Shown here: in pieces, positions 1-64,000 of the stretch | Layout of the letters: the number at the start of each line of letters is the position of its first letter | Numbering within the stretch: position 1 is the first letter of the stretch | Assembly (NCBI RefSeq): GCF_035917455.1 | Contig: NZ_CP109078.1 | Span: forward strand, 7,982,001-8,046,000 | Reading direction: 5' to 3' | Length of the DNA stretch: 64,000 nt | From: Micromonospora sp. NBC_01796 | GTDB lineage: Bacteria; Actinomycetota; Actinomycetes; Mycobacteriales; Micromonosporaceae | The notes under the pieces: model-generated | What the model was told of the DNA's origin: nothing | What the model saw: the letters and a program-made list of their open reading frames with translations, nothing else | Database searches by the model: none | Made by a program: the position numbers and the translations under genes

Positions 1-10
1 CCCCGCCAGG

Positions 11-766
11 ATGGCCGGTATGGAAGAGGTTGAGGTCGTCGTCGCCCACAGCCAGCGCGCGACGCTGCGCGTCGGCGACGTGTTCCTGAAGGTCGACGGC
101 GACCCGGCCCACGCCGACGTCGAGGTGCGGGCGATGGCCATGGCGCCGATACCGACCCCGGCGATCCTCTGGCACGAGCCGCCCGTGCTCGCGATCGCCG
201 CCGTGCCGGGCAAGGCACTCGGCGTCCTCGGCGAACCGTCGGCCGCGTCGCCGGCGGCGTGGGCTGCGGCGGGTGCCGCCATACGGCGACTGCACGATGC
301 GCCGTTGCCGCCGTGGCCGGGCCCGAGGCTCGACGACGTGGCGGCGGAACTCGACGGCGAGTGCGCGTGGCTGCTCGCCAACGCCGTCCTACCCGCCGAG
401 GTGATCCGGCGCAACCGCGAGATCGCCGAGGCCGCGCTCCGGCCGTGGAAACCGGTGTTCATCCACGGCGACCTGCAGATCACCCACGTGTTCGTCGACG
501 GCGACGAGGTCACCGGCGTCATCGACTGGTCCGAGGCCGCCCCCGGCGATGCCATGTTCGACCTCGCCACCCTGACGCTCGGGCACGAGGAACGCCTGGA
601 CGACCTGCTTGCCGGCTACGGCGCCGACGCGGACCGGGACGTGATTCGCGCCTGGTGGTCACTGCGCAGTCTGGTGGCGTCGCACTGGCTGATCGAGCAC
701 GGCTTCGATCCGGACGCGCCGGGATGCGAATTCGACGTGCTCAGATCCCGGATGCAGGAAACCTAG
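11..766 (+). CDS. Aminoglycoside phosphotransferase-family protein
   Basis: A 251-residue protein of the APH/choline-kinase fold. The Brenner-type catalytic loop is visible as HGDLQITHVF near residues 155-164, followed by IDWSEA, the equivalent of the metal-binding DFG segment. These are the two motifs expected for ATP-dependent phosphotransfer to a small hydroxylated substrate; nothing fixes the substrate. The N-terminal half is short for the family and the reading frame is open to the window edge (bases 2-10 have no stop), so the true start may lie upstream. A second in-frame ATG is at 20. It stands alone; the next gene begins 260 bp downstream. Confidence 0.8.
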   Translation: MAGMEEVEVVVAHSQRATLRVGDVFLKVDGDPAHADVEVRAMAMAPIPTPAILWHEPPVLAIAAVPGKALGVLGEPSAASPAAWAAAGAAIRRLHDAPLPPWPGPRLDDVAAELDGECAWLLANAVLPAEVIRRNREIAEAALRPWKPVFIHGDLQITHVFVDGDEVTGVIDWSEAAPGDAMFDLATLTLGHEERLDDLLAGYGADADRDVIRAWWSLRSLVASHWLIEHGFDPDAPGCEFDVLRSRMQET

Positions 767-1027
767 GGCCTGTATCAGAGCTGGGCCACGCCGCAGCCCG
801 GCCTCGGCTTCGACACAGACCCCGGAACCCGTCCGGCGGTCAGGGCGCGCAAATCAGTGGCGCGGCGCCGCCGCGCGCCATTACCGTGCTGCCGAACCGA
901 GTCGTCCAGTGAAGGACATGCCGTTGTACATCGCGTGAGACCTCCCAAGCGCTGATTTGTCGCGCGTCGCGCCTGTGCGCCGCGCTCCTTCTTGCTGCGG
1001 ACTTCTCACTGAAACCGGTGTACCTCT

Positions 1028-1576
1028 GTGCTCAAAAACTGGATGGTCGTGCCCACCCGCCTGCCCCTTGTTCGCCGCCGTTGCCACGCGTGCGCGTCCG
1101 AGTTCTTCCGGGCAAGCGGCAAATTTCGCGTCAACGCAAACCACAAGCTCCTCGACGCCTGGCTCCTCGTGCTCTGTACCGCCTGCGGGGAAACCGCAAA
1201 GCTCACGGTCCTGGAACGGATGACCGTGCGGTCCGTACGACCCGACCTGCTGGATCGGCTGCACGACAACAACCCCGGCCTGACAGCCGAACTGCTCCAG
1301 GATCCCGTCGTGCAGCGACGCAATCGCATCGCCCTCGACTGGGACGACGCCTGGTGTCTCGACACCGGCGGGTCGGATCACCTGGACCACGAGGTGGTCG
1401 ACGTCTCGGTCCGCTTCGCGGCGCGGATCCCGGTCCGGCCGGTGCGACTGATCGCCGAGGGTTTCGGTCTCTCCCGGGCCGAGGTCGAACGACTGATCGC
1501 CGAGGGGAACCTCGTTTCGGCGGTCCGGCTGAGCGGCAAGCTCTCCGGCGACTTCACCTTCACGCTCAAACGCTGA
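1028..1576 (+). CDS. DUF1062 domain protein
   Basis: A 182-residue protein recognised as DUF1062 by its length, the N-terminal C-x2-C (CHAC near residue 19) and second CTAC pair that look like a treble-clef zinc site, and the conserved C-terminal segment FGLSRAEVERLIAEG. The family has no established biochemical role; it is often annotated beside regulators. The start is a TTG- or ATG-like codon at 1028 chosen because the zinc motif begins soon after; no clear ribosome site is seen. The 767-1027 gap upstream holds no recognisable gene. Confidence 0.7.
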   Translation: MLKNWMVVPTRLPLVRRRCHACASEFFRASGKFRVNANHKLLDAWLLVLCTACGETAKLTVLERMTVRSVRPDLLDRLHDNNPGLTAELLQDPVVQRRNRIALDWDDAWCLDTGGSDHLDHEVVDVSVRFAARIPVRPVRLIAEGFGLSRAEVERLIAEGNLVSAVRLSGKLSGDFTFTLKR

Positions 1577-1655
1577 GCCCTGCGTGGGTCCTCGGGCCTG
1601 TCCGGCACGGTCGCCGGACAGGCCCGGGTGGCGCCGCGCTGACCAGCGCAGATCT

Positions 1656-1705
1656 TTGACATGCAGCCATCTGGCTGCCTATTCTTTGGGCAGCCGGATG
1701 GCTGC
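1656..1705 (+). promoter_or_regulatory. Promoter with two ArsR-type operators
   Basis: TTGACA (1656-1661), an 18-bp spacer and TATTCT (1680-1685) form a good sigma-A-type promoter. Two near-palindromes of the form GCAGCC-N4-GGCTGC lie at 1663-1678, inside the spacer, and at 1690-1705, over the expected transcription start. They are 27 bp apart. The position suggests autorepression by the ArsR domain encoded at 1732. Confidence 0.7.
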
Positions 1706-1731
1706 TTGTCCGGGGGAGGGCGAGGTGGCGC

Positions 1732-2544
1732 GTGGACGAGGTGTTCAAGGCGCTGGCGGATGCCAGCCGTCGCCGGCTGCTCGACAGCCTGAACGCCCGC
1801 AACGGCCAGAGCCTGCGTGAGCTCTGCGCCGGGCTGGACATGGCCCGCCAGTCGGTGAGCAAGCACCTGGCGGTCCTGGAGTCGGCCAACCTGGTGACCC
1901 CGGTGTGGCGCGGCCGGGAGAAGTTGCACTACCTGAACGCCGCTCCGATCAACGCGATCACCGAACGCTGGATCAGTCAGTACCACCGCGAGCGGGTGCA
2001 CGTGCTCGCCGACCTGAAGAGGGCACTGGAAGAGGAACCCATGAGCGACCTGGAATTCGTCTACACCAACTACATCAGGACCACCCCGGAACGGCTCTGG
2101 CAGGCGCTGACCGATCCGGCCTTCACCAGCCGCTACTGGGGGGTGACGTTCGAGTCCGAGTGGCAGGTCGGTTCGACCGTCGCCTGGAACGTCAACGGCG
2201 TACGGATGGCCGACCACGCCCAGGTCGTGCTGGAGGCGGACCCGTACAGCCGGTTGTCGTACACCTGGCACACGATCACGCCGGAGTTCGCCGCCGCCTA
2301 CGACATGAGCGACGAGTTGGTGGCCAAGATGGCCGGCGAACCGCGTTCGAAGGTCACCTTCACCATCGAACCGGTCGGCGAGATGGTGAAGCTGACCGTC
2401 ACCCACGACGGTTTCGAGCCCGGCAGCGCCATCCGCGAGGGCATCCAGCAGGGCTGGCCGGAACTGCTCTCCAGCCTGAAGAGCCTGCTGGAGACCGGCG
2501 ATCCCCTGCCCTCCCCCGACCAGGCCGCCACCCAACCGGCCTGA
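1732..2544 (+). CDS. ArsR regulator fused to SRPBCC/AHSA1 domain
   Basis: A 270-residue fusion. Residues 1-100 are an ArsR winged helix (ALADASRRRLLDSL, recognition helix ARQSVSKHLAVLES). After the junction near EEEPMSDLEF, residues 105-255 are an SRPBCC/AHSA1 ligand-binding fold (PERLWQALTDPAFTSRYWG). Such ArsR and SRPBCC genes are usually adjacent, as at 55.1-55.9 kb in this window; here they are one polypeptide, presumably a repressor coupled directly to its ligand pocket. The GTG start at 1732 places the first helix correctly. Paired operators sit in its promoter (1663-1705). The ligand is unknown. Confidence 0.85.
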   Translation: MDEVFKALADASRRRLLDSLNARNGQSLRELCAGLDMARQSVSKHLAVLESANLVTPVWRGREKLHYLNAAPINAITERWISQYHRERVHVLADLKRALEEEPMSDLEFVYTNYIRTTPERLWQALTDPAFTSRYWGVTFESEWQVGSTVAWNVNGVRMADHAQVVLEADPYSRLSYTWHTITPEFAAAYDMSDELVAKMAGEPRSKVTFTIEPVGEMVKLTVTHDGFEPGSAIREGIQQGWPELLSSLKSLLETGDPLPSPDQAATQPA

Positions 2545-2561
2545 CCGGGAGAGTCGGTCAC

Positions 2562-4238
2562 CTACCCGGCCTCACCGACCGGCGGCAGGTCCGTCGCGAC
2601 GGGCAGGACCAGGGCGGACGGGAAGTGGACGGAGATCCGCGTCGGCACCAGCCGGGTCGCCGTCGCCGCCGGCTCACCGCTGCCGGTGTTGCGGTTGAAT
2701 CGCGGGTGGGCACCGCCGCTGATTTGCAGCCGGATCCGGTGCCCGACCGCGAAACGGTACGCGGTGGAGCTCATCGCGACGGTCACCGCCACCGGCCCGG
2801 TGGCGCCGGCCGGCAGGCGTACGAGCCCGTCGCAGACGTTGCGGGAACGTCCGCGTACGTCCACGTCGCAGAGCCGGGCGAAGATGTCCGCGTACCCGGT
2901 GTCGGTGCCGACCGCCAACTCGGCCGAGACGGGTCCGAGGATCTCGACCGGTTCGGTCAGCGGTTCGGTGGTGAACAGCAGGACGTCGGCGCGGGCCTCC
3001 AGGGCGCTGTTGTCCCGCGAACCACCGTCGCGGTTGAGCACCTGGCCACCCCGTGACGGCGTCGGGTCGGACGGGTCGTACCGGAACGACAGCGGCGCCG
3101 CCGTCTCCGTCGAGGCCCCGGTGTCCAGCCGACCGTCGGGGTGCAGGTACCAGTGGCGGCCGGGTCCGACCGGGGGCGGCCAGTCGGGCAGGTCGCGCCA
3201 CTCGTCCGCACCACCGACGTGTACGCGTACGCGGGTCGGGCGCAGTCCGCTCCGGTCCCCGGTGAGATGTGCTCGCAACCAGGCGAGACTCTCCGGGTAG
3301 ACGTGCGGCCAGCCCTGGTCGAAGGCGGAGGTGTGGGTCCACGGGCCGATGAGCAGGGACGCATCGCAGCCGGCCCGCCGCAGCCGGACGTACTGCTCGA
3401 TGGTCTGGTCCAGGCAGAGGTCGTGCCACCCGCCCAGGAGGTTGGTCGGCACGGTCAACCGGTCGATAGCGCCGCCGAGGCCGGTCCCCTGCCAGTGTGG
3501 ATCGTCCCGCTCCGGATGGGTCAGCGGCTCCTCGACGACCGGGGTCCGCTCGCCGACCGCGGGCACGTACGCGTCGATCAGCGGCAGGGTACGGGTGACC
3601 TTCCGCAGCCGTCGGGTCAGCCGCAGGGTCGCCCGGAGGAATGCGGATGTCCCCCGGCTCTGCCAGGCCAGGCCGACGCCCGCGACCAGCGCCGTCTCCA
3701 GCGCGAAGACGCCGCCCGGCCAGGCGGTGCGGTACGGGTCGTGCGGCGCCACCTGCACCACCATCGCCCGCAGCTCCGGTGGCGGGTCCACGGCCAGGGC
3801 CCACTGGGTGTAACCGAGATAGCTCGCGCCGACGGTGCCCAGCACACCGATGAACCAGGGTTGCCCGCGTAACCACGCCACGGCGGCCTGACCGTCGGCG
3901 GGCTCGTTGCGCCACCGGGCGAAGTCCCCGGCCGATCCGCCCGATCCACGACAGCTCTGCAGGACGACGTGGAAACCCTGTTCGGCGAAGCGGGCCCCGT
4001 ACATCGCCGCCCAGGGGAAACCGCGCCCGTACGGCGTACGCAGGAGCAGGGTGGGGAAGTCGCCGTCGGCGAGCGGGAACCAGTGGTCGGCCGGGAGCGG
4101 GGTCCCGTCGGCGGCGGGCACCATCAGTCCGGGCTCGTACGCGATCTCGTACGGGGCCGGCGGCAGCCCGCGTTTCAGCATCTTCCGGGCGTACCAGGGT
4201 GGTCTGCGTCCGGTGTGTGCGTACGTGTTGGTCGGCAC
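2562..4238 (-). CDS. CocE/NonD family hydrolase (X-Pro peptidase-like)
   Basis: A 558-residue alpha/beta hydrolase of the CocE/NonD family. The nucleophile elbow is GASYLGY, the acid lies near GGWHDLCLDQ, and the histidine is in GPWTHTS, the three family landmarks; the last 200 residues form the jelly-roll C-terminal domain. Family members cleave acyl esters or amides such as cocaine benzoyl ester or beta-lactam esters, so the substrate here is open. The GTG start at 4238 follows a GAGG; the reading frame stays open far upstream, but that extension overlaps the divergent TetR gene and its promoter and was rejected. Probably controlled by that TetR. Confidence 0.85.
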   Translation of the reverse strand: MPTNTYAHTGRRPPWYARKMLKRGLPPAPYEIAYEPGLMVPAADGTPLPADHWFPLADGDFPTLLLRTPYGRGFPWAAMYGARFAEQGFHVVLQSCRGSGGSAGDFARWRNEPADGQAAVAWLRGQPWFIGVLGTVGASYLGYTQWALAVDPPPELRAMVVQVAPHDPYRTAWPGGVFALETALVAGVGLAWQSRGTSAFLRATLRLTRRLRKVTRTLPLIDAYVPAVGERTPVVEEPLTHPERDDPHWQGTGLGGAIDRLTVPTNLLGGWHDLCLDQTIEQYVRLRRAGCDASLLIGPWTHTSAFDQGWPHVYPESLAWLRAHLTGDRSGLRPTRVRVHVGGADEWRDLPDWPPPVGPGRHWYLHPDGRLDTGASTETAAPLSFRYDPSDPTPSRGGQVLNRDGGSRDNSALEARADVLLFTTEPLTEPVEILGPVSAELAVGTDTGYADIFARLCDVDVRGRSRNVCDGLVRLPAGATGPVAVTVAMSSTAYRFAVGHRIRLQISGGAHPRFNRNTGSGEPAATATRLVPTRISVHFPSALVLPVATDLPPVGEAG

Positions 4239-4299
4239 GGCGCCTCGTTTCCACTGGTCGAGGGGGACTTCTCGCAGGTGGGAGCGGTGATGGATTCCC

Positions 4300-4316
4300 G
4301 TACAACGTACTAGAAT
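4300..4316 (+). promoter_or_regulatory. Likely TetR operator and -10 box
   Basis: GTACAACGTAC (4300-4310), an inverted repeat with GTAC arms, abuts TAGAAT (4311-4316), a good -10 for the rightward TetR gene. It lies in the only gap between the divergent CocE and TetR genes, so it is the natural operator for both. Confidence 0.5.
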
Positions 4317-4361
4317 AGTGGTTGACCATAATGGGCGCCAGACCGCTCGGAGGGAGACACG

Positions 4362-5090
4362 ATGGGCCGCGCACGTACGACCGGCGCAACCCGCGCGGTC
4401 GACCCCGAGACACTGTGGCTGCCACCCACCGGCACCCGGCTCGGTCGCCGGCCGACCCACAGCCGGGCCGAGATCACCGCCGCCGCCGTCACGATCGCCG
4501 ACACCGAGGGTCTGACCGCGCTCACCATGCGCCGGCTCGCGACCGAGGTGGCCGTCGGCGCGATGTCGCTCTACACCTACGTGCCGGACAAGGAAACCCT
4601 GCTGGAGCTGATGATCGACCAGGTGGCCGGCGAGCACGATCTCCCCCCGCCCGGCGGCGACTGGCGGGACGACCTGCGCCGGCTCGCGCACGTGCAACGC
4701 GACATCATGCGCCGGCATCCCTGGCTACCGTCGGCGCTGGCATCCCGGCAGACCCTCGGGCCGAACACCCTGGCCTCCCTGGAGTACGCGCTCACCGCCC
4801 TGCAACCCACCAACCTCGACGGACAGCAGAAGATGGAAGCGTTCGCCCTGCTCACCGGCTTCGTGGCGAGTTACGTCTCGAACGAGGTCGCGCAGGAGCT
4901 GAACAGTCGTCGTACCGGCCGGGACCCGCAGGAGACACTCGCCGCCCAGGGCCGCTACCTGCACGCTGTCGTACGCGGCGGCGCGTATCCCCGGCTGGCC
5001 GAGGTGCTGGGTACGCTCAGCGGCGGAACGGTGTCCAGCTTCGACCGACTGCTCGACCAACTGCTCAACGGGCTGGTCCCGGTCGGTTGA
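4362..5090 (+). CDS. TetR family repressor with TetR_C-type ligand domain
   Basis: A 242-residue TetR regulator. An unusual 35-residue leader precedes the DNA-binding domain (ITAAAVTIADTEGLTALTMRRLATEVAVGAMSLYTYVPDKETLL, residues 43-90). The C-terminal half resembles the tetracycline-repressor C-terminal family (LRRLAHVQRDIMRRHPWLPSAL). The ATG has a GGAGGGAG ribosome site 8-13 bases upstream. It is divergent from the CocE-type hydrolase with a shared control region, so it probably represses that gene and itself in response to a small ligand. Confidence 0.88.
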   Translation: MGRARTTGATRAVDPETLWLPPTGTRLGRRPTHSRAEITAAAVTIADTEGLTALTMRRLATEVAVGAMSLYTYVPDKETLLELMIDQVAGEHDLPPPGGDWRDDLRRLAHVQRDIMRRHPWLPSALASRQTLGPNTLASLEYALTALQPTNLDGQQKMEAFALLTGFVASYVSNEVAQELNSRRTGRDPQETLAAQGRYLHAVVRGGAYPRLAEVLGTLSGGTVSSFDRLLDQLLNGLVPVG

Positions 5091-5155
5091 AGCACCAACG
5101 CGACGTGGACATCGACGGGTCAACAACATGACGACCGGGCCGGTAGGCTGCGTCG

Positions 5156-5515
5156 GTGATTGCCTCGGTAGCCAATCCTGCGGTCAAGCTCCGGTGGGTC
5201 GGCCCCCTGGTGTCGATCCAACTGCTCGTCATCGCGGCCTACCTCTACGCCGCCGTCGCGTACCTCGTCAGCGACGCCGCGTACTTTCCGGAACAGTCGC
5301 CACCGGGCTGGTCCTGGCCGGCGGTCATCGCCGTCGGTGTGGGTTTTGTCCCGGCCATCATCAGTCTCGCGGTGGCGAGGCCGATCCTGATGTCGCCGCA
5401 GTCGCGTCGGGGCGGGTGGACGCCCCTCGCCGTCACCAGTGCCGCGACCCTGCTGATGTTGCTGGTCATGGCCACCCCGCCCGGCTGGGCGCTGTTCGAC
5501 TGGTACGTGAGCTGA
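5156..5515 (+). CDS. Small integral membrane protein, three helices
   Basis: A 119-residue protein starting at GTG 5156. Three hydrophobic stretches are clear: about residues 15-38, 53-75 and 88-108, separated by short polar loops. No enzyme motif or named family is recognised. The competing overlapping frame reads as Arg/Pro-rich low-complexity sequence, so this hydrophobic frame was preferred. It follows the TetR gene by 65 bp and may be co-transcribed. Confidence 0.6.
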   Translation: MIASVANPAVKLRWVGPLVSIQLLVIAAYLYAAVAYLVSDAAYFPEQSPPGWSWPAVIAVGVGFVPAIISLAVARPILMSPQSRRGGWTPLAVTSAATLLMLLVMATPPGWALFDWYVS

Positions 5516-5561
5516 GCACAGCGGCGACCTCACGTCCTTCGGCAGCATTCCCGTACGGCGC

Positions 5562-5590
5562 TTGACTGAGTCCTGGGAGCGCTCCAGGAT
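5562..5590 (+). promoter_or_regulatory. Promoter with CebR-like (LacI-family) operator
   Basis: TTGACT (5562-5567), a 17-bp spacer and CAGGAT (5585-5590) form a promoter. The spacer and -10 carry TGGGAGCGCTCCAG (5574-5587), which matches 12 of 14 bases of the actinobacterial CebR cellobiose-repressor box TGGGAGCGCTCCCA. No LacI gene is in the window. Confidence 0.55.
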
Positions 5591-5638
5591 CGACCGGGGT
5601 CCGCTGCGGGGCGGACGATCGAGCGGGGTGGTGGGCAG

Positions 5639-6604
5639 ATGCTGGCGGCGTTCGGGCTGACCGAGCTGGCGGAGCGGATCTACCTGGAACTCGTGTCCGG
5701 GCGGCCCGGCACCCTCGCCGAACTGGCCGGGCGGCTGGGCGTCGACCGGACCGAGGTGTCCCAGGCGTTACGGACCCTGGAGCAACCCGGCCTGGTGCAC
5801 ACCGTCGACGGTCGGTCCGAGGCGACCTCGCCGGACCTCGCCATCGACTCGCTGGTCATGCAGCGGATGCGGGAGCTGCAGGAGGCACGGACCGGGTTAC
5901 GGGAGTGGTTGCAACGGCAGCGCGCCGCCGAGCCGGTGGACCAGGGCGTACACATGGTGGTCGGCGGGGCGGCGATCGGCAGGACGTTCGACCAGTTCCT
6001 GCGCGGGGCGCAGGAGGAGGTGCTGGGCTTCGACCGCCCGCCGTACACGGCCGAGTTCCACGACAACCCGACCGAACACGAGCTGCTCGGCCGGGGCGTA
6101 CGGTTCCGGGTGGTCTACGACCGGCGGGCGTTGGAGCGGCCCAACGCCAGCGCGCACATCGGCGGCCTGGTCGCCGCCGGGGAGCAGGCCCGGGTCGCGC
6201 TCGACGTACCGGGAAAGCTCGCCGTCGCGGACCGTCGGGTCGCCCTGCTCTCCTTTCCCGGACGCACCGGGACCATCGAGCCGTGGGCACTGGTGGTACG
6301 CGGAGCCGCCTGGGTCGAGGTGCTGGTCGCCCTCTTCACCGAGGTGTGGGAACGGGCCACCCCGTTGCGGCTGGCGCCGGCGGCGGACGCCCTCGACGAC
6401 GTGGACCGGTGGAGCATGCCCACCGCCACCGACCGGCAGATCCTCTCCCTGCTGATGACCGGGCTGCCGGACAAGGCGGTCGCCTCGCAACTCGGCATGT
6501 CCCTGCGTACGGTGCAGCGCCGTCTGCGGCAGCTGATGGACGTCACCGGCAGCGCCACCCGGATGCAGCTCGGCTGGTTCGTCGCCCGCAACGATTGGTT
6601 GTGA
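5639..6604 (+). CDS. TrmB/LuxR-type transcriptional regulator
   Basis: A 321-residue regulator with two DNA-binding modules. Residues 1-60 form a TrmB-like winged helix (LTELAERIYLELVSGRPGTLAELAGRLGVDRTEVSQALRTL in broken form). Residues 100-240 are a phospholipase-D-like ligand region typical of the class. Residues 260-315 are a LuxR-type helix-turn-helix (TDRQILSLLMTGLPDKAVASQLGMSLRTVQRRL). This architecture is frequent in actinomycetes next to secreted hydrolases; the convergent neighbour is a secreted subtilase. It stands behind a CebR-like box, which suggests that carbon supply influences its expression. Confidence 0.8.
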   Translation: MLAAFGLTELAERIYLELVSGRPGTLAELAGRLGVDRTEVSQALRTLEQPGLVHTVDGRSEATSPDLAIDSLVMQRMRELQEARTGLREWLQRQRAAEPVDQGVHMVVGGAAIGRTFDQFLRGAQEEVLGFDRPPYTAEFHDNPTEHELLGRGVRFRVVYDRRALERPNASAHIGGLVAAGEQARVALDVPGKLAVADRRVALLSFPGRTGTIEPWALVVRGAAWVEVLVALFTEVWERATPLRLAPAADALDDVDRWSMPTATDRQILSLLMTGLPDKAVASQLGMSLRTVQRRLRQLMDVTGSATRMQLGWFVARNDWL

Positions 6605-6637
6605 ACCGCCCCGCCCCCACACGGCGGGGCGGTTCAC
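6601..6637. terminator. Bidirectional terminator hairpin
   Basis: Perfect 15-bp stem: arms 6601-6615 and 6623-6637 around a 7-base loop. It begins in the stop codon of the regulator and lies 18 bp beyond the end of the convergent subtilase gene, so it can serve both. Confidence 0.85.
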
Positions 6638-6654
6638 GTCCTGGGGTGCGGTTG

Positions 6655-9600
6655 TCAGCCGCGCGGGGTGACCGTGACCGAGATCGTGATCGGTGCGGTC
6701 GTGGTCTTGGCGCTGTCACTGCTCACCAGCACGGTGGCGGTGTAGGTGCCCGGAGCCAACCCCGTGGTGTCGACCGTGAGATCGAGCTTGCCCTTCTCCC
6801 CCGGATTGACCTGCCCGGACTGCGGGGTCGCCGCCAGCCAGGGCACGTCGCTGTACGCCATCGACCCGTCCACGTGGTAGACGGCGGCGCGGTACGGCTG
6901 CCGGTTCGCCTGTCCGACCAGCCACAGGTCACCGTTGTTGTCGAGTTCGATCCCGGCACCGCTGAGCGGGTCCGGATCCGGGTCCGGGATCGAACCGATC
7001 GTGGCGCAGGTGTCCGGGTTCATCGCCCAGATCGCCTCGGTGCTGTCCTGGTTGATCCCCCAGAGCACGTTGCGCTGCTCGTTGAGGGCGAGACCGGTGA
7101 TCCACGGGGTGGTCGGCACGCACTGGCCGAGCACCGCGCCCGGTTCGGCGTGCGACAGCCCGGCCAGGTGCTGGATCTTCCCGTCGCCGGCGAGGTAGAA
7201 GGTGTCGTCGGCGGACCGGTAGGCCAGCCCGTAGTAGAGCTTGCCCGCCCACGGGCCGGTGATCGTCTGCTTGACCTCGTAGGTGTCGGGGTCGAAGCAG
7301 ACGATCGGCAGCGGGTCCACGATGGACATGCTCGGCCCGCACATCAGGTCCTTGCCCGGCACGTACGCCAGGTCGGAGGGCCAGCCGTTCATCGTCACGA
7401 CGCCCTTGCCGAGTGACCTGCCGGCGGTGTCGAAGCGCTGCATCTGGCCCCAGAAGTAGCTGTCGGAGACCAGCAGTTCGCCGTTGCGGTAGCCGACCCC
7501 GTAGGCGTTGTAGAGGTCGGGTATCGGGAACGAGCCGAGCATCCGGCCGGGGGTGGTGACCGGTGGCGTCGGGGAGTCGATCTCCCTGGCGGTCCAGTTC
7601 GCCGGCAGACCGCCGTGGTTGTTCAGGTTGACCGACACGCTCCGGGTTCCACCGGCCGGCGCGGTCACCGCCACGCTGCTCTTCGCGGCGAGCAGCAGCG
7701 GGGTACGCAACGCGAGATCCTGCTTCTGCATCACCGCCTCGGCGACCGTGAGCGTCACCGCCGGCAGGTCGTACCCGGACCTGGCGGCACCGACCGACAC
7801 CTCACCGGCCGGCACCTCCACCTGGTAGAAACCGTCCGCGTCGGAGGTCGCGGTGACCGGAGCCGCCCCGGCCGGGCTGATCCGTACGGTCGCGCCGGCC
7901 AGCGGTTGACGGTCGTTGGCGTCGGTGACGGTGCCGCGTACCAGGCCGGTGCCGGGGACGCGGAAGGTGACCGCTGCGGCCTCGTCGAGCACCGGGGCGT
8001 CGACCGAGTACGTCAGCGCCGCACCACCGGCGGCGTCGGAGATGCCCACGGTGGCGCCGGCGCCCGTACCCGCCGTGCCGAGCTTGCGGTACTGGAGGGT
8101 GACGGTGCCGTTCTCGCCGAGCAGCAGTTGGAAGTCGACCCGGGTCTGCGGTGCCTTCTTCAGCGCCGCCCTGGTCCAGCTCACCAGGAACTGCCGGTTC
8201 GGGGCGCTGCCGGTGACCCGGGTGCGGACCGTGGACTGGTGGTCGAGCACCAGGTCGTCCCAGTACGCGTAGACCGCCGCCGCCGGGACCGCCGGTGCGG
8301 GCAGGGCGGTGTTGTCGCCGCCGCCGGTCGCACCGAAGGCGACGTACCCGTTGCTGCTCACGGTGAGCTTGCGGTGCGGTTGACCGTAGAAGGTCACCGC
8401 GAACGGCAGGTCGACCGCACGGCTGGCCTCGTCGCCGGTGAGCGGCAGGACGCTGCCACCGGTCACCCAGGCAGCGGGGGCCACGCCGGCGGCGTACCCG
8501 TGGCGGTCGGTCTTCGCGGCGAGACTGACGTCGAGCGTCTCCTCGCCGTCGACGGTGAGCGGGACGGTCTTCGGCGCCAGCCAGCGGCCGTAGTCGACCA
8601 GGACGTCGTAGTCGGCCTCGGGGAGCATCCCGGCGTAGCCGCCGTCGGCCCCGGTGACGAAGGCGGGGAAGGTCTCCCCGGCCAGCGCCACCGTGGCGCC
8701 CGCGACGGGCTGACCGGCCGGATCCCGGACGATTCCGTGTACGGGGTGCCACGGCGCGCTGTCGGACAGGTCGACCGTGGCGGTGGCCGTCCCGTCCGCC
8801 GTCACCGTGAGCGTCTGCCGCTGCGTACGTTGCGCGAAGACGCTCGCGGTGAGCGTGTAGTCGCCGGCCGGGACCCGTCCCAGCTCGACCCGTCCCTGCC
8901 CGTCGGTGTGCCCGCTGCGGGTGAGCACACCGGAGGCGAGGGTGACCCTGGCGCCCGGCATCGGGCCGCCGGACCGGGTGGTGGTCACCACGACCCCGCC
9001 GACCTGTCCGGCCGGTGCCTGACTGACCAGCGCGTACGCGTCGAGCCGGCCCTCGCCGTAGACCCCGTTGTCGACGGCGGTACCGCCACAGCTCAGGTCC
9101 TCGACGTCGTGCGCGGTACGGTCCAGCAGCTCACGGGTGGTCGCCACGTCCCGGCGCAGGTTCGGCACCGCCGACCAGAGCAGCGCGATCGCACCGGTCA
9201 GGTGCGGTGAGGCCATCGAGGTGCCGTCGGCGGAGCCGTACTGGCTGCCGGGGAGGCTGGAGACGATCCCGACCCCGGGCGCGGTGATGTCGGGGCGGAT
9301 CGCACCGTCGCGCGCCGGTCCCCGGCTGGAGAAGTCGGCGATGGTGCCGGTGCTGTCGGTCGCACCGACCGCGTACGCCAGCGGGCTGGTGCCGGGGTAG
9401 CCGGCGGTGCCGCAACCGGCCCGGCCCTCGTTGCCGGCGGAGAAGGACGGGAAGATGCCGGCGGCGACCCAGGTTTCGAGGATCTCCTCGTAGAAGTGGT
9501 TGCCGTCGTCGGCCCCGCCCCAGGAGTTGTTGATCACGTCCGGGGCGAGGTCCGGGCGGGGGTTCTCTCCGTTGTGGTCGGTCGGCGCGACCATCCACTG

Positions 9601-10506
9601 ACCGGCGGCGAGCAGGGCGGCGTCGGAACAGGTATTGATCTCGCATCCCTTTGCCGCGATCCACTTCGCGCCGGGTGCGACACCGGTGACCGTACCGGCG
9701 CCGTCGTCGCCGAGGACGGTGCCGACGGTGTGCGTGCCGTGGCCGTAGTTGTCGCAGGGGGTCGAACCGCCGCAGAGGCCGGTCGGGTCGAACCAGTTGT
9801 AGTCGTGGGTGAAGCTGCCGTCACCGTTGTTGCCCCGGTACTGGCGGACCAGGGCCGGGTGGTCGTACTGGACACCGGTGTCGACGCTGCCGATGACGAT
9901 GCCCTCGCCGCGTACGCCGTAGGAGTCCCAGACCTTGTCGGCGCCGAGCTGGGTGAGGTTCCACGGGAGCGTGCCGGCTGCGGTGGTGCTGCCGGCGGTC
10001 TTCACCGGGTCGGTCAGCCGGGTCACGCCGACCGGGCTGATCCGGGCGACCTCGGGCCGGGCGGCCAGTTCCGTCACCAGGGACAGGTTCCCGGTCACCT
10101 CGATCGCGTTCGCGATCCAGTACGGGGTGAAGCTGCTCCCCCGCTCGCGCAGCAGCGTACGGAGTCCACGCTGGGTCTTCTCCGCGTGCGCGACCTTGGT
10201 CTGGTAGACCTTCGTCGTACGGGCGACCCGACCGGCCCGGCCGGCGGTCCCGCGCTCGATCCGGGTCAGCTCCGCCTCGTCCAGTTTCGCCTCGTCGGCG
10301 AGCCGCACGAGGAAGGTCGTGCTGCTGCCGTCCGACAGCGACCGGAGCACCGGCACGTCCACCTTGCGGTTCGCGTCGGGTGCACTGGCCGGCGCCACGG
10401 TGACCGGCGGAGCGGCCACCGCCCCGGTGGGCAGCGCGAGCAACGCGCTCAGCCCGATCGCGGCCCCGCACACCCATCGTGGTGTGCGGCCTCTGAACCT
10501 ACCCAT
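6655..10506 (-). CDS. Secreted S8 subtilase (bacillopeptidase F-like), multidomain
   Basis: A 1283-residue exported serine protease. The ATG at 10506 follows an AGGAGGAG site and opens a classic signal peptide ending near AVAA (residue 32). An inhibitor-I9-like propeptide spans about 60-160. The catalytic triad is visible as D209 (SVDTGVQ), H256 (YGHGTHT) and S430 (DGTSMASPH). Behind it lie carboxypeptidase-regulatory/CnaB-like beta modules (about 535-660 and 865-940), a lectin-like segment between them, a beta-propeller-like stretch (about 985-1200) and a final beta-sandwich ending TVTPRG. It probably digests extracellular protein; the C-terminal modules may anchor or recognise substrate. 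It is about three times the length of a minimal subtilisin. Confidence 0.92.
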   Translation of the reverse strand: MGRFRGRTPRWVCGAAIGLSALLALPTGAVAAPPVTVAPASAPDANRKVDVPVLRSLSDGSSTTFLVRLADEAKLDEAELTRIERGTAGRAGRVARTTKVYQTKVAHAEKTQRGLRTLLRERGSSFTPYWIANAIEVTGNLSLVTELAARPEVARISPVGVTRLTDPVKTAGSTTAAGTLPWNLTQLGADKVWDSYGVRGEGIVIGSVDTGVQYDHPALVRQYRGNNGDGSFTHDYNWFDPTGLCGGSTPCDNYGHGTHTVGTVLGDDGAGTVTGVAPGAKWIAAKGCEINTCSDAALLAAGQWMVAPTDHNGENPRPDLAPDVINNSWGGADDGNHFYEEILETWVAAGIFPSFSAGNEGRAGCGTAGYPGTSPLAYAVGATDSTGTIADFSSRGPARDGAIRPDITAPGVGIVSSLPGSQYGSADGTSMASPHLTGAIALLWSAVPNLRRDVATTRELLDRTAHDVEDLSCGGTAVDNGVYGEGRLDAYALVSQAPAGQVGGVVVTTTRSGGPMPGARVTLASGVLTRSGHTDGQGRVELGRVPAGDYTLTASVFAQRTQRQTLTVTADGTATATVDLSDSAPWHPVHGIVRDPAGQPVAGATVALAGETFPAFVTGADGGYAGMLPEADYDVLVDYGRWLAPKTVPLTVDGEETLDVSLAAKTDRHGYAAGVAPAAWVTGGSVLPLTGDEASRAVDLPFAVTFYGQPHRKLTVSSNGYVAFGATGGGDNTALPAPAVPAAAVYAYWDDLVLDHQSTVRTRVTGSAPNRQFLVSWTRAALKKAPQTRVDFQLLLGENGTVTLQYRKLGTAGTGAGATVGISDAAGGAALTYSVDAPVLDEAAAVTFRVPGTGLVRGTVTDANDRQPLAGATVRISPAGAAPVTATSDADGFYQVEVPAGEVSVGAARSGYDLPAVTLTVAEAVMQKQDLALRTPLLLAAKSSVAVTAPAGGTRSVSVNLNNHGGLPANWTAREIDSPTPPVTTPGRMLGSFPIPDLYNAYGVGYRNGELLVSDSYFWGQMQRFDTAGRSLGKGVVTMNGWPSDLAYVPGKDLMCGPSMSIVDPLPIVCFDPDTYEVKQTITGPWAGKLYYGLAYRSADDTFYLAGDGKIQHLAGLSHAEPGAVLGQCVPTTPWITGLALNEQRNVLWGINQDSTEAIWAMNPDTCATIGSIPDPDPDPLSGAGIELDNNGDLWLVGQANRQPYRAAVYHVDGSMAYSDVPWLAATPQSGQVNPGEKGKLDLTVDTTGLAPGTYTATVLVSSDSAKTTTAPITISVTVTPRG

Positions 10507-10855
10507 CGACCTTCTCCTCCTCGGGCGGGCCGCACGGAGCGGGACGCCGCCGTCGCCGATTCTGGGCCGGTCGGCGCCCGGTTCGCGGGCGTGACCCATG
10601 GCGGATCAAGGACATGGCGGAACCCCGCCAGATTTGTGACGGGCAGGGACATCGGATCGCGGCGGAATCGGCCGACCCGTCACACGCCGGCAACATTGGC
10701 GGGCGGTCCGGACGCACCTGGACTCGCGCGGCCCTCGCTGGCGGGGTCGTCATCGGCAGCCGTCCGGCAGCCGGGCTTCGCTGGCCGACGTCGCGCCGCG
10801 CCGGAGGTCTCACCACCCGTGCCGGGGCGCCGACGGGGGCCGTACGCTGCTGGTC
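10507..10855. other. Divergent intergenic region
   Basis: 349 bp between the subtilase start and the YaaA start. It must carry both promoters. A short TGGCGG-N4-CCGCCA hairpin lies near 10615; no conserved gene or confident promoter was identified. Confidence 0.5.
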
Positions 10856-11653
10856 GTGCTGATCCTGCTGCCACCGTCGGAGGGGAAGACCGCGCCCCGG
10901 TCCGGCCGCCCGTTGAACCTGGACACGCTCACCCTTGGCGAGCTGAACCCCGGACGGGAACGGGTCCTGGACGCGCTGGTCGAACTCTGTGCCTCCGACG
11001 ACCGGGAGCGGGCGCGTACGGTCCTCGGGCTGAGCGCGGGGCAGGACGGGGAGATCGACCTCAACGCCCGGTTGCGGACCGCAGCGGCCCAACCGGCGGC
11101 GAAGGTCTACACCGGGGTGCTCTACGACGCCCTGGACACCGGCAGCCTCACCGGGGCGGCCCGTACCCGGCTGCGGCGGTCGGCGCTGGTCTTCTCCGGC
11201 CTGTGGGGCGTGGTCCGGGTGGACGACCGGATCCCGGCGTACCGGTGCGCGATCGGGGTCGGCCTGCCGGGGGTGGGCGGGCTCACCCCGTACTGGCGGG
11301 GGCTGCTCGAACCGGTGATCACCGACGCCGCCGACAGCGGACCGATCCTCGACCTGCGCTCCGGCGCGTACGCGGCGATGTGGCGGCCGACCGGGCGTAC
11401 CGCCGAGCGGACGGTCGCCGTACGGGTGCTGCACGAGCAGGTCGTCAACGGGGTGACCAGCCGATCCGTGGTGAGCCACTTCAACAAGGCCACCAAGGGG
11501 CGACTGGTCCGCGACCTGCTACTCGTCGGTGCGGCGCCCCGGACCCCGGCGAAGCTGGTGGAGGCGCTGCGCGACCTGAAGTACACCGTCGAGGAGCAGC
11601 CCGCCGCCGCCGGCAAGCCCCGCCAGCTCGACATCGTGGTCAGCGAGCTGTAA
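10856..11653 (+). CDS. yaaA: Peroxide stress protein YaaA family
   Basis: A 265-residue YaaA/DUF328 protein. Family landmarks are LLPPSEGK at the N-terminus, VYTGVLYDAL, the FSGLWGVVRVDDRIPAYR block, YWRGLLEPV and SHFNKATKGRL. In Escherichia coli YaaA lowers free iron under peroxide stress and is a DNA-binding protein. The GTG start at 10856 places LILLPPSEGK at its normal position. The codons for its last five residues and stop are echoed twice downstream in a degenerate repeat (11638-11735). Confidence 0.85.
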   Translation: MLILLPPSEGKTAPRSGRPLNLDTLTLGELNPGRERVLDALVELCASDDRERARTVLGLSAGQDGEIDLNARLRTAAAQPAAKVYTGVLYDALDTGSLTGAARTRLRRSALVFSGLWGVVRVDDRIPAYRCAIGVGLPGVGGLTPYWRGLLEPVITDAADSGPILDLRSGAYAAMWRPTGRTAERTVAVRVLHEQVVNGVTSRSVVSHFNKATKGRLVRDLLLVGAAPRTPAKLVEALRDLKYTVEEQPAAAGKPRQLDIVVSEL

Positions 11654-11735
11654 CGCCGGCCCGCGAGAACAGCCTGGTCAACGAGCTGTGACGCCGCCGG
11701 TTCTCGACAACACCCTGGTCAGTGAGTTGCGGCGC
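11638..11735 (+). repeat. Degenerate tandem repeat at the yaaA 3' end
   Basis: Three diverged units start at 11638, 11676 and 11717 (periods 38 and 41 bp), each beginning GGTCA-N-GAG-N-TG. The first encodes the last residues and stop of YaaA; the third contains the stop codon of the convergent glycosyltransferase. It looks like old local duplication. Confidence 0.5.
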
Positions 11736-12957
11736 CGATGGGCGTCAGTAGCGCCTCGATCCGCCGAGCGGCCTGGTCGACCGAGGTGGTACCGACGGCG
11801 GCGCGCAACCTGACCGCCCGGTCCCGGTAGCCGCGCTCGTCGAGCAGCCGACGCATCAGCGCAGCCGCCCTCGGTGGGTCCCACTGGGTCGACGGCAGCC
11901 ACTCCCCCACCCCGAGCCGGCGCAGCCGGGCCCCGGTGTCCGGCTGGTCGAAGCTGTGCGCGAGCACCAGTTGCGGCACCCCGGCGGCGAGACACTGGGC
12001 GATCGTCCCGGTGCCGCCGTGGTGGACGACCACGGCCACCCGGGGCATCACCTCCCGGTACGGCAACCAGCGGAACCAGTGCACGCCGGTCGGCAAGGTC
12101 GCCGGGAGCAGTTCCCGGTACGGCGTCACCAGCAGCACCGTACGGCCGGCGTCGAGCGCGGCGGGCACCGATGCGGCGTAGAAGTCGTGCAGCAGCATCT
12201 GCCCGCTGCTCCCGGCGACCAGGACCGGTCGCACCTCGCCGGCCAGCGCCTCGGCCACCTCCGGCGGAAGCGGTGCCGGGTCGACGGGACTGGCCGGGTC
12301 GGCGGCTTCGGCGTCGAGCAGGAAGCCGACCTTCGCCACCCGGTCGGGGGTGGGGTCACCGGCGGCGTCGAACCAGCGCGGCCAGAGCCCGAGTTGCAGG
12401 TCGGCCGAGCCGAGCCAGGCGGTCCAGTCGTCCACCGGCGCCAGCCCGAACTCCGCCCGGAGCTGGTCGATCGGCCCGGCCAGGGCGGTCCGGTGCAGGT
12501 GTTCGGTGACCGGCAGCAGCAGATGCTGGGCCGGGGTCATCGCCGCCCAGGCCACCGGCAGGCCGAGCAGTTCCGCGGCGATCAGCGTCGACAGCCCCGA
12601 AGTGTGCCGGCCGACGAGCACGGTCTGCCCCGGTACGGCCAGCTCGCGCAGGGTCTCGATCTCCAGCCGGAGTTGGCCGAACAGGTTCGTCCGCCGGTAG
12701 TGCGCGAGCAGGTCCGGTGGGCTCGGCGACCCGACCCGGTCGAGCAGGATCCGGCGGGCGTCCTCGAGGTAGGCGGCGTACTCCTCGGGGGTGTCGATCG
12801 GGACGTATCCGAGACCGGCCCGGCGTACGGGCTCGGCGTACGGAGCGTGGGTGAGCAGGGTGACGTCGTGGCCCCGGCCGCGTAGCCCGGCCCCCAGGTG
12901 GATCATCGGCCACACGTCGCCATGGGTGCCGTGACTGACCAGCAGGACGGTTGCCAC
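11719..12957 (-). CDS. GT1-family glycosyltransferase (macrolide/UGT type)
   Basis: A 412-residue GT-B glycosyltransferase. The N-terminus TVLLVSHGTHGDVWPMIHLGAGLRGRGHDV in broken form is the usual GT1 acceptor-domain opening; the donor-binding signature is VVHHGGTGTIAQCLAAGVPQL near residues 323-343, ending FDQPDTGARL. Relatives glycosylate macrolides, glycopeptides or lipids with nucleotide sugars. The GTG at 12957 has GAGGAGG seven bases upstream and starts at the conserved first strand. It is not adjacent to any aglycone pathway except the NRPS cluster 2 kb away, so its acceptor is unknown. Confidence 0.85.
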   Translation of the reverse strand: MATVLLVSHGTHGDVWPMIHLGAGLRGRGHDVTLLTHAPYAEPVRRAGLGYVPIDTPEEYAAYLEDARRILLDRVGSPSPPDLLAHYRRTNLFGQLRLEIETLRELAVPGQTVLVGRHTSGLSTLIAAELLGLPVAWAAMTPAQHLLLPVTEHLHRTALAGPIDQLRAEFGLAPVDDWTAWLGSADLQLGLWPRWFDAAGDPTPDRVAKVGFLLDAEAADPASPVDPAPLPPEVAEALAGEVRPVLVAGSSGQMLLHDFYAASVPAALDAGRTVLLVTPYRELLPATLPTGVHWFRWLPYREVMPRVAVVVHHGGTGTIAQCLAAGVPQLVLAHSFDQPDTGARLRRLGVGEWLPSTQWDPPRAAALMRRLLDERGYRDRAVRLRAAVGTTSVDQAARRIEALLTPIGAATH

Positions 12958-13301
12958 CGCGCGGCCTCCTCGTCGGTGCGGGGGCGGGACCCACCCGCCC
13001 GACACGTCGGTCCACGGTCCCCGGCGGCGCCGCGGACGCCACGTTACGTCCCACCCCACCCTGCGTCGATCGGCCTACGGGCTGCCGACCCGTACCCGGT
13101 TGTCCCATTGGCGGCCACCGCCGCCGCCCTGTCACCCTGGATCAGCCCACTGAGCAGGTGTTCCGCCACGTGGTGGCGCGGTCGGCGGTCGGCTCCATTC
13201 GGCTGCATCGGCTACATCGGCTACAACCGAAACGGCCGGCCAGCGCGTTACCGGGCAGGGTTTCATCGCGGCGGCACTCGGGCGAGGAGGGAGAAACAGC
13301 C
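12958..13301. other. Divergent intergenic region with 9-bp iterons
   Basis: 344 bp without a supported gene. It holds the promoters of the glycosyltransferase and of the anti-sigma-like gene. Three 9-bp units CGGCT[A/G]CA[T/A] run head to tail at 13200-13226, preceded by a related 10-bp unit at 13190. Confidence 0.55.
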
Positions 13302-14129
13302 ATGGGCCAGGTCCGGCGCATGTTGGACGAGGACCTGGCGAATCATCCGGCGCCGCCGCTGGGCGACCTGATCGAGCAGGCGATGAAACAGGGCACCCGG
13401 ATCCGGCGCCGCCGTCGGTACGCGGCGTGGGGAGCCGGCAGCGCGACGCTCGCCCTGCTGCTCGCGTTCGTACTGGCCCTCGGGCCGTTGGACCTCCGCA
13501 CCCGGCAGTCGCGGTCGGCGGGCACCCCCGACCTGCCCTGGCAGCCGACCACGACGGCGAGCACCGCCCCGAAGACGAAACCGGCGCGGACGCCGGACCC
13601 CGTGGGCCCGACGACCCTGCAGCCGCCGCCGCGCGTTGTCGGTCGCGTCGGGATACCGCCCCGACCCGGTGGGCAGTGGCTCACCGCGACACCGGCGGGT
13701 CTGCTGGAACTGCTGACCCGGCTGCTCCCCGAGGGCACGACCAGCGGGTTCGCGGCGTCGACCACGGTGGCGAACTACGTGCAGGTGTACCTGGACCGGG
13801 GTGACGGACCGGGGATGTTGCGGCTGGAGGTCTTCCACCTCCCCGCGGGCGACGCCGAGCCGGTCGGGACGGCCCAACTCCAGGAGACCCCGAGCAACTG
13901 CGTCCAGGACAGGTACGTGTGGATCAACCACGGCGACGGGGTCGGGGTGTCGCTGGCGATCGCCACCTGCCTGGCGGCGGACGGGTCGGACAATCCGCCG
14001 GGCGTGGCCGCGCTCACCACCGACGAGGCGGTCGCGATCCTCGCCGATCCCCGCTGGGGGACGGAGTTGCCGGCCGAACTGGTGACCGCCGGAGCCGCCC
14101 GGTTCCCCGATCTGGCGCCGCTGCGATGA
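13302..14129 (+). CDS. Anti-sigma-like single-pass membrane protein
   Basis: A 275-residue protein with a cytoplasmic N-terminus of about 45 residues, a run of arginines (RIRRRRRY), one membrane helix (about 48-68), a Pro/Thr-rich extracellular linker and a C-terminal domain of about 150 residues. The ATG at 13302 follows GAGGAGGGAG. Its stop overlaps the start of the SigE-family sigma gene (ATGA), so the two are translationally coupled. The layout fits a membrane anti-sigma or sensor controlling that sigma factor, although no HxxxCxxC zinc motif is present. Function is inferred from position and topology only. Confidence 0.7.
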   Translation: MGQVRRMLDEDLANHPAPPLGDLIEQAMKQGTRIRRRRRYAAWGAGSATLALLLAFVLALGPLDLRTRQSRSAGTPDLPWQPTTTASTAPKTKPARTPDPVGPTTLQPPPRVVGRVGIPPRPGGQWLTATPAGLLELLTRLLPEGTTSGFAASTTVANYVQVYLDRGDGPGMLRLEVFHLPAGDAEPVGTAQLQETPSNCVQDRYVWINHGDGVGVSLAIATCLAADGSDNPPGVAALTTDEAVAILADPRWGTELPAELVTAGAARFPDLAPLR

Positions 14130-14680
14130 GCGACGACTTCGTGGAGTTCGCGCGGGCCGCCGCCGGTCGCCTGCGCGACACCGCATTCCTGATGTGCCGG
14201 GACTGGCACCTGGCCCAGGATCTGACCCAGATGACCCTGGCCAAGGTGTACGCGTCCTGGCGGCGGGTACGGGCGGCGGACAACCCGCACGCGTACGCGC
14301 GCACGATCCTCGTACGGCTCGTGATCGACCAGCGGCGACGGCACAGCTCGCGGGAGACGGCACTCGTCGTCCCGCCCGAGCAGGGCGTGACGTATCCGGC
14401 GGAGTTGCGGCTGACCCTGCTGGACGCGTTGGCGACGCTCCCGGCCCGGGACCGGGCGATCGTCGTCCTGCGCTACTGGGAGGACCTGAGCGTGGAGACG
14501 GTCGCCGACATGCTCGACGTCTCCACCGCCGTGGTGAAGACGCAGAGCATGCGGTCGCTGACCCGGTTACGTGAACTGCTCGGCGACAGCCGGCTCGAAC
14601 TCTTCGCCGAGGACCGGCGCCAGCCGTTGCACCCGGTACGGTCCCACCCCCGAAGTGGACCGGCCTCGGGTGTCGGCTAG
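14126..14680 (+). CDS. SigE-family ECF RNA polymerase sigma factor
   Basis: A 184-residue ECF sigma factor. Region 2 is seen in residues 1-70 (FVEFARAAAGRLRDTAFLMC, then AQDLTQMTLAKVYASW), region 4 in residues 90-150 (LATLPARDRAIVVLRYWEDLSVETVADMLDVSTAVVKTQ in broken form). These match the actinobacterial SigE-family subgroup. The start overlaps the stop of the upstream membrane protein by 4 bp. The upstream iteron-like repeats could be part of its promoter. Targets are unknown. Confidence 0.9.
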   Translation: MSDDFVEFARAAAGRLRDTAFLMCRDWHLAQDLTQMTLAKVYASWRRVRAADNPHAYARTILVRLVIDQRRRHSSRETALVVPPEQGVTYPAELRLTLLDALATLPARDRAIVVLRYWEDLSVETVADMLDVSTAVVKTQSMRSLTRLRELLGDSRLELFAEDRRQPLHPVRSHPRSGPASGVG

Positions 14681-14844
14681 TTCCAGGTGAAACCGGTCCT
14701 GGTGCGCGGCCCGGACTCCTTCTTCGTGAGCCGGTCGGTGATCACGACACTGATGGCGATGCCTTGACGGTCCATGACGGCCTTCCCCCCTCGACTGCCG
14801 GGACGCGCAACTCGACGTCCCTGCCCATCAGGAGAAGGCCCGGC

Positions 14845-17811
14845 TCAGACAAGACGCTGAACGCCCGCTGAACATGTCGTACAGTCCGGGTCGGCCCGGT
14901 CCGGCACGCCGAGTACGGCGAACGCGTCGACCGCCGCGCGCCAGGCGGGTACGGCAACGTCGTGTCGCCCCAGCGCGCACTGTGCTCGGGCGGTCCCGTG
15001 CAGGGCGCGGGCCTGCTGGTAACGGTCGTCGACCCGGCGGACGTGCTCGAACTCCCGCAGTGCCGACTCCGGTTCGCCCGTGGCCAGCCGCAGCAGTCCG
15101 AGACCGTGGCGTACCTCCCCGCGCAGGGTCGGGTCGTCCACGACGGCACTGATCGCGAGTGCCTCGTTCAGGAGGTCGTTCGCCTCGACGAACTCTCCCC
15201 GCCCGGTACGGACCAGCCCGAGCCCGCACAGCGCCTCGCCCTCGTACCGCTGGTCGCCGAGGGGGCGGAACCGTTCGATCGCGTCCCGGAAGTGCCCGTC
15301 GGCGGTGTCGAGTTCGCCGAAGTGCCGGCGGACGTGCCCGAGGTTGAGCGTTGCCGCCGCCTGGCCGTAGCGGTAGCCGAGCTTGTCGAACAGGGCCAGC
15401 GCGCGTTCGGTGTGCTGGAGTGCCTGGGCGGCGTCGCCGAGACGAAGGTGGAATCCGCCCAGGGCGTTGTGCGCCACCGCCTCGCCGAACACGTCGTCGA
15501 GGTCCTGGCGCAGCGTGAGGGTCCGCAGGCCGTGCTCGACCGCGTCCCGGTAACGGCCGGCGAGGTAGTGCACGATCGCGATGTTCATCAGCGTCCGGGC
15601 CGCGCCCGCCTGGTCACCGAGCCCGTCGCGCAACACCACTGCCTGCTCGTAGACGGCCAGTGCGGCGGTGTAGCGGCGGGCCGTGTAGTGGGCCGCGCCG
15701 AGGCTGTTGAGCAGGTCGGCCTGGGCAAGGGTGTCACCGGCGAGGCGGGCGGAGGCCAGGCCCGTCTCGTGGGTCGTGGTCAGGTCGTCGACCAGGCCGA
15801 GGGCGAGCCAGTGCCGCCACACGGTGTTCGGCAGCCGCCATGCGTACTCGTGCAGGCCGAGGGCGGCGGCGAACCGGGGAACGGCGCCCAGGACGGGTCG
15901 TTCGACCTCCAGCCAACCGGTGGCGTCGCGTTGGTCGGCGAAGTCACCGCCGGTTTTGTCGTCGCCGGTGTCGGTTTCCAGGAGTGCGACGGCGGCGCTG
16001 GCGCGTGCGAGGTACCAGTCGAGGACCCGTACGGCCGCCTCGCGGCGCTCCTGCCCGGTGGCGAGACCGGCGGCGTAGACCCGCAGCAGGTCGTGCAGCC
16101 GGTAGCGGTCGATCGACGTCTCCTCGACCAGGTGACCGGAGACCAGGATGGCGAGCGGTTCGTCCAGGTTCGGGTCGTCGCCCGCTTTGGCTGCGGCGTG
16201 GACGTCGAAATCGTCGCCCGGCATGGCGCTGAGCCGGCGGAACAGGGTCGCGGCGGCCGGCGGTAGAGCCAGGTATGACCAGGAGAACACCGCCCGGACG
16301 GCGGTGGACGGGTCGTCGGGCGGGGAGAGCAGGTCGATCCGCCGCGCCTCGTCGGTCAACTGCTCGGCCAGTGCCGTCAGGGTGAACCCGGGCCGGCGTA
16401 CGGCACGGTGCGCCACCACCCGCAGCGCGAGCGGCAGGCCGGCGCAGAGGTCGACCAGCCGACCGGCGGCCTGCGGTTCCGCGTCGACCCGCCGGTCGCC
16501 GACGATCCGGCGGAGCAGGGCCAGCCCCTCCTCGGTGGAGAGCGGCACCACGGCGACCGGACGGGCGCCGTCGCGGGCGGCCAGCCCGGCCAGTTCGGCC
16601 CGGCTGGTGACCACGACCAGGCAGCCGGCCGTGCCGGGCAGCAACGGTCGGACCTGTTCGGCCGACCGGGCGTTGTCGAGCAGGAGCAGCATCCGGCGAC
16701 CGGCGAGCAGCGACCTGAACAGGGCCGACCGTTCCGCCTCGCTGTCGGGCACCTGTTGCGGGTGTACGCCGAGGGTGTGGAGGAACCCGGCGAGCACCGT
16801 ACGCGCGTCGACCGGCTTGTCGGGTGCGTGGCCGCGCAGGTCGACGTAGAGCTGGCCGTCGGGGAACCGCTCGGCTACGGAGTGCGCCCAGCGCAGCGCC
16901 AGGGTGGTCTTGCCGACCCCCGGTGGTCCGACCAGCGTGACCAGCACCGGTGCCCCGGTCGCCTCGAGCAGGTCGTCCAGCGCGGCCAGGTAGTGCTCAC
17001 GCGCGACGAGTTCGGCCGGGGCGGCGGGTAGCTGCCGTGGCACCGTCGGCCGCACCACCACGGCCGCGCTGGCGTTCCCGGTTGCCGCGGCGCTGTCGTT
17101 GAGCAGGAGCTGGTGCAGGTGCCTCAGGTCGGCGCCCGGTTCCACGCCCGCCTGTTCCACCAGCAGATCACGCAGGTCCCGGTACGCCTCCAGCGCCTCG
17201 ACCCGCCGCCCGCACCGGTGCAGGGCGAGGATCAGCGCTCCGGTGAGCCGTTCCCGCCCCGGATGTTCGGCGACCGCTGCCGCCAGTTCCGCCATCACGT
17301 CGTGGTGGCGGCCCAGTTCCAGGTCGACGTCGAGCCGGTCCTCCAACGCGGCGAGCCGTTCCTCGGTCAGCGCGACGACCAGGCGGTCCCGCAGCGGGCC
17401 GGTCGCGGTGTCGGCGAGGGCGCCGCCCCGCCACTCGGCGAGCGCGGCGGTGAGCAGCCGCCGCCGGACGGCCACGTCGGCGCTGTCGCGGGCCTCGCGT
17501 ACCAGGGCGCGGAACCGGTGCAGGTCGACGTCCTGCGGGTCGATGTCGAGCCGGTACCCGCCGCCGGAGTGGAGCAGGGTGGTGTCCGGCGTGGTGAACA
17601 GCTTCCGCAGCCGGGACACGTAGACCTGCAGTACGCTCCGCGCGCTCGTCGGGGGTTCGTCCCACAGGGCGTCGACCAGCCGTGCGACCGGCACGGTTCG
17701 TCCCGCCTCGGACGCCAGGACCGCCAGTATGCACCGTAGCTGCGGCCCCGGCACGGCAACGAGCCTGCCCCCGTCGCTCAGCTCGACCGGCCCCAGCATC
17801 GCCACCCGCAC
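14845..17811 (-). CDS. SARP-family regulator with NB-ARC and TPR domains (AfsR-like)
   Basis: A 988-residue activator. Residues 1-95 are the OmpR-type SARP DNA-binding domain (LRCILAVLASEAGRTVPVARLVDALW in broken form), 100-240 the bacterial transcriptional activation domain, about 270-560 an NB-ARC ATPase with Walker A GPPGVGKTT (295-303) and LLLLDNARS, and 650-980 TPR-like repeats. SARPs bind direct repeats upstream of weak -10 boxes and activate antibiotic clusters. The GTG at 17811 has GGAGG four bases before it. It lies downstream of and parallel to FkbH-ACP and MbtH, and the divergent NRPS promoter carries a fitting direct repeat (20395-20426), so it is the probable pathway activator. 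Confidence 0.9.
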   Translation of the reverse strand: MRVAMLGPVELSDGGRLVAVPGPQLRCILAVLASEAGRTVPVARLVDALWDEPPTSARSVLQVYVSRLRKLFTTPDTTLLHSGGGYRLDIDPQDVDLHRFRALVREARDSADVAVRRRLLTAALAEWRGGALADTATGPLRDRLVVALTEERLAALEDRLDVDLELGRHHDVMAELAAAVAEHPGRERLTGALILALHRCGRRVEALEAYRDLRDLLVEQAGVEPGADLRHLHQLLLNDSAAATGNASAAVVVRPTVPRQLPAAPAELVAREHYLAALDDLLEATGAPVLVTLVGPPGVGKTTLALRWAHSVAERFPDGQLYVDLRGHAPDKPVDARTVLAGFLHTLGVHPQQVPDSEAERSALFRSLLAGRRMLLLLDNARSAEQVRPLLPGTAGCLVVVTSRAELAGLAARDGARPVAVVPLSTEEGLALLRRIVGDRRVDAEPQAAGRLVDLCAGLPLALRVVAHRAVRRPGFTLTALAEQLTDEARRIDLLSPPDDPSTAVRAVFSWSYLALPPAAATLFRRLSAMPGDDFDVHAAAKAGDDPNLDEPLAILVSGHLVEETSIDRYRLHDLLRVYAAGLATGQERREAAVRVLDWYLARASAAVALLETDTGDDKTGGDFADQRDATGWLEVERPVLGAVPRFAAALGLHEYAWRLPNTVWRHWLALGLVDDLTTTHETGLASARLAGDTLAQADLLNSLGAAHYTARRYTAALAVYEQAVVLRDGLGDQAGAARTLMNIAIVHYLAGRYRDAVEHGLRTLTLRQDLDDVFGEAVAHNALGGFHLRLGDAAQALQHTERALALFDKLGYRYGQAAATLNLGHVRRHFGELDTADGHFRDAIERFRPLGDQRYEGEALCGLGLVRTGRGEFVEANDLLNEALAISAVVDDPTLRGEVRHGLGLLRLATGEPESALREFEHVRRVDDRYQQARALHGTARAQCALGRHDVAVPAWRAAVDAFAVLGVPDRADPDCTTCSAGVQRLV

Positions 17812-17927
17812 TACGCCTCCCTGATGACTCGCGTGCCCGACGGCATCCGCACCTCAGAATTGTCCATGCTGGAGTCCACCGGCCCGTTCTACCGAACGGC
17901 ACCGACACATCCCAAGGCTCGGGACCG

Positions 17928-20030
17928 CTACTGGGCGTCCTCTTCGGCGAGCAGGAGTTCGATCTCGTCGTCGGAGAGTCGGTCGAGTTCGGCCAGGAGG
18001 TCGGTCAGCTCGGTTTCGTCGGCACCGTCGAGCTGGCGCCGACGGATCTCCCGGGACACCTCGGCGACCGTGAACGCCGGGGTGAACAGCAGGTCGACCG
18101 GCAGCTCGACCGCGAAGACCTCCCGTACCCGGGCCATGAACTGGACCAGTTGCAGGGACTGCCCGCCGAGGGCGAAGAAGTTGTCCTCGGGTGTGGCGGG
18201 CCGGACCGCCAGCAGTTCCGCCCAGATCTGCATCACCCTGGCCTCGATCGGGTCCTCGACACCCGTCGCCGCCGGCCCGCGGTGGCCGGCGAGGACCGCC
18301 GCCCGGACCGCGGACGGGTCGGTGAGGGTGGTGGCGATCCGCTCCACCACCCGCCAGGCTTCACGGTTTGTTGCGGGGGTCGCCCGGTCGGGCTCCACCA
18401 GGGGTGGGCGGTCGGTGGCGTCCGGGGGCCGCGCCGGCTGGTCGGATCCGCCGGGCCGATGGTGTACGCCGGCAGCCGCGCCCGCCGGCAGCAGGTAACC
18501 GATCCGGGTCGACCCGTCGGGTTCCGCCACTGGGGAGGTCCCGTCGTCGGCCGGCTCGGCGGCGATCTCGGCGAGGAAGTCGCGAGCGGGACCGTTGCGG
18601 GCGGTCGGAATGAGCGACAGCTCGACCGTGGTGGCACCCCGGTGCAGGGCCAGCTCGCCGAGGTGGGCGAGCATCCGGTGCTCGACTCCCCGGCCGAGCG
18701 CCCGGCAGCTCAGCAGGAACGTATCGACCCGCAGCAGGTCGCCGTCGAGCGCGTACCGCATCGCGCCGACCAGGCCGTACTCGCCGAACCGGTCCGCCAC
18801 GGTCACCACCAGGCACTCCGGGTCACCGGAGCGCAGGTCGCGCACGTCCAGGCGTACGGGGGCGAGGTTGAACTGGTTGGTCCGGTGGGTGAGTTGGGCG
18901 ACCCGCTCGTGCTGGTCGGGCCGGGCCGGGGTGATGTCGACCCGCAGTGCCAGGTTGGCGTGGAAGTCGGCCAGCGACATGCCGCTCTCGCGCAGTGCCC
19001 GGCGCTGGTTCTCCTGCTCGTAACGCGCGCTCCGCTGGCGGTCCTCGTCGGTCACCCGGTCGGTGTCCAGCGGCCAGCAGTGCCGCAGGAACGCCAGGGC
19101 CCGGCCCGCGTCGGCCGGGACCGTCAGCGCGAGCACCTCCGGGTGGGCGGCGCGGACCTCGGCGACCTCGATCGGGCTGTCGTCGAGGAAGACGAAGCTG
19201 TCCAGACCGAGGTTGAGTTCCTCGGCGAGCGACCGGAGGTTGTCCGACTTGGGCTGCCAGTCGACCCGGCTGGCGGTGAGGTGCTCGGGTCGGAGCACCA
19301 TCTCCGGGTGGCCGGCGAGTACCGCGTCGACGTCGGCGGCGTTGTTGCGGCTGCACAGGCAGAGCAGCCGGCCGGCGTCCCGCTGGTCGACCAGGAGTTG
19401 CTGGAGCGCCCGGCGGTCCCGGTCGACGGTGATGCCACCGATTCCGTCCTCGCCGACGATTCCGGTCCACAGGGTGTTGTCGGCGTCGACCACGACCACC
19501 TTCGGCCGGGGGCTGACGATCGTGTGCACCGTACGGGCCAGCGCGGTTCCCAGTGCGGCGAAGAACTCGGGTGTGTACGGCACCCGCCCGAGCCGGTCGG
19601 CGTAGCCGTCGTGCGCCTCGGTAACCGGGTAGGTGCGGGTCAGGTGGGCCAAGCCGAGCAGGCGCAGGTGGGTGGTGCCGGTGACGCCGTCGCGTACCGC
19701 CCGCTCGGCGGCGTCACTCGTCCTCGGGTCGGTGCCGGGCGGGTCGGGGCAGATGGCGAGCAGCAGCGGGACGGTCGTCTCCCGGTCGGCGGCCCGCAGT
19801 GCGGCCACGAACCCGTCCGGGTCGGCGAGGTCGGTGGGCCGGACCGCGACGACGTTGACCCCGTCGCGGTTGGCCCGCAGTGCACCCTCGGGATCGAGCA
19901 GTTGCTGGAACACCTGACCGTACGGCGCGAAGCTGACCGCCATCGGCAGCGCCAGTTCCCCGGCCCAGAACCGGAGCACCTCGGCCAGCGGTTCGGCGGT
20001 GAACGAGGCGGCGACGCGTACCGTCAGCAC
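17928..20030 (-). CDS. FkbH-like HAD-IIIC protein fused to an acyl carrier domain
   Basis: A 700-residue fusion. HAD motif I is DADNTLW (182-188), with the later CSRNNAADVD and KSDNLRSLAEEL...FLDDSP blocks, then a GNAT-like region containing LTHRTNQFN typical of FkbH proteins. After a Pro/Asp-rich linker (about 515-545) there is a carrier domain with FFALGGQSLQ (S625 carries phosphopantetheine) and a short acidic tail. FkbH proteins capture 1,3-bisphosphoglycerate and place glyceryl, or in BryA-type systems lactyl, on a carrier protein. Here it could supply a hydroxyacyl starter or extender to the NRPS. GTG start at 20030, 7 bp after the MbtH stop: one operon. Confidence 0.88.
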   Translation of the reverse strand: MLTVRVAASFTAEPLAEVLRFWAGELALPMAVSFAPYGQVFQQLLDPEGALRANRDGVNVVAVRPTDLADPDGFVAALRAADRETTVPLLLAICPDPPGTDPRTSDAAERAVRDGVTGTTHLRLLGLAHLTRTYPVTEAHDGYADRLGRVPYTPEFFAALGTALARTVHTIVSPRPKVVVVDADNTLWTGIVGEDGIGGITVDRDRRALQQLLVDQRDAGRLLCLCSRNNAADVDAVLAGHPEMVLRPEHLTASRVDWQPKSDNLRSLAEELNLGLDSFVFLDDSPIEVAEVRAAHPEVLALTVPADAGRALAFLRHCWPLDTDRVTDEDRQRSARYEQENQRRALRESGMSLADFHANLALRVDITPARPDQHERVAQLTHRTNQFNLAPVRLDVRDLRSGDPECLVVTVADRFGEYGLVGAMRYALDGDLLRVDTFLLSCRALGRGVEHRMLAHLGELALHRGATTVELSLIPTARNGPARDFLAEIAAEPADDGTSPVAEPDGSTRIGYLLPAGAAAGVHHRPGGSDQPARPPDATDRPPLVEPDRATPATNREAWRVVERIATTLTDPSAVRAAVLAGHRGPAATGVEDPIEARVMQIWAELLAVRPATPEDNFFALGGQSLQLVQFMARVREVFAVELPVDLLFTPAFTVAEVSREIRRRQLDGADETELTDLLAELDRLSDDEIELLLAEEDAQ

Positions 20031-20037
20031 GCGCGGG

Positions 20038-20253
20038 TCATCCAGAGGTGGCGGCGATCCGGGCGCGCAGCGACGCCGGCCGCATGTCGGTCCAGACCTG
20101 GTCGACGTACTCGAGGCACTCGCGCTTGGTGCCGGCCTTGCCGACCTGGCGCCAGCCGGCCGGCGGCGGGGTGCCGTCGCGCCAGATGGAGTACTGCTCC
20201 TCGTCGTTGATCACCACGACGTAGCTGGTGGTGTCCTCGTCTTCGTCGTACAT
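20038..20253 (-). CDS. MbtH-like NRPS chaperone
   Basis: A 71-residue MbtH-like protein recognised by NDEEQYSIW, PPPAGWRQVG and the end block EYVDQVWTDMRP. MbtH proteins bind and stabilise adenylation domains. The ATG at 20253 follows GGCGGAGC; a longer reading frame adds 15 residues without a ribosome site and was rejected. First gene of the leftward NRPS-cluster operon. Confidence 0.95.
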   Translation of the reverse strand: MYDEDEDTTSYVVVINDEEQYSIWRDGTPPPAGWRQVGKAGTKRECLEYVDQVWTDMRPASLRARIAATSG

Positions 20254-20394
20254 CGCTTGCTCCGCCTCGAATCCAGGGGGTGAACGGGGCATGACCATCG
20301 GTACGGATCGCTGTGGCTGTGCACGTTTTCACTGCGGCCCGATGCCTGTCAAGTGTCTGTCGGCGGGTCGGAAAAACGCCCGAGAGCGAACCCA

Positions 20395-20437
20395 ACTGTT
20401 AGGACAGTGATCTCTACTGTTAGGACTAATTACATAT
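20395..20437 (+). promoter_or_regulatory. SARP-type direct repeats and -10 of NRPS operon
   Basis: ACTGTTAGGAC occurs exactly twice, at 20395-20405 and 20416-20426, 21 bp apart (two helical turns). An AT-rich TACATAT (20431-20437) follows. Direct repeats on one face just upstream of a -10 and no good -35 is the known arrangement of SARP-activated promoters. The first copy also forms ACTGT-TAGG-ACAGT. Confidence 0.65.
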
Positions 20438-20515
20438 CGACGAAGTGCTCGTTACGGTGGGTGCCACGCGGGGGCGGCAGACGACCAGCACCAGGTACGC
20501 AGACGAGAGGGCGCC

Positions 20516-23500
20516 ATGTTGACCCATCCGGTGCGCACCGACACCACGACCGTACCGGCGTTGCTCGATGCCCGTGCGGAGATCGAACCGGACCGGATCG
20601 CCCTGGTTGTCGACCACTCGGGGGAACCGGACGGCGGGCCGGACCGGTTGACTTTCGGGCAGTGGCGGACCCGCGCCAACTCGGTCGGGCACGGGCTGCT
20701 CGCCCGGGGAGTCCGGCGCGGTGACCGGATCGGCCTGCGGTTCGACGGGTCCGACTGGGTGGGCTTCGCGGTCGCGTACGCGGCGGTCACCTCGGTCGGC
20801 GGGGTCGCCGTACCGCTGCCCGAACGCGGTACCCCGGCACAGCTTCGGGACCTGCTCGACCAGTGCGGGGCCAGCGGCCTGATCCAGGGCACCGAGGGCG
20901 ATCCCCGGCCACGGTACGGATGGACGGCCACCCTGGACGAGCTTGACCGGGGTCCGGCGGAACCGGTCGGCGGCCTGGTCGAACCGGCCGACCTCGCCCA
21001 GATCATCTTCACCTCCGGCACCACCGGACGACCGAAGGGAGTGACGGCCAGCCACGCCAACCTGACCTTCGGCCTGCTCCCCCGCCCCCGCCGACGACCG
21101 CTGGCCCACTCGCGACACTTCCTGCACGCGTTCCCGCTGGGCACCAACGCCGCCCAGACGATGCTGCTGCACGCCCTCGCCGCCCAACCGGCGGCGCTGG
21201 TCCTGCCCCGGTTCGAACCGGAACGGTTCGCCGCGCTCGTCGCCGAGTACCGGGTCGGGACGGTGTTCGTCGTGCCGGCGATGGCGATCGAGCTACTCAA
21301 CACCGGCGCCCCGGAACGCCACGACCTGTCCAGTGTGCTGCTGCTCGCCTCGACCGCCGCGCCGCTGCCCGGCGCGGTCGCCCGCGCGCTGTGCGCCGCC
21401 CTGCCCGACGCCACCATCGTCAACAACTACACCTCGACCGAGGCTGCCCCGGCGCACACCACCGTGGTCTTCGACCCGGACCGACCGGCGGCGCTGGGAC
21501 GTCCGGCCGCCGGGGCCGAACTCCTGATCGGCGACCCGGACGGCGTACGCCTACCGCCCGGCACCGTCGGCGAGGTGTACCTCCGCTCGGACACCCTCCC
21601 CCGCGCCTACTACGGCGACGAGGACGCCAGCGCGGCGGTGTTCCGGGACGGGTGGGTACGGATGGGCGACCTCGGCTACCTGGACACCGACGGCTACCTG
21701 CACCTCGTCGACCGGGAGAGCGACGTGGTCAAGTCCGGTGCGTTCAAGGTCTCCACCCCGCACGTCGAGGCGATCCTGCACGAGCACCCGGCGGTCGCCG
21801 ACGCGGCCGTGGTGGGCGTACCGCACCAGACCATGGGGACGATGCTCGCGGCGGCGGTGGTCGCCCGTACCCCGGTGGAACCGGCCGACCTGCGCGTCTG
21901 GCTCGCCGAACGGCTCGCCCCGCACGAGCGGCCGACCCGGCTGCTGCTGGTCGACGCGCTGCCCCGCAACGACGGCGGCAAGCTGCGCAAGACCGAACTT
22001 CGGCAACTGTTCACCGCCGCCGTGGCACCGGAGCACCGGACACCGCCCGCGACACCGACCGAGGTGACCCTCGGTGCGCTCTGGGCCAGGGTGCTGTCGG
22101 CGGCTGAGGTCGGGCGGGACGACGACTTCTTCGCCCTCGGCGGGGACTCGTTGCGGGCCACCCAGCTCGCCACCCTGGCCACCGAGAGCTTCGGGGTGGC
22201 CGTACCGGCGTCGCTGGCCTTCGACCAGCCGGTCCTGAGCGCACAGGCTCGGTGGCTCGCCGACGCCACCCCGGCCGCACCCGCCGAGCCGATCGGTACG
22301 GACACCGTCATGGCGTACGACGAGGTGCCGCTGAGCGCGCAGCAGGAGAACTTCTTCAACTGGATGTACGCCACCGACGAGCCCCGTGACGTCGGCCCGA
22401 TCAGCGTGGCGATCCGGATCCTCGACGACTTCGACCCCGAACTGCTGCGGCGCAGCCTGGACCTGCTGGTACGCCGGCACGAGTCACTGCGTACGGTCTT
22501 CGCCGACGCCGAGGGTAGGGCCGGCAGGGCGGGCGGGCAGCGGGCGTACGTCCGGCCGGACTGCCCGCCGAGGGTGACGGTCGTCGCGGCCGACGGCGCG
22601 GACGCCGAGGCCCGGCGGGCGGACGCCGCCACGATCGTCCGGACCGACCGGGAACACGGCTTCGACCTGACCACCGGTCCCCTGGTCCGGGCGGTGGTGG
22701 TCCGGCTCGACGCCGACGACCACGTGCTCGGCCTGGCCGTGCACCACCTGGTCTTCGACGGCTGGTCGATGGGGGTGCTGCTGCGCGAACTCGGGCTGGT
22801 CTACTCGGCGCTGCGCGCCGGCCGCCCGGTGGTGCTGCCGCCGCTGCCGGTGCCCTACCCGGAGGCGGTCCGGTGGACCCGCGAGCAGTGGCCCCGGACC
22901 CGCGAGTTCTGGTCCGGCCGACTCGACGGGGCGCCGACCGGGGTCGAGCCGTTTCCGGGCCGGCGGCGGGCGGTCCGGCTGCGCAGCGACTCGCTGGAGT
23001 TCCGGCTCGACCGGGAGGCCGCCGACCGGCTGCGCGGGTTCGCCCGCGACCGGGGCGCGAGCACGTTCATGGTGGTCGCGGCGGTCTGGGTGGCGGTGCT
23101 GTCCCGGTTCACCGGCGCACCGGAGATCATGCTGATGTCCCCGGTGCCGGGCAGGACCAGGCCGGAGTTCGAACCACTGCTCGGCTGTCTGGTGCAGTCG
23201 CTGCTGCTGCGGATCGACGCCCGCGCCGACCCGACCTTCGACGAGCTGCTGGACCGGGTACGCGGAACCGCGCTGGACGCGATCGACCACCAGTACTACC
23301 CGTACGCCGAGTTCTATCCCCGGTTCCCGAACTCCGCCTGGCTGCGGTTCGAGAGCTGGGGCGGGGTGACCCACTTTCCGGGGCTGGACTCGGAGCCGTT
23401 CGAGCTGCCGCGTGCGCTGGACGCCGACTGGCCGACCCCGAACGGGGAGCCGGATCTGGGGGTCCCGGAGTTGGCGATGCTCGAACAGCCGGACGGGTCG

Positions 23501-23641
23501 ATCTCCGGCTGGCTGCTCTGGAACTCGTACGCCTTTGATCGGTCCACAATGGAGCGTTTGGCTGAGATGCTGGTCCGGCTGGGCGCGTACGCACCGGACC
23601 GGTCCGGTCGGCGGCTGTCCCAACTGACGGAGGCGATGTGA
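20516..23641 (+). CDS. NRPS loading protein: acyl-ligase-type A, PCP, C
   Basis: A 1041-residue NRPS. Residues 10-500 are an adenylate-forming domain with FTSGTTGRPKG, NNYTSTEA, MGDLGYLDTDGY and GGKLRK, but the A8 region reads ESDVVKSGAFKVS, as in acyl-CoA or acyl-ACP ligases, rather than the amino-acid form QVKIRGYRIE. A carrier domain follows (FFALGGDSL, S545), then a condensation domain (about 600-1035) with HHLVFDG (H743-G749). It probably activates and loads a carboxylic acid that caps the peptide. The stop overlaps the next gene's start by GTGA. First gene of the rightward operon. Confidence 0.88.
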   Translation: MLTHPVRTDTTTVPALLDARAEIEPDRIALVVDHSGEPDGGPDRLTFGQWRTRANSVGHGLLARGVRRGDRIGLRFDGSDWVGFAVAYAAVTSVGGVAVPLPERGTPAQLRDLLDQCGASGLIQGTEGDPRPRYGWTATLDELDRGPAEPVGGLVEPADLAQIIFTSGTTGRPKGVTASHANLTFGLLPRPRRRPLAHSRHFLHAFPLGTNAAQTMLLHALAAQPAALVLPRFEPERFAALVAEYRVGTVFVVPAMAIELLNTGAPERHDLSSVLLLASTAAPLPGAVARALCAALPDATIVNNYTSTEAAPAHTTVVFDPDRPAALGRPAAGAELLIGDPDGVRLPPGTVGEVYLRSDTLPRAYYGDEDASAAVFRDGWVRMGDLGYLDTDGYLHLVDRESDVVKSGAFKVSTPHVEAILHEHPAVADAAVVGVPHQTMGTMLAAAVVARTPVEPADLRVWLAERLAPHERPTRLLLVDALPRNDGGKLRKTELRQLFTAAVAPEHRTPPATPTEVTLGALWARVLSAAEVGRDDDFFALGGDSLRATQLATLATESFGVAVPASLAFDQPVLSAQARWLADATPAAPAEPIGTDTVMAYDEVPLSAQQENFFNWMYATDEPRDVGPISVAIRILDDFDPELLRRSLDLLVRRHESLRTVFADAEGRAGRAGGQRAYVRPDCPPRVTVVAADGADAEARRADAATIVRTDREHGFDLTTGPLVRAVVVRLDADDHVLGLAVHHLVFDGWSMGVLLRELGLVYSALRAGRPVVLPPLPVPYPEAVRWTREQWPRTREFWSGRLDGAPTGVEPFPGRRRAVRLRSDSLEFRLDREAADRLRGFARDRGASTFMVVAAVWVAVLSRFTGAPEIMLMSPVPGRTRPEFEPLLGCLVQSLLLRIDARADPTFDELLDRVRGTALDAIDHQYYPYAEFYPRFPNSAWLRFESWGGVTHFPGLDSEPFELPRALDADWPTPNGEPDLGVPELAMLEQPDGSISGWLLWNSYAFDRSTMERLAEMLVRLGAYAPDRSGRRLSQLTEAM

Positions 23642-26600
23642 CCACGGTGCAGATCCCCCGGCGCAACCGGCGCCCGGCCACCACCGCCCAGCACGGGATG
23701 TGGTTCACCGAACGGCTGGGTACGGCCGGTTCGGCGTACCACATGCCGGTGCCGATCCGGCTCGACGGCGAACTCGACGTGCTGGCGCTGATCGACGCCT
23801 GCGCGGCGCTGGTGGCGCGGCACCCGGTCCTCGGCAGCTCGTTCGAGGAACACGACGGTGAGCTGTTCTCCATCCCGGCACTGATCAGCCCCCGGGTCAC
23901 CCTGACCACGGTCCCCGCACCGGAGCCGGAGGCGGAGGAGGAACTCGCCGAACTGGTCCGGGCGGAGACCCTGCGGCCGTTCGACCTGCGGCACGGGCCG
24001 CTGACCCGGTTCACCCTGTTCACCTCGGGACCCCAGCGGCACCTGCTGCTGGTTGTCGCCCACCACCTCGTCTTCGACGGCGAGTCCAAGGACATCCTGG
24101 TCCGCGACCTGGGCGAGCTGTACCGGGGCTTCGCTGACGGCCGTACCCCGGACCTGCCGCCGCTGCCCGTCTCGTACGCCGAACATGCCGGCGCCGAATC
24201 GGCCCGGCTCTCCGCCGAACTGGCCCCGGCCGGCGAGTTCTGGGGGCGGCACTGGCACGAGCCGGCACCGGTGGTCCTGCCGGGCCTGCGCCACCAGCAG
24301 CCGGCGGCGGCGCCCGGCGACACCGTGGACCACCTGTTCGACCCGTGCCTGCGGGTGGCGCTGGCCGGCACCGCAGACCTGCTCGGCGCGACCCGGTTCG
24401 AGGTGCTGCTCGCCGCGGTGCAGGCACTCCTGCACCGGTACGGCAACACCGAACCGACCGTCGCGGTGGACCTCGGCACCCGTACCCCGCTGACCCGCGA
24501 GTGTGTCGGCCTGTTCGTCAACGAGGTCCCGGTCACCGGCGCACCCCGACCGGACCAGACGTTCCGTGACCTGGTCGCCGCGACCCGGGCGGCGCTACGG
24601 GACCGGTACCCGTTCCGGACGGTTCCGGTGGCCCGGGCCACCGCCGGGGTGAAACCACGGATCGCCCTGGCACCGGTGTCAATCAGCTACCGGCGGCGAC
24701 CCAGCCGCCCGCCGTTCGCCGGGCTGACCGCCGACGTCGAGTGGTTGGCGTTCAACCACACCGCCCGCAACGCCCTGCACCTGCAACTGCTCGACAGCCC
24801 GGAGCAGCTCGCCCTGCGCCTCCAGTACGGTCGGGACACCCTGGACCGGGCCGACGCGACTCGGATCGCCGGGCACTTCACCACCCTGCTCGCCGCCGCG
24901 ACGGCGGCACCGGACACCCCGCTGGCAGACCTCGACCTGCTCGACGACCACGAATCCGACCTGCTGAGCGCCTGGTCCCGCCCCGCCCCGGTCGACCGGG
25001 GCCCCGCCGCACCGACCGGCACGCCACCGAGCCATCGCACAGAAGGCACCCTGCCCGAGCTGTTCGCCGCCCGGGCAGCGGCTGCACCCGACGATCCGGC
25101 GGTCATCTCCGGAGACCGAACCTGGACGTACGGGCAACTGTCGGCCGCCGTGGACCGGCTCGCCGCACGCCTGCGCGGGTACGGCGTCCGCCCCGGCGAC
25201 CGGGTGGCCGTGCTCGTACGCCGGACACCCGCGTTGCCGGTCGCCCTGCTCGGCGTCCTCCGGGCCGGTGCCGCATACGTGCCGCTGGACCCGGACCACC
25301 CCGCGGCCCGGCTGGACGCGATCCTGGCCGACGCCGCACCGACGATCCTGGTCACCGACCAGCCGTCGACCGGCCTGTCCCACTCGTGCCCCACCCTCGC
25401 ACCGCTCACCGACGACGAGCCGGAGCACGCGGGTGCCGACCTTCCCCCGCCGCACCCGGACGACCTGGCCTACCTGATCTACACCTCCGGTTCGACCGGG
25501 CAGCCGAAGGGCGTGCAGATCGAACACCGGGCGCTGGCGAACCTGCTGCTCGGGATGCGGGACCTGCTCGGCTCGGAGCCCGGCCACGGCTGGCTGGCGC
25601 TCGCCTCGGCCGCGTTCGACATGTCCAAACCGGAACTCTTCCTGCCCCTGGTCACCGGCGGCCGGATGGTCCTGGCGACCGAGGCCCAGACCAGGGACGG
25701 AACCGCGCTGCACCGGCTCGTACGCCGGCACGGGGTGACCCACGTGCACGCGACGCCGTCGACCTGGCGGCTGCTGCTGGACGCCGGTTTCGACCAGCCG
25801 GACGTGGTCGGGCTCAGCGGTGCCGAACCCCTGCCGCCGGCCCTGGCCCGGGAGGTGCGCAACCGGGTGGGCCGGCTGTGGAACCTGTACGGCCCTACCG
25901 AGGCAACCGTCTGGTCCACCGTCGGGGAGCTGCCCGAGGAGGTGGACACCGTCGGTATCGGCGAACCGATCGCCAACACCCGTCGGTACCTGCTCGACGG
26001 CCGGCTGAACCCGGTCCCGGTCGGCATCGCCGGCGAGGTCTGCCTCGGCGGGAGCGGACTGGCCCGGGGTTACCTGAACCGTCCCGCGCTGACCGCCGCA
26101 CACTTCGTCCCCGACCCGTACGGGCCGGCCGGGTCGCGGCTCTACCGCACCGGCGACCTGGCCCGTTACCGGCACGACGGCGAGGTCGAGTTCCTCGGCC
26201 GGATCGACAACCAGGTCAAGATCCGGGGGTACCGGGTCGAACTCGGCGAGATCGAGGCGCACCTGGGCCGGCACCCGGACGTGCTCGACTGCGCGGTGGT
26301 GCTGCGCGACCGGGAGGGGACCGGCCCGGTGCTGGTCGCGTACGTGGTCCGGCGGGCCGGGGGCGGGGATCCGACGCCCGCCCGGCTGCGCCAGCACCTG
26401 GGCGGGACGCTGCCGGCGTACCTGTTGCCGAACCTCTTCGTCGAGCTGCCCCGGCTGCCACTGACCGGCAACGGCAAGCTCGACCGGCGGGCGCTGCCCG
26501 ATCCGCCCGCCGACACCGGCACCGCCCCGGACCCGGCGGACGGGAGCCAGCCGGGTTACACCGGTGTGGCGCGGGAGATCTTCGAGATCTGGCGGCAGGT

Positions 26601-26793
26601 ACTGCGGATCGACGACATCGGCCCGGACGACGACCTGTTCGACCTCGGCGGGCATTCGCTGACCGTCACCCAGATCGCCGCCCGGATGCGCCGACAGCTC
26701 GGCATCGACCTGCCCCTGCACGTCTTCTTCGACTCGCCGACCATCAACGGCCTGGTCGCCGCGTACGCGACGTCGACACCAGCGACGAGTTAG
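23638..26793 (+). CDS. NRPS module C-A-PCP
   Basis: A 1051-residue complete elongation module. The C domain (1-430) has HHLVFDG (H142-G148). The A domain (about 450-930) shows IYTSGSTGQPKG (from 615), LYGPTEATVW, RTGDLARY and NQVKIRGYRVELGEIE. The carrier is DLFDLGGHSL (S1007). By hand alignment to GrsA the ten pocket residues read D-M-P-H-G-S-L-V-W-K, which I cannot assign to an amino acid. Its N-terminal C domain directly follows the C-terminal C domain of the preceding protein. GTG start within the upstream stop. Confidence 0.9.
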   Translation: MTTVQIPRRNRRPATTAQHGMWFTERLGTAGSAYHMPVPIRLDGELDVLALIDACAALVARHPVLGSSFEEHDGELFSIPALISPRVTLTTVPAPEPEAEEELAELVRAETLRPFDLRHGPLTRFTLFTSGPQRHLLLVVAHHLVFDGESKDILVRDLGELYRGFADGRTPDLPPLPVSYAEHAGAESARLSAELAPAGEFWGRHWHEPAPVVLPGLRHQQPAAAPGDTVDHLFDPCLRVALAGTADLLGATRFEVLLAAVQALLHRYGNTEPTVAVDLGTRTPLTRECVGLFVNEVPVTGAPRPDQTFRDLVAATRAALRDRYPFRTVPVARATAGVKPRIALAPVSISYRRRPSRPPFAGLTADVEWLAFNHTARNALHLQLLDSPEQLALRLQYGRDTLDRADATRIAGHFTTLLAAATAAPDTPLADLDLLDDHESDLLSAWSRPAPVDRGPAAPTGTPPSHRTEGTLPELFAARAAAAPDDPAVISGDRTWTYGQLSAAVDRLAARLRGYGVRPGDRVAVLVRRTPALPVALLGVLRAGAAYVPLDPDHPAARLDAILADAAPTILVTDQPSTGLSHSCPTLAPLTDDEPEHAGADLPPPHPDDLAYLIYTSGSTGQPKGVQIEHRALANLLLGMRDLLGSEPGHGWLALASAAFDMSKPELFLPLVTGGRMVLATEAQTRDGTALHRLVRRHGVTHVHATPSTWRLLLDAGFDQPDVVGLSGAEPLPPALAREVRNRVGRLWNLYGPTEATVWSTVGELPEEVDTVGIGEPIANTRRYLLDGRLNPVPVGIAGEVCLGGSGLARGYLNRPALTAAHFVPDPYGPAGSRLYRTGDLARYRHDGEVEFLGRIDNQVKIRGYRVELGEIEAHLGRHPDVLDCAVVLRDREGTGPVLVAYVVRRAGGGDPTPARLRQHLGGTLPAYLLPNLFVELPRLPLTGNGKLDRRALPDPPADTGTAPDPADGSQPGYTGVAREIFEIWRQVLRIDDIGPDDDLFDLGGHSLTVTQIAARMRRQLGIDLPLHVFFDSPTINGLVAAYATSTPATS

Positions 26794-26852
26794 CGGCCGG
26801 AACGCCGCAGGAACCCACCACCGATCGCACCGTCCAACGAGGAGGCAAAGTC

Positions 26853-29800
26853 GTGCCATCCACCGCCGACCCTGACGCCGGCACATCGACGGCACCGGCG
26901 TCGCGTACCAACCTGGAGAGCGTGGTCGCGCTGTCGCCGCAGCGGCAGGCGCTGCTGGCCCGCCGGCTCGCCCAGCGGGGGTTGGCGGCGGTGACCGAGC
27001 CGGTCATCGCCCGGCTGCCGCGTACCGGGCCGGACCAGTTGTTCACCTGCTCGTCCGGGCAGCAGCGGATGTGGTTGGCCAGCCAGTTCGACCCGTCGGA
27101 CCCGTCCTTCCACGTGTCGATGTCCCAGCGGTTCGGCGGTCGGCTCGACGTCGCCGCCCTGCGTCTGGCCCTCACCGACCTGGTCGACCGGCACGAGGTC
27201 CTGCGCACGGTCTATCTCGGCGCCGACGGTGCGCCCCGCCAGCTCGTCCGGCCGCCGGAGCCGGTCCCGCTACCCGAGGTGGACCTGCGTGACCTGCCGG
27301 TCGCCGACCGGGAACCGCAGGCCCGCCTGCTGGCCCGGCACGCCTTCGCGGAGCCGTTCGACCTGGCCACCGGGCCGGTGCTGCGGGCGACCCTGTACCG
27401 GCTGGCCGACGACGACCACGTGCTGATGATGACCAGCCACCACATCGCCATCGACGGCTGGTCGATCGGCAACGCGCTGCGCGAGCTGGCCGCCCTCTAC
27501 ACCTGGCGGCGCTCGACGCCCGAGTCCGGACCCGGCACGTCGCCCCCCGCCGGTCCGCCGCTTCCCGCGCTGCCGATCCAGTACGCCGACTACGCGCACT
27601 GGCAGCACGATTCCCTCAACGAAGGCGAGTTGGCCGACGGGTTGGAGTTCTGGCGCCGTCAGCTTGCCGCACCCCGTACCGATCCCGAGCTGCCGATCGC
27701 CCGCCGACGCGACCAGCCCGGCGACGGTGCCGGTGCCGGTACGGGTGGCAAGGTCAGCCTTTCGATCGGTCCGGAACTGCTCGACGGGCTGCGGGCGGCG
27801 GCCGGCGCGACCCGGGGGACCACCCCGTTCGTGACCCTGCTGACCGCGCTCAAGGCGCTGCTGGCCCGCTACCTCGGGCAGAGCGACGTCACCGTCGGTA
27901 CGCTCGTCGCCGCCCGTACGCACGTCGAGCTGGAGCCGTTGATCGGCTACTTCGCCAACCCGCTGGCGTTGCGTACCCGGCTCGATCCCGAGCTGACCTT
28001 CGCCGAGGCGGTGGCCCGGGTACGCCGTACGGTCATCGACGGGTTCGCGTACCAGAGTGTGCCGTTCGACCTGGTGGTGCAGGAGCTGGCGCCACGGCGG
28101 GACGCCCAACGGCACCCGTTCTTCCAGGCCGCGTTGATCCTGCACAACTTCTCCGAGGGTTCCCGGCCGGACTGGCCCGGCCTGGACGTGCGCTGGTGGG
28201 ACAGCGAACTGGACGACATGCTGTTCGACCTGACCCTGGTCGCGGTGCCGCAGCCCGACGGTGGGCTGGAGGCGACGTTCTCGTACCGGACCGAGGTCTT
28301 CGACGCCGCCGACGTGGAACGGCTCGCCGCCGGGTTCCGTCAGCTCCTGGTCGGGATCGCGGCCGATCCGGGGCAACGCCTCGGCGACGTGGCGCTGCTG
28401 ACCCCGGCGGATCGGCAGCGGGCGCTGGTCGACTGGCAGGGGCCGATCCGGGAGCTGCCGCCGGAGGCGTCCACCTTCCCGGCGCTCTGGGCGCGATCGT
28501 GTGCCCGCTATCCGGAGGCGGTCGCGGTGGCGGCCGAAGACGGGGTGCTGTCGTACCGGGAACTCGACCGGCGGGCGAACCAGCTCGCGTACCGGTTGCG
28601 GGCCGGCGGGGTCGGGCCGGAGACCCCGGTCGGCATCTGCCTGGACCGTACGTCGGACCTGCTGGTGGCGGTCCTCGGCGTGTGGCGGGCCGGTGGCGCG
28701 TACGTGCCGCTGGACCCGGCCTTCCCCGCCGGCCGGCTGCGGATGATGGTCGACGACGCGGCCGTCCGGGTCCTGGTGACCGAGCAGGGGGTGGCCGACC
28801 GGATGGGCGAGCTGTGCGACGCGGTCCCCGAGCTGGTCCGCCTGGACCGGGATCGGGCCGAGTTGGACGGACTGCCGGACGATCCGCCGGCCGCGGACCC
28901 GCACCCCGACCAGCTCGCGTACACGATCTTCACCTCGGGCTCGACCGGCCGACCGAAGGGGGTCGAGGTCAGTCACGGCGCGGTCGGGAACCTGCTGCTG
29001 TCCTTCGGCGAGTCGCTCGCGCTTACCCCGGCCGACCGGCTGCTCGCGGTCACCACCCTCTCCTTCGACATCTCCGTGCTGGAGTTGCTGCTGCCTCTGG
29101 TGTCCGGGGCACGGGTGGTGGTCGCCACGAACGCGGAGGTCGTCGACGGCGCCGCGCTGCTGGCGCGGGCGCGGTCCAGTGGCGCGACCGTCCTCCAGGG
29201 CACCCCGGCGACCTGGCGGATGCTGCTCGCGGCCGGCGAACTGCCGACCTCCGTACGGCACCGGCTCTGCGGCGGCGAGGCGTTCTCCCGCGACCTGGCC
29301 GAACGGCTGGCCGGCGGGATCCTCTGGAACGTGTACGGCCCGACCGAGACCACGGTCTGGTCCGCCGCCGGGGTGGTCGACCCGGAGCCATCCGCCGGTT
29401 CGGCGCCGGTGACGATCGGGCCGCCGATCGTGAACACCCGGATCTACCTGCTCGACGGGCGGGGACAGCCGGTGCCGATCGGTGTCACCGGTGAGGTGCA
29501 CATCGGCGGGGCGGGTGTGGCCCGTGGCTACCGGGGTCGACCGGGGCTGACCGCGCAACGGTTCCTGCCGGACCCGTTCGGTAGCGAACCGGGCGGACGG
29601 CTCTACGCCACCGGTGACCTGGCCCGGCACCTGCCCGACGGCCGGATCGAGTTCCTCGGGCGCGGCGACCAGCAGGTGAAGATCCGTGGTTTCCGGGTCG
29701 AGCTGGGCGAGATCGAGGTGGTGCTCCGCGAGCAGGAAAACGTACGGGACGCGGCGGTAGCCGCCTGGACCGACGGCGGCGACGGTGACGCCCGGCTGGT

Positions 29801-30338
29801 CGCGTACGTGGTGCCGGAGGCGGCAACCGACGCGGCACAGCTCTGGAGCCTGCTCCAACCCCGGTTGGTGTTGCGGCTGCCGGCGTACCTGATCCCGGCG
29901 ACGCTGGTGGTGCTCGACGCGCTGCCACTGACCCCGAACGGCAAACTCGACCGGGCCGCACTGCCCGCCCCGACGTGGGGCGCGACCGACTCCACCCCGT
30001 ACGTCGCCGCCCGTACGCCGGTCGAGGCGGCGATCGTGGGGATCTGGGAGGAGGTCCTCGGGGTGGAACCGATCGGGGTGGACACCGACTTCTTCGCCCT
30101 CGGCGGGCACTCGCTGCTGGCCGAACGGGTGCTGTCCCGGCTGCGCGCGTACTTCCAGCTCGCGGCGCCGACGCGGGTGCTGTTCGACGCGCCGACCGCC
30201 GCCGGGCTCGCCGCCGCGCTGATCGAGCTGGAACCGGTCCCCGGTCAGGTCACCGCCATCGCCGAGGTACGGGCCGAGATCGAGGCGATGTCACCGGAGG
30301 ACGTGGCGTTGCTGCTCGGCGACGGTGGGGCCGGATGA
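26853..30338 (+). CDS. NRPS module C-A-PCP, glycine predicted
   Basis: A 1161-residue module. GTG at 26853 follows GAGGAGG by seven bases; the open frame upstream overlaps the previous module and was rejected. C domain about 50-480 with HHIAIDG (H196-G202). A domain about 510-1000 with IFTSGSTGRPKG (693 onward), VYGPTETTVW and QQVKIRGFRVELGEIE. Carrier FFALGGHSL (S1087). Hand-aligned pocket residues are D-I-L-Q-L-G-V-V-W-K, close to the known glycine code DILQLGLIWK. A short helix rich in acidic residues ends the protein. The stop overlaps the next start (ATGA). Confidence 0.9.
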   Translation: MPSTADPDAGTSTAPASRTNLESVVALSPQRQALLARRLAQRGLAAVTEPVIARLPRTGPDQLFTCSSGQQRMWLASQFDPSDPSFHVSMSQRFGGRLDVAALRLALTDLVDRHEVLRTVYLGADGAPRQLVRPPEPVPLPEVDLRDLPVADREPQARLLARHAFAEPFDLATGPVLRATLYRLADDDHVLMMTSHHIAIDGWSIGNALRELAALYTWRRSTPESGPGTSPPAGPPLPALPIQYADYAHWQHDSLNEGELADGLEFWRRQLAAPRTDPELPIARRRDQPGDGAGAGTGGKVSLSIGPELLDGLRAAAGATRGTTPFVTLLTALKALLARYLGQSDVTVGTLVAARTHVELEPLIGYFANPLALRTRLDPELTFAEAVARVRRTVIDGFAYQSVPFDLVVQELAPRRDAQRHPFFQAALILHNFSEGSRPDWPGLDVRWWDSELDDMLFDLTLVAVPQPDGGLEATFSYRTEVFDAADVERLAAGFRQLLVGIAADPGQRLGDVALLTPADRQRALVDWQGPIRELPPEASTFPALWARSCARYPEAVAVAAEDGVLSYRELDRRANQLAYRLRAGGVGPETPVGICLDRTSDLLVAVLGVWRAGGAYVPLDPAFPAGRLRMMVDDAAVRVLVTEQGVADRMGELCDAVPELVRLDRDRAELDGLPDDPPAADPHPDQLAYTIFTSGSTGRPKGVEVSHGAVGNLLLSFGESLALTPADRLLAVTTLSFDISVLELLLPLVSGARVVVATNAEVVDGAALLARARSSGATVLQGTPATWRMLLAAGELPTSVRHRLCGGEAFSRDLAERLAGGILWNVYGPTETTVWSAAGVVDPEPSAGSAPVTIGPPIVNTRIYLLDGRGQPVPIGVTGEVHIGGAGVARGYRGRPGLTAQRFLPDPFGSEPGGRLYATGDLARHLPDGRIEFLGRGDQQVKIRGFRVELGEIEVVLREQENVRDAAVAAWTDGGDGDARLVAYVVPEAATDAAQLWSLLQPRLVLRLPAYLIPATLVVLDALPLTPNGKLDRAALPAPTWGATDSTPYVAARTPVEAAIVGIWEEVLGVEPIGVDTDFFALGGHSLLAERVLSRLRAYFQLAAPTRVLFDAPTAAGLAAALIELEPVPGQVTAIAEVRAEIEAMSPEDVALLLGDGGAG

Positions 30339-33300
30339 CCGGGCGGGCAGACGAGCTGCTGGCCGTCCTGCTGGCGCGGCGGGGTTTCGCGTTCACCGCG
30401 AGCCAGTCCATCCGCCCCGGTCCACGGGGACCGGAGTTGCCGCTCTCCCCCGCACAGCAGCGGATCTGGTTCCTCGACCGGCTCGGGGTGGGTGACTCGG
30501 CGTACCTGATGTCGGCCGCGTACCGGGTCGGCGGGGTGCCGGACGTCCCGGCGCTGACGGAGGCGTTGCGCCGGCTGGTCCGGCGGCACGAGCCGCTGCG
30601 TACCGCGTTCGTGGACCGGGACGGGCACGGGGTGCAGGCGATCCGGCCGGCCGACGACCCGGACGTGGTGGTGGCGCTGCCGGTGGTGGACCTCGGTGAC
30701 CTGCCGGAGGAGGCGCGGGAGCGGGGGCTGCTGCGGCTGGCCCGGCACGAGCTGGCCCGCCCGTTCGACCTCGGCCGACCACCGCTGGTCCGGGGCACGT
30801 TGGTCCGGCTGGCGCCCGACGACCATCTCCTGCTGCTGGTCCTCCACCACATCGTCTGCGACGACGTCTCCCTCGACCTGCTCACCGGTGAGCTGGCCGC
30901 CACCTACAACGCGCTGGTCACCGGCCGCGAGCCGGCGCCGGCACCGCTGCCGGTCCAGTTCGCCGACTACGTACGCTGGCTGGCCGACCGTGATCCGGAG
31001 GTGCTGCGGGCGCAGGAGTCGTACTGGCGCGAACACCTCACCGGCGCGCCCGCCCTGCTGGAGTTGCCGACCGACCGGCCCCGTTCGGCACAGGTCGACG
31101 CGCCCGCCGGCAGTGTCCGGTTCACCCTGCCGGCGGAGGTGACCGTGGCCGTCGAGCGGTTGCGCCGGGACACCGACTGCACCCTGTTCACGGTCCTGCT
31201 GGCCGCGTTCACGGTGGTGCTGGCCCGGCAGAGCGGCCAGTCCGACGTGGTGGTCGGCGTACCGGCGGCGAACCGGTCGCTGCCGGAGCTGGAGACGATG
31301 GTCGGGATGTTCGTGAACACCCTGGCCCTGCGGACCGACCTGTCCGGTGACCCGACGCTGCGGGAGGTCCTGGACCGGGTCCGGCGTACCTGCGTCGGCG
31401 GGCTCGGGCACCGCGAGGTCCCGCTCGAACGGGTCACCGAGATCGTCGCCCCGGACCGGAGCGCCGGGCACCATCCGCTGTTCCAGGTGATGTTCGTCCT
31501 CAACTCCGGCGGCGGCGACGCGGCCGGTGGGCTCGCCCTGTCCGGGTTGACCGTCCGGCCGGCCGGGATCGGGAACGGCACCGCCCGGTTCGACCTCACC
31601 CTGGTCGTGGACGCGGGCGGCGACCGGCTGACCGGCCAACTCGACCACAACACCGGCCTGTACGACCGAACCACGGTCGAACGACTGGTCGACCGGCTCG
31701 AGCAGGCCCTGCGGTTGCTGACCACCGCACCCGACCGACGCCTGTCCGAGGTGGACCTGTTCACCGGCGCCGAGCGGCAACTCCTGCTCGGTGGCCTGCA
31801 TCCTTCGCCCCCGCCGCCGGCCCAACCGGGGTTCGCCGACGACCTGGTGGCGGCGCAGGCGTCCCGTACGCCGGACGCCCCGGCCGTGTACGGCGACGGC
31901 GGCTCGGTCACCTACGCCGAACTCGACCGATGGGCCGACCGGATCGCCCGACGGTTGCGGGCGACCGGTGTCGGGCCGGACGTCCCGGTCGGGTTGGTGT
32001 TACCGGCCGGTCCGGCGGGCATCGCCGGGCTGCTCGGCATCCTCCGGGCCGGTGGCGCCTACCTGCCGCTCGACCCGAAGCACCCGCCGGAACGGCTGGT
32101 CGACCTGCTCGCCGACGCCGGTGCCACCGTCCTGCTCACCGCCGGCCCGTACGCGGACACCGTCGCCTCCTTCGCCGGCACGGTGATCCGGGTGGACGAC
32201 ACCACCCCCGCCCCGACCGACGCCCCTCCCCCACCGGCCCGGCGCCCGGAGCAGCTCGCGTACGTCATCTACACCTCGGGCTCGACCGGGCGGCCGAAGG
32301 GCGTGATGGTCACGCACGACACCGTGACCAGGTTCGCGGTGGCGTTCCGGGACGTGCACGGCTTCGGTCCCGGACAGCGGATCCTGATGATCCCCCCGCT
32401 GACCTTCGACGCCTCCGTCGGTGACATCTTCCCGGCGCTGGTCAGCGGCGCGGCCCTGGTTGTCCACCCCGAGCCGGCCGCGCTCACCGGACCGGCCCTG
32501 CTGGACCTCTGCGTCACACAACGGATCACCGCGGTCGACGCTCCCTCGGCACTCTGGCAACGCTGGGTGGACGACCTCTCCGGCCATGAGGTGCCGGCCG
32601 ACCTGCCGTTGACCGTGATGATGGTCGGCGGTGAACGGGTGCCGGCAGACAAGGTCGCCGAGTGGAACCGCCTCACCGGTGGCCGGATCAGATTCTTCAA
32701 CCACTACGGACCGACCGAGGCGACGGTCTGCGCCACCGTCCACGTCGCCGGCCAACCGGGCACCACGGTCGCGGCACCGGACGAGTTGCCGATCGGCCGA
32801 CCGCTGCCGCACGTACGGGCCTACGTGCTGGATCCTGGCGGTCGGCTGCGACCGGTCGGCACTCCCGGTGAGCTGTACCTCGGCGGCGACTGCCTGGCCC
32901 GTGGGTATCTCGGCCGCCCGGAGCTGACCGCACGGGCGTTCGTACCCGACCCGTTCTCCGGCACACCGGGGGCGAGGCTCTACCGCACCGGCGACCTCGC
33001 GAAGGTACGCGCCGACGGTGAGCTGGAGTTCCTCGGCCGGGTGGACCGGCAACTCAAGATCCGGGGTTACCGGATCGAGCCGGCCGAGATCGAATCGGTG
33101 CTCGGCCGGCATCCCCTGGTCGGCGAGACCGTGGTGGTGACCCGTGACCAGCGCCTGGTCGCGTACGTGGTGCCGCGCGCGGGTGCCGCCGTACCGGATC
33201 CCGACGAGTTGCGTACCTTCCTCCGGGGCCGGTTGCCGGACTTCCTGGTGCCGGCCGGGTTCGTGCCGCTGGACCGGTTGCCGCTGACCGCGCACGGCAA

Positions 33301-34807
33301 GGTCGACCACCACCGGCTGCCGGCACCGGATCCCGAATCTGCGCACCCGTTCGTCCCGGCCGGTACGCCGACCCAGGCCCGGCTGGCCCCGCTCTGGGCC
33401 GCCGCGCTGGGCCGGGACCGGGTCGGCGCCCGGGACGGCTTCTTCGACCTCGGTGGGCATTCGCTGCTGGCCGCCCCGCTACTGGCCCGGATCAACCGGG
33501 AGTTCGGCGTCGAGCTGCCGCTACGTACGCTCTTCGACGCCCCGCACCTGGACACCTTCGCCGCCGTCATCGACTCCGCCCTCGCCGTCAGTGGGCGGCC
33601 AGGTCCGGTCGTCACCCCCTCGAAGGCGGACAGGGTCGACCTGTGGGCCGAGGCCGTGCTGCCGGACGACGTCTGCGCCGATCTCGGGCAGCTTCCGCCG
33701 GCCGACCACGATCCGGCGCACGTTCTGCTCACCGGGGCCACCGGGTTCCTCGGGGCGTTCCTCCTCGACGACGTGCTCCGGCACACCACCGCCGAGGTGC
33801 ACTGCCTGGTCCGGGCCGGTTCGGTCGGCGCGGCCATGGTCCGGGTCGAACACAACCTGCGCCGGTACGGACTCTGGCGCCCCGAGTACGCGGCCAGGAT
33901 CGTCCCCGTCCTCGGTGACCTGACGCAACCGCGACTGGGACTGTCCGCACCGGCCTTCGCCGCCCTCGGTGCACAACTCGACGTGATCTACCACAACGGT
34001 GGGGCGGTGCACTTCGTGCATCCGTACCAGCGGTTGAAGGCGGCGAACGTGGGCGGAACGGTCGAGGTGCTGCGGCTGGCCGGGCTGGGTCGGGTGAGCG
34101 CCGTACAGCACGTGTCGACGCTCGGCGTCTACCTCGGCCCGGTGGACGGGTCACGGACGGTCACCGAGGCCGATCCGCCGGACCGGCCGGACGGGTTGTG
34201 GGGCGGTTACAACGAGAGCAAGTGGGTGGCGGACCGGTTGGTGCAGGCGGCTCGGGAGCGGGGGCTGCCGGTGTCGATCCACCGGCCGGCGCGGGTCACC
34301 GGTCACGCCGGCACCGGTGCCGGCAACACCGACGACTACCTCAGCCGCCTGTTGAAGACGTTCGTCCAGGTGGGAGCCGTACCGGCGCTCGATTTCGAGG
34401 AGGATCTGGCGCCGGTCGACTACGTCGCCGCCGCGATCGGGCACCTCTCCCGCCGCACCGGCACCGCCGGCCGCGACTTCCACTTCTACAACCCCCGGAC
34501 CATCGGGTACGCGGAGATCGTCGACGTCCTGCGCGAGCGGGGTTACCCGGTCCGGTCCCTGCCGTACGAGCGCTGGTACGCCGAGGTGGTCGAGGCGGCA
34601 GAACATTCGGCGGAGATCGGCCTCGGCCCGTTCCTGGCGGGGCTGCCGCCGACGATGGGTCCCCGGGAGCACCCGACGTTCGACTGCACCGGCACCGAAC
34701 GGGCGGTGGCGTCGGCCGGGATCCACTGTCCGCCGGCCGATCGCGTACTGCTCGGGCGGTATGTCGACTTCTTCGTCCGTACCGGATTCCTGCCCGGACC
34801 CGGCTGA
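30335..34807 (+). CDS. NRPS terminal module C-A-PCP-R (thioester reductase)
   Basis: A 1490-residue release module. C domain with HHIVCDD (171-177), the usual glycine of HHxxxDG replaced by Asp. A domain with IYTSGSTGRPKG (near 646), HYGPTEATVC and RQLKIRGYRIEPAEIE; pocket residues by hand D-A-G-D-M-G-H-V-C-K, not assigned. Carrier FFDLGGHSL (S1043). The last 360 residues are a reductase domain: NAD(P)H loop TGATGFLG (1133-1140), YNESK (Y1292, K1296) and HNGGAVHFVHPY. Such domains release the peptide as an aldehyde or alcohol. No thioesterase exists in the cluster. Ends 10 bp from a convergent gene. Confidence 0.92.
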   Translation: MTGRADELLAVLLARRGFAFTASQSIRPGPRGPELPLSPAQQRIWFLDRLGVGDSAYLMSAAYRVGGVPDVPALTEALRRLVRRHEPLRTAFVDRDGHGVQAIRPADDPDVVVALPVVDLGDLPEEARERGLLRLARHELARPFDLGRPPLVRGTLVRLAPDDHLLLLVLHHIVCDDVSLDLLTGELAATYNALVTGREPAPAPLPVQFADYVRWLADRDPEVLRAQESYWREHLTGAPALLELPTDRPRSAQVDAPAGSVRFTLPAEVTVAVERLRRDTDCTLFTVLLAAFTVVLARQSGQSDVVVGVPAANRSLPELETMVGMFVNTLALRTDLSGDPTLREVLDRVRRTCVGGLGHREVPLERVTEIVAPDRSAGHHPLFQVMFVLNSGGGDAAGGLALSGLTVRPAGIGNGTARFDLTLVVDAGGDRLTGQLDHNTGLYDRTTVERLVDRLEQALRLLTTAPDRRLSEVDLFTGAERQLLLGGLHPSPPPPAQPGFADDLVAAQASRTPDAPAVYGDGGSVTYAELDRWADRIARRLRATGVGPDVPVGLVLPAGPAGIAGLLGILRAGGAYLPLDPKHPPERLVDLLADAGATVLLTAGPYADTVASFAGTVIRVDDTTPAPTDAPPPPARRPEQLAYVIYTSGSTGRPKGVMVTHDTVTRFAVAFRDVHGFGPGQRILMIPPLTFDASVGDIFPALVSGAALVVHPEPAALTGPALLDLCVTQRITAVDAPSALWQRWVDDLSGHEVPADLPLTVMMVGGERVPADKVAEWNRLTGGRIRFFNHYGPTEATVCATVHVAGQPGTTVAAPDELPIGRPLPHVRAYVLDPGGRLRPVGTPGELYLGGDCLARGYLGRPELTARAFVPDPFSGTPGARLYRTGDLAKVRADGELEFLGRVDRQLKIRGYRIEPAEIESVLGRHPLVGETVVVTRDQRLVAYVVPRAGAAVPDPDELRTFLRGRLPDFLVPAGFVPLDRLPLTAHGKVDHHRLPAPDPESAHPFVPAGTPTQARLAPLWAAALGRDRVGARDGFFDLGGHSLLAAPLLARINREFGVELPLRTLFDAPHLDTFAAVIDSALAVSGRPGPVVTPSKADRVDLWAEAVLPDDVCADLGQLPPADHDPAHVLLTGATGFLGAFLLDDVLRHTTAEVHCLVRAGSVGAAMVRVEHNLRRYGLWRPEYAARIVPVLGDLTQPRLGLSAPAFAALGAQLDVIYHNGGAVHFVHPYQRLKAANVGGTVEVLRLAGLGRVSAVQHVSTLGVYLGPVDGSRTVTEADPPDRPDGLWGGYNESKWVADRLVQAARERGLPVSIHRPARVTGHAGTGAGNTDDYLSRLLKTFVQVGAVPALDFEEDLAPVDYVAAAIGHLSRRTGTAGRDFHFYNPRTIGYAEIVDVLRERGYPVRSLPYERWYAEVVEAAEHSAEIGLGPFLAGLPPTMGPREHPTFDCTGTERAVASAGIHCPPADRVLLGRYVDFFVRTGFLPGPG

Positions 34808-34817
34808 CCGCCTGCGG

Positions 34818-35813
34818 CTAGACCTCGGCGTCGACCGGTTGCTCGAAGGAGATGTGGGCGAAGGCGAAGTCGGTCGCCAGTTCGTCCTGGCGCAACCGCA
34901 GCTCGGTCAGGTCCCGGCCGAGCTGTTCGCGGGCGTACAGCACGGGTTCGTCGTTGCCGAGCCGCTTGAGCTGTTCGCCGATCGCCGCCGCGGCCAGGTC
35001 CTCGGCGAGCTTGCCGGGGTCGACGCCGCAGGAGAAGCCGTGCTGCCAGACCCGGACCCGTTCGAAGAAGAACTGGTCGGCCCGCACCTCGAGCCAGGCC
35101 CAGCCCTCGGCCGGGCCGTCCGCCCAGCTCACGTGCAGGCTCCGGATGATCGGGTCGAAGACCTGGCGGCTCGCGTACGCGTCGACGGCGGCGGATCGGG
35201 CGACGGCGCCGAGGTCGTTGACGTACCCGCTGCGGCCGTCCGGGAGGCGGCCGATGATGTCCCGGTAGGTCTGCGGAGCCGGGTCGGTCGGGTCGCCGTC
35301 GTCCGCTCCGGTGACGTCCCCGAAGGCACGGGCGTCGAGGACGTAGTCGAGGATCCGGCGCCCGTTGCCGCCGTCGCCGAGGGTCGGCGACTCGATCCGC
35401 AGCAGTTGCAGGCCGACCGCGGCGCAGACGGCGTTGGTCATCCGGTCGTCCCGGCTGGCCTCGGGGCCACGGCCGACGCTCGCGCTCAGTTCGACCGCGA
35501 AGGTGGGGGCGACGCTGCGCTGGTCACCGACGACAAACGCGAACTGCGTACGGATCGCGGAGCTCCACTGGTGCGCGGTGATGCCCGGCGGACGACGGCG
35601 GGTGATCTGGCTGAGCTTCCAGTCCGGCTGCACCACGCAGCCGGCCCGCTCGAACGCTTCCCCTCGGGCGACGCGGGCCGCGTACTCGGCCGGGGGGAAG
35701 ATCGGACGCAGCCACAGATCGTCGTCGATGCCGGTGTCTACCATGTATGTCGATCCCAAGTGTCGCAGCCGGGACGCCGTCCACCGCGGATCGGGTGGAC
35801 AGCCGGTAACCAT
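34818..35813 (-). CDS. DUF2726 (PD-(D/E)XK nuclease-like) protein
   Basis: A 331-residue protein. The segment QFAFVVGDQRSVAPTFAVELS followed by DDRMTNAVCAAVGLQLLRIE (about residues 92-148) matches the DUF2726 core, a restriction-endonuclease-like fold; the usual E-x-D appears as E-L-S, so a metal ligand may be missing. The C-terminal half is unassigned. The ATG at 35813 has GAGAGGA eight bases upstream; an alternative ATG at 35744 gives 308 residues. It lies 60 bp behind the MatB-like gene on the same strand, ending 10 bp from the last NRPS gene. No known role in peptide biosynthesis. Confidence 0.7.
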   Translation of the reverse strand: MVTGCPPDPRWTASRLRHLGSTYMVDTGIDDDLWLRPIFPPAEYAARVARGEAFERAGCVVQPDWKLSQITRRRPPGITAHQWSSAIRTQFAFVVGDQRSVAPTFAVELSASVGRGPEASRDDRMTNAVCAAVGLQLLRIESPTLGDGGNGRRILDYVLDARAFGDVTGADDGDPTDPAPQTYRDIIGRLPDGRSGYVNDLGAVARSAAVDAYASRQVFDPIIRSLHVSWADGPAEGWAWLEVRADQFFFERVRVWQHGFSCGVDPGKLAEDLAAAAIGEQLKRLGNDEPVLYAREQLGRDLTELRLRQDELATDFAFAHISFEQPVDAEV

Positions 35814-35873
35814 GCTAGGAATCCTCTCCCGTACGGGCGGCGGCAGGTTCGCAACCCGCCGAAGGGTCCCAGG

Positions 35874-37364
35874 TCAGCCGGCCCCGAGCAGCTTCTTGGC
35901 GACCTTCCCCATGGCGTTGCGGGGCAACTGGTCCACCAGGTGCACCTGACGGGGACGCTTGTGTACGGACAGTTGCCCGGCCACGAAGTCGATGAGCTGC
36001 TGGCCGTCGACCCCGTCCGCCACCACGTACGCGGTGACCTGCTCGCCGAGATCGGCGTGCGGGGTGCCGACAACGGCTGCCTCGGCCACCGCCGGGTGCG
36101 CCAGCAGGGCGTCCTCCACCTCACCGGCGCCGATCCGGTAACCGCCGCTCTTGATCAGGTCGGTGGAGGCCCGCCCGACGATCCGGTGCCACCCGTCCGG
36201 CCCGATCACCGCCACGTCCCCGGTGGCGAACCAGCCACCCTCGCCTACCCCGGCCGTCCCCGCACCGGCCGTCCCCGCACCTGCCGGCACTGCACCTGCC
36301 CGGGACGGCGGAGCACCGTCCGCGCGCAGGTAGCCGTCGAACAGGGTCGGTCCGCTCACCTGGAGTTCGCCGATGGACTCGCCGTCGGGCGGAAGCACCG
36401 CGCCGTTGTCGTCGACGAGCCGGGTCCGTACCCCGGTGACCGGGAGGCCGACCTGACCCGGACGCCGTTCACCGGCCGCCCGGCCACTGACCGTGATCAG
36501 GGTTTCGGTCATCCCGTACCGCTCCAGCGGCGGTTGTCCGGCCAGGGCGGCGAGCCGGTGGAAGACCGGCACCGGCAGGGCCGCGCTGCCGGAGACCAGC
36601 AGCCGGGCCGAGCGCAGCGCCCGAGCAGCACTCTCGTCACCACTGATCCGGGACCAGACCGTCGGTACGCCGAAGTAGAGCGTCCCACCCGCTGCCGCGT
36701 ACGCCTCCGGGGTGGGTCTGCCCGTGTGTACCAGCCGGGAGCCGAGTCGCAGCGGCCCGAGCACCCCGAGCACCAACCCGTGTACGTGGAACAGCGGCAA
36801 CCCGTGCACGAGAGTGTCGTCCGGCGTCCACTGCCAGGCGTCGGCGAGGGCGTCCAGGTCGGCGGCGATCGCGGCACGGCTGATCAGGGCGCCCTTCGGC
36901 GGCCCGGTGGTGCCACTGGTGTAGAGCACCAGCGCGGTCCGTTCCGGCGGGGGCTCGGGATACCGGGTGTTGGACCGGGTGGTCCGGCCGATCGGCAGCA
37001 CCGCCGGACGGGGTGCCCCACCCGGCAGGGCGGATCGTTCGCCGCCGGGCAGGTTGTCAAGCAGGTCGGGCCGTTCGGTGAGGACCAGGTCGGCGCGCGA
37101 GTCGCGGAGCAGGTGGGCGAGTTCGGCCGGGCCGGAGTCCGGCGGGAGCGGCACCACCGGCACGCCGCTGATCAGCCCGGCGAGGACGCCGACGACGGTT
37201 TCGACGGTCGGGGTGGCGTGCACCGCGACCATTCCCGCGCCCCGGATGTCGCCGGCAACCGCCGTCGCCCAGCCGATCAGCTCGTGCCGGGACAGCCCGC
37301 GCCCGGCGACCACCAGCGCGTCGGAGTCGTCGGACGTTTCCGTGAGCAGGGCGTCCAGCAGCAC
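35874..37364 (-). CDS. Malonyl-CoA synthetase-like (MatB-type) acyl-CoA ligase
   Basis: A 496-residue adenylate-forming enzyme. Motifs are LYTSGTTGPPKGALISR, LPLFHVHGL, ERYGMTET, and DLIKSGGYRIGAGEVEDAL; the last block and overall length resemble MatB, which makes malonyl- or methylmalonyl-CoA from the free diacid. A low-complexity Ala/Gly/Pro insertion (about residues 355-375, encoded by a 15-bp tandem repeat near 36250-36280) interrupts the C-terminal part. GTG at 37364 follows GAGGAG by nine bases. No polyketide synthase is nearby, so it may instead activate a carboxylic acid for the AL-PCP protein. Confidence 0.8.
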   Translation of the reverse strand: MLLDALLTETSDDSDALVVAGRGLSRHELIGWATAVAGDIRGAGMVAVHATPTVETVVGVLAGLISGVPVVPLPPDSGPAELAHLLRDSRADLVLTERPDLLDNLPGGERSALPGGAPRPAVLPIGRTTRSNTRYPEPPPERTALVLYTSGTTGPPKGALISRAAIAADLDALADAWQWTPDDTLVHGLPLFHVHGLVLGVLGPLRLGSRLVHTGRPTPEAYAAAGGTLYFGVPTVWSRISGDESAARALRSARLLVSGSAALPVPVFHRLAALAGQPPLERYGMTETLITVSGRAAGERRPGQVGLPVTGVRTRLVDDNGAVLPPDGESIGELQVSGPTLFDGYLRADGAPPSRAGAVPAGAGTAGAGTAGVGEGGWFATGDVAVIGPDGWHRIVGRASTDLIKSGGYRIGAGEVEDALLAHPAVAEAAVVGTPHADLGEQVTAYVVADGVDGQQLIDFVAGQLSVHKRPRQVHLVDQLPRNAMGKVAKKLLGAG

Positions 37365-37553
37365 CGACCGACACTCCTCGCCGCTTCGACTGACAGTGGT
37401 GCGGACAGTCGGCGGGTTGTCCCCGACTGTGCATCGCCGCAGCCAGGTGGGATGGGCAACTGGCAAGAGCGTAGTTCACATCCGGGAGCGACTGCCGGTA
37501 GTGCTGCCTGCGCGGCGGATGGCGCCTCCAGGAAAACCAACGCCTTCGACTCG

Positions 37554-37591
37554 TACATCTTCTTCGATGTAGGAACATCAAAGACGATGTA
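37554..37591 (-). promoter_or_regulatory. Two tandem ACATC-N6-GATGT operators
   Basis: TACATC-N6-GATGTA (37554-37571) and AACATC-N6-GATGTA (37574-37591), centres 20 bp apart, lie in the gap between the MatB-like gene and the APH-like gene. About 190 bp upstream of the MatB-like start, they look like a dimeric repressor or activator site for that operon. No matching regulator is adjacent. Confidence 0.55.
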
Positions 37592-37651
37592 AGAGAATTA
37601 CGCGTCATGCCTCCCGGCCGGGTGACGGTCGCCCACGGAGAGCGACGAGCA

Positions 37652-38575
37652 CTAGCGGAGTCGGGGCAGGAGTTGCCGGGCGACGTCCAGGGCCCGACCG
37701 CCGCCCGTGGCACCGCCCTCGGCGTCCCACACCTCGGAGAGCACGCAGAGCACGAAGCCCCAGGCGATCACCCGTTCCACCGGTAGCGCCAGCCCGTCGG
37801 CGAGCTGTTCGATCCGGGCAGGTACGAGGGCGAGCAGGTCGTCGTCCCGCCGGGCCGGGTCCGGGTTGTAGAGCCACGGGCCGACCTCTGATCCGGGGTC
37901 GCCGACCACCCCGTGCGGGTCGATGGCCAGCCACGGTTCCCGTTCGGCCCGGAGGATGTTGTCGTGGTGCAGGTCGCCGTGGAGTACGACCCGTTCGGCG
38001 GCACTGGCGCACAGCTCGTCGAAGATCCGCCCGGCCCGTTCCACCAGGTGCCGGGGCAGCACCCGGTCGTCCGGGTACCGCCGCAGGTGGGCCGTGAACG
38101 CCTCGCCACGGGTCACGAGTTCGGGCAGCGGGCAGTCGGCCGGCGGGGTCCGGTGCAGTCGCCGGGTCAGCGTGACGAAGGCCGCCGTCGCCTCCTCGTC
38201 CCGCTCGGGTACGAGCACCCTGGCCTGCGTACCCGGGGCAGCCCGTTCCAGCAGGAGCGCTCCCCGTTCGGCGTCCCGGTCGAGCAGGCGTACGGCACCG
38301 CGCCCGTCGAAGGAGGTCAGCGCCGCCGCCTCGTGGAAGAGATGGTCGGACTCCGGCACCCCGAGCTTCAGCACGGCGGGTGTGCCGTCGCCGCGCCGGA
38401 CCGGGGCGACCCAGTTGAAACTGAGCGCGTACGGGTCGCCGACCTCAAGGTCCCAGTCACGGGTGATCGCGGTGACGAGTGACGGCAGCTCGGTGAGCCA
38501 CCGCTGCCCGGCCTCGCCCCATACTTCGCTGACCTTGCGCCGGAACACCGGTGGGATGGTCATATCGCGGAACAT
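37652..38575 (-). CDS. APH(6)/hydroxyurea-type antibiotic phosphotransferase
   Basis: A 307-residue kinase of the streptomycin 6-phosphotransferase/hydroxyurea resistance group. Visible are FNWVAPVRRGDGTPAVLKLG with the ATP-binding lysine, the catalytic HGDLHHDNIL, the metal site AIDPHGVVGDP, and the ending VIAWGFVLCVLSEVWD. Many actinomycetes carry chromosomal members of this group; it could protect against an aminoglycoside-like compound, but a link to the NRPS cluster is only positional. The ATG at 38575 has AGGA eight bases upstream; upstream in-frame residues lack family similarity. Confidence 0.85.
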   Translation of the reverse strand: MFRDMTIPPVFRRKVSEVWGEAGQRWLTELPSLVTAITRDWDLEVGDPYALSFNWVAPVRRGDGTPAVLKLGVPESDHLFHEAAALTSFDGRGAVRLLDRDAERGALLLERAAPGTQARVLVPERDEEATAAFVTLTRRLHRTPPADCPLPELVTRGEAFTAHLRRYPDDRVLPRHLVERAGRIFDELCASAAERVVLHGDLHHDNILRAEREPWLAIDPHGVVGDPGSEVGPWLYNPDPARRDDDLLALVPARIEQLADGLALPVERVIAWGFVLCVLSEVWDAEGGATGGGRALDVARQLLPRLR

Positions 38576-38803
38576 GCCGCAAATCCTGCCAGGCACCCGG
38601 TGGGACGCACCCCTGTCCGGACCGACGTCGAGTGTGGACCTTACCGTTCGGCCGACCGCAGGGCTTGTTTCCTCGATGTTCAATCCGTAACCTGCCGATT
38701 AAACATCCGATGCCTGTCGGGCACCTTACTGTCATTAGTCCGCTTTTATCCACCGACCGATAACCACCACCTCTTAGTACCTCGGATGATTCCGGAGGCC
38801 CCG

Positions 38804-41800
38804 TTGACACACCACCCCCGAAGAAGACGACTCGTCCCCCGTACGCTGCTCGCTGGCGTACTGGCCGCGGCTGTGGCCGTACCCGTGCCGGCCTTTGCCG
38901 GGCCGACGCCGCTGGCGGCCCCCGAGACCGGCCCCGCCGCGGCCGGGTCCGACCCCCTGACCCTCTGGTACGACGAACCGGCCGCCGACTGGGAGACCCA
39001 GGCGCTGCCGATCGGCAACGGCGCGCTCGGCGGCATGATCTTCGGCCGGGTCGCGAACGAGACCGTGCAGTTCAACGAGAAGACCCTGTGGACCGGTGGA
39101 CCGGGCGCGCCCGGTTACAACTTCGGCAACTGGACCTCGCCCCGACCGAACGCCATCGCCGACATCCAGGCGCTGATCAACCAGAACGGGCGCATCTCCC
39201 CGCAGGAGGTGGCGAACAAGCTCGGCCAGCCCAAGAGCAGCTTCGGTTCCTACCAGAGCTTCGGTGACCTGTCGCTGCGGCTGACCGAGGACCCGGGCAC
39301 GGTCCAGGAATACCGTCGCGAGCTGAACATCGGCACCGCGCTCGCCAAGGTCTCCTACGTCGACGAGGGTGTCCGCTACACCCGCGAGTATTTCGCCAGC
39401 AACCCGGACAACGTGCTGGTGGTCCGGCTCAGCGCCGACCAGCCCGGCAAGGTCGGCTTCACCGCCGGGGTGACGGCGGCGAACAACCGGTCGAAGACGA
39501 CCACCGCCACCGGCGGCCGGATCACCTTCGCCGGGGCGCTCAACGACAACAAGCTCAAGTACGAGTCGCAGATCCAGGTCAACAACGACGGCGGGACGCG
39601 TACCGACGGGACCGACGGCACGGTCACCGTGGCCGGGGCCAACTCCGCCACCCTGGTTCTCGCCGCCGGCACCGACTACGCCGGTCAGTACCCCACCTAC
39701 CGGGGCACCGACCCGCACGCGGCGGTCACCGGTCGGGTCGACACCGCCTCGGCGAAGTCGTACGCGGATCTGCTCGCCGCCCACCAGGCCGACTACAAGG
39801 CCCTGTTCGACCGGGTCAACCTCGACCTCGGCCAGGTGATGCCGAACATCCCGACCGACGAGCTGCTCACCGGCTACGACAAGGGCAACGCCGCAGCGGA
39901 CCGCGCCCTGGAGAGCCTCTTCTTCCAGTACGGCCGCTACCTGCTGGTCGCCTCGTCGCGGGGCGGGTCGCTGCCGGCGAACCTCCAGGGCGTGTGGAAC
40001 AACTCCACCAACCCGCCCTGGGACGCGGACTACCACGTCAACATCAACCTCCAGATGAACTACTGGCCGGCGGAGGTCACGAACCTCTCCGAGACCACCG
40101 CCCCGCTGTTCGACTACGTCGACGCGATGGTGGCGCCGGGCAAGGTCACCGCCCAGCAGATCTACGGTAACCGGGGCTGGGTGGTCAACAACGAGACGAA
40201 CCCGTGGGGCTTCACCGGCCTGCACAACTACCCGCAGTCGTTCTGGTTCCCGGAGGCGGGCGCCTGGCTGGCGCAGTCGTACTTCCAGCACTACCAGTTC
40301 ACCAAGGACGAGAAGTTCCTGCGTGAGCGGGCGTACCCGATGATGAAGGAACTGGCCCAGTTCTGGATGGACGAGCTGGTCGTCGACCCCCGTGACGGCA
40401 AACTGGTGGTCTCCCCCAGCTACTCGCCGGAAAACGGTGACTTCACCGCCGGTGCGTCGATGTCGCAGCAGATCGTCTGGGACCTGTTCACCAACACCAT
40501 CGAGGCCGGCAACATCCTCGGTGGCGACGGCGCGTTCCGCAACGAGGTCAAGGCCGCCCTGGCGAACCTCGACCCGGGCATCCGCGTCGGCTCGTGGGGT
40601 CAGCTCCAGGAGTGGAAGCTCGACCTGGACAGCCCGACCGACACCCACCGGCACGTGTCGCACCTGTTCGCCCTGCACCCGGGCTCGCAGATCTCCCCGA
40701 CGAAGAACCCGGAGATCGCCGAGGCCGCCAAGGTGTCGCTGACCGCACGCGGCGACGGTGGCACCGGCTGGAGCAAGGCCTGGAAAATCAACTTCTGGGC
40801 CCGGCTGCTCGACGGCGACCACTCGCACAAGATGCTGAGCGAGCAGCTCAAGGGCAGCACCCTGGCGAACCTGTGGGACACCCACCCGCCGTTCCAGATC
40901 GACGGCAACTTCGGTGCCACCTCGGGCATGGCCGAGATGCTGTTGCAGAGCCAGACCGGCGAGATCCAGGTCCTGCCTGCCCTGCCGAGCAAGTGGGCCA
41001 ACGGCTCCGTCAGCGGCCTGCGGGCCCAGGGCGACAACACCGTGGACGTACGCTGGTCCGGCGGTGCCGCCGACGAGATCAAGGTGACCACCGGTCGCGC
41101 CGGCAAGGTGAGCCTGCGCAACTCGATGTTCACCGGCCCGTACACGCTGGTGGACGCGGCCAGCGGACGGAAGATCACCACCACCGGTGGCGGCGAGAAG
41201 ATCACCTTCGAGGCCGTCAAGGGCCACACCTACGTGGCCACCTCCCAGGTCGACATCGCCATCGCGGCGCCGGCCACCCTGGAGGTCGGCCAGACCGCGC
41301 CGGTCACCGTCACCATCAAGGCATCGGGTACGACCACAGTCCCGGCCTCCTCGGTCAAGCTCGCCGTGCCGGAAGGCTGGACCGTACGACCCGGCCAGAT
41401 CGCCACCCCGAAGCTCCGCCCCGGAGACTCGCAGGTCTACACGTTCACGGTCGCACCGACCCGGGAAGCCGAACCTGGCCCGTCCCGGATCGAGGCACGC
41501 CTGATCAACGACGCCTGGCGGGCCACCGCCAGCACCTCGATCGCCCTGCCGATCCCGCCGCCGTGCGACGTGCCGAACCCGGCCAACCCGCTCGTCGCCT
41601 GGGACCCAAGCTCGGGCAACACCATCGCGGACCGCTCCCCCAACGGGCGTACCGCGACGGTCCAGACCGGAGCCGAGTACGTCGCCGCCGGCCCCACCGG
41701 CAGCGCGCTGGCGCTCAACGGCCAGCGTTACCTGCGTACGACCCCGACGACGCTCGGCTACCTGAACACGGCCACGTTCGCGGCCGAGGTGAAGGTGACG

Positions 41801-42199
41801 ACCACCGGTAGCTACCGCCGGCTGTTCGACTCCCAGCCGGGCGGCAACCCCGGCACCGACGGGATCCTGATCGACCTGACGCCGAGCAACCAGGTCCGCT
41901 TCATCGGCGCCGGCAACGGCGTGACCACCACGGCGACCCTGCCCACCGGCCGGTTCCTCGACCTGGTCATCACGATGGCCGACGACGGCGCGATCACCGT
42001 CTACGTCGACGGTCAGGTCGCCGGTACGGCGAAGGTCCCGGACGGCGGCATCATCGGCTGCGCGACCCGTGAGCTGCGGTTCGCCGCAGACCAGGACGGC
42101 GGCCAGCGGCTGACCGGTGAACTGGACCGGGTGGCCATCTTCCCGACGGCACTCCCCGCTGACCAGGTGGTCGGCTGGCAGGCCCGCGCCTTCGGCTAG
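38804..42199 (+). CDS. Secreted GH95 alpha-L-fucosidase with LamG domain
   Basis: A 1131-residue exported glycoside hydrolase. The TTG at 38804 has GGAGG five bases upstream and gives an Arg-rich signal peptide ending AFA; an ATG at 38786 lacks a ribosome site. The GH95 catalytic region spans about 50-780: NINLQMNYW (N413 and N415, which activate water for inversion), SPENGDF (E543 region) and DGNFGATSGM (D700). A NEW3-like sandwich (820-920) and a LamG/concanavalin-like domain (925-1130) follow. It releases alpha-1,2-linked fucose or related sugars. Its stop codon TAG consists of the IS target site TA plus the first base of the adjacent IS; without the IS it would be TAA. Confidence 0.92.
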   Translation: MTHHPRRRRLVPRTLLAGVLAAAVAVPVPAFAGPTPLAAPETGPAAAGSDPLTLWYDEPAADWETQALPIGNGALGGMIFGRVANETVQFNEKTLWTGGPGAPGYNFGNWTSPRPNAIADIQALINQNGRISPQEVANKLGQPKSSFGSYQSFGDLSLRLTEDPGTVQEYRRELNIGTALAKVSYVDEGVRYTREYFASNPDNVLVVRLSADQPGKVGFTAGVTAANNRSKTTTATGGRITFAGALNDNKLKYESQIQVNNDGGTRTDGTDGTVTVAGANSATLVLAAGTDYAGQYPTYRGTDPHAAVTGRVDTASAKSYADLLAAHQADYKALFDRVNLDLGQVMPNIPTDELLTGYDKGNAAADRALESLFFQYGRYLLVASSRGGSLPANLQGVWNNSTNPPWDADYHVNINLQMNYWPAEVTNLSETTAPLFDYVDAMVAPGKVTAQQIYGNRGWVVNNETNPWGFTGLHNYPQSFWFPEAGAWLAQSYFQHYQFTKDEKFLRERAYPMMKELAQFWMDELVVDPRDGKLVVSPSYSPENGDFTAGASMSQQIVWDLFTNTIEAGNILGGDGAFRNEVKAALANLDPGIRVGSWGQLQEWKLDLDSPTDTHRHVSHLFALHPGSQISPTKNPEIAEAAKVSLTARGDGGTGWSKAWKINFWARLLDGDHSHKMLSEQLKGSTLANLWDTHPPFQIDGNFGATSGMAEMLLQSQTGEIQVLPALPSKWANGSVSGLRAQGDNTVDVRWSGGAADEIKVTTGRAGKVSLRNSMFTGPYTLVDAASGRKITTTGGGEKITFEAVKGHTYVATSQVDIAIAAPATLEVGQTAPVTVTIKASGTTTVPASSVKLAVPEGWTVRPGQIATPKLRPGDSQVYTFTVAPTREAEPGPSRIEARLINDAWRATASTSIALPIPPPCDVPNPANPLVAWDPSSGNTIADRSPNGRTATVQTGAEYVAAGPTGSALALNGQRYLRTTPTTLGYLNTATFAAEVKVTTTGSYRRLFDSQPGGNPGTDGILIDLTPSNQVRFIGAGNGVTTTATLPTGRFLDLVITMADDGAITVYVDGQVAGTAKVPDGGIIGCATRELRFAADQDGGQRLTGELDRVAIFPTALPADQVVGWQARAFG

Positions 42200-42261
42200 G
42201 GCGCGTTTCATAAAGCACGGTGGGCAGGTTGAGGTCACGGCGTGGCGGTGATCGATAGACA

Positions 42262-42319
42262 ACGAGGTCTCCGGTACTTGGTACAACGACCAAGAAGCAC
42301 CATGCACCGGAGACCTCGT
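42262..42319 (+). promoter_or_regulatory. Hairpin sequestering the transposase start
   Basis: Arms ACGAGGTCTCCGG (42262-42274) and CCGGAGACCTCGT (42307-42319) are perfectly complementary over 13 bp, with an inner CTTGGT/ACCAAG pair at 42277-42282 and 42289-42294. The right arm covers the GGAG ribosome site and the first two bases of the GTG start, so read-through transcripts from the fucosidase would hide the start. Confidence 0.7.
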
Positions 42320-43223
42320 GGCCACCCTAGCGGTGACGAGGCGGCACGACCTGACCGACGCGCAATGGGCGGCGCTTGCCCCGTTGCTACCCGCTGCGCC
42401 GGTTCGGGGTCGTCCGCCGAAGTGGACAAGAAGGCAGCTGATCGACGGGATTCGGTGGCGGATCCGGATCGGTTCACCCTGGCGTGACGTCCCGGCCGAG
42501 TACGCGCCCTGGCCCACCATCTACGGCCTGTTCCGCCGCTGGCAGCGCGACGGCACCTGGGAGAAGATCCTCGCCGGGCTACAGGCCAGCGCTGACGCGG
42601 CCGGCCGGATCGAGTGGGACGTCAGCATCGACTCGATGACCAGCCGCGCCCACCAACACGCTGCCGGTGCCCGCCGGGACGGGCATCTGCAGAGAGAACC
42701 ACCCGGCGGCATCCACGACGAGCCCGTCGATCACGCGCTCGGGCGGTCGCGAGGCGGGCTGACCACCAAGACGCATCTGGCCTGTGAACAAGGTCAGAAA
42801 CCCCTCGCCCTGATCCTCACGGCCGGTCAACGCGGCGACAGCCCGCAGTTCATCCCCGTCCTACGCAAGATCCGGGTGGGCCGGCCCGGCGGTGGGCATC
42901 CCCGGACCCGTCCGGACCTCGTCCTGGCCGACAAGGCCTACACCTCGAAAAGCAACCGAGCCCACCTGCGTTCCCGCGGGATCAAGGCCTGCATCCCGAG
43001 CAAAGCCGACCAGGACGCCCACCGCAAAGCCAAGGGATCGAAGGGCGGTCGCCCACCCCGCTTCGACCCGGTCGTCTACCGGCAACGCCACGCCGTCGAG
43101 TGCGGCATCAACCGCCTCAAACGCCACCGCGGCGTCGCGACCCGATACGACAAACTCGCCGTCCGCTACCAGGCCGTCCTGACCATCACCGCCATCGGAG
43201 AGTGGCTCCGACCGGACTTATAA
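42318..43223 (+). CDS. IS5-family DDE transposase
   Basis: A 301-residue transposase. The N-terminal DUF4096-like region reads [18 protein letters not shown] and [24 protein letters not shown]; the DDE catalytic fold shows [31 protein letters not shown] and the [25 protein letters not shown] block with its glutamate. GTG start at 42318. The single open frame has no programmed frameshift. Ends inside the right inverted repeat. Confidence 0.93.
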
Positions 43224-43264
43224 AACGCGCCCTAACCACCACCAGCACCAGCAGTACGCACACA

Positions 43265-43305
43265 GGGCTCCTGCCGACTCCCGTACCGGGAGCCGGCAGG
43301 AGCCC
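43265..43305. terminator. Fucosidase transcript terminator hairpin
   Basis: Perfect 12-bp outer stem (43265-43276 with 43294-43305) and an inner CTCCCG/CGGGAG stem. It belonged to the GH95 gene and is now separated from it by the IS. A decayed copy is at about 48167-48205. Confidence 0.8.
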
Positions 43306-43599
43306 TGGATCATTCATAACGATTGTCGCCCGAGGAGATGTTCAAAAGACCGGCATACAAGGCGAACTTGCGCCCGAACCGATCCCATGATCGGGGACAG
43401 TATTCCCAGGAATATCCAACAAATAGTACATTTCCTCGCCGCTCGCCACTTACGACACCCCACACTTATGGGATCATGGCACCGTGAAGCACCTACAGGC
43501 AGTGCGTCAGAAACCAGACATTGACCTTGCTCTAGCCGAGGTTCACCTACAGTATGACCTCTTCTGTTTCGGCTAAAAATGAAGGCGGAGGGGCCTTTT
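43306..43599 (+). other. AT-rich island left edge
   Basis: Base composition drops sharply after the terminator. No conserved gene is seen; one 30-codon frame (43484-43576) lies just before the GAF-domain gene. This marks the entry into foreign-looking DNA. Confidence 0.5.
43484..43576 (+). CDS. Possible 30-residue peptide before the GAF gene
   Basis: GTG 43484 to TAA 43576 would encode a 30-residue peptide starting MKHLQAVRQKPDIDLALAEV. It ends 23 bp before the preferred start of the GAF-domain gene. It has no family match and only a weak ribosome site; it may be a leader peptide or chance. Confidence 0.25.
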   Translation: MKHLQAVRQKPDIDLALAEVHLQYDLFCFG

Positions 43600-44469
43600 G
43601 TGAGCGACAAGTTGGAGCCAAGATCCCGTCAACAAAAGGTGATCTCAGCTCTTGGCCGCGGGCGCTGGGCACTTCTAGTTCTGCTGCCAGCAGTAGTTGC
43701 GGCCTTCGGCGGATTCGCCGGAATGAAGACTGGCCAAACACGAGTATACTTCATTCTTATCACTATATTTGCGGCTTTGTCCCTCGCCTTCTTGAACGTC
43801 TGGAAAGAGATTCAGGCCAAGCGAGCACGGTCCTCTGCAGTCAAGGCGAAGGGTGCCCTGGCTGACGCACTAAGCCAGGCAGGAAAGCCACTAGTAACCG
43901 TACTAAGCAAGGTAGCCGACGCCGATGGCGAAGAGCGAAAAGCCCACGTCGGAACCCTAATGACGCTCACGCTTCAGATTGCCGCCAGTCAATGTGGCAG
44001 ATTAACGAACAAAAAGTGCAATATACGGAGTGTAATCTACCAGTTCACTGAAGATGGGAGGCTGGTACGCGCCGAATGGCACGGACGACAAGGGAAAGCG
44101 CCACGCCTTGACTTCGAGGCCAGCAGAGGAAAAAACGACCGAGAAGTAATCGAGATTGCACAGGGCGAAGACTTCGTCCTGTGTTACAACATCGACAAGG
44201 ACGCCCCTAGCCATATCGACGGCAAAGAATCACGGCCCTACAAATCCTTTCTTCAGGTCCCAATTCGAACAGAGCGCCGGAGCTTTGGCTTCTTATCTGT
44301 CGACTCAGACGTGCCCTACACCCTAACTACTGCCGACGTCGGATATGTGACGCTAATGGCACGAATAATAGCCTCAGCCCTCGCATTACTTGAGAGCAAC
44401 ACCACGAAACCAACGGAAGCCCGCAAGCCGACAGTTCCAAGCCAGCTAGTAAGGGGATCGAATGTCTAG
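43600..44469 (+). CDS. Two-helix membrane protein with GAF-like sensor domain
   Basis: A 289-residue protein. GTG 43600 has GGAGGGG six bases upstream; an earlier ATG (43579) lacks a ribosome site. Two membrane helices (about 22-44 and 50-70) are followed by a basic, helical linker (72-130) and a GAF-like domain (about 135-270) with VIYQFTEDGRLVRAEW, FLQVPIRTERRSFGFLSVDS and a closing long helix. GAF domains bind small molecules such as cyclic nucleotides. It overlaps the next gene by 8 bp. The A/T-rich codons, including TTA and ATA, contrast with all flanking genes and indicate transfer. Function unknown; a sensor in a two-gene membrane system is inferred. Confidence 0.75.
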   Translation: MSDKLEPRSRQQKVISALGRGRWALLVLLPAVVAAFGGFAGMKTGQTRVYFILITIFAALSLAFLNVWKEIQAKRARSSAVKAKGALADALSQAGKPLVTVLSKVADADGEERKAHVGTLMTLTLQIAASQCGRLTNKKCNIRSVIYQFTEDGRLVRAEWHGRQGKAPRLDFEASRGKNDREVIEIAQGEDFVLCYNIDKDAPSHIDGKESRPYKSFLQVPIRTERRSFGFLSVDSDVPYTLTTADVGYVTLMARIIASALALLESNTTKPTEARKPTVPSQLVRGSNV

Positions 44470-44863
44470 GCAGCTACGCGATCGAAACCCCTCATCAACC
44501 ACCCTCGCCCGGCGCCGGAGAGGTTCACGAGTACTCGTGGGGCTCGGCAGCTCGGCATCCGGCACGGAGGTCAAGCCCATAGTTTCCGCCGAGGAGCGTC
44601 AATTCCTTGAGGGCACGATTACCGGCGATGAATACATCCGTATTGGCGAGGAGAGGTCCGAGGAATTGATTCTCCAACTCCAAGACGAGCGAAGCAGAAG
44701 ACCGACTCGGCTAATTGAATCTTTCGCTGCAGCGGCCGGCCTCGTATATGCACTTGTAGCGCTAGTCTCTTTCATCTTCGACTCTGCAGCGACAACCATT
44801 GCCGCAATGATCATCAGTAGCGTGTTCATAGCCGCCACGACTTTAGTTCGAAGTCTCAAATAG
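44462..44863 (+). CDS. Small protein with C-terminal two-helix membrane hairpin
   Basis: A 133-residue protein. Residues 1-45 are basic and polar; residues 45-85 contain an acidic helix (EERQFLEGTITGDEYIRIGEE); residues 88-130 hold two adjacent hydrophobic segments (AAGLVYALVALVSFIF and ATTIAAMIISSVFIAATTL). No family is recognised. It overlaps the GAF gene by 8 bp and shares its low-GC codon use, so the two form a transferred unit. A pore- or effector-like role is speculation. Confidence 0.65.
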   Translation: MSRQLRDRNPSSTTLARRRRGSRVLVGLGSSASGTEVKPIVSAEERQFLEGTITGDEYIRIGEERSEELILQLQDERSRRPTRLIESFAAAAGLVYALVALVSFIFDSAATTIAAMIISSVFIAATTLVRSLK

Positions 44864-45330
44864 GAAAACCCAAACCGACGTTTTCAAGTTGCCCTGGATA
44901 GAAGCCACCCACAGATCGAGAATGTAAGCCATCAGGGCTGACCTTGGCGCGACAAAAGCTGATATATTGGCCGGGGATTACCATGGTTGGACAACCGAGC
45001 GACACAACAAACGATGCGTCCATCTACTGCAGTTACTAACTCGGAGCCAACCCGCAACAAGACCGCTACCGACCTAGACGGAAATGTCCCCTCCTGCTGG
45101 TCCTTCCCCCTGCTTAAAGCGGTTGGCCGCCTCCTGTGTCACTGCGTGCTCGAAGGTGCCATATTGTAAGCGGCGCCATCTCTGGATACGCAGCACCGCC
45201 ATTACTTGACGGGCCTTACTACTGCAGCGACTTGTTGCCTTGCTCCATCTGCAGGTTTTCTCCCGACTAGGCGAGGCCCGTGTTCAAGTGTAACTTTCGG
45301 ATCGAACGGTCGATCAGGGCGCCGTTGGGT
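44864..45330. other. Intergenic, low-GC, no gene seen
   Basis: 467 bp between the membrane pair and the small island gene. A 60-codon TTG frame at 44987 has no ribosome site, no homology and ordinary random composition, and is not called. A decayed gene is possible. Confidence 0.5.
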
Positions 45331-45702
45331 CTAAGCCGAAAGCGAATACACGCCCCACGGCCCCATTGGCTCGATCACCCGAATCTCGTAGACGGACCCC
45401 ACGTTTAGCATCAGCTCGCTCGTACCCAGGCGCAACTGACCGACGTACTGCGCGTCCTGCGCATCAACCAGGCGGTACTCGTGTCGCCCGAACAGATCGT
45501 TGTGGACTCGCCAGCCGGTGCCGTCGTGCTCTAGGCGGTACGTCTCGCCGCGGAGCATCCAGTGACGGAAGATCCCGTCGTTCCGCAGGGGCACACCGGT
45601 CGGCTGGTACATGGTGCGCGCGGCCATGTCGGTCCGGTATCCGGAGTCGTAGACGGGAACTTCCTCAACCGCCAGCACGCCCAGCATCGTTTGCGTAGCC
45701 AT
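45331..45702 (-). CDS. Hypothetical protein coupled to GntR
   Basis: A 123-residue soluble protein starting at ATG 45702, whose A is the last base of the GntR stop (TGATG overlap). GAAGGGA lies seven bases upstream. It is rich in aromatic and charged residues (RHWMLRGETYRLEHDGTGWRV), with a beta-rich pattern; no family is recognised. Its coupling to a UTRA-type repressor suggests joint regulation. Confidence 0.6.
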   Translation of the reverse strand: MATQTMLGVLAVEEVPVYDSGYRTDMAARTMYQPTGVPLRNDGIFRHWMLRGETYRLEHDGTGWRVHNDLFGRHEYRLVDAQDAQYVGQLRLGTSELMLNVGSVYEIRVIEPMGPWGVYSLSA

Positions 45703-46442
45703 CACGCCGTCCCTTCGTAGATGATCTCGTTGCGGTCGCCAGGTAGTGCGGTGACAGACACCGCCACAACCTTGCCGTCTGCGGCCCTGCGGACCCTCGT
45801 GTGTTCGGTAACCGCGACGCCAGGGTCCAGGCCGAACAAGTCAAGCTCTGCGGCTGTGGGTGGCCGGGACCTGAGAGTGTCGCGCCAGGTCCGCCACCCG
45901 TGGCCAGCCGCTTCCAAGATTGCATACGTTCCTGGCAGCACGTCGGCCGGCAACTCGATCATTGTCCCAGCCACAAGGGAACGTGGGTAGTAGCTGTCCG
46001 ACGTGGTGTGGAGTTGCCGATCGACGTACCGCAGTCGCCTACGAACGGTCACTGGCTCGCCTGGCGGCAGTTCGAGGAAGTCCGCGATGCGGCCGGAGGC
46101 GAGAATCGTCTCGGTGGTGATGACCTCGTTCGGTTCGCGTCCCTGCGCCCGGATCCCGTTGGACCAGGTGTCGGCCGGCGACGTGTCGATACGGGTGTTG
46201 CGCTCCGGCTCGGAGGCCACCCAATCCAGGGTTCGCTGGTCGCGAGTGGACCAACCCTGGCCCTGCGTGGAGACGATGAGCCCTTCCCTGGCAAGGGTTT
46301 GCAGGGCGGTCCGAACGGTCTGCCGGGAGACCTTGTAGCGCTTGGTGAGGTCGTGTTCGCTGGGCAGCTTCTGCCCGGCCGGCATCTGGACAACATCGCG
46401 GCGCAGGTCGTCTGCGACGCGGCTGAACAGGGTCACGGTCAT
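45702..46442 (-). CDS. GntR/HutC-family repressor with UTRA domain
   Basis: A 246-residue regulator. Residues 5-70 are the GntR winged helix (FSRVADDLRRDV, KLPSEHDLTKRYKVSRQTVRTALQTL). Residues 95-240 are a UTRA ligand domain ending AVSVTALPGDRNEIIYE. HutC-type GntR proteins in actinomycetes often control integrative elements (KorSA, TraR-like) or catabolism. Two palindromic sites lie just upstream (46467-46486 and 46533-46570). It is divergent from the four small island genes. Confidence 0.88.
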   Translation of the reverse strand: MTVTLFSRVADDLRRDVVQMPAGQKLPSEHDLTKRYKVSRQTVRTALQTLAREGLIVSTQGQGWSTRDQRTLDWVASEPERNTRIDTSPADTWSNGIRAQGREPNEVITTETILASGRIADFLELPPGEPVTVRRRLRYVDRQLHTTSDSYYPRSLVAGTMIELPADVLPGTYAILEAAGHGWRTWRDTLRSRPPTAAELDLFGLDPGVAVTEHTRVRRAADGKVVAVSVTALPGDRNEIIYEGTA

Positions 46443-46466
46443 CAGAGCTTCCGATCCGGTCGTCCT

Positions 46467-46570
46467 GTACGAACAACAATACGTACGGTGATGGCCTTGT
46501 GGCTGCGCTCACACCAATCCTAACCTCAAGTTACGTCCTGTCCGACAAGTTGTCACGGCTGACAGGACGT
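46467..46570 (-). promoter_or_regulatory. GntR control region with two palindromes
   Basis: GTACG-N10-CGTAC (46467-46486) lies about 25 bp upstream of the GntR start. Further up, a 10-bp perfect inverted repeat (46533-46542 with 46561-46570) encloses an 11-bp palindrome GACAAGTTGTC (46544-46554). The position fits autoregulation and control of the rightward genes. Confidence 0.55.
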
Positions 46571-46642
46571 GAAGGGGTGTCCGATTCTCGGCTCCATCAG
46601 CATCGAGCCCACGCGGTCGCGACGCCCCTACCCAGTCCGGAT

Positions 46643-46681
46643 GCGGTGACCTGGCGTACCCCCATTGCGTCAGGTCACCGC
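46643..46681. repeat. 11-bp perfect inverted repeat
   Basis: GCGGTGACCTG (46643-46653) and CAGGTCACCGC (46671-46681), 17-base loop. Lies in the divergent gap of the island and is not explained by a gene end; it may be an operator or a single-strand structure. Confidence 0.55.
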
Positions 46682-46717
46682 GTCCGCCGGAGCGGGTGCG
46701 GCGGTCGGTGAGGGAAA

Positions 46718-46897
46718 GTGAATCCCGGCCGCCGCGCCTCCAATCGCGAGGGGGCAACGGATGGCGTGCGAGCAGATCCAGCAAGTCCACCAGGCGAAAC
46801 ACGGCCCGCCGAGTCATTCCGGGCGGCAGCAGGCGTCGACCGACACCCGAGGACGGTCCTGAATGGGCAGGTGGCGGTGGTTCTGCGACGCGTATGA
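46718..46897 (+). CDS. Possible 59-residue hypothetical protein
   Basis: GTG 46718 follows GAGGGAAA closely and opens a 59-residue frame overlapping the next gene by 35 bp. No family is recognised. Called only because the ribosome site is reasonable and the divergent gap would otherwise be long. Confidence 0.25.
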   Translation: MNPGRRASNREGATDGVRADPASPPGETRPAESFRAAAGVDRHPRTVLNGQVAVVLRRV

Positions 46898-47102
46898 GCC
46901 GGATGACGACGGGATCGGTCCTGCGACTCAGTATCCAGAGCGAGCCGGCTACAAGCACCGGGAACACGAGCCGGTCACGGGAATGGGCTCCTCGCCGGAT
47001 GGGCAGCCAGAGTCCCCGGTGGATCCCGAGGACATGAGGCTGGCTCGGCTGCGCGGCAATCGGGGTTGCCGGTTCCGCTACGGGTACAGGCAGCGACCGT
47101 GA
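46863..47102 (+). CDS. Small hypothetical protein of island operon
   Basis: A 79-residue protein from ATG 46863, hydrophilic, with a DAYEPDDDGIGPATQYPERAGY segment. Its stop overlaps the next start by GTGA, part of a chain of four overlapping small genes. No family or clear ribosome site is recognised. Confidence 0.45.
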   Translation: MGRWRWFCDAYEPDDDGIGPATQYPERAGYKHREHEPVTGMGSSPDGQPESPVDPEDMRLARLRGNRGCRFRYGYRQRP

Positions 47103-47425
47103 CTAGGCCCGCTGGGCTGCCGGAGGTGCCGGTCGGCACCGTACTTCGGCTCGGGGTTGGCGAGTGGTCGCACTGCCGTGACCTGCCGCCGAGTGCGGCC
47201 GTGGATGTGGTCGTGGTGCGGGTGCATCTGGACCGGCTGCACGTCCGGTCGGATGAGGTGTGGGTGACCGGGCACGCGCCAGAGTGCGCGTGGGAGTCGT
47301 CCGACTGCACGACCCCGTGCATCGAACTCCTGGTGCAGGTGACCGCGATCGTCCGCCAGGTGGCGACGCAACTGAGCAGCGAAAACAGTCCATCAGATGC
47401 AGTAACCGAGGAGGAGCAGGGGTGA
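47099..47425 (+). CDS. Small hypothetical protein of island operon
   Basis: A 108-residue protein starting at GTG 47099 within the upstream stop. It has a compact beta-rich central part (TVLRLGVGEWSHC, VVVRVHLDRLHVR, DEVWVTGHAPECAWESSDC) and several cysteines. Its stop overlaps the next start. No family is recognised. Confidence 0.55.
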   Translation: MTRPAGLPEVPVGTVLRLGVGEWSHCRDLPPSAAVDVVVVRVHLDRLHVRSDEVWVTGHAPECAWESSDCTTPCIELLVQVTAIVRQVATQLSSENSPSDAVTEEEQG

Positions 47426-47811
47426 GTACGCATAATCCGATGGGGCGTACGTGGCTTTGCACGGGTTGTGGGGGTGACTGGCCGTGTGCGACTCGGCGGC
47501 GGGAGCTGCGGGCCGAGTTCGATGGCAGTCGGGTGTCGCTCGGGCTCTACCTGGGTCAGTATTTCGTCGTCGCGGCCGAGGATCTGCGGCACGTGCCCAG
47601 CGGCTGGCTGCACAACCGCTTCGTCGGCTGGATCCGGCACGACGAGCAGGCGGTCCCGTACACCGCGGTTGATGTTTTGATCAGCTCTTATGAGCTGGCC
47701 AAGGCCCACTCCCCCGACCCCGGCGGACGCTGCCCCACCTGCGGCGAACAGACCGAGTGCTGGGTACGCATCGCACCCGAGGGACCGGGCTTTCTCCTCC
47801 CGCTCCCCTGA
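47422..47811 (+). CDS. Cysteine-pair hypothetical protein (actinomycete orphan family)
   Basis: A 129-residue protein. GTG 47422 overlaps the upstream stop and follows GAGGAGGAG. Two cysteine clusters, CTGCGGDWPC near the start and CPTCGEQTEC near the end, look like zinc sites; the middle (RRELRAEFDGSRVSLGLYL) is a pattern I know from many uncharacterised Micromonosporaceae proteins, sometimes labelled flavin reductase without basis. The stop overlaps the next start (TGATG). Confidence 0.65.
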   Translation: MSTHNPMGRTWLCTGCGGDWPCATRRRELRAEFDGSRVSLGLYLGQYFVVAAEDLRHVPSGWLHNRFVGWIRHDEQAVPYTAVDVLISSYELAKAHSPDPGGRCPTCGEQTECWVRIAPEGPGFLLPLP

Positions 47812-48116
47812 TGTTCGGCCCGCTGCCCGAACCCGGCGACATCCTCCTGATCGGGGAACGCGCCAGCGTCCAGTTCGCCGGGGACCGGGCACTCACCCTT
47901 CGCCTCATCTCCCGCTCCCGGGAACCGACCTGCGACGGCTGGATCTGGCTCACCGGCTACGTCCTCGACCAACGCGGAAAAGCAACAGAAAAACGCGAGG
48001 TGTACGTCCAACTCGCCGGCCTCCGACCCCCACCGACCTCGGCGACCAAGCCTGTACGAGCGGCTGACCGGCGAGGTCGGCCGGATCGCCATCTTCCCGA
48101 CGGCGCTCCCCGCTGA
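47811..48116 (+). CDS. Hypothetical protein truncated at island edge
   Basis: A 101-residue frame from ATG 47811. The first 75 residues (GDILLIGERASVQFAGDRALTLRLISR, GWIWLTGYVLD in pieces) form a plausible beta-rich protein. The last 25 residues run out of frame into a fucosidase-derived LamG remnant, so the natural C-terminus has been lost by rearrangement. Last of four overlapping genes. Confidence 0.5.
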   Translation: MFGPLPEPGDILLIGERASVQFAGDRALTLRLISRSREPTCDGWIWLTGYVLDQRGKATEKREVYVQLAGLRPPPTSATKPVRAADRRGRPDRHLPDGAPR

Positions 48117-48186
48117 CCAGGTGGTCGGCTGGCAGACCGCTAACCGCCACCAGCGGTACGCCTACAGGTCCTGCCGACTCGCGTAG
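48055..48186 (+). pseudogene. Remnant of a GH95/LamG gene 3' end
   Basis: The frame reading ERLTGEVGRIAIFPTALP then ADQVVGWQ closely matches the fucosidase C-terminus (QRLTGELDRVAIFPTALP, ADQVVGWQ) at 42107-42180, and the similarity continues through the terminator region. There is no start and the upstream part is gone. It is a second, decayed copy of the fucosidase 3' end. Confidence 0.8.
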
Positions 48187-48206
48187 CGGGAGCCGGCAAG
48201 AGCCCT
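48167..48206 (+). repeat. Decayed copy of the fucosidase terminator
   Basis: Sequence resembles 43268-43306 but its stem has lost several pairs. With the LamG remnant it forms the right-hand flank of the island. Confidence 0.65.
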
Positions 48207-48236
48207 TCGGGTTCAACCTCGTTGGTGGTCAAGCCG

Positions 48237-48776
48237 TCACCAGTGCATCGCATCGCTGATCGAGTACCCGCCCTGACGGACAGAGAAGAACGGCGGCGGG
48301 GCGGTGCACATCCGCAGCTCCGGCGAATCGTCCGGGTACGGACTCTGCACACCGGTGAACCCGACCAGAGTCCGCCGCCCCATGTCCGCAACGCTGAACC
48401 CGATCCGGGTGTCCATCAGCTCCTGAGCGTTTTCCGACGCGTCCACGACTCTCCCGGTGACCGTCGCCTGGTCGCCCGAGGCCATCATGCAGTCCACCTT
48501 GATCGAATACCAGACAACTGCGTCCTGCTCGACGAAATGGTGCCGCAGGTGCGCCGTGCCCCACGACTCGGTCGGGTACGGGCCGGGGTTGTCGTGGCGG
48601 GCGTGCGCGTCCACCGTGAACCGGATCTCGTCAGCCGCCGCCGGTGGAAACGCAATCAGCGCCGACCCGCGCAGGTGGGAGATCTCCGCGTCGGGTGCGG
48701 CGCTCGCCGCGACTGGCAGACACAGCACCAACACCATCCCGGCGGCAACAGCTACGGCTTTCCCTGACACCAACAT
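48237..48776 (-). CDS. Secreted hypothetical protein
   Basis: A 179-residue protein with a clear signal peptide (VAVAAGMVLVLCLPVAASAA, cleavage near residue 27). The ATG at 48776 follows GGAGGAAG. The mature part is beta-rich (DEIRFTVDAHARH, ATVTGRVVDASEN) with two cysteines that may form a disulphide. No family is recognised. An ACTGAGT-ACC-ACTCAGT palindrome lies 62 bp upstream. Confidence 0.75.
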   Translation of the reverse strand: MLVSGKAVAVAAGMVLVLCLPVAASAAPDAEISHLRGSALIAFPPAAADEIRFTVDAHARHDNPGPYPTESWGTAHLRHHFVEQDAVVWYSIKVDCMMASGDQATVTGRVVDASENAQELMDTRIGFSVADMGRRTLVGFTGVQSPYPDDSPELRMCTAPPPFFSVRQGGYSISDAMHW

Positions 48777-48837
48777 CGCTTCCTCCGTAAGGATCTGATC
48801 GTTGTGCCTCCATCCTCCAAACGTGTGCTGTGACCGG

Positions 48838-48854
48838 ACTGAGTACCACTCAGT
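48838..48854. promoter_or_regulatory. 17-bp perfect palindromic operator
   Basis: ACTGAGTACCACTCAGT has 7-bp perfect arms around ACC. It lies between the leftward secreted protein gene and the rightward SDR remnant; TetR-type operators often look like this. No regulator gene is adjacent. Confidence 0.55.
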
Positions 48855-49029
48855 TTTCGCTCAGATGACACAGAGGACGACACCCTTACTCCGCTGCCCG
48901 TACAAATGCCGATTTGCACATTCGCTGTGCCGCGCTACTGATCGGTTGCGGCTGCTCGGGTTTCGGACGGAAAGGCCGAGGGTAGGTAGCCGAGGTCTAG
49001 AGCAAGCGGCTTCTGGGGAGAACGTGATC

Positions 49030-49197
49030 ATGGCCCGAACCGCGACCGTTACCGGGGCTGGCAATGGATTGGGGCGCGAGATCGCGCTTGGCCTCGCCGA
49101 AGCCGGTTACGGCATCGGCGTAGCCGACTCCGATGAGCCGGCCGCGAAGGGGCGAAGCGCTTCAGGTAGCTCGCGCGATCACGCCTCGGACCCCTGA
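49030..49197 (+). pseudogene. Truncated short-chain dehydrogenase
   Basis: ATG 49030 after a GGGGAG site begins MARTATVTGAGNGLGREIAL, the first beta-alpha-beta of an SDR with the NAD(P) motif TGxGxGLG. The frame continues only to 49197, a length of 55 residues against the usual 240-260, with no catalytic Tyr-Lys. It is cut off by the convergent LtrA gene, so it is a remnant. Confidence 0.75.
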
Positions 49198-50414
49198 CTG
49201 CCGGACGTCTCCTGCCCGATCGGCGAGGCGGAGTCCTCCATCGGCCGCTGCCGGCCTCGCAACGCGTCGAACAGCGCGACCAGGGCCAGCACTCCGGCGA
49301 CCACGCTCAGTCCGACCATCGGCGACCAGCGGGCCAACACTGTCGTGAGCAGCAGCAGGACCACCAGGCCGATCATCCGCGACCAGGAGACCCGGCCGAA
49401 GACCTGGTACTCCAGCCACACCCGGGCGGCGAGGAAGATCGCCGGACCGCCCACCAGGAACAGAAGCCACGTCGGCCGCAGCAACCCGTACGGGTCAGTG
49501 ATCACCAGCTCGTAGCTGGCCGCGGTGACGAGCACGCTGAGCACGATCAACCCGTGCGTCCGTTCCGACGCCGCACCCAGGTGGCCGGGCATACGCGCCC
49601 GCCCCAACGCCTCGGTCAGCAACCGACCGGCGCGGTAGAAGTAGATCCGCCACAGCAGCACGCTGGTGGCGAACGCGACCGTGAAGGCGGCAGCCCGCAC
49701 CGAGGAGTAGCTCGCGCCACTGAACACGGCGGCGATGACAATGATCGTCTCGCCGAGCGCGATGAGGAACATCTGCTGGTGACGTTCGGCCAGATGCTCC
49801 CCGGCGATCCGCCAGCGACTCACCGCCGCAGCCCCCAGCCACGGCAGCGGCCAGCCCAGAGCCCAGGCGACATAGTCCACGGTGAGCGCGGCAGCCCACA
49901 GCGGCAGGCGTAGCTGTTCCGGGCCCAACGCGCCGACCAGCCAGAGCGGTGCGGCCGCCGCAGCCCATGCGGCGAGCCGAAACGGCACCAGCCGTCGTGG
50001 ATGGCCACGCAGTGCGGCAGCGACCACCAGCGGCCGCACCACCATCACCACCAGGTACGCGACCGCGAACGGCAACGCCCGCTCCTCCACCGCGCGCGGC
50101 AGCGTCACCGCCATCACCAGGGCGGCGAACATGGTGCCGACCACGACCGCCTGGATGACCGGCCGCTCCGGCTCGTAGCGACTGGTGATCCAGATGGTGT
50201 GCGACCAGATCAACCAGAGCGCCAGGAACAGCAGCAGGGTACGACCGAGCCCGGCGACGAGGGTCCAGCCGGTGTCGCCGCCGAGGTCGGCGAACCGTTG
50301 CGAGACCCGGGTGAGGGCGACAACAAAGGCCAGGTCGAAGAAGAGCTCCAAAAATGTGGCACGCCCCGAGCTCATCCCAGAGCGCAGCAGTGTGTCACCG
50401 CGTCCCGCCACCAT
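49179..50414 (-). CDS. Low temperature requirement A (LtrA) family membrane protein
   Basis: A 411-residue polytopic protein with about ten to twelve helices. The family hallmark FLELFFDLAFVVALTRVSQ is at residues 20-38; RYEPERP and EHLAERHQQMFLIALGETIIVIA are further conserved blocks. LtrA was named in Listeria for growth at low temperature; transport substrate is not known. ATG at 50414 chosen over upstream frame continuation, which runs into a terminator. Confidence 0.85.
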   Translation of the reverse strand: MVAGRGDTLLRSGMSSGRATFLELFFDLAFVVALTRVSQRFADLGGDTGWTLVAGLGRTLLLFLALWLIWSHTIWITSRYEPERPVIQAVVVGTMFAALVMAVTLPRAVEERALPFAVAYLVVMVVRPLVVAAALRGHPRRLVPFRLAAWAAAAAPLWLVGALGPEQLRLPLWAAALTVDYVAWALGWPLPWLGAAAVSRWRIAGEHLAERHQQMFLIALGETIIVIAAVFSGASYSSVRAAAFTVAFATSVLLWRIYFYRAGRLLTEALGRARMPGHLGAASERTHGLIVLSVLVTAASYELVITDPYGLLRPTWLLFLVGGPAIFLAARVWLEYQVFGRVSWSRMIGLVVLLLLTTVLARWSPMVGLSVVAGVLALVALFDALRGRQRPMEDSASPIGQETSGSQGSEA

Positions 50415-50476
50415 TGTCCGCCCCCGTCTGCCCCTCGTGGCACCAACGAGTCGGCCGTCGACAGGTTGCGTAGGCC

Positions 50477-50506
50477 CCTGCCGACTCCGTATTCGCAGTC
50501 GGCAGG
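50477..50506. terminator. Terminator hairpin
   Basis: Perfect 10-bp stem CCTGCCGACT/AGTCGGCAGG (50477-50486 with 50497-50506), 10-base loop. It follows the leftward DUF4328 gene and resembles the core of the terminator at 43265. Confidence 0.75.
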
Positions 50507-50565
50507 AACTCAGCCGTTGGCTCACGTTCTCGGCGACGCCCTCCGGCGGAGGGCCGTCCGCTCGC

Positions 50566-51372
50566 TCAGGCTCCGGCGGTGGCCAAGCCGGGCATCACCG
50601 GGGCGGCCGGCGTCCCGCGCCCGATTCGGATGTCCTGGGCGGCCGACACCTGGTTGATCAGCTTGATCAGGGACACGCCGGCCACCGCGCCGAGCACCGC
50701 CGGCACCAGGGTCGACGGCACGGCAGAAAAGTAGTAGTAGTCGACGTGCTTCTGATAGTCGTCGGGGCCGTCGAGGTCGGTCGGCAGTGCCAGGAAGTTC
50801 CAGATGTCGAAGATTGGGAGGGCCACTCCCGCGATCCCGTAGACCACCCAGCTACCGATCCAGATCCGTACCAGGGTTTGCGTTTTCGACGTCCACACGC
50901 TCTCCCGGACGATGTTCGCCACTACGCGCGGTGGAACGACAAGGTATACGAACGGCACCAGCCAGCCGGCGATCGCCCAGCCCTTGTGCAGTGTCGGCAC
51001 GGCACCCGGGAACGCGTCCAGGTTGACCCGCGCCAGGTAGCACCAGACGATCATCAGCACAGCGGCGGCGGTCAACGGAACAACGAACAGCAGGCCGACC
51101 AGGCCCGTGCTGAAAAGAGCGCTGTCGATCGCGTCCGGGTCGAGGTCTCGCTTGGCGCGCTCAACCAACTGACTGTCCACGATCATCATGGCAGCGAGCA
51201 GCAGGTGAGCCACCACCGCGAGACCGAGCGCATTCGATGTCGCCCGTCCGACGCCGCTCAGACTGTACGTACGCGCCCAGGGAATGACCGCCGGGGCACC
51301 CGTCGGAGTGCGACAGACCGCGCACGACACGGTGGTCGACGCCTGTTCGGTATGACAGGTCTGACAGCGCAT
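50566..51372 (-). CDS. DUF4328 membrane protein with N-terminal zinc ribbon
   Basis: A 268-residue protein. The first 25 residues carry C-x2-C twice (CQTC, CAVC), a small zinc ribbon. Four or five membrane helices follow (about 48-66, 88-112, 130-150, 165-190, 215-240), with the DUF4328 block RVNLDAFPGAVPTLHKGWAI and GWLVPFVYLVVPPRVVANI. The family is an actinobacterial membrane group without known role. Followed by a terminator. Confidence 0.82.
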   Translation of the reverse strand: MRCQTCHTEQASTTVSCAVCRTPTGAPAVIPWARTYSLSGVGRATSNALGLAVVAHLLLAAMMIVDSQLVERAKRDLDPDAIDSALFSTGLVGLLFVVPLTAAAVLMIVWCYLARVNLDAFPGAVPTLHKGWAIAGWLVPFVYLVVPPRVVANIVRESVWTSKTQTLVRIWIGSWVVYGIAGVALPIFDIWNFLALPTDLDGPDDYQKHVDYYYFSAVPSTLVPAVLGAVAGVSLIKLINQVSAAQDIRIGRGTPAAPVMPGLATAGA

Positions 51373-51570
51373 GCAGTGCCCTCCAATGTGGTCGGTCGCG
51401 TCAGCCTACGGACCCTCCGGAGCACCCCGACCCCCGCACCGCCGCTGACCGATTCCGCCGACGATCTTGCAGTTGTGGCGCCCCGAATCATGGCACTCAT
51501 CCGGAATTGCGAGCCACCACAACTGCAAGATCGTCGCGCACTCAGCCGGGGTGGAGAGGGTGAGCAGGGT

Positions 51571-52227
51571 TTAGGGGGTTGTTGTGTTGTGCTTTGCGAG
51601 GAGGGTCGGGAGTTCGTCCAGCGAGTCGATGCGGAACAGGGACTGCTCGGCGACGGCTGGTAGGTCGAGGATGTAACCCCACGGGCCGCGCCGGATCAGG
51701 CACGTGTGCATACCGGCCTCGATGGCTGGGCGTACGTCGTTGTCGGGGCGGTCGCCGACGTACAGGATCGAGGACGCGTCGCCACCGCCGGCGCGGACGA
51801 CGTGCTCGAAGAAGGCCGCCGATGGCTTCGCCACGCCCCAACCGGCAGACGTGCCGATCACGTCCACGGGAAGGTCGAGGGCACGGAGCATCGTCTCGGC
51901 ATGAGCTGGTTGGTTGCCGGCCAGGCCCACGAGCAGGCCCTGATCCCTCAGGGAGGTCAGGCACGATCGCGCGTCCGGGTAGAGGTCTTCTTCGCCGAAC
52001 GTCTCCGGTTTGCCGGCAGCCGCCCGAAGTTCGAGCTCGGTCGCGAGATCGAAACCGGGTCGGAAGACCCGGAACGGTTCCTGCCAGTCCAGACCCCGGG
52101 CGATCGCCGCGCCGAAAACCGCCGAGAACGTGTGCCGTGGAACGCCGAACCAGTCCGCCCACATCGCGAACTCGCGGGACTCGTCGAGAATTGTGCCGCC
52201 GATATCGAAAAAGACCGCGTCGATCAC
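51571..52227 (-). CDS. HAD-superfamily hydrolase
   Basis: A 218-residue HAD phosphatase-like protein. Motif I is FFDIGGTILDE, in which the second Asp of DxD is Gly, motif II is GLAGNQP, motif III is K in GVAKPSAAFF, and motif IV is YVGDRPDNDV. The changed second Asp, the general acid in phosphatases, suggests an altered reaction. GTG at 52227 overlaps the upstream SMI1-type gene's stop by 4 bp; the two are one transcript. Confidence 0.85.
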   Translation of the reverse strand: MIDAVFFDIGGTILDESREFAMWADWFGVPRHTFSAVFGAAIARGLDWQEPFRVFRPGFDLATELELRAAAGKPETFGEEDLYPDARSCLTSLRDQGLLVGLAGNQPAHAETMLRALDLPVDVIGTSAGWGVAKPSAAFFEHVVRAGGGDASSILYVGDRPDNDVRPAIEAGMHTCLIRRGPWGYILDLPAVAEQSLFRIDSLDELPTLLAKHNTTTP

Positions 52228-52988
52228 TGTCGTTCCCCCCGTTGGTCGTCGGCCATCAACCACTCGCCGGGCAGTGCCTGCCGTACGCGGGCTATCCCTT
52301 CGGATGAGGCCGCCCGCGCCCACAGCCACGTTGCGGCGTCGTCGCGCAAAACCACCCCGTCGCCGCCGAACCACCTCATCGGCCGTCCGTCCGGGTCCGC
52401 CCACAGCGGGTAGTCGGGCAACGGCAGCCGCCGGAACCCCCGCTCCAGGGCATCGATTGCCTGGTCGTCGAGTTCCCGGTTGTCCGCGAAGACCTCGCCG
52501 GACAGCATCCACTCCGACAGCACCATCTCCACGCACGCCATCGAGACCCGGTCCATGAACGGCCGCCAGAGTCGCTCGGCCGATCCGGACACCTCCGGGC
52601 GGAACACCGCCGGTGGATCGGGGTCGGCGAGGGCGGGCAGCGGGACGCCCCACTGCGCGCCGTGCTGGTTCTCCACCCGGAAGACCAGGACCTGGCCCGT
52701 GTCGTCCAGGTGCAGTTGCCCCGGGGCGAGCAGGTGGTCCTGCACCCGCGTCAGGTCGTCGCGCCTGCCGATCAGGGCGTACACCGCGTGCAGCGACGCC
52801 GGCAGCGGGAACCCCAGCCGGGCCTCAGCCGCCCCCAAGTCGTCCTGGTCACACCCGTCGCCGTCGACAACCGGATTCGCGTACGCCTCGGCGAACTCCC
52901 GGACGAACCGGCATGCTCCGGTGGCGTCACGAACGGCGGCGGCAATTCCCTTGTGGAGGTCGAAGCCGCTGTTCACGCCGCACACCAT
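52224..52988 (-). CDS. SMI1/KNR4-family protein
   Basis: A 254-residue protein with the SMI1/KNR4 pattern: DLGAAEARLGFPLPASLHAVYALIGRRDDL (residues 50-79 in pieces) and a C-terminal WARAASSEGIARVRQAL. Bacterial members are commonly immunity proteins or housekeeping scaffolds. No toxin gene is adjacent; it overlaps the HAD gene instead. The start at 52988 is the first ATG; an in-frame GTG 12 bases later is possible. Confidence 0.75.
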   Translation of the reverse strand: MVCGVNSGFDLHKGIAAAVRDATGACRFVREFAEAYANPVVDGDGCDQDDLGAAEARLGFPLPASLHAVYALIGRRDDLTRVQDHLLAPGQLHLDDTGQVLVFRVENQHGAQWGVPLPALADPDPPAVFRPEVSGSAERLWRPFMDRVSMACVEMVLSEWMLSGEVFADNRELDDQAIDALERGFRRLPLPDYPLWADPDGRPMRWFGGDGVVLRDDAATWLWARAASSEGIARVRQALPGEWLMADDQRGERQ

Positions 52989-53193
52989 ACCGAAGCAGGT
53001 GGGGCTGCCCGATCCGCCGTGACTCAGCCCGACGCACCTGCTCAGCCTGGCGCCGGCATCGAACGATGTGTTCGATCGACGTTAGGCGACGTAACTGATC
53101 CAAACGGGTGGGGCCGGTCCCGCAATTCCCTGGATACAGTTCCTTGACGATCTATTTCGCCGCAGATTGTCTTGAGCCTATTAGGAGCGTCTC

Positions 53194-53391
53194 ATGAGCG
53201 ACGAATCCGACAAGGTAGACGGCCAGCGAAAAGCCATCCGCGACCATATCGAGAAGTACAAGCGTTTCACTGTGCCGTACGAGAAGCAGACGGCGCGCAA
53301 GACGATCGAGCTGGCCCAGCGGGAGATCGGCAACCTGAGAAGGCGCAAGCCGAGCATCAGGGAATCGTGGGAGGACAACTGGCGCCCGTGA
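53194..53391 (+). CDS. Small charged hypothetical protein
   Basis: A 65-residue, highly charged, probably all-helical protein (GQRKAIRDHIEKYKRF, then RKTIELAQREIGNLRRRK). ATG has GGAG eight bases upstream. No family recognised. It precedes another small gene by 57 bp and may share its transcript. Confidence 0.6.
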   Translation: MSDESDKVDGQRKAIRDHIEKYKRFTVPYEKQTARKTIELAQREIGNLRRRKPSIRESWEDNWRP

Positions 53392-53448
53392 GCGGTCGGC
53401 ACGGCGCGTCCGTCGTTGTTCGGCGAATCGACAAAGGGGATGAGCAAG

Positions 53449-53859
53449 ATGGGGATTTTCAGCAAGAAGAAGAATGCTGCGACCGGCGCGGGCGAGATCG
53501 GCACCTTCACCTCGCCCCACTCCCTCGCCGACACCCTGGTGGTGGCCTACGGCGGGGTCGCGTCCCAACTGAGCGTCGCCGAACGCGAGATCCAGGCGCC
53601 GGGGCTCGCCGCCTCCATCTATCTCAGCCGCCTGGACGCGACGGGTCTCACCGTCACGGCGGGCAACAAGATCGAGACCTACTTCCAGTTCCGTGTCGAT
53701 CTACAGGCGCAGGGCGACGGCTGCAAGGGTCACGCCACCTTCGACCGGCCGATGTCGGAGATCAACAGGTGGATGGGTAACGCGATCAAACTGACGTTCG
53801 GCCTGCGGAGCGCACTGACCGAGTGCAGCGTCCAGGTCGAGAACTGGCGGACCGGCTGA
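53449..53859 (+). CDS. Hypothetical protein
   Basis: A 136-residue protein starting MGIFSKKKN at ATG 53449, with GGGGA eight bases upstream; an ATG three codons earlier is less well spaced. The mature part is beta-rich (LTVTAGNKIETYFQFRVDLQ). The Lys-rich start could contact membrane or nucleic acid. No family recognised. Confidence 0.6.
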   Translation: MGIFSKKKNAATGAGEIGTFTSPHSLADTLVVAYGGVASQLSVAEREIQAPGLAASIYLSRLDATGLTVTAGNKIETYFQFRVDLQAQGDGCKGHATFDRPMSEINRWMGNAIKLTFGLRSALTECSVQVENWRTG

Positions 53860-54086
53860 AGGCGGTGCTGGCCACCACTCGGGCCTGACCGAGATGACCC
53901 GCAGGACGCCCCGGCCCGCGGAGACCGCAACCCTGGCCGGGGCGCTCTCCTTCGTACGGAGGTCGATCACCATCTCGGGGGTGAGTGCCTTGCTCTGATC
54001 GTCTCACCATTCCCTCACTCCGGACCGACCCGGATAGTAGTTTCGATATACGAATGGTCGGGGGTGGCAGGGAGGTCGGCGTTTCC

Positions 54087-54521
54087 ATGGGTGGCGAGCG
54101 GACGAACATGGAACTCATGCAGACGTTGGACGACGCCTGGAACAACCAGGATCTCGAAACGTTCAACAACCGCCACCACGAGGACGTGGTGGTGAGATGG
54201 CCTGGCAAGCCCGAAACCCATGGGCAGCACAACCACGAGGCCGAGGCGATCCAGTTCTTCAAGGCGTTTCCGGATCAGCACCTGGACAACCGCCCGTACA
54301 AGGTCCTGTTCGCCGATGGCGACTGGACCTGCTCGATCGCGCACTGGACCGGGACCATGTCCGGGCCGATGCAGGGCCCGGACGGCAAGGAGATTTCTCC
54401 TACCGGTAAGTCCTTCGCCGTCGACTTCTGCACGGTGGCACGGTGGGTGGACGGGAAAATCGCCGAGGAGAACCTGTTCTACGATCTGACGACCTTCATG
54501 AAGCAGATCGGGCTCGCCTGA
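54087..54521 (+). CDS. SnoaL-like polyketide-cyclase/ester cyclase family protein
   Basis: A 144-residue NTF2-like protein with the SnoaL/ester-cyclase pattern: DDAWNNQDLETFNNRHHEDVVVRWPG, then AIQFFKAFPDQHLDN and ARWVDGKIAEENLFYDLTTFMKQIGL. The fold is a cone-shaped barrel binding hydrophobic ligands; most members have no known reaction. ATG 54087 chosen among three candidates because it precedes the first conserved helix and has GGGAGG upstream. Confidence 0.8.
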   Translation: MGGERTNMELMQTLDDAWNNQDLETFNNRHHEDVVVRWPGKPETHGQHNHEAEAIQFFKAFPDQHLDNRPYKVLFADGDWTCSIAHWTGTMSGPMQGPDGKEISPTGKSFAVDFCTVARWVDGKIAEENLFYDLTTFMKQIGLA

Positions 54522-54549
54522 CGACCTTCGCCCGCAGCGCGTTCCCGAG

Positions 54550-55068
54550 TCAGGACTGTCCGCGCCGATCGAAATCCTCGGCGCTCGATCCGCCCGGCAG
54601 GCGGGTCTGGAAGTCGAGCACTCCGACCCAGGTCGGGCGGACCGCGATGCGGACCATTTTTGCACCGGGATGGTCGACCGCGGCGACGTTGGCGGCCCCC
54701 TGCTCGGGCCCGGCGTAACGGAGCTGGGCGAGTGCGTACTCCGGCACTATCCCGTCGACGTCGGTGACCTCCGCCCGGCCCCGGACCAGCAGCACCTCCG
54801 GCGGGGTGGAGGCGGCGTCGATGGTGACGGCCACCGCCGGCCTGGCCCGCAGGGCGGCGACCTTGGCTCCGCCGAAGGTGGACAGCACCACCTCGGTTCC
54901 GGTCCAGTGGAACAGCATCGGGAAGACCCGGGGTGTCCCGTCGGCGGCCACGTACGCCACCCGGGCCAGCTCGGTCGAGACGAGCAGGCGCTGCGCGACC
55001 GGGCTGTCCAGCAGACGTACGTCTCCCTGGGGGAGGCTCATCACCTGGTCGGCGTGCAGGACGGTCAC
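54550..55068 (-). CDS. Pyridoxamine 5'-phosphate oxidase-family (FMN/F420) protein
   Basis: A 172-residue split-barrel flavin-binding protein. ELARVAYVAADGTPRVFPMLFHWTGTEVVLSTF is the usual first half, and VLLVRGRAEVTDVDGIVPEYA the second. Actinobacterial members use F420 or FMN and reduce or bind small molecules. GTG 55068 overlaps the stop of the SRPBCC gene (GTGA), making it the third gene of the ArsR operon. Confidence 0.82.
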   Translation of the reverse strand: MTVLHADQVMSLPQGDVRLLDSPVAQRLLVSTELARVAYVAADGTPRVFPMLFHWTGTEVVLSTFGGAKVAALRARPAVAVTIDAASTPPEVLLVRGRAEVTDVDGIVPEYALAQLRYAGPEQGAANVAAVDHPGAKMVRIAVRPTWVGVLDFQTRLPGGSSAEDFDRRGQS

Positions 55069-55568
55069 CGGTTCGGTGCCGTCGAATCGGCGCTGGTGCC
55101 GGTCAGGTGTTCGGCCATCCGCTCGAAGGAGCTGGACCACCCCTCCTCCAGCCCCGCGCTCTCCGGACCGGCGGCGATCCCGGCGAGGTGGAACGTCATC
55201 TCCGTCTTGTCGCCGAGATCGGCGAAGGTGACGGTCACCAGCGCCTCTTCGGTTTCGGCCCGCGCGTCGTCCGGAACGGGTACGGCGAGCACCAGCCGCT
55301 CGGGGGCGACCACCTCCCGGCAGGCGAAAACCACCGGGTATTCGGCGCCGTCCTCGTCGCCGATCATGCGCAGGCGCCACTGCCCACCCGGTCGGACGTC
55401 CATGTCGATCGTGGACAGGGGTGTGGTGAGCCCGCGTGGCCCGAACCACCGGGCGACGTGTTGCGGGTCGGTCCACGCCTGGAAGACCAGGGCTCGTGGT
55501 GCGTCGAAGACCCGGGTGATCGTGAACTCCCGGGTCGGTTGACCGCTGTGGCTCGTGGTCTCAGTCAT
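55065..55568 (-). CDS. SRPBCC (AHSA1-type) domain protein
   Basis: A 167-residue protein with the AHSA1 pattern EFTITRVFDAPRALVFQAWTDPQHVARWFGP and the C-terminal EEGWSSSFERMAEHL. It probably binds a hydrophobic ligand. ATG 55568 overlaps the ArsR stop by 8 bp and its own stop overlaps the PPOX start, so the three are translationally coupled. Compare the fused ArsR-SRPBCC at 1732. Confidence 0.87.
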   Translation of the reverse strand: MTETTSHSGQPTREFTITRVFDAPRALVFQAWTDPQHVARWFGPRGLTTPLSTIDMDVRPGGQWRLRMIGDEDGAEYPVVFACREVVAPERLVLAVPVPDDARAETEEALVTVTFADLGDKTEMTFHLAGIAAGPESAGLEEGWSSSFERMAEHLTGTSADSTAPNR

Positions 55569-55902
55569 CCGTACCGTCCTTCTGTATCTCTCGCAGATGG
55601 TCGGAGAGGCGGTCGAAACTGCCCTCCCAGAACTGCCGGTAGTCCGCCAACCAGTCGGTGACCTCGCGCAGGGGCTCGGGGCGCAGCCGGCACGGACGCC
55701 ACTGGGCGCTGCGGCCACGGGTGACGAGTCCGGCCTGTTCGAGCACCTTGAGGTGCTTTGAGACCGCCTGGAGGGTGAGCGGCAACGGCTCGGCCAACTC
55801 GTTGACGGTGGCCTCGCCCCTGGCCAGCCGGGCGAGGATCGCACGGCGGGTCGGATCGGCCAGGGCCGCGAAGGTGGCGCTGAGCTGCTGACTGGTGTCC
55901 AT
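55561..55902 (-). CDS. ArsR-family transcriptional repressor
   Basis: A 113-residue winged-helix protein: LSATFAALADPTRRAILARL, then VNELAEPLPLTLQAVSKHLKVLEQAGLVTR and the ending VTDWLADYRQFWEGSFDRL. No metal-binding Cys pair, so it responds to another signal, perhaps sensed through the SRPBCC partner. First gene of the operon; a repeat-containing control region lies just upstream. Confidence 0.9.
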   Translation of the reverse strand: MDTSQQLSATFAALADPTRRAILARLARGEATVNELAEPLPLTLQAVSKHLKVLEQAGLVTRGRSAQWRPCRLRPEPLREVTDWLADYRQFWEGSFDRLSDHLREIQKDGTDD

Positions 55903-55908
55903 ACCCTA

Positions 55909-55942
55909 CTCAACCAAGTAGCTAATTAACCGACGGGTTGAA
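55909..55942 (-). promoter_or_regulatory. Probable ArsR control region
   Basis: On the minus strand TCAACC-CGTC-GGTTAA is followed by GGTTAATTAG and GGTTGAGTAG, a 10-bp direct repeat with two differences. It lies immediately upstream of the ArsR start in an AT-richer stretch. Confidence 0.4.
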
Positions 55943-55997
55943 TATACAGGCCAACACCGGTACGTCAAGGAGAACGAACAGAAGGATCAGGCTCCGA

Positions 55998-56468
55998 CTA
56001 CGCCGCGTCGCGGCTGAACAGTTGGACCCAGGTGCGGTGGGTGAAGCGCCAGCCGGCCTCGGTGCGGACGAATCGGTCGTGGTCCTCGCCGATGTTCCAG
56101 GGGGTGCTGATCGGTCGGCCGTCGGCGTCGTTGAGATACACGGTCAGCACGGTCACCCCCTCGGCGGTGTCGCGGCCGTCGGCGTCGACCCCGGTGGCGA
56201 CGAAGCGCATGTTGGACGCGAGGTGTCGGATGCCCGGGAAGGGGTTGTTCCGTTCGAGTTCCTCGCCCCAGGCGCGGATCGCGTCGCGACCCTGGGCAGG
56301 CTGGCCGATGTCGAGTACGCCGTTCTCGGTGAAGAGTTCGTGCAGGGTGCTGGCCTGACCGGCGTCAACCCGCCAGCCGCTTTCGCCGACGAGGCGGGAC
56401 AGGCTCAGATGGTCGGCGTCGCTGACGAGGCCGGGCAGGTGGGATTGTTGGTCCCTCATGTCGCTCAC
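55998..56468 (-). CDS. SnoaL-like (NTF2-fold) protein
   Basis: A 156-residue SnoaL-like protein: LSRLVGESGWRVDAGQASTLHELFTENG, then GRDAIRAWGEEL and AGWRFTHRTWVQLFSRD. GTG 56468 overlaps the SDR stop by 4 bp (GTGA); an ATG at 56459 is an alternative. It is coupled to the SDR gene, so the pair may act on one substrate. Confidence 0.82.
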   Translation of the reverse strand: MSDMRDQQSHLPGLVSDADHLSLSRLVGESGWRVDAGQASTLHELFTENGVLDIGQPAQGRDAIRAWGEELERNNPFPGIRHLASNMRFVATGVDADGRDTAEGVTVLTVYLNDADGRPISTPWNIGEDHDRFVRTEAGWRFTHRTWVQLFSRDAA

Positions 56469-57229
56469 CACGTCTGTGCCGCTGCTCGGACGAGCATCTC
56501 GTTGACCGCGACGCGTCGCTCCCTGGTGACCATGTAGGCCACGGCGTCGGCTACGTCCTGTGGGCGTAGCGGCTCGATGCTTGCGATTTGCTGCATGACA
56601 GCCTCCCGTATGCCATCGCGCAGGTGCGTGGCCAGCTCGGTGTCGACCGTTCCCGGCGCCACCACACCAACCCGCACCCGCTTCGGTTGCAGTTCCTGTC
56701 GTATTGCCTCGGAGAACGCGTTCACCGCGGACTTGGTCAGGGCGTAGACCGCCTGCCCCGGCCGGGCGAAGCGACCAGCGGTGGAGCTGATGGTGACCAG
56801 ATCCGCGACCCGCCGCGGTGAGTCCTGCGCGGCGTTGACCAGGTGCGGCAGCGCTGCCCGGGTCACATGCAGCACGCCCTCGACGTTGACCGCGATCATC
56901 CGGTCCCACTCCTGCGGCGGCGCGTCCTCGATCGGGCCGACGAAGCTCGCCCCGGCGTTGTTGACAACGGTATCCAGACGACCGAGATCTGCGACAAGCT
57001 GCTCGACTGCCGCCTTTGCCTGCTCCGGGTCCGTGATGTCCGCTTCCAGTACCAGTGCGGCACCACCGTTCGCCTTGATCTCGTCCGCGAGAGCACGCAG
57101 GCGTTCACCCCGGCGTCCCAGCAGCGCGACAGCGGCGCCGCCCGCCGCCAGGGTTTGCGCCGTCGCGGCGCCGATCCCACTGCTCGCCCCGGTTACCAGG
57201 GCCACAGTGCCGTTCAACGACTCGGTCAT
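56465..57229 (-). CDS. Short-chain dehydrogenase/reductase
   Basis: A 254-residue classical SDR. TGASSGIG binds NADP, NNAG stabilises the core, and catalysis uses S and YALTK (ISSTAGRFARPGQAVYALTK). ATG 57229 follows GGAGGA. It belongs to the large group of actinobacterial SDRs placed divergently from a TetR repressor; a perfect 20-bp palindrome lies between the two. Substrate unknown. Confidence 0.9.
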   Translation of the reverse strand: MTESLNGTVALVTGASSGIGAATAQTLAAGGAAVALLGRRGERLRALADEIKANGGAALVLEADITDPEQAKAAVEQLVADLGRLDTVVNNAGASFVGPIEDAPPQEWDRMIAVNVEGVLHVTRAALPHLVNAAQDSPRRVADLVTISSTAGRFARPGQAVYALTKSAVNAFSEAIRQELQPKRVRVGVVAPGTVDTELATHLRDGIREAVMQQIASIEPLRPQDVADAVAYMVTRERRVAVNEMLVRAAAQTW

Positions 57230-57254
57230 CGTTCGTCCTCCGTTAGCATCGTAG

Positions 57255-57306
57255 AAGCGGAGCACCGTCCGCATACCCTGAAGCATAAGCGGAGCATGCT
57301 CCGCTT
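57255..57306. promoter_or_regulatory. TetR operator: 20-bp perfect palindrome plus half site
   Basis: AAGCGGAGCATGCTCCGCTT (57287-57306) is a perfect palindrome. An exact half site AAGCGGAGCA recurs at 57255-57264. They fill the 97-bp gap between the divergent SDR and TetR genes, so the TetR protein very likely controls both from here. Confidence 0.82.
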
Positions 57307-57326
57307 GCGACCGCGTGGAGGCTTGT

Positions 57327-57923
57327 GTGACCGGAACAACAGGTAGCCACCTACGTGCAGACGCGAAGATCAACCATGATCGCGTCCTGGACGCCGCCCG
57401 GCGCGCGTTCGCTCGCGACGGCGCCGACGCCTCGCTAAGGGAGATCGCCAAGGACGCGGGCGTGGGTATCGGCACGCTCTACCGGCGCTTCCCCACCCGC
57501 GAGGATCTGGTCTGGGTTGTGTACCGCAGCGAGGTCGACCGGCTGTGCGGCACCGTTACCGACCTGTTGGTCCAACATCCGCCGGCCATCGCGCTGTACA
57601 CCTGGATGCAATCCTTCCTCGATTTCCTCGCCACCAAGCGAGCCATGGCCGACGTACTCAAAGTCGCACTCGCCCGTGACGAAGACCAGCGGCTGGAGGT
57701 ACGGGAAAGAGTCACCACCGCGCTCGCAACGCTGCTCGCTGCTGGCGCCGCGCAAGGATCCATCCGGGCGGACATCGCTGCGTTCGACGTGGTGATGGCG
57801 CTCGGCGGTATATCACTGATCGCCGGCGAGGCGGACCAGCGGGCGCAGGCCACCCGTCAGTTGGACCTCCTGATGGCCGCCCTCCGCCCCGTTCCTTCCG
57901 GGCCGCCTGCTGGCCGGCGATGA
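57327..57923 (+). CDS. TetR family repressor
   Basis: A 198-residue TetR regulator: VLDAARRAFARDGADASLREIAKDAGVGIGTLYRRFPTREDL in pieces at residues 20-60, then a typical ligand domain ending QLDLLMAALRP. GTG 57327 is five bases after GGAGG. It is divergent from the SDR/SnoaL operon and shares the palindrome at 57287 with it. Confidence 0.88.
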   Translation: MTGTTGSHLRADAKINHDRVLDAARRAFARDGADASLREIAKDAGVGIGTLYRRFPTREDLVWVVYRSEVDRLCGTVTDLLVQHPPAIALYTWMQSFLDFLATKRAMADVLKVALARDEDQRLEVRERVTTALATLLAAGAAQGSIRADIAAFDVVMALGGISLIAGEADQRAQATRQLDLLMAALRPVPSGPPAGRR

Positions 57924-57950
57924 GCCGAGGTCGGATCGGGGCAGACTCCC

Positions 57951-57970
57951 GCGCTCCCGTGGCGGAGCGC
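57951..57970. terminator. Possible convergent terminator
   Basis: Seven-bp stem GCGCTCC/GGAGCGC with a six-base loop, between the convergent TetR and MFS genes. Short but well placed. Confidence 0.4.
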
Positions 57971-58016
57971 TAGCGCAGTTCCTCCTGGCGTCTCCTCAAG
58001 AGCGCCGGGAACAGCC

Positions 58017-59522
58017 CTACCGTTCGTGTCGCTCCGTAGGACCCTCGCCGGCACCCTGCGGCGCTCGCTTGGCGGAGTCACGGCGGATCGCGTCGAGCAG
58101 TGGCGGGGAGTCCCAGGCCGGTTCCCCGCTGAACCAGCGTTGCAGCGCCGGAGACGGCGGACGTACGCCACCCAGCGTGTAAAGCGCGATCGCGAGCAGC
58201 GTTCCGCCTGCGGCCAGCCCGAAGCAGACCCAGAGAGTCATCTGGACTCCTGCCGCAGGGTTCTTCCCGACGGTCGCGGCGACATACAGCAGGATCGGCG
58301 CGATCATGAACGCGGCCACCGCCCGCAGCAGCTCGACGATCGCGAACACCCGCTGGAGAGCGGCGTTGCGCAGTGAGAAGCCGGCAATGAACAGTGCCGG
58401 GGTGACCGTGGCGCCGACGCCGGCCCCGATCAGTCCCGTTCCGATCAGCGTACGGATGGTGGTGGGTGGAACAGCGAAGGCGATGAGCGCGATGCCCGCG
58501 ATGAGCGAGAGCGTCCCAGCCAACGCGAAATAATGGATTGCCCGCGTGGTGAACACCTTCGCGAACACGATCGCCGCGATCACCGCCCCACCGAACTCGG
58601 GGAGATAGAGCAGTCCCAGGTCCAGCGGCGAGTGTCGGTCCCGGAGCACGACGCCCGTCAACGCGATCGCGGGCAGGGAGGACGCCGCCGCGGACATGGC
58701 CACCACTATCCCGGCCACCGGTAGCGTGCTCGTCAGGGGACGCACGATCAACAGCGGACGCCGGGCCCGGTACTGCTGCACCAGCAGGATGATGATCAAC
58801 GCCACCCCCACAGTCAGCGGCGCCAACGCGGTGGCGTCGAGACTTCGGTGAGGCAGGAACTGTGAGGCTCCGTAGAACGCGGACACACAGCCGGCGGTGG
58901 CCAGCACGACGGCAGTCGGGGAACGCGTGGCCGTAGGGTCGGCGGGCGGCACGTCCTGGAAGGTCAGCAGCGACAGCACCAGCGCCACGACGGCGATCGC
59001 CGCGATCACCCAGAACAACGGCCGCCAGGCGTTGGCCTCGGCTTGGATGCCGGCGATCAGCGGGCCGAGCGTGACCGCCCCGAAGATCGACAGGTTGAGG
59101 ACCACCGCCGTCGGGCGGAGCTTCCCCGGTGGGAATCCCGTGACGAGCGGCGGCACGGCGGCGATCAACAAGAGACTGGTGCACAGGCCCTGAAGTACGT
59201 GCCCGACGATGAACAACGCCGGCCCGGTCGCCGCCGCCGCGAGCACCGAGCCGATCACGAGGATCGTGGTGTAGATGATCAGCATCCGGCGCTGGGGCAG
59301 ATGCTGGGCGAGCTGCACCGACAGTACTGTGCCCAGCGCGTACCCGGCGTTGGCCAGGCCCTCGGCGAGACTCGTCTGCGCCGCGCTCATGCCGATCTGC
59401 CGGGCGATGATCAACATGAGCGGATCCAACGCGGCCGAGAGCACCAGGTACGGAACCAGCGCGGCGACGACCATCGCTGCCACCGCAGGGTAATGGCCGG
59501 CCAGCGGACCTTTCCTCGTCAT
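58017..59522 (-). CDS. Major facilitator superfamily transporter
   Basis: A 501-residue transporter with about 14 hydrophobic helices. The helix 2-3 loop LSVQLAQHLPQRRMLI is the degenerate motif A; GYALGTVLS and GPLIAGIQAEANAWRPLFWV are also typical of DHA2-type drug exporters. The hydrophilic C-terminal tail of about 45 residues is unusual. It converges on TetR and might export a toxic compound; the substrate is unknown. Confidence 0.87.
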   Translation of the reverse strand: MTRKGPLAGHYPAVAAMVVAALVPYLVLSAALDPLMLIIARQIGMSAAQTSLAEGLANAGYALGTVLSVQLAQHLPQRRMLIIYTTILVIGSVLAAAATGPALFIVGHVLQGLCTSLLLIAAVPPLVTGFPPGKLRPTAVVLNLSIFGAVTLGPLIAGIQAEANAWRPLFWVIAAIAVVALVLSLLTFQDVPPADPTATRSPTAVVLATAGCVSAFYGASQFLPHRSLDATALAPLTVGVALIIILLVQQYRARRPLLIVRPLTSTLPVAGIVVAMSAAASSLPAIALTGVVLRDRHSPLDLGLLYLPEFGGAVIAAIVFAKVFTTRAIHYFALAGTLSLIAGIALIAFAVPPTTIRTLIGTGLIGAGVGATVTPALFIAGFSLRNAALQRVFAIVELLRAVAAFMIAPILLYVAATVGKNPAAGVQMTLWVCFGLAAGGTLLAIALYTLGGVRPPSPALQRWFSGEPAWDSPPLLDAIRRDSAKRAPQGAGEGPTERHER

Positions 59523-59879
59523 CCGGCAGCCTCACCATCGGTCCCGGGGGCAGAGCATCACCCAGCACGGTCGATGGAGGCCACCCGACGTTCGCTAACC
59601 CGTGCCGGCGGCACCGATCATCCCATTCAAGATACTGTGCAAAAGGGTCGCGCGAATGGAATTGCGACGAGACGTGCACAACCAGCGGCAAATCCAGCTA
59701 CCCACTGGCCTCGCCCGACGTGACGTCGCGTCGAGTAGGGGCTCAGTCGGCCTTCGAGCCGTCGCGTGCCCCGGTGACCGCGTCGGCGATGGCACGTTCG
59801 ACCTTGCGTCCGGAGGCAACCTGTTGACTTAGGTAAACCTAAGTTGCACCATGAGCGAAGGCGCTACCCAGGAGGCACC
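59523..59879. other. Intergenic region upstream of heme oxygenase
   Basis: 357 bp. On the minus strand a stop-terminated stretch (about 59745-59820) reads like the end of a protein (ASGRKVERAIADAV) but has no start, so it may be a gene remnant. The right end contains the iron-box-like promoter. Confidence 0.45.
59824..59847 (+). promoter_or_regulatory. DtxR/IdeR-like iron box over promoter
   Basis: TTAGGTAAACCTAA (59829-59842) lies in a 19-mer that agrees with the IdeR consensus TWAGGTWAGSCTWACCTWA at 14 positions; ACTTAGG-TAAA-CCTAAGT is the palindromic core. TTGACT (59824-59829) overlaps as a -35. Iron repression of heme oxygenase is known in corynebacteria. Confidence 0.6.
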
Positions 59880-60569
59880 GTGTCAGCACCGCTCTTCTCG
59901 TCGGTCATCCGTACCGCCAGTCAGGGCCCGCACGCCGAGGTCAACAACGCGGCGTTCATGACCAACCTCCTCGGTGGCCACCTCGGCGTGGACGCCTACG
60001 CCCGCTACACGGAGCAACTGCTGTTCGTGTACCGCGCCCTGGAGAGTGCCGCCGACCCGCTGGAGGACGACCCGGTCGCCGGGCCGTTTCTCCGGCCGGA
60101 ACTGACGCGGGTGCCCGAACTGGAGCGCGACCTGGCGTACCTCCTGGGCGAGGACTGGCGTGACCGGGTCGCGCCACTGCCCGCGACCCGGCAGTACGCC
60201 GCCCGCATCGTCGAGGTCGCCTCGACCTGGCCGGCCGGGTACGTGGCACACCACTACACCCGGTACATGGGCGACCTGGCGGGCGGGCAGGTGATCCGGA
60301 GCATCGCGGAGAAGAGCTGGGACCTGGACCGCAAGGGCGACGGTGTCCGCTTCTACGTCTTCGAGGGGATCGACAATCCGGCGTCCTTCAAACGCGAGTA
60401 CCGGGCGCTGCTCGACGCCCTCCCGGTGGACGAACCGGAGAAGCAGCGGGTCATCGAGGAGTGCCACGCCGCGTTCACCCTGAACGGCGCCGTCTTCGCC
60501 GAACTCGGCGCCCTCTTCCCGCTCGGCGTACGAGAGGCCGCCTCGCCGCCGGTCAGCACGGCCGTCTGA
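59880..60569 (+). CDS. Biliverdin-producing heme oxygenase
   Basis: A 229-residue heme oxygenase that cleaves heme to biliverdin, CO and iron. The proximal histidine is H18 in GPHAEVNN; the distal-helix signature is MGDLAGGQVI near 135-144, and KREYRALLDAL is further conserved. GTG 59880 is preceded by AGGAGG. An iron-box-like palindrome in the promoter suggests de-repression in iron starvation, when host or environmental heme would serve as iron source. No heme transporter is adjacent. Confidence 0.92.
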   Translation: MSAPLFSSVIRTASQGPHAEVNNAAFMTNLLGGHLGVDAYARYTEQLLFVYRALESAADPLEDDPVAGPFLRPELTRVPELERDLAYLLGEDWRDRVAPLPATRQYAARIVEVASTWPAGYVAHHYTRYMGDLAGGQVIRSIAEKSWDLDRKGDGVRFYVFEGIDNPASFKREYRALLDALPVDEPEKQRVIEECHAAFTLNGAVFAELGALFPLGVREAASPPVSTAV

Positions 60570-60575
60570 TCCGGA

Positions 60576-61088
60576 TCAGTCGGCGCGACCGCGGCCCGCT
60601 CGGGGTTTCGCCGAGCGCGGTGGCGCGGCGCGCATGTGGTCGCGGACGCGGCCGAGGATAGCGCCGAGGGCACCCAGGTCGCGCTGTTCGAGCGCGTCGA
60701 GCAGCAGCCGCCGGACGACTTCGATGTGGCCGGGCAGGACCTGCGCCACGAGCGCGCGGCCAACGTCGGTGACGGCCACGACAACACTCCGCTCGTCCTC
60801 CGCGGCGGGCGACCGGGTGACCAGTCCACGCTTCTCCAGCAACCCGGCCTGGTAGGTCAGGCCGCTGCGGCTGTAGACGAGACCGTCGGCGAGATCGGTC
60901 ATCCGCAGTCTGCCTCCGGGCGCCTCGGCGAGGCGGGCCAGGATCTGGAACTGGACGTTGCTGAGGTCGCCGTCGGCCCGCAGGTGCCCGTCGACGGCGT
61001 GCTGTAACAGGCTGCTGACCTCCATGAGGGCGAAGTAGGCGCCGAGCTGCTCGGCATCCAGGGGCGCTGTCTCATGGCTCACTCCCAC
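60576..61088 (-). CDS. MarR-family transcriptional repressor
   Basis: A 170-residue MarR protein: LSNVQFQILARLAEAPGGRLRMTDLADGLVYSRSGLTYQAGLLEKRGLVTR in pieces is the wing helix-turn-helix (residues 42-95), and ERSVVVAVTDVGRALV the wing. Divergent from an oxidoreductase with two 18-bp operators between them, the standard layout for a MarR that senses quinones or aromatic compounds. The basic tail after residue 150 is not conserved. Confidence 0.9.
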   Translation of the reverse strand: MGVSHETAPLDAEQLGAYFALMEVSSLLQHAVDGHLRADGDLSNVQFQILARLAEAPGGRLRMTDLADGLVYSRSGLTYQAGLLEKRGLVTRSPAAEDERSVVVAVTDVGRALVAQVLPGHIEVVRRLLLDALEQRDLGALGAILGRVRDHMRAAPPRSAKPRAGRGRAD

Positions 61089-61096
61089 ATTCTACT

Positions 61097-61148
61097 TGCT
61101 TCGAATTCGAAGCAGGCTGTAGTCTGCAACTGCTTCGAGTTCGAAGCA
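61097..61148. promoter_or_regulatory. Two MarR operators
   Basis: TGCTTCGAATTCGAAGCA (61097-61114) is a perfect 18-bp palindrome; TGCTTCGAGTTCGAAGCA (61131-61148) differs from it at one position. Centres are 34 bp apart in the divergent gap of MarR and oxidoreductase. Confidence 0.88.
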
Positions 61149-61168
61149 ACTTCCAGAGAGGAAGCGTC

Positions 61169-62083
61169 ATGAAGGTCGTCCGTTTCCACCGGTACGGCGA
61201 TGCCGGCACCCTGCGCGTCGAGGAGATCGAGCAGCCCACCCCCGGTCCCGGGCAGGTGATCGTGCAGGTGGCCGGCACGTCGTTCAACCCGGTCGACGCC
61301 ACCATCCGCGCCGGCCACCTGCGGCAGGTCTTCCCGGTGACCCTGCCGTTCACCCCGGGGATCGACGTCGCCGGCACCGTGACGGCGCTCGGCGAGGGCG
61401 TCACCCGGTTCGAGCCCGGCGACCGTGTTGTCGGGCTGCTGCCGATGACGGTCGACGGCGCCTCGGCCGAGTACGTGGCCGCCCCGACCGAGGTCCTGGC
61501 CGCCGCGCCGACCACGGTGCCGCTGGCCGACGCGGCAGCGCTGCCGGTCACCGGGCTCACCGCCTGGCAGGCCCTGTTCGAGCACGCCGCCGTCCAGCCG
61601 GGGCAGCGGATCCTGGTCCACGGTGCCGGTGGTGCGGTCGGTGGTTACGCGGTGCAGCTCGCCGTCCAGGCCGGCGCCACCGTCGTGGCAACCGCCGGAC
61701 CGCGCAACACCGACCGGGTACGCGGCTACGGCGCCGACGTACCCGGTCGCGACATCGACGGCGTCACCGGGCAGTTCGACGCGGTGCTCAACTTCGCCCC
61801 GGTCCCACCGGAGGAGATGGCCGCCCTTGCCGGTCTGGTGCGCGACGGCGGCGTACTGGTCACGACCGCCACGCCCGGCCCGCAGGACGATGCGCGCGGA
61901 GTACGTTCGAGCAGCGTGTTCGTCCGTGCCGACGCCGAGCAACTCGGGACGCTGGTCGACCGGGTCGACGCCGGCAAGCTGCACATCCACGTCGCCGACC
62001 GGGTCGGCCTGGACGAGCTGCCCGAGGTCCACGCCCGCAACGACGCCGGAACGCTGACCGGCCGGACCGTCATCATCCCCTGA
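61169..62083 (+). CDS. NADP-dependent zinc-free oxidoreductase (quinone reductase-like)
   Basis: A 304-residue medium-chain dehydrogenase/reductase. The GroES-like start (GQVIVQVAGTSFNPVDATIRAG) and Rossmann motif HGAGGAVGGYAVQLA are clear, and zinc-ligand cysteines are absent, so it belongs with quinone oxidoreductases. It likely reduces a quinone or enone using NADPH. ATG 61169 follows GAGAGGAAG. Its promoter is covered by two MarR operators. Confidence 0.9.
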   Translation: MKVVRFHRYGDAGTLRVEEIEQPTPGPGQVIVQVAGTSFNPVDATIRAGHLRQVFPVTLPFTPGIDVAGTVTALGEGVTRFEPGDRVVGLLPMTVDGASAEYVAAPTEVLAAAPTTVPLADAAALPVTGLTAWQALFEHAAVQPGQRILVHGAGGAVGGYAVQLAVQAGATVVATAGPRNTDRVRGYGADVPGRDIDGVTGQFDAVLNFAPVPPEEMAALAGLVRDGGVLVTTATPGPQDDARGVRSSSVFVRADAEQLGTLVDRVDAGKLHIHVADRVGLDELPEVHARNDAGTLTGRTVIIP

Positions 62084-62124
62084 GCTCCCGCCCCACCCGT
62101 CCGCACGGACCCTCGGCCAGCGGG

Positions 62125-62159
62125 GCTCCCGTCGACTCCACAGCGGAGTCGACGGGAGC
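62125..62159. terminator. Terminator of the oxidoreductase gene
   Basis: Perfect 15-bp stem (62125-62139 with 62145-62159) and a five-base loop, 42 bp after the stop. Confidence 0.85.
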
Positions 62160-62219
62160 GCCGAGCCGTAGTGGCGTACGGCACTCGGTAACGGGCCCAC
62201 CGGTAGGTGCGTGAGATTT

Positions 62220-62234
62220 TGCACTGACAGTGCA
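62220..62234. promoter_or_regulatory. 15-bp perfect palindrome upstream of DUF2855
   Basis: TGCACTGACAGTGCA has 7-bp perfect arms around A. It lies 37 bp before the ATG, where a TetR- or GntR-type repressor would bind, but no regulator gene is adjacent. Confidence 0.65.
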
Positions 62235-62270
62235 CTTGCTTTGGTTTTCGGTCCTGTCTAGCGTCGGACC

Positions 62271-63338
62271 ATGGCTGCCTCCTGGACATTCGCCGTGGCC
62301 CGTGACGACCTGGCCCGGACCACCCTGGTCGAGGGGGTGACGCCCGCCCCGTCCGAGGGCGAGGCACTGTTGCGGGTGGACCGGGTCGGGCTCACCGCCA
62401 ACAACGTCACCTACGCGGTGCTCGGCGAGACGATGCGGTACTGGCAGTTCTTCCCGCCCGGCCCCCGGGGTCTCGGACCGCAGTGGGGACTTCCGCCGCT
62501 CTGGGGTTTCGCGGAGGTGATCGAGTCGACGGTCGCCGGGGTCGCACCGGGGCAGCGGGTCTACGGCTACCTTCCGCCCGCGGGTCACCTGGTGGTACGA
62601 CCACAGCGGGTGGACGCGTCCGGGTTCCGGGACGCGAGCGAACACCGGGCCGACCTGCCCTCGCCGTACAACGTGTACCGGTCCGTCACCGGCGACCCGG
62701 CCTACCGGCCCGACCAGGAGGATCTGCTGATCCTGCTCAGGCCGCTGTTCTTCACCTCCTTCATGCTGGCCGACCAGGTCGTGGACAACGGCTTCCACGG
62801 CGCGACGACGGTGGTGCTGTCGTCGGCGTCCAGCAAGACCGCGTACGCCGCCGCGTTCGAGCTGCACGGTCGCGGCCCACGCCTGGTGGGGCTCACCTCA
62901 CCCGGCAACCTCGCGTTCACCCTCTCCCTCGGCTGCTACGACGCCGTGCTTCCGTACGACGAGGTGGACAGCCTGGACGTGGTGCCGACCGTCTATCTCG
63001 ACCTGTCCGGTGCGCCCTCGACCCGAACCGCCCTGCGGCAGCACCTCGGTGACCGGCTCGTCCGGGACATCGCGGTCGGTCTCACCAACCAGACCCCGAA
63101 CGCCGACGCCGCCGGAGAGGTCTTCTTCGCACCGACGCAGATGCGCAAGCGCAGCCTGGACTGGGGCCGCGACGGACTCGACCGACGGTTCACCGAGGCC
63201 TGGCAGCGGTTCGCCGGGCTGGTCGGCGGGTGGCTCGATGTCCGGGTCGGTTCCGGCCCGGACGACCTGCGGCGGGCGTGGCTCGACGTCCTCGCCGGTC
63301 GTACGCCACCACGGGTGGGCGAGGTTGTCCAGTTGTGA
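62271..63338 (+). CDS. DUF2855 family protein
   Basis: A 355-residue DUF2855 protein. Landmarks are LRVDRVGLTANNVTYAVLGETMRYW, WGFAEVIES, RPLFFTSFMLADQ and VVLSSASSKTAYAAAF, the last a Rossmann-like segment. The family looks like a distant medium-chain reductase relative; its reaction is unknown. A lone palindrome sits in the promoter. Confidence 0.87.
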   Translation: MAASWTFAVARDDLARTTLVEGVTPAPSEGEALLRVDRVGLTANNVTYAVLGETMRYWQFFPPGPRGLGPQWGLPPLWGFAEVIESTVAGVAPGQRVYGYLPPAGHLVVRPQRVDASGFRDASEHRADLPSPYNVYRSVTGDPAYRPDQEDLLILLRPLFFTSFMLADQVVDNGFHGATTVVLSSASSKTAYAAAFELHGRGPRLVGLTSPGNLAFTLSLGCYDAVLPYDEVDSLDVVPTVYLDLSGAPSTRTALRQHLGDRLVRDIAVGLTNQTPNADAAGEVFFAPTQMRKRSLDWGRDGLDRRFTEAWQRFAGLVGGWLDVRVGSGPDDLRRAWLDVLAGRTPPRVGEVVQL

Positions 63339-63397
63339 GCGGTGCGCCCCCGGACCCCGGCTTCACTGAAGTCCGGCGCCCCGGATGTCCGTCTTCG

Positions 63398-63403
63398 TAG
63401 AAT
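63398..63403 (+). promoter_or_regulatory. -10 box with nearly leaderless start
   Basis: TAGAAT ends seven bases before the ATG of the MOSC gene, so the transcript would begin at or very near the start codon. No ribosome site is visible, consistent with leaderless expression. Confidence 0.5.
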
Positions 63404-63409
63404 CGCCGC

Positions 63410-63883
63410 ATGCCCAAGATCGTCCAGTTGCTGGCCTCGCCCGTGCATCGCTATACGGGACGTCCGGCCGACGGTCCGGCACCGGCGCCACCGTGCGAAC
63501 TGGTCGAGGAGATCCGGATTCGGGAGGGTCTCGGGATCGTCGGCGACCGGTACTTCGGCAAGCCCGCGCACCGCGACGCGAGCATCACCGTGATGGCGCA
63601 GGAGTCGTTGCCGCCCGGCGCCGACCTCGTACAACTCAGGCGCAACATCCTCGTCTGCGAGGTGCCCGTCGATGACCTGGTCGGATCCGTACTGGTGTTG
63701 GACTCGGGCGACGGTCCGGTGCGGCTGCGGGTGAACCGGCGGGCCCACCCGTGCGCCTGGATGGACGCGACCGTCGCCCCCGGCACGTGGCGGGCGCTGC
63801 GGGGAAAGGGCGGCGTCCGCTGCACCCCACTCGACGACGGCATTCTGCGGATCGGCCCGGTCCGGGTCACGATCGAGAGCTAG
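63410..63883 (+). CDS. MOSC-domain protein
   Basis: A 157-residue stand-alone MOSC domain. The N-terminal VQLLASPVHRY is the usual first strand, GIVGDRYFGKP the middle block, and the conserved cysteine is in HPCAWMD, which would bind a molybdenum cofactor sulphur or a persulfide. Such small proteins resemble YiiM-type enzymes. A promoter-proximal TAGAAT suggests a leaderless transcript. Converges on the partial gene at the edge. Confidence 0.85.
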   Translation: MPKIVQLLASPVHRYTGRPADGPAPAPPCELVEEIRIREGLGIVGDRYFGKPAHRDASITVMAQESLPPGADLVQLRRNILVCEVPVDDLVGSVLVLDSGDGPVRLRVNRRAHPCAWMDATVAPGTWRALRGKGGVRCTPLDDGILRIGPVRVTIES

Positions 63884-63891
63884 CCGGCAGG

Positions 63892-63923
63892 GTGGCGCGG
63901 CGACCGTTCGGCCGCCGCGCCAC
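63892..63923. terminator. Convergent terminator
   Basis: Perfect 11-bp stem (63892-63902 with 63913-63923), 10-base loop, between the MOSC gene and the leftward partial gene. Confidence 0.82.
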
Positions 63924-63948
63924 CGTGCGGTTTTCCCGGGGTACGGAC

Positions 63949-64000
63949 TCAGCTCGGGCTGCAGGAGACCGTCGGCCAGGTCCAGTTCCCGTTGGGCTGG
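63949..64000 (-). CDS. 3' end of a leftward gene, probably secreted
   Basis: The last 17 codons read NGNWTWPTVSCSPS before TGA. The Trp/Thr/Ser-rich end with a cysteine resembles C-termini of secreted carbohydrate-active enzymes of this group. The rest lies outside the window. A terminator at 63892 follows the stop. Confidence 0.4.
   Translation of the reverse strand, partial: QPNGNWTWPTVSCSPS

Follow-up and report, generated by a model that had tools for sequence, protein, structure and literature searches.

The window, by which we mean the whole 64,000-nucleotide stretch analysed here, covers bases 7982001-8046000 of the 8.56-Mb single-contig genome of Micromonospora sp. NBC_01796. Genes were called by GC-frame gene calling, domains were assigned with Pfam and NCBIfam, and the A-domain codes of N2, N3 and N4 were extracted by alignment. 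The genes of the locus are the following (positions in the window, strand in brackets).

11719..13059 (-): glycosyltransferase (GT), EryCIII-like, the FkbH-PCP partner gene; PF06722
14845..17811 (-): large SARP-type regulator; BTAD, NB-ARC, TPR
17928..20030 (-): FkbH-PCP, an FkbH glyceryltransferase/phosphatase and PCP with a C-terminal docking tail, LSDDEIELLLAEE; TIGR01686, PP-binding
20038..20298 (-): MbtH-like protein; PF03621, E 1.7e-21
20516..23641 (+): N1, acyl ligase (AL)-PCP-C1, the surplus condensation domain C1 at 22316-23635; Pfam
23638..26793 (+): N2, C2-A (code DMPHLGLVWK)-PCP, no C-terminal docking tail; Pfam, alignment
26853..30338 (+): N3, docking N-terminus (LSPQRQALLARRLAQRG)-C3-A (code DILQLGVVWK)-PCP-docking tail; Pfam, alignment
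30335..34807 (+): N4, docking-like N-terminus-C4-A (code DAGDMGHVCK)-PCP-thioester reductase (R); Pfam, TIGR01746 at 310 bits
34818..35813 (-): DUF2726-like protein, neighbour gene; weak Pfam match, 26.9 bits against a cut-off of 24.7
35874..37466 (-): malonyl-CoA ligase-like (MatB) protein, neighbour gene; matches malonyl-CoA ligase 3NYQ, E 1.6e-119
37652..38683 (-): APH(6)-like kinase, neighbour gene; above the Pfam cut-off, below the NCBIfam cut-offs

N1-N4 are encoded on the forward strand and MbtH, FkbH-PCP, SARP and GT on the reverse strand. The gene pairs N1/N2 and N3/N4 each overlap by 4 bp. The start of N3 is most likely the GTG at 26853, which lies 59 bp past the N2 stop and is preceded by AGGAGG, so that N3 probably has a ribosome-binding site of its own; the codon at 26790 is TTA, which makes a start there, with overlap of all four NRPS genes, less likely. 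The true start of GT is probably about 25-35 codons inside the called ORF. This gene lies outside the range (14845-37364) of an earlier note on the same DNA, which includes neither the FkbH-linked GT nor the docking pieces. The genes and domains listed in that note, from SARP, FkbH-ACP and MbtH to N1-N4, proved real and in the order it gave. The MatB-like ligase and the DUF2726 protein that it named are present too, the latter by its weak match, and Pfam reported no thioesterase or transporter among the cluster proteins, in agreement with the note.

FkbH-PCP scores 281 bits against TIGR01686 (NCBIfam cut-off 147), and its predicted structure has a mean pLDDT of 81.6. All 14 aligned proteins have the same DxD motif, SCR-L-GRGVEH stretch and PCP Ser; the DxD, Cys and His motifs of FkbH proteins have catalytic roles. 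In N1 the first AL pocket residue is Asn and not Asp, a replacement that fits an acid without an alpha-amino group. The N3 code, which we take to specify Gly by the standard code, bears out the Gly-like middle module of the earlier note. The R domain of N4 carries GATGFLG and YNESK (NAD(P)H and Tyr/Lys motifs) and is intact; together with the TIGR01746 score this supports the reductive release proposed previously, presumably of an aldehyde or alcohol.

Two congeners (G698 and G662) carry N1-N4, MbtH, FkbH-PCP, GT and the MatB-like, DUF2726 and APH genes at 71-91% identity (domain or protein), whereas the SARP was not found in their 38-kb stretches. The flanking YaaA and GH95 genes (85-95% identity) are conserved in them like the cluster, so that the genus is unable to set cluster boundaries. 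Among the loci compared, MatB (at least 40% identity) and DUF2726 were observed only in the two congeners, with the exception of one short 41% ligase stretch, and the same two were the only ones with MatB above 80% identity or with the APH-like kinase. MatB as an acyl supplier, and DUF2726 and APH as parts of the cluster, were set aside on account of this distribution.

Relatives of FkbH-PCP were detected in 10 of the 394 class genomes scanned at E 1e-100 and in 15 of the 200 family genomes scanned at E 1e-60, both counts including the window genome. Altogether 19 FkbH loci were examined, the window and its congeners among them. In 15 of them GT begins at most 24 bp from the FkbH-PCP stop, in two (the window and G662) it is found on the same strand at a distance of 4.3-4.9 kb, and in two (F508 and F583) it is absent; F583 is a different, larger ORF. 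The distance in the window is 4.9 kb, with the SARP in between, and in G698 only 1 bp separates the FkbH-PCP stop from the first GT codon in the alignment. GT homologues outside the genus are 45-58% identical to the window GT. Six other FkbH loci (G434, G721, G735, G236, G741 and G803) were read over short stretches and stand outside the 19; GT is present in G434 and G721 and absent in G735. An NRPS is adjacent at 12 FkbH loci outside the genus, and a docking N-terminus precedes its first C domain in every one of them. On the stretches read around the FkbH-PCP of F688 and F508, no other NRPS domain was found; the F753a stretch stops shortly past its GT. Within the genus, FkbH-PCP adjoins N1, with MbtH between them, in all three genomes examined. 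We think that FkbH-PCP is central to the pathway, and comparison of loci indicates that FkbH-PCP/GT is a unit independent of the N1-N2 pair.

The point at which this unit feeds the assembly line was approached through N-termini, C domains and A-domain codes. An HMM built from five FkbH-partner N-termini of other genera was scored on 71 NRPS N-termini, taken in six frames, so that some reach upstream of the true starts and a few are incomplete. The 12 FkbH partners and five N3 proteins scored 15.9-107.9 bits and the best of the other 54 N-termini 8.0 bits; in the window, N3 reached 19.3 bits, N4 6.1 and N2 0.8. In a C-domain tree of 62 rows, computed without the first C of F682 (too fragmentary) and without F318, F574 and F581, the five N3 C domains fall inside a 14-row clade (support 100/97), together with the first C of all eight FkbH partners entered and one internal C of F704. 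F661 and F668 share the N3 code DILQLGVVWK letter for letter in the first module that follows FkbH, and F704 has a near-identical one, DILQLGMIWK. The module after FkbH is not of the Gly type in F452, F385 and F635 (DLPKVAEVGK), nor in F752, F753b and F682, where a C-PCP without A comes first and is followed by DFTKxGHVGK. FkbH-PCP ends in a tail of the LSDDEI type and N3 in a related one, while N2 ends 5 aa past its PCP with no docking tail. Tails and docking pieces thus suit the transfers FkbH-PCP to N3 and N3 to N4. Taken together, the docking type, the C-domain clade, the relatives with an identical Gly code and the missing tail of N2 suggest that glyceryl probably enters at N3. The product given in the earlier note, a "capped X-Gly-Y" aldehyde or alcohol, is therefore only partly supported: its Gly module and reductive release are retained, but it assumes that gene order equals assembly order and leaves FkbH-PCP without a role, while docking type, C phylogeny and the shared Gly code suggest that the Gly module receives the glyceryl.

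Of 250 genomes of the family, 21 have C1-type domains; three of these belong to the genus, and 10 of the other 18 were read at locus level. Six loci (G661, G667, G749, G768, G762 and G693/L193) combine AL-PCP-C1 with C2-A (DMPHxGLVWK)-PCP and show no additional C-A-PCP module in the sequence read (only 18 kb in G693); the first five also contain a separate C domain. G661 has two extra stand-alone ligases, and the surroundings of G667 include a P450, a GT, a GDSL lipase and an esterase. The remaining four of the 10 are G688, described below, and G244, G795 and G814, which have modules with other codes. C1 and C2 form separate, well-supported clades. AL/C2-A clusters without C1 exist as well, for example one at 6.76 Mb in the window genome, which has a discrete carrier, and in such clusters too C2 is the first C after AL; of 79 relative loci, those closely examined are the best six. 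These comparisons indicate that the N1-N2 pair, too, is an independent unit.

The catalytic second His, the Asp and the Gly of C1 are invariant in all 16 aligned sequences. A motif scan had pointed to C1 being dead in some clusters, which the alignment refutes, as only the first His is lost, in three sequences. C1 as a PapA-like ester transferase was rejected because the PapA_C match is weak (21.7 bits, cut-off 30); at E 0.05 this model matched two of 16 C1 domains and none of 16 other C domains. A fold search with C1 was not decisive: it placed ordinary C domains at the top and SgcC5 ninth. By sequence or fold, C1 is not separable from ordinary amide-forming C domains, and most ester-forming C domains group with ordinary LCL domains according to the accessible parts of the literature (PMC8949500, PMC10099666, PMC12304814). 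C1 keeps its catalytic residues also in clusters without FkbH nearby, including those with one C-A-PCP module, so its acceptor need not be glyceryl. Ester transfer by C1 to glyceryl is only an analogy with vioprolide and malleicyprol.

Outside the two congeners, N1-N4, with N3 and N4 codes equal to those of the window, were found in Micromonospora echinofusca, a draft assembly with N1 split over two contigs (L106/L107), and in G688. Upstream of N1, both have a DUF6875 gene in place of FkbH, and their stretches yielded no MatB homologue of at least 40% identity and no DUF2726 match (E 1e-15). N3 of M. echinofusca has the docking N-terminus of the window type, and no FkbH orthologue was found in its draft genome, the sole FkbH-domain match being weak (E 7e-18, 32%). 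Its gene may have been lost in the fragmented assembly, or N3 may function without FkbH. In G688, N1-N4 are located at 6.5 Mb with no FkbH nearby; FkbH-PCP, GT and a SARP lie 5.2 Mb from them, at 1.33 Mb, where the 36 kb examined hold no further NRPS domain. This SARP is 32% identical to that of the window. The G688 FkbH-PCP/GT also adjoins an MGH1-like gene (mannosylglycerate hydrolase family), a neighbour that in this one case fits glycosyl-glycerate chemistry; no homologue of it was found in the other FkbH/NRPS loci compared. The A and PCP domains of G688 N3 are in different frames, and the gene may be broken by a frameshift or misassembled, which weakens the argument from the split halves of G688.

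The assembly that we favour, with the chances for and against it about even, has two branches meeting on the glyceryl carrier and a product (glycosyl)glyceryl-Gly-Y-al/ol bearing an acyl-X branch. As known for the family, and with its motifs present, FkbH would take glyceryl from 1,3-bisphosphoglycerate and attach it to the PCP of the same protein. FkbH-PCP would dock on N3, where C3 would form glyceryl-Gly, as suggested by docking type, C clade and relatives, and the docking pieces predict that N3 docks on N4, which would add Y. The intact R domain would release the aldehyde, or the alcohol after further reduction, and the FkbH-linked GT may glycosylate the glyceryl unit or the product. AL-PCP and C2-A-PCP would make acyl-X, which C1 could esterify onto the glyceryl hydroxyl. 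All five carriers and all four C domains find a place in this arrangement, in the predicted order PCP1 -C2- PCP2 -C1- FkbH-PCP -C3- PCP3 -C4- PCP4 -R. The ester step, X, Y, the acyl group and the sugar are putative at most. The corrected N3 start slightly favours the two branches, and the G688 frame break counts against them. Tentatively, and with less confidence, we extend this to a convergent line in which an acyl-aminoacyl half and a glycosylated glyceryl-Gly half, encodable megabases apart, would be fused by an ester and released as a glycosylated lipodepsipeptide aldehyde.

Two other orders were weighed against the two-branch assembly. Strictly colinear assembly, in which the acyl group loaded by AL is extended by N2-N4 with X, Gly and Y and released by R as an acyl-X-Gly-Y aldehyde or alcohol, seems unlikely to us. 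It would assign FkbH-PCP and GT to another pathway and leave C1 idle or in a tailoring role, yet FkbH-PCP adjoins N1 in the three genomes of the genus that were examined and C1 keeps its catalytic His in every aligned sequence. Gene order N1-N4 speaks for it, and the coupling of N1/N2 and of N3/N4 in one row also suits it, as do the occurrence of N1-N4 in M. echinofusca without an FkbH orthologue and in G688 without FkbH nearby, and the position of C2 as the first C after AL in clusters lacking C1. N2 without a tail, and N3 with the N-terminus and C clade of FkbH partners, disagree with it. The other order, about equally unlikely and following vioprolide, would have C1 esterify the acyl group onto glyceryl-PCP, after which C2, C3 and C4 would add X, Gly and Y to give an acyl-O-glyceryl-X-Gly-Y aldehyde or alcohol. 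Carriers and C domains balance here as well, and AL-PCP-C1 with FkbH-PCP can be seen as a split form of the FAAL-ACP-C-FkbH-T described in the accessible part of PMC10099666. The placement of FkbH between N1 and N2 by such arithmetic was superseded by the docking result, and is retained here as a rival: N2 shows no docking N-terminus, the FkbH-type docking and C clade are on N3, and in two relatives FkbH-PCP adjoins a module with the same Gly code.

If the two-branch assembly is correct, gene order alone would predict the wrong product, and an NRPS operon would receive at its middle, in trans, a glyceryl unit that probably bears a sugar. The cluster would be a merger of two types that occur independently of each other, and the pair of tail and dock would serve as a predictor for other unassigned actinomycete clusters. 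A role of glyceryl-Gly-Y aldehydes as protease inhibitors is speculation.

A literature search, largely outside subscription journals, disclosed in the sources accessible to it no described cluster with this gene combination, which does not contradict the "no pathway I recognise" of the earlier note; a search for the N4 code DAGDMGHVCK found no paper. The comparisons with published systems that follow are confined to the accessible parts of the cited papers. Foxicin-type use of FkbH was rejected because of its different layout, FkbH there being part of a PKS-NRPS protein with C-FkbH and then PCP-TE (PMC5318452). The assembly lines of naphthyridinomycin/dnacin-type tetrahydroisoquinolines resemble that of the window in several respects: they begin with AL-PCP, continue with C-A-PCP modules and close with C-A-PCP-RE, and they have MbtH as well as a separate ACP for a small carbon unit (PMC7570522), but this pathway was rejected as no transketolase pair or aromatic amino-acid enzymes were found among the Pfam-scanned cluster genes. 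The aeruginosins suomilide, varlaxin and dysinosin B are short linear peptides that begin with glycerate, which in suomilide and varlaxin an FkbH domain loads; unlike in the window, this domain is inside the NRPS, and the accessible text describes no acyl ligase branch or terminal R (PMC10143770). The malleicyprol synthetase BurF uses a noncanonical C domain to link two chains through an ester, and its terminal reductase yields an aldehyde, but the chains are polyketides and all that BurF has of FkbH proteins is a domain resembling their N-terminal extension (PMC12304814). With peptide aldehyde synthetases the window shares a terminal thioester reductase, that of N4, in which the NAD(P)H and Tyr/Lys motifs are present.

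The first modules of vioprolide and corramycin are FAAL-ACP-C-FkbH-T, and in vioprolide an ester-forming C domain acylates glycerate (PMC8949500, PMC10099666). As far as the accessible parts of these papers go, both resemble the window in having acyl ligase, carrier and C next to an FkbH-loaded carrier, features present in the window on separate proteins. They differ from it in that the window FkbH-PCP is separate, tailed and accompanied by a GT, seems by its docking pieces to address the Gly module, and is combined with an extra C-A-PCP and reductive release. The FkbH-PCP/GT NRPS clusters of F661, F668, F452 and others differ in a TE-like sequence instead of R after the last PCP (by eye; by Pfam only in F452, TE and MFS), and no close AL-PCP-C1 was found on their stretches. 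They share with the window the tailed FkbH-PCP, GT, docking N-terminus and C clade, and two of them the identical Gly code. Set beside these systems, the cluster looks like an unusual combination of known parts, with two peptide-building lines joined.

The NBC_01796 genome carries a second NRPS with a terminal thioester reductase (R) domain, at 5.391-5.411 Mb of contig G000:C1 (loci L156/L157). Its last modules are one with a Gly code and one with the code DAGDMGHVCK joined to R, and the module before them, with the code DALWLGGTFK, is a fusion with a lantibiotic dehydratase N-terminal domain. The A and R domains of the two last modules show 57-59% identity to those of N3 and N4, the last two NRPSs of the window cluster. 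Genome G687 has a cluster matching it in NRPS layout and codes, and akin terminal modules are also present in other genomes of the family.

In four clusters, a DUF6875 gene adjoins an NRPS having the Gly-Y-R ending seen in N3/N4. No DUF6875 match was found within the 64-kb window.

DUF6875 genes beside Gly-Y-R NRPSs
L106 (Micromonospora echinofusca), 17033-18112
L180, 3701-4474
L156, 17190-17861
L158, 16960-17646

In genome G688, the A and PCP domains of the N3 homologue (L179, 13.2 kb) lie in different reading frames. The window cluster is adjoined by a gene kept in both congeners with the whole cluster (G698 and G662):

38600-42199, a glycosidase of GH95 type that also carries a lectin-like domain

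A small cluster at 6.758-6.765 Mb of G000:C1 (L088/L089) comprises a stand-alone acyl ligase, C-A-PCP, a discrete carrier, a TylF methyltransferase and a glycosyltransferase (GT). Other genomes of the family repeat the arrangement of an acyl ligase with a C domain after it.

FkbH-PCP/GT clusters were also observed outside the family. Those at L125/L126, L127/L128, L131 and similar loci include a C-A-PCP NRPS, the code of which is similar to an Asn code. In G452 this NRPS has TE and MFS at its end, and a TauD-like gene lies before FkbH.
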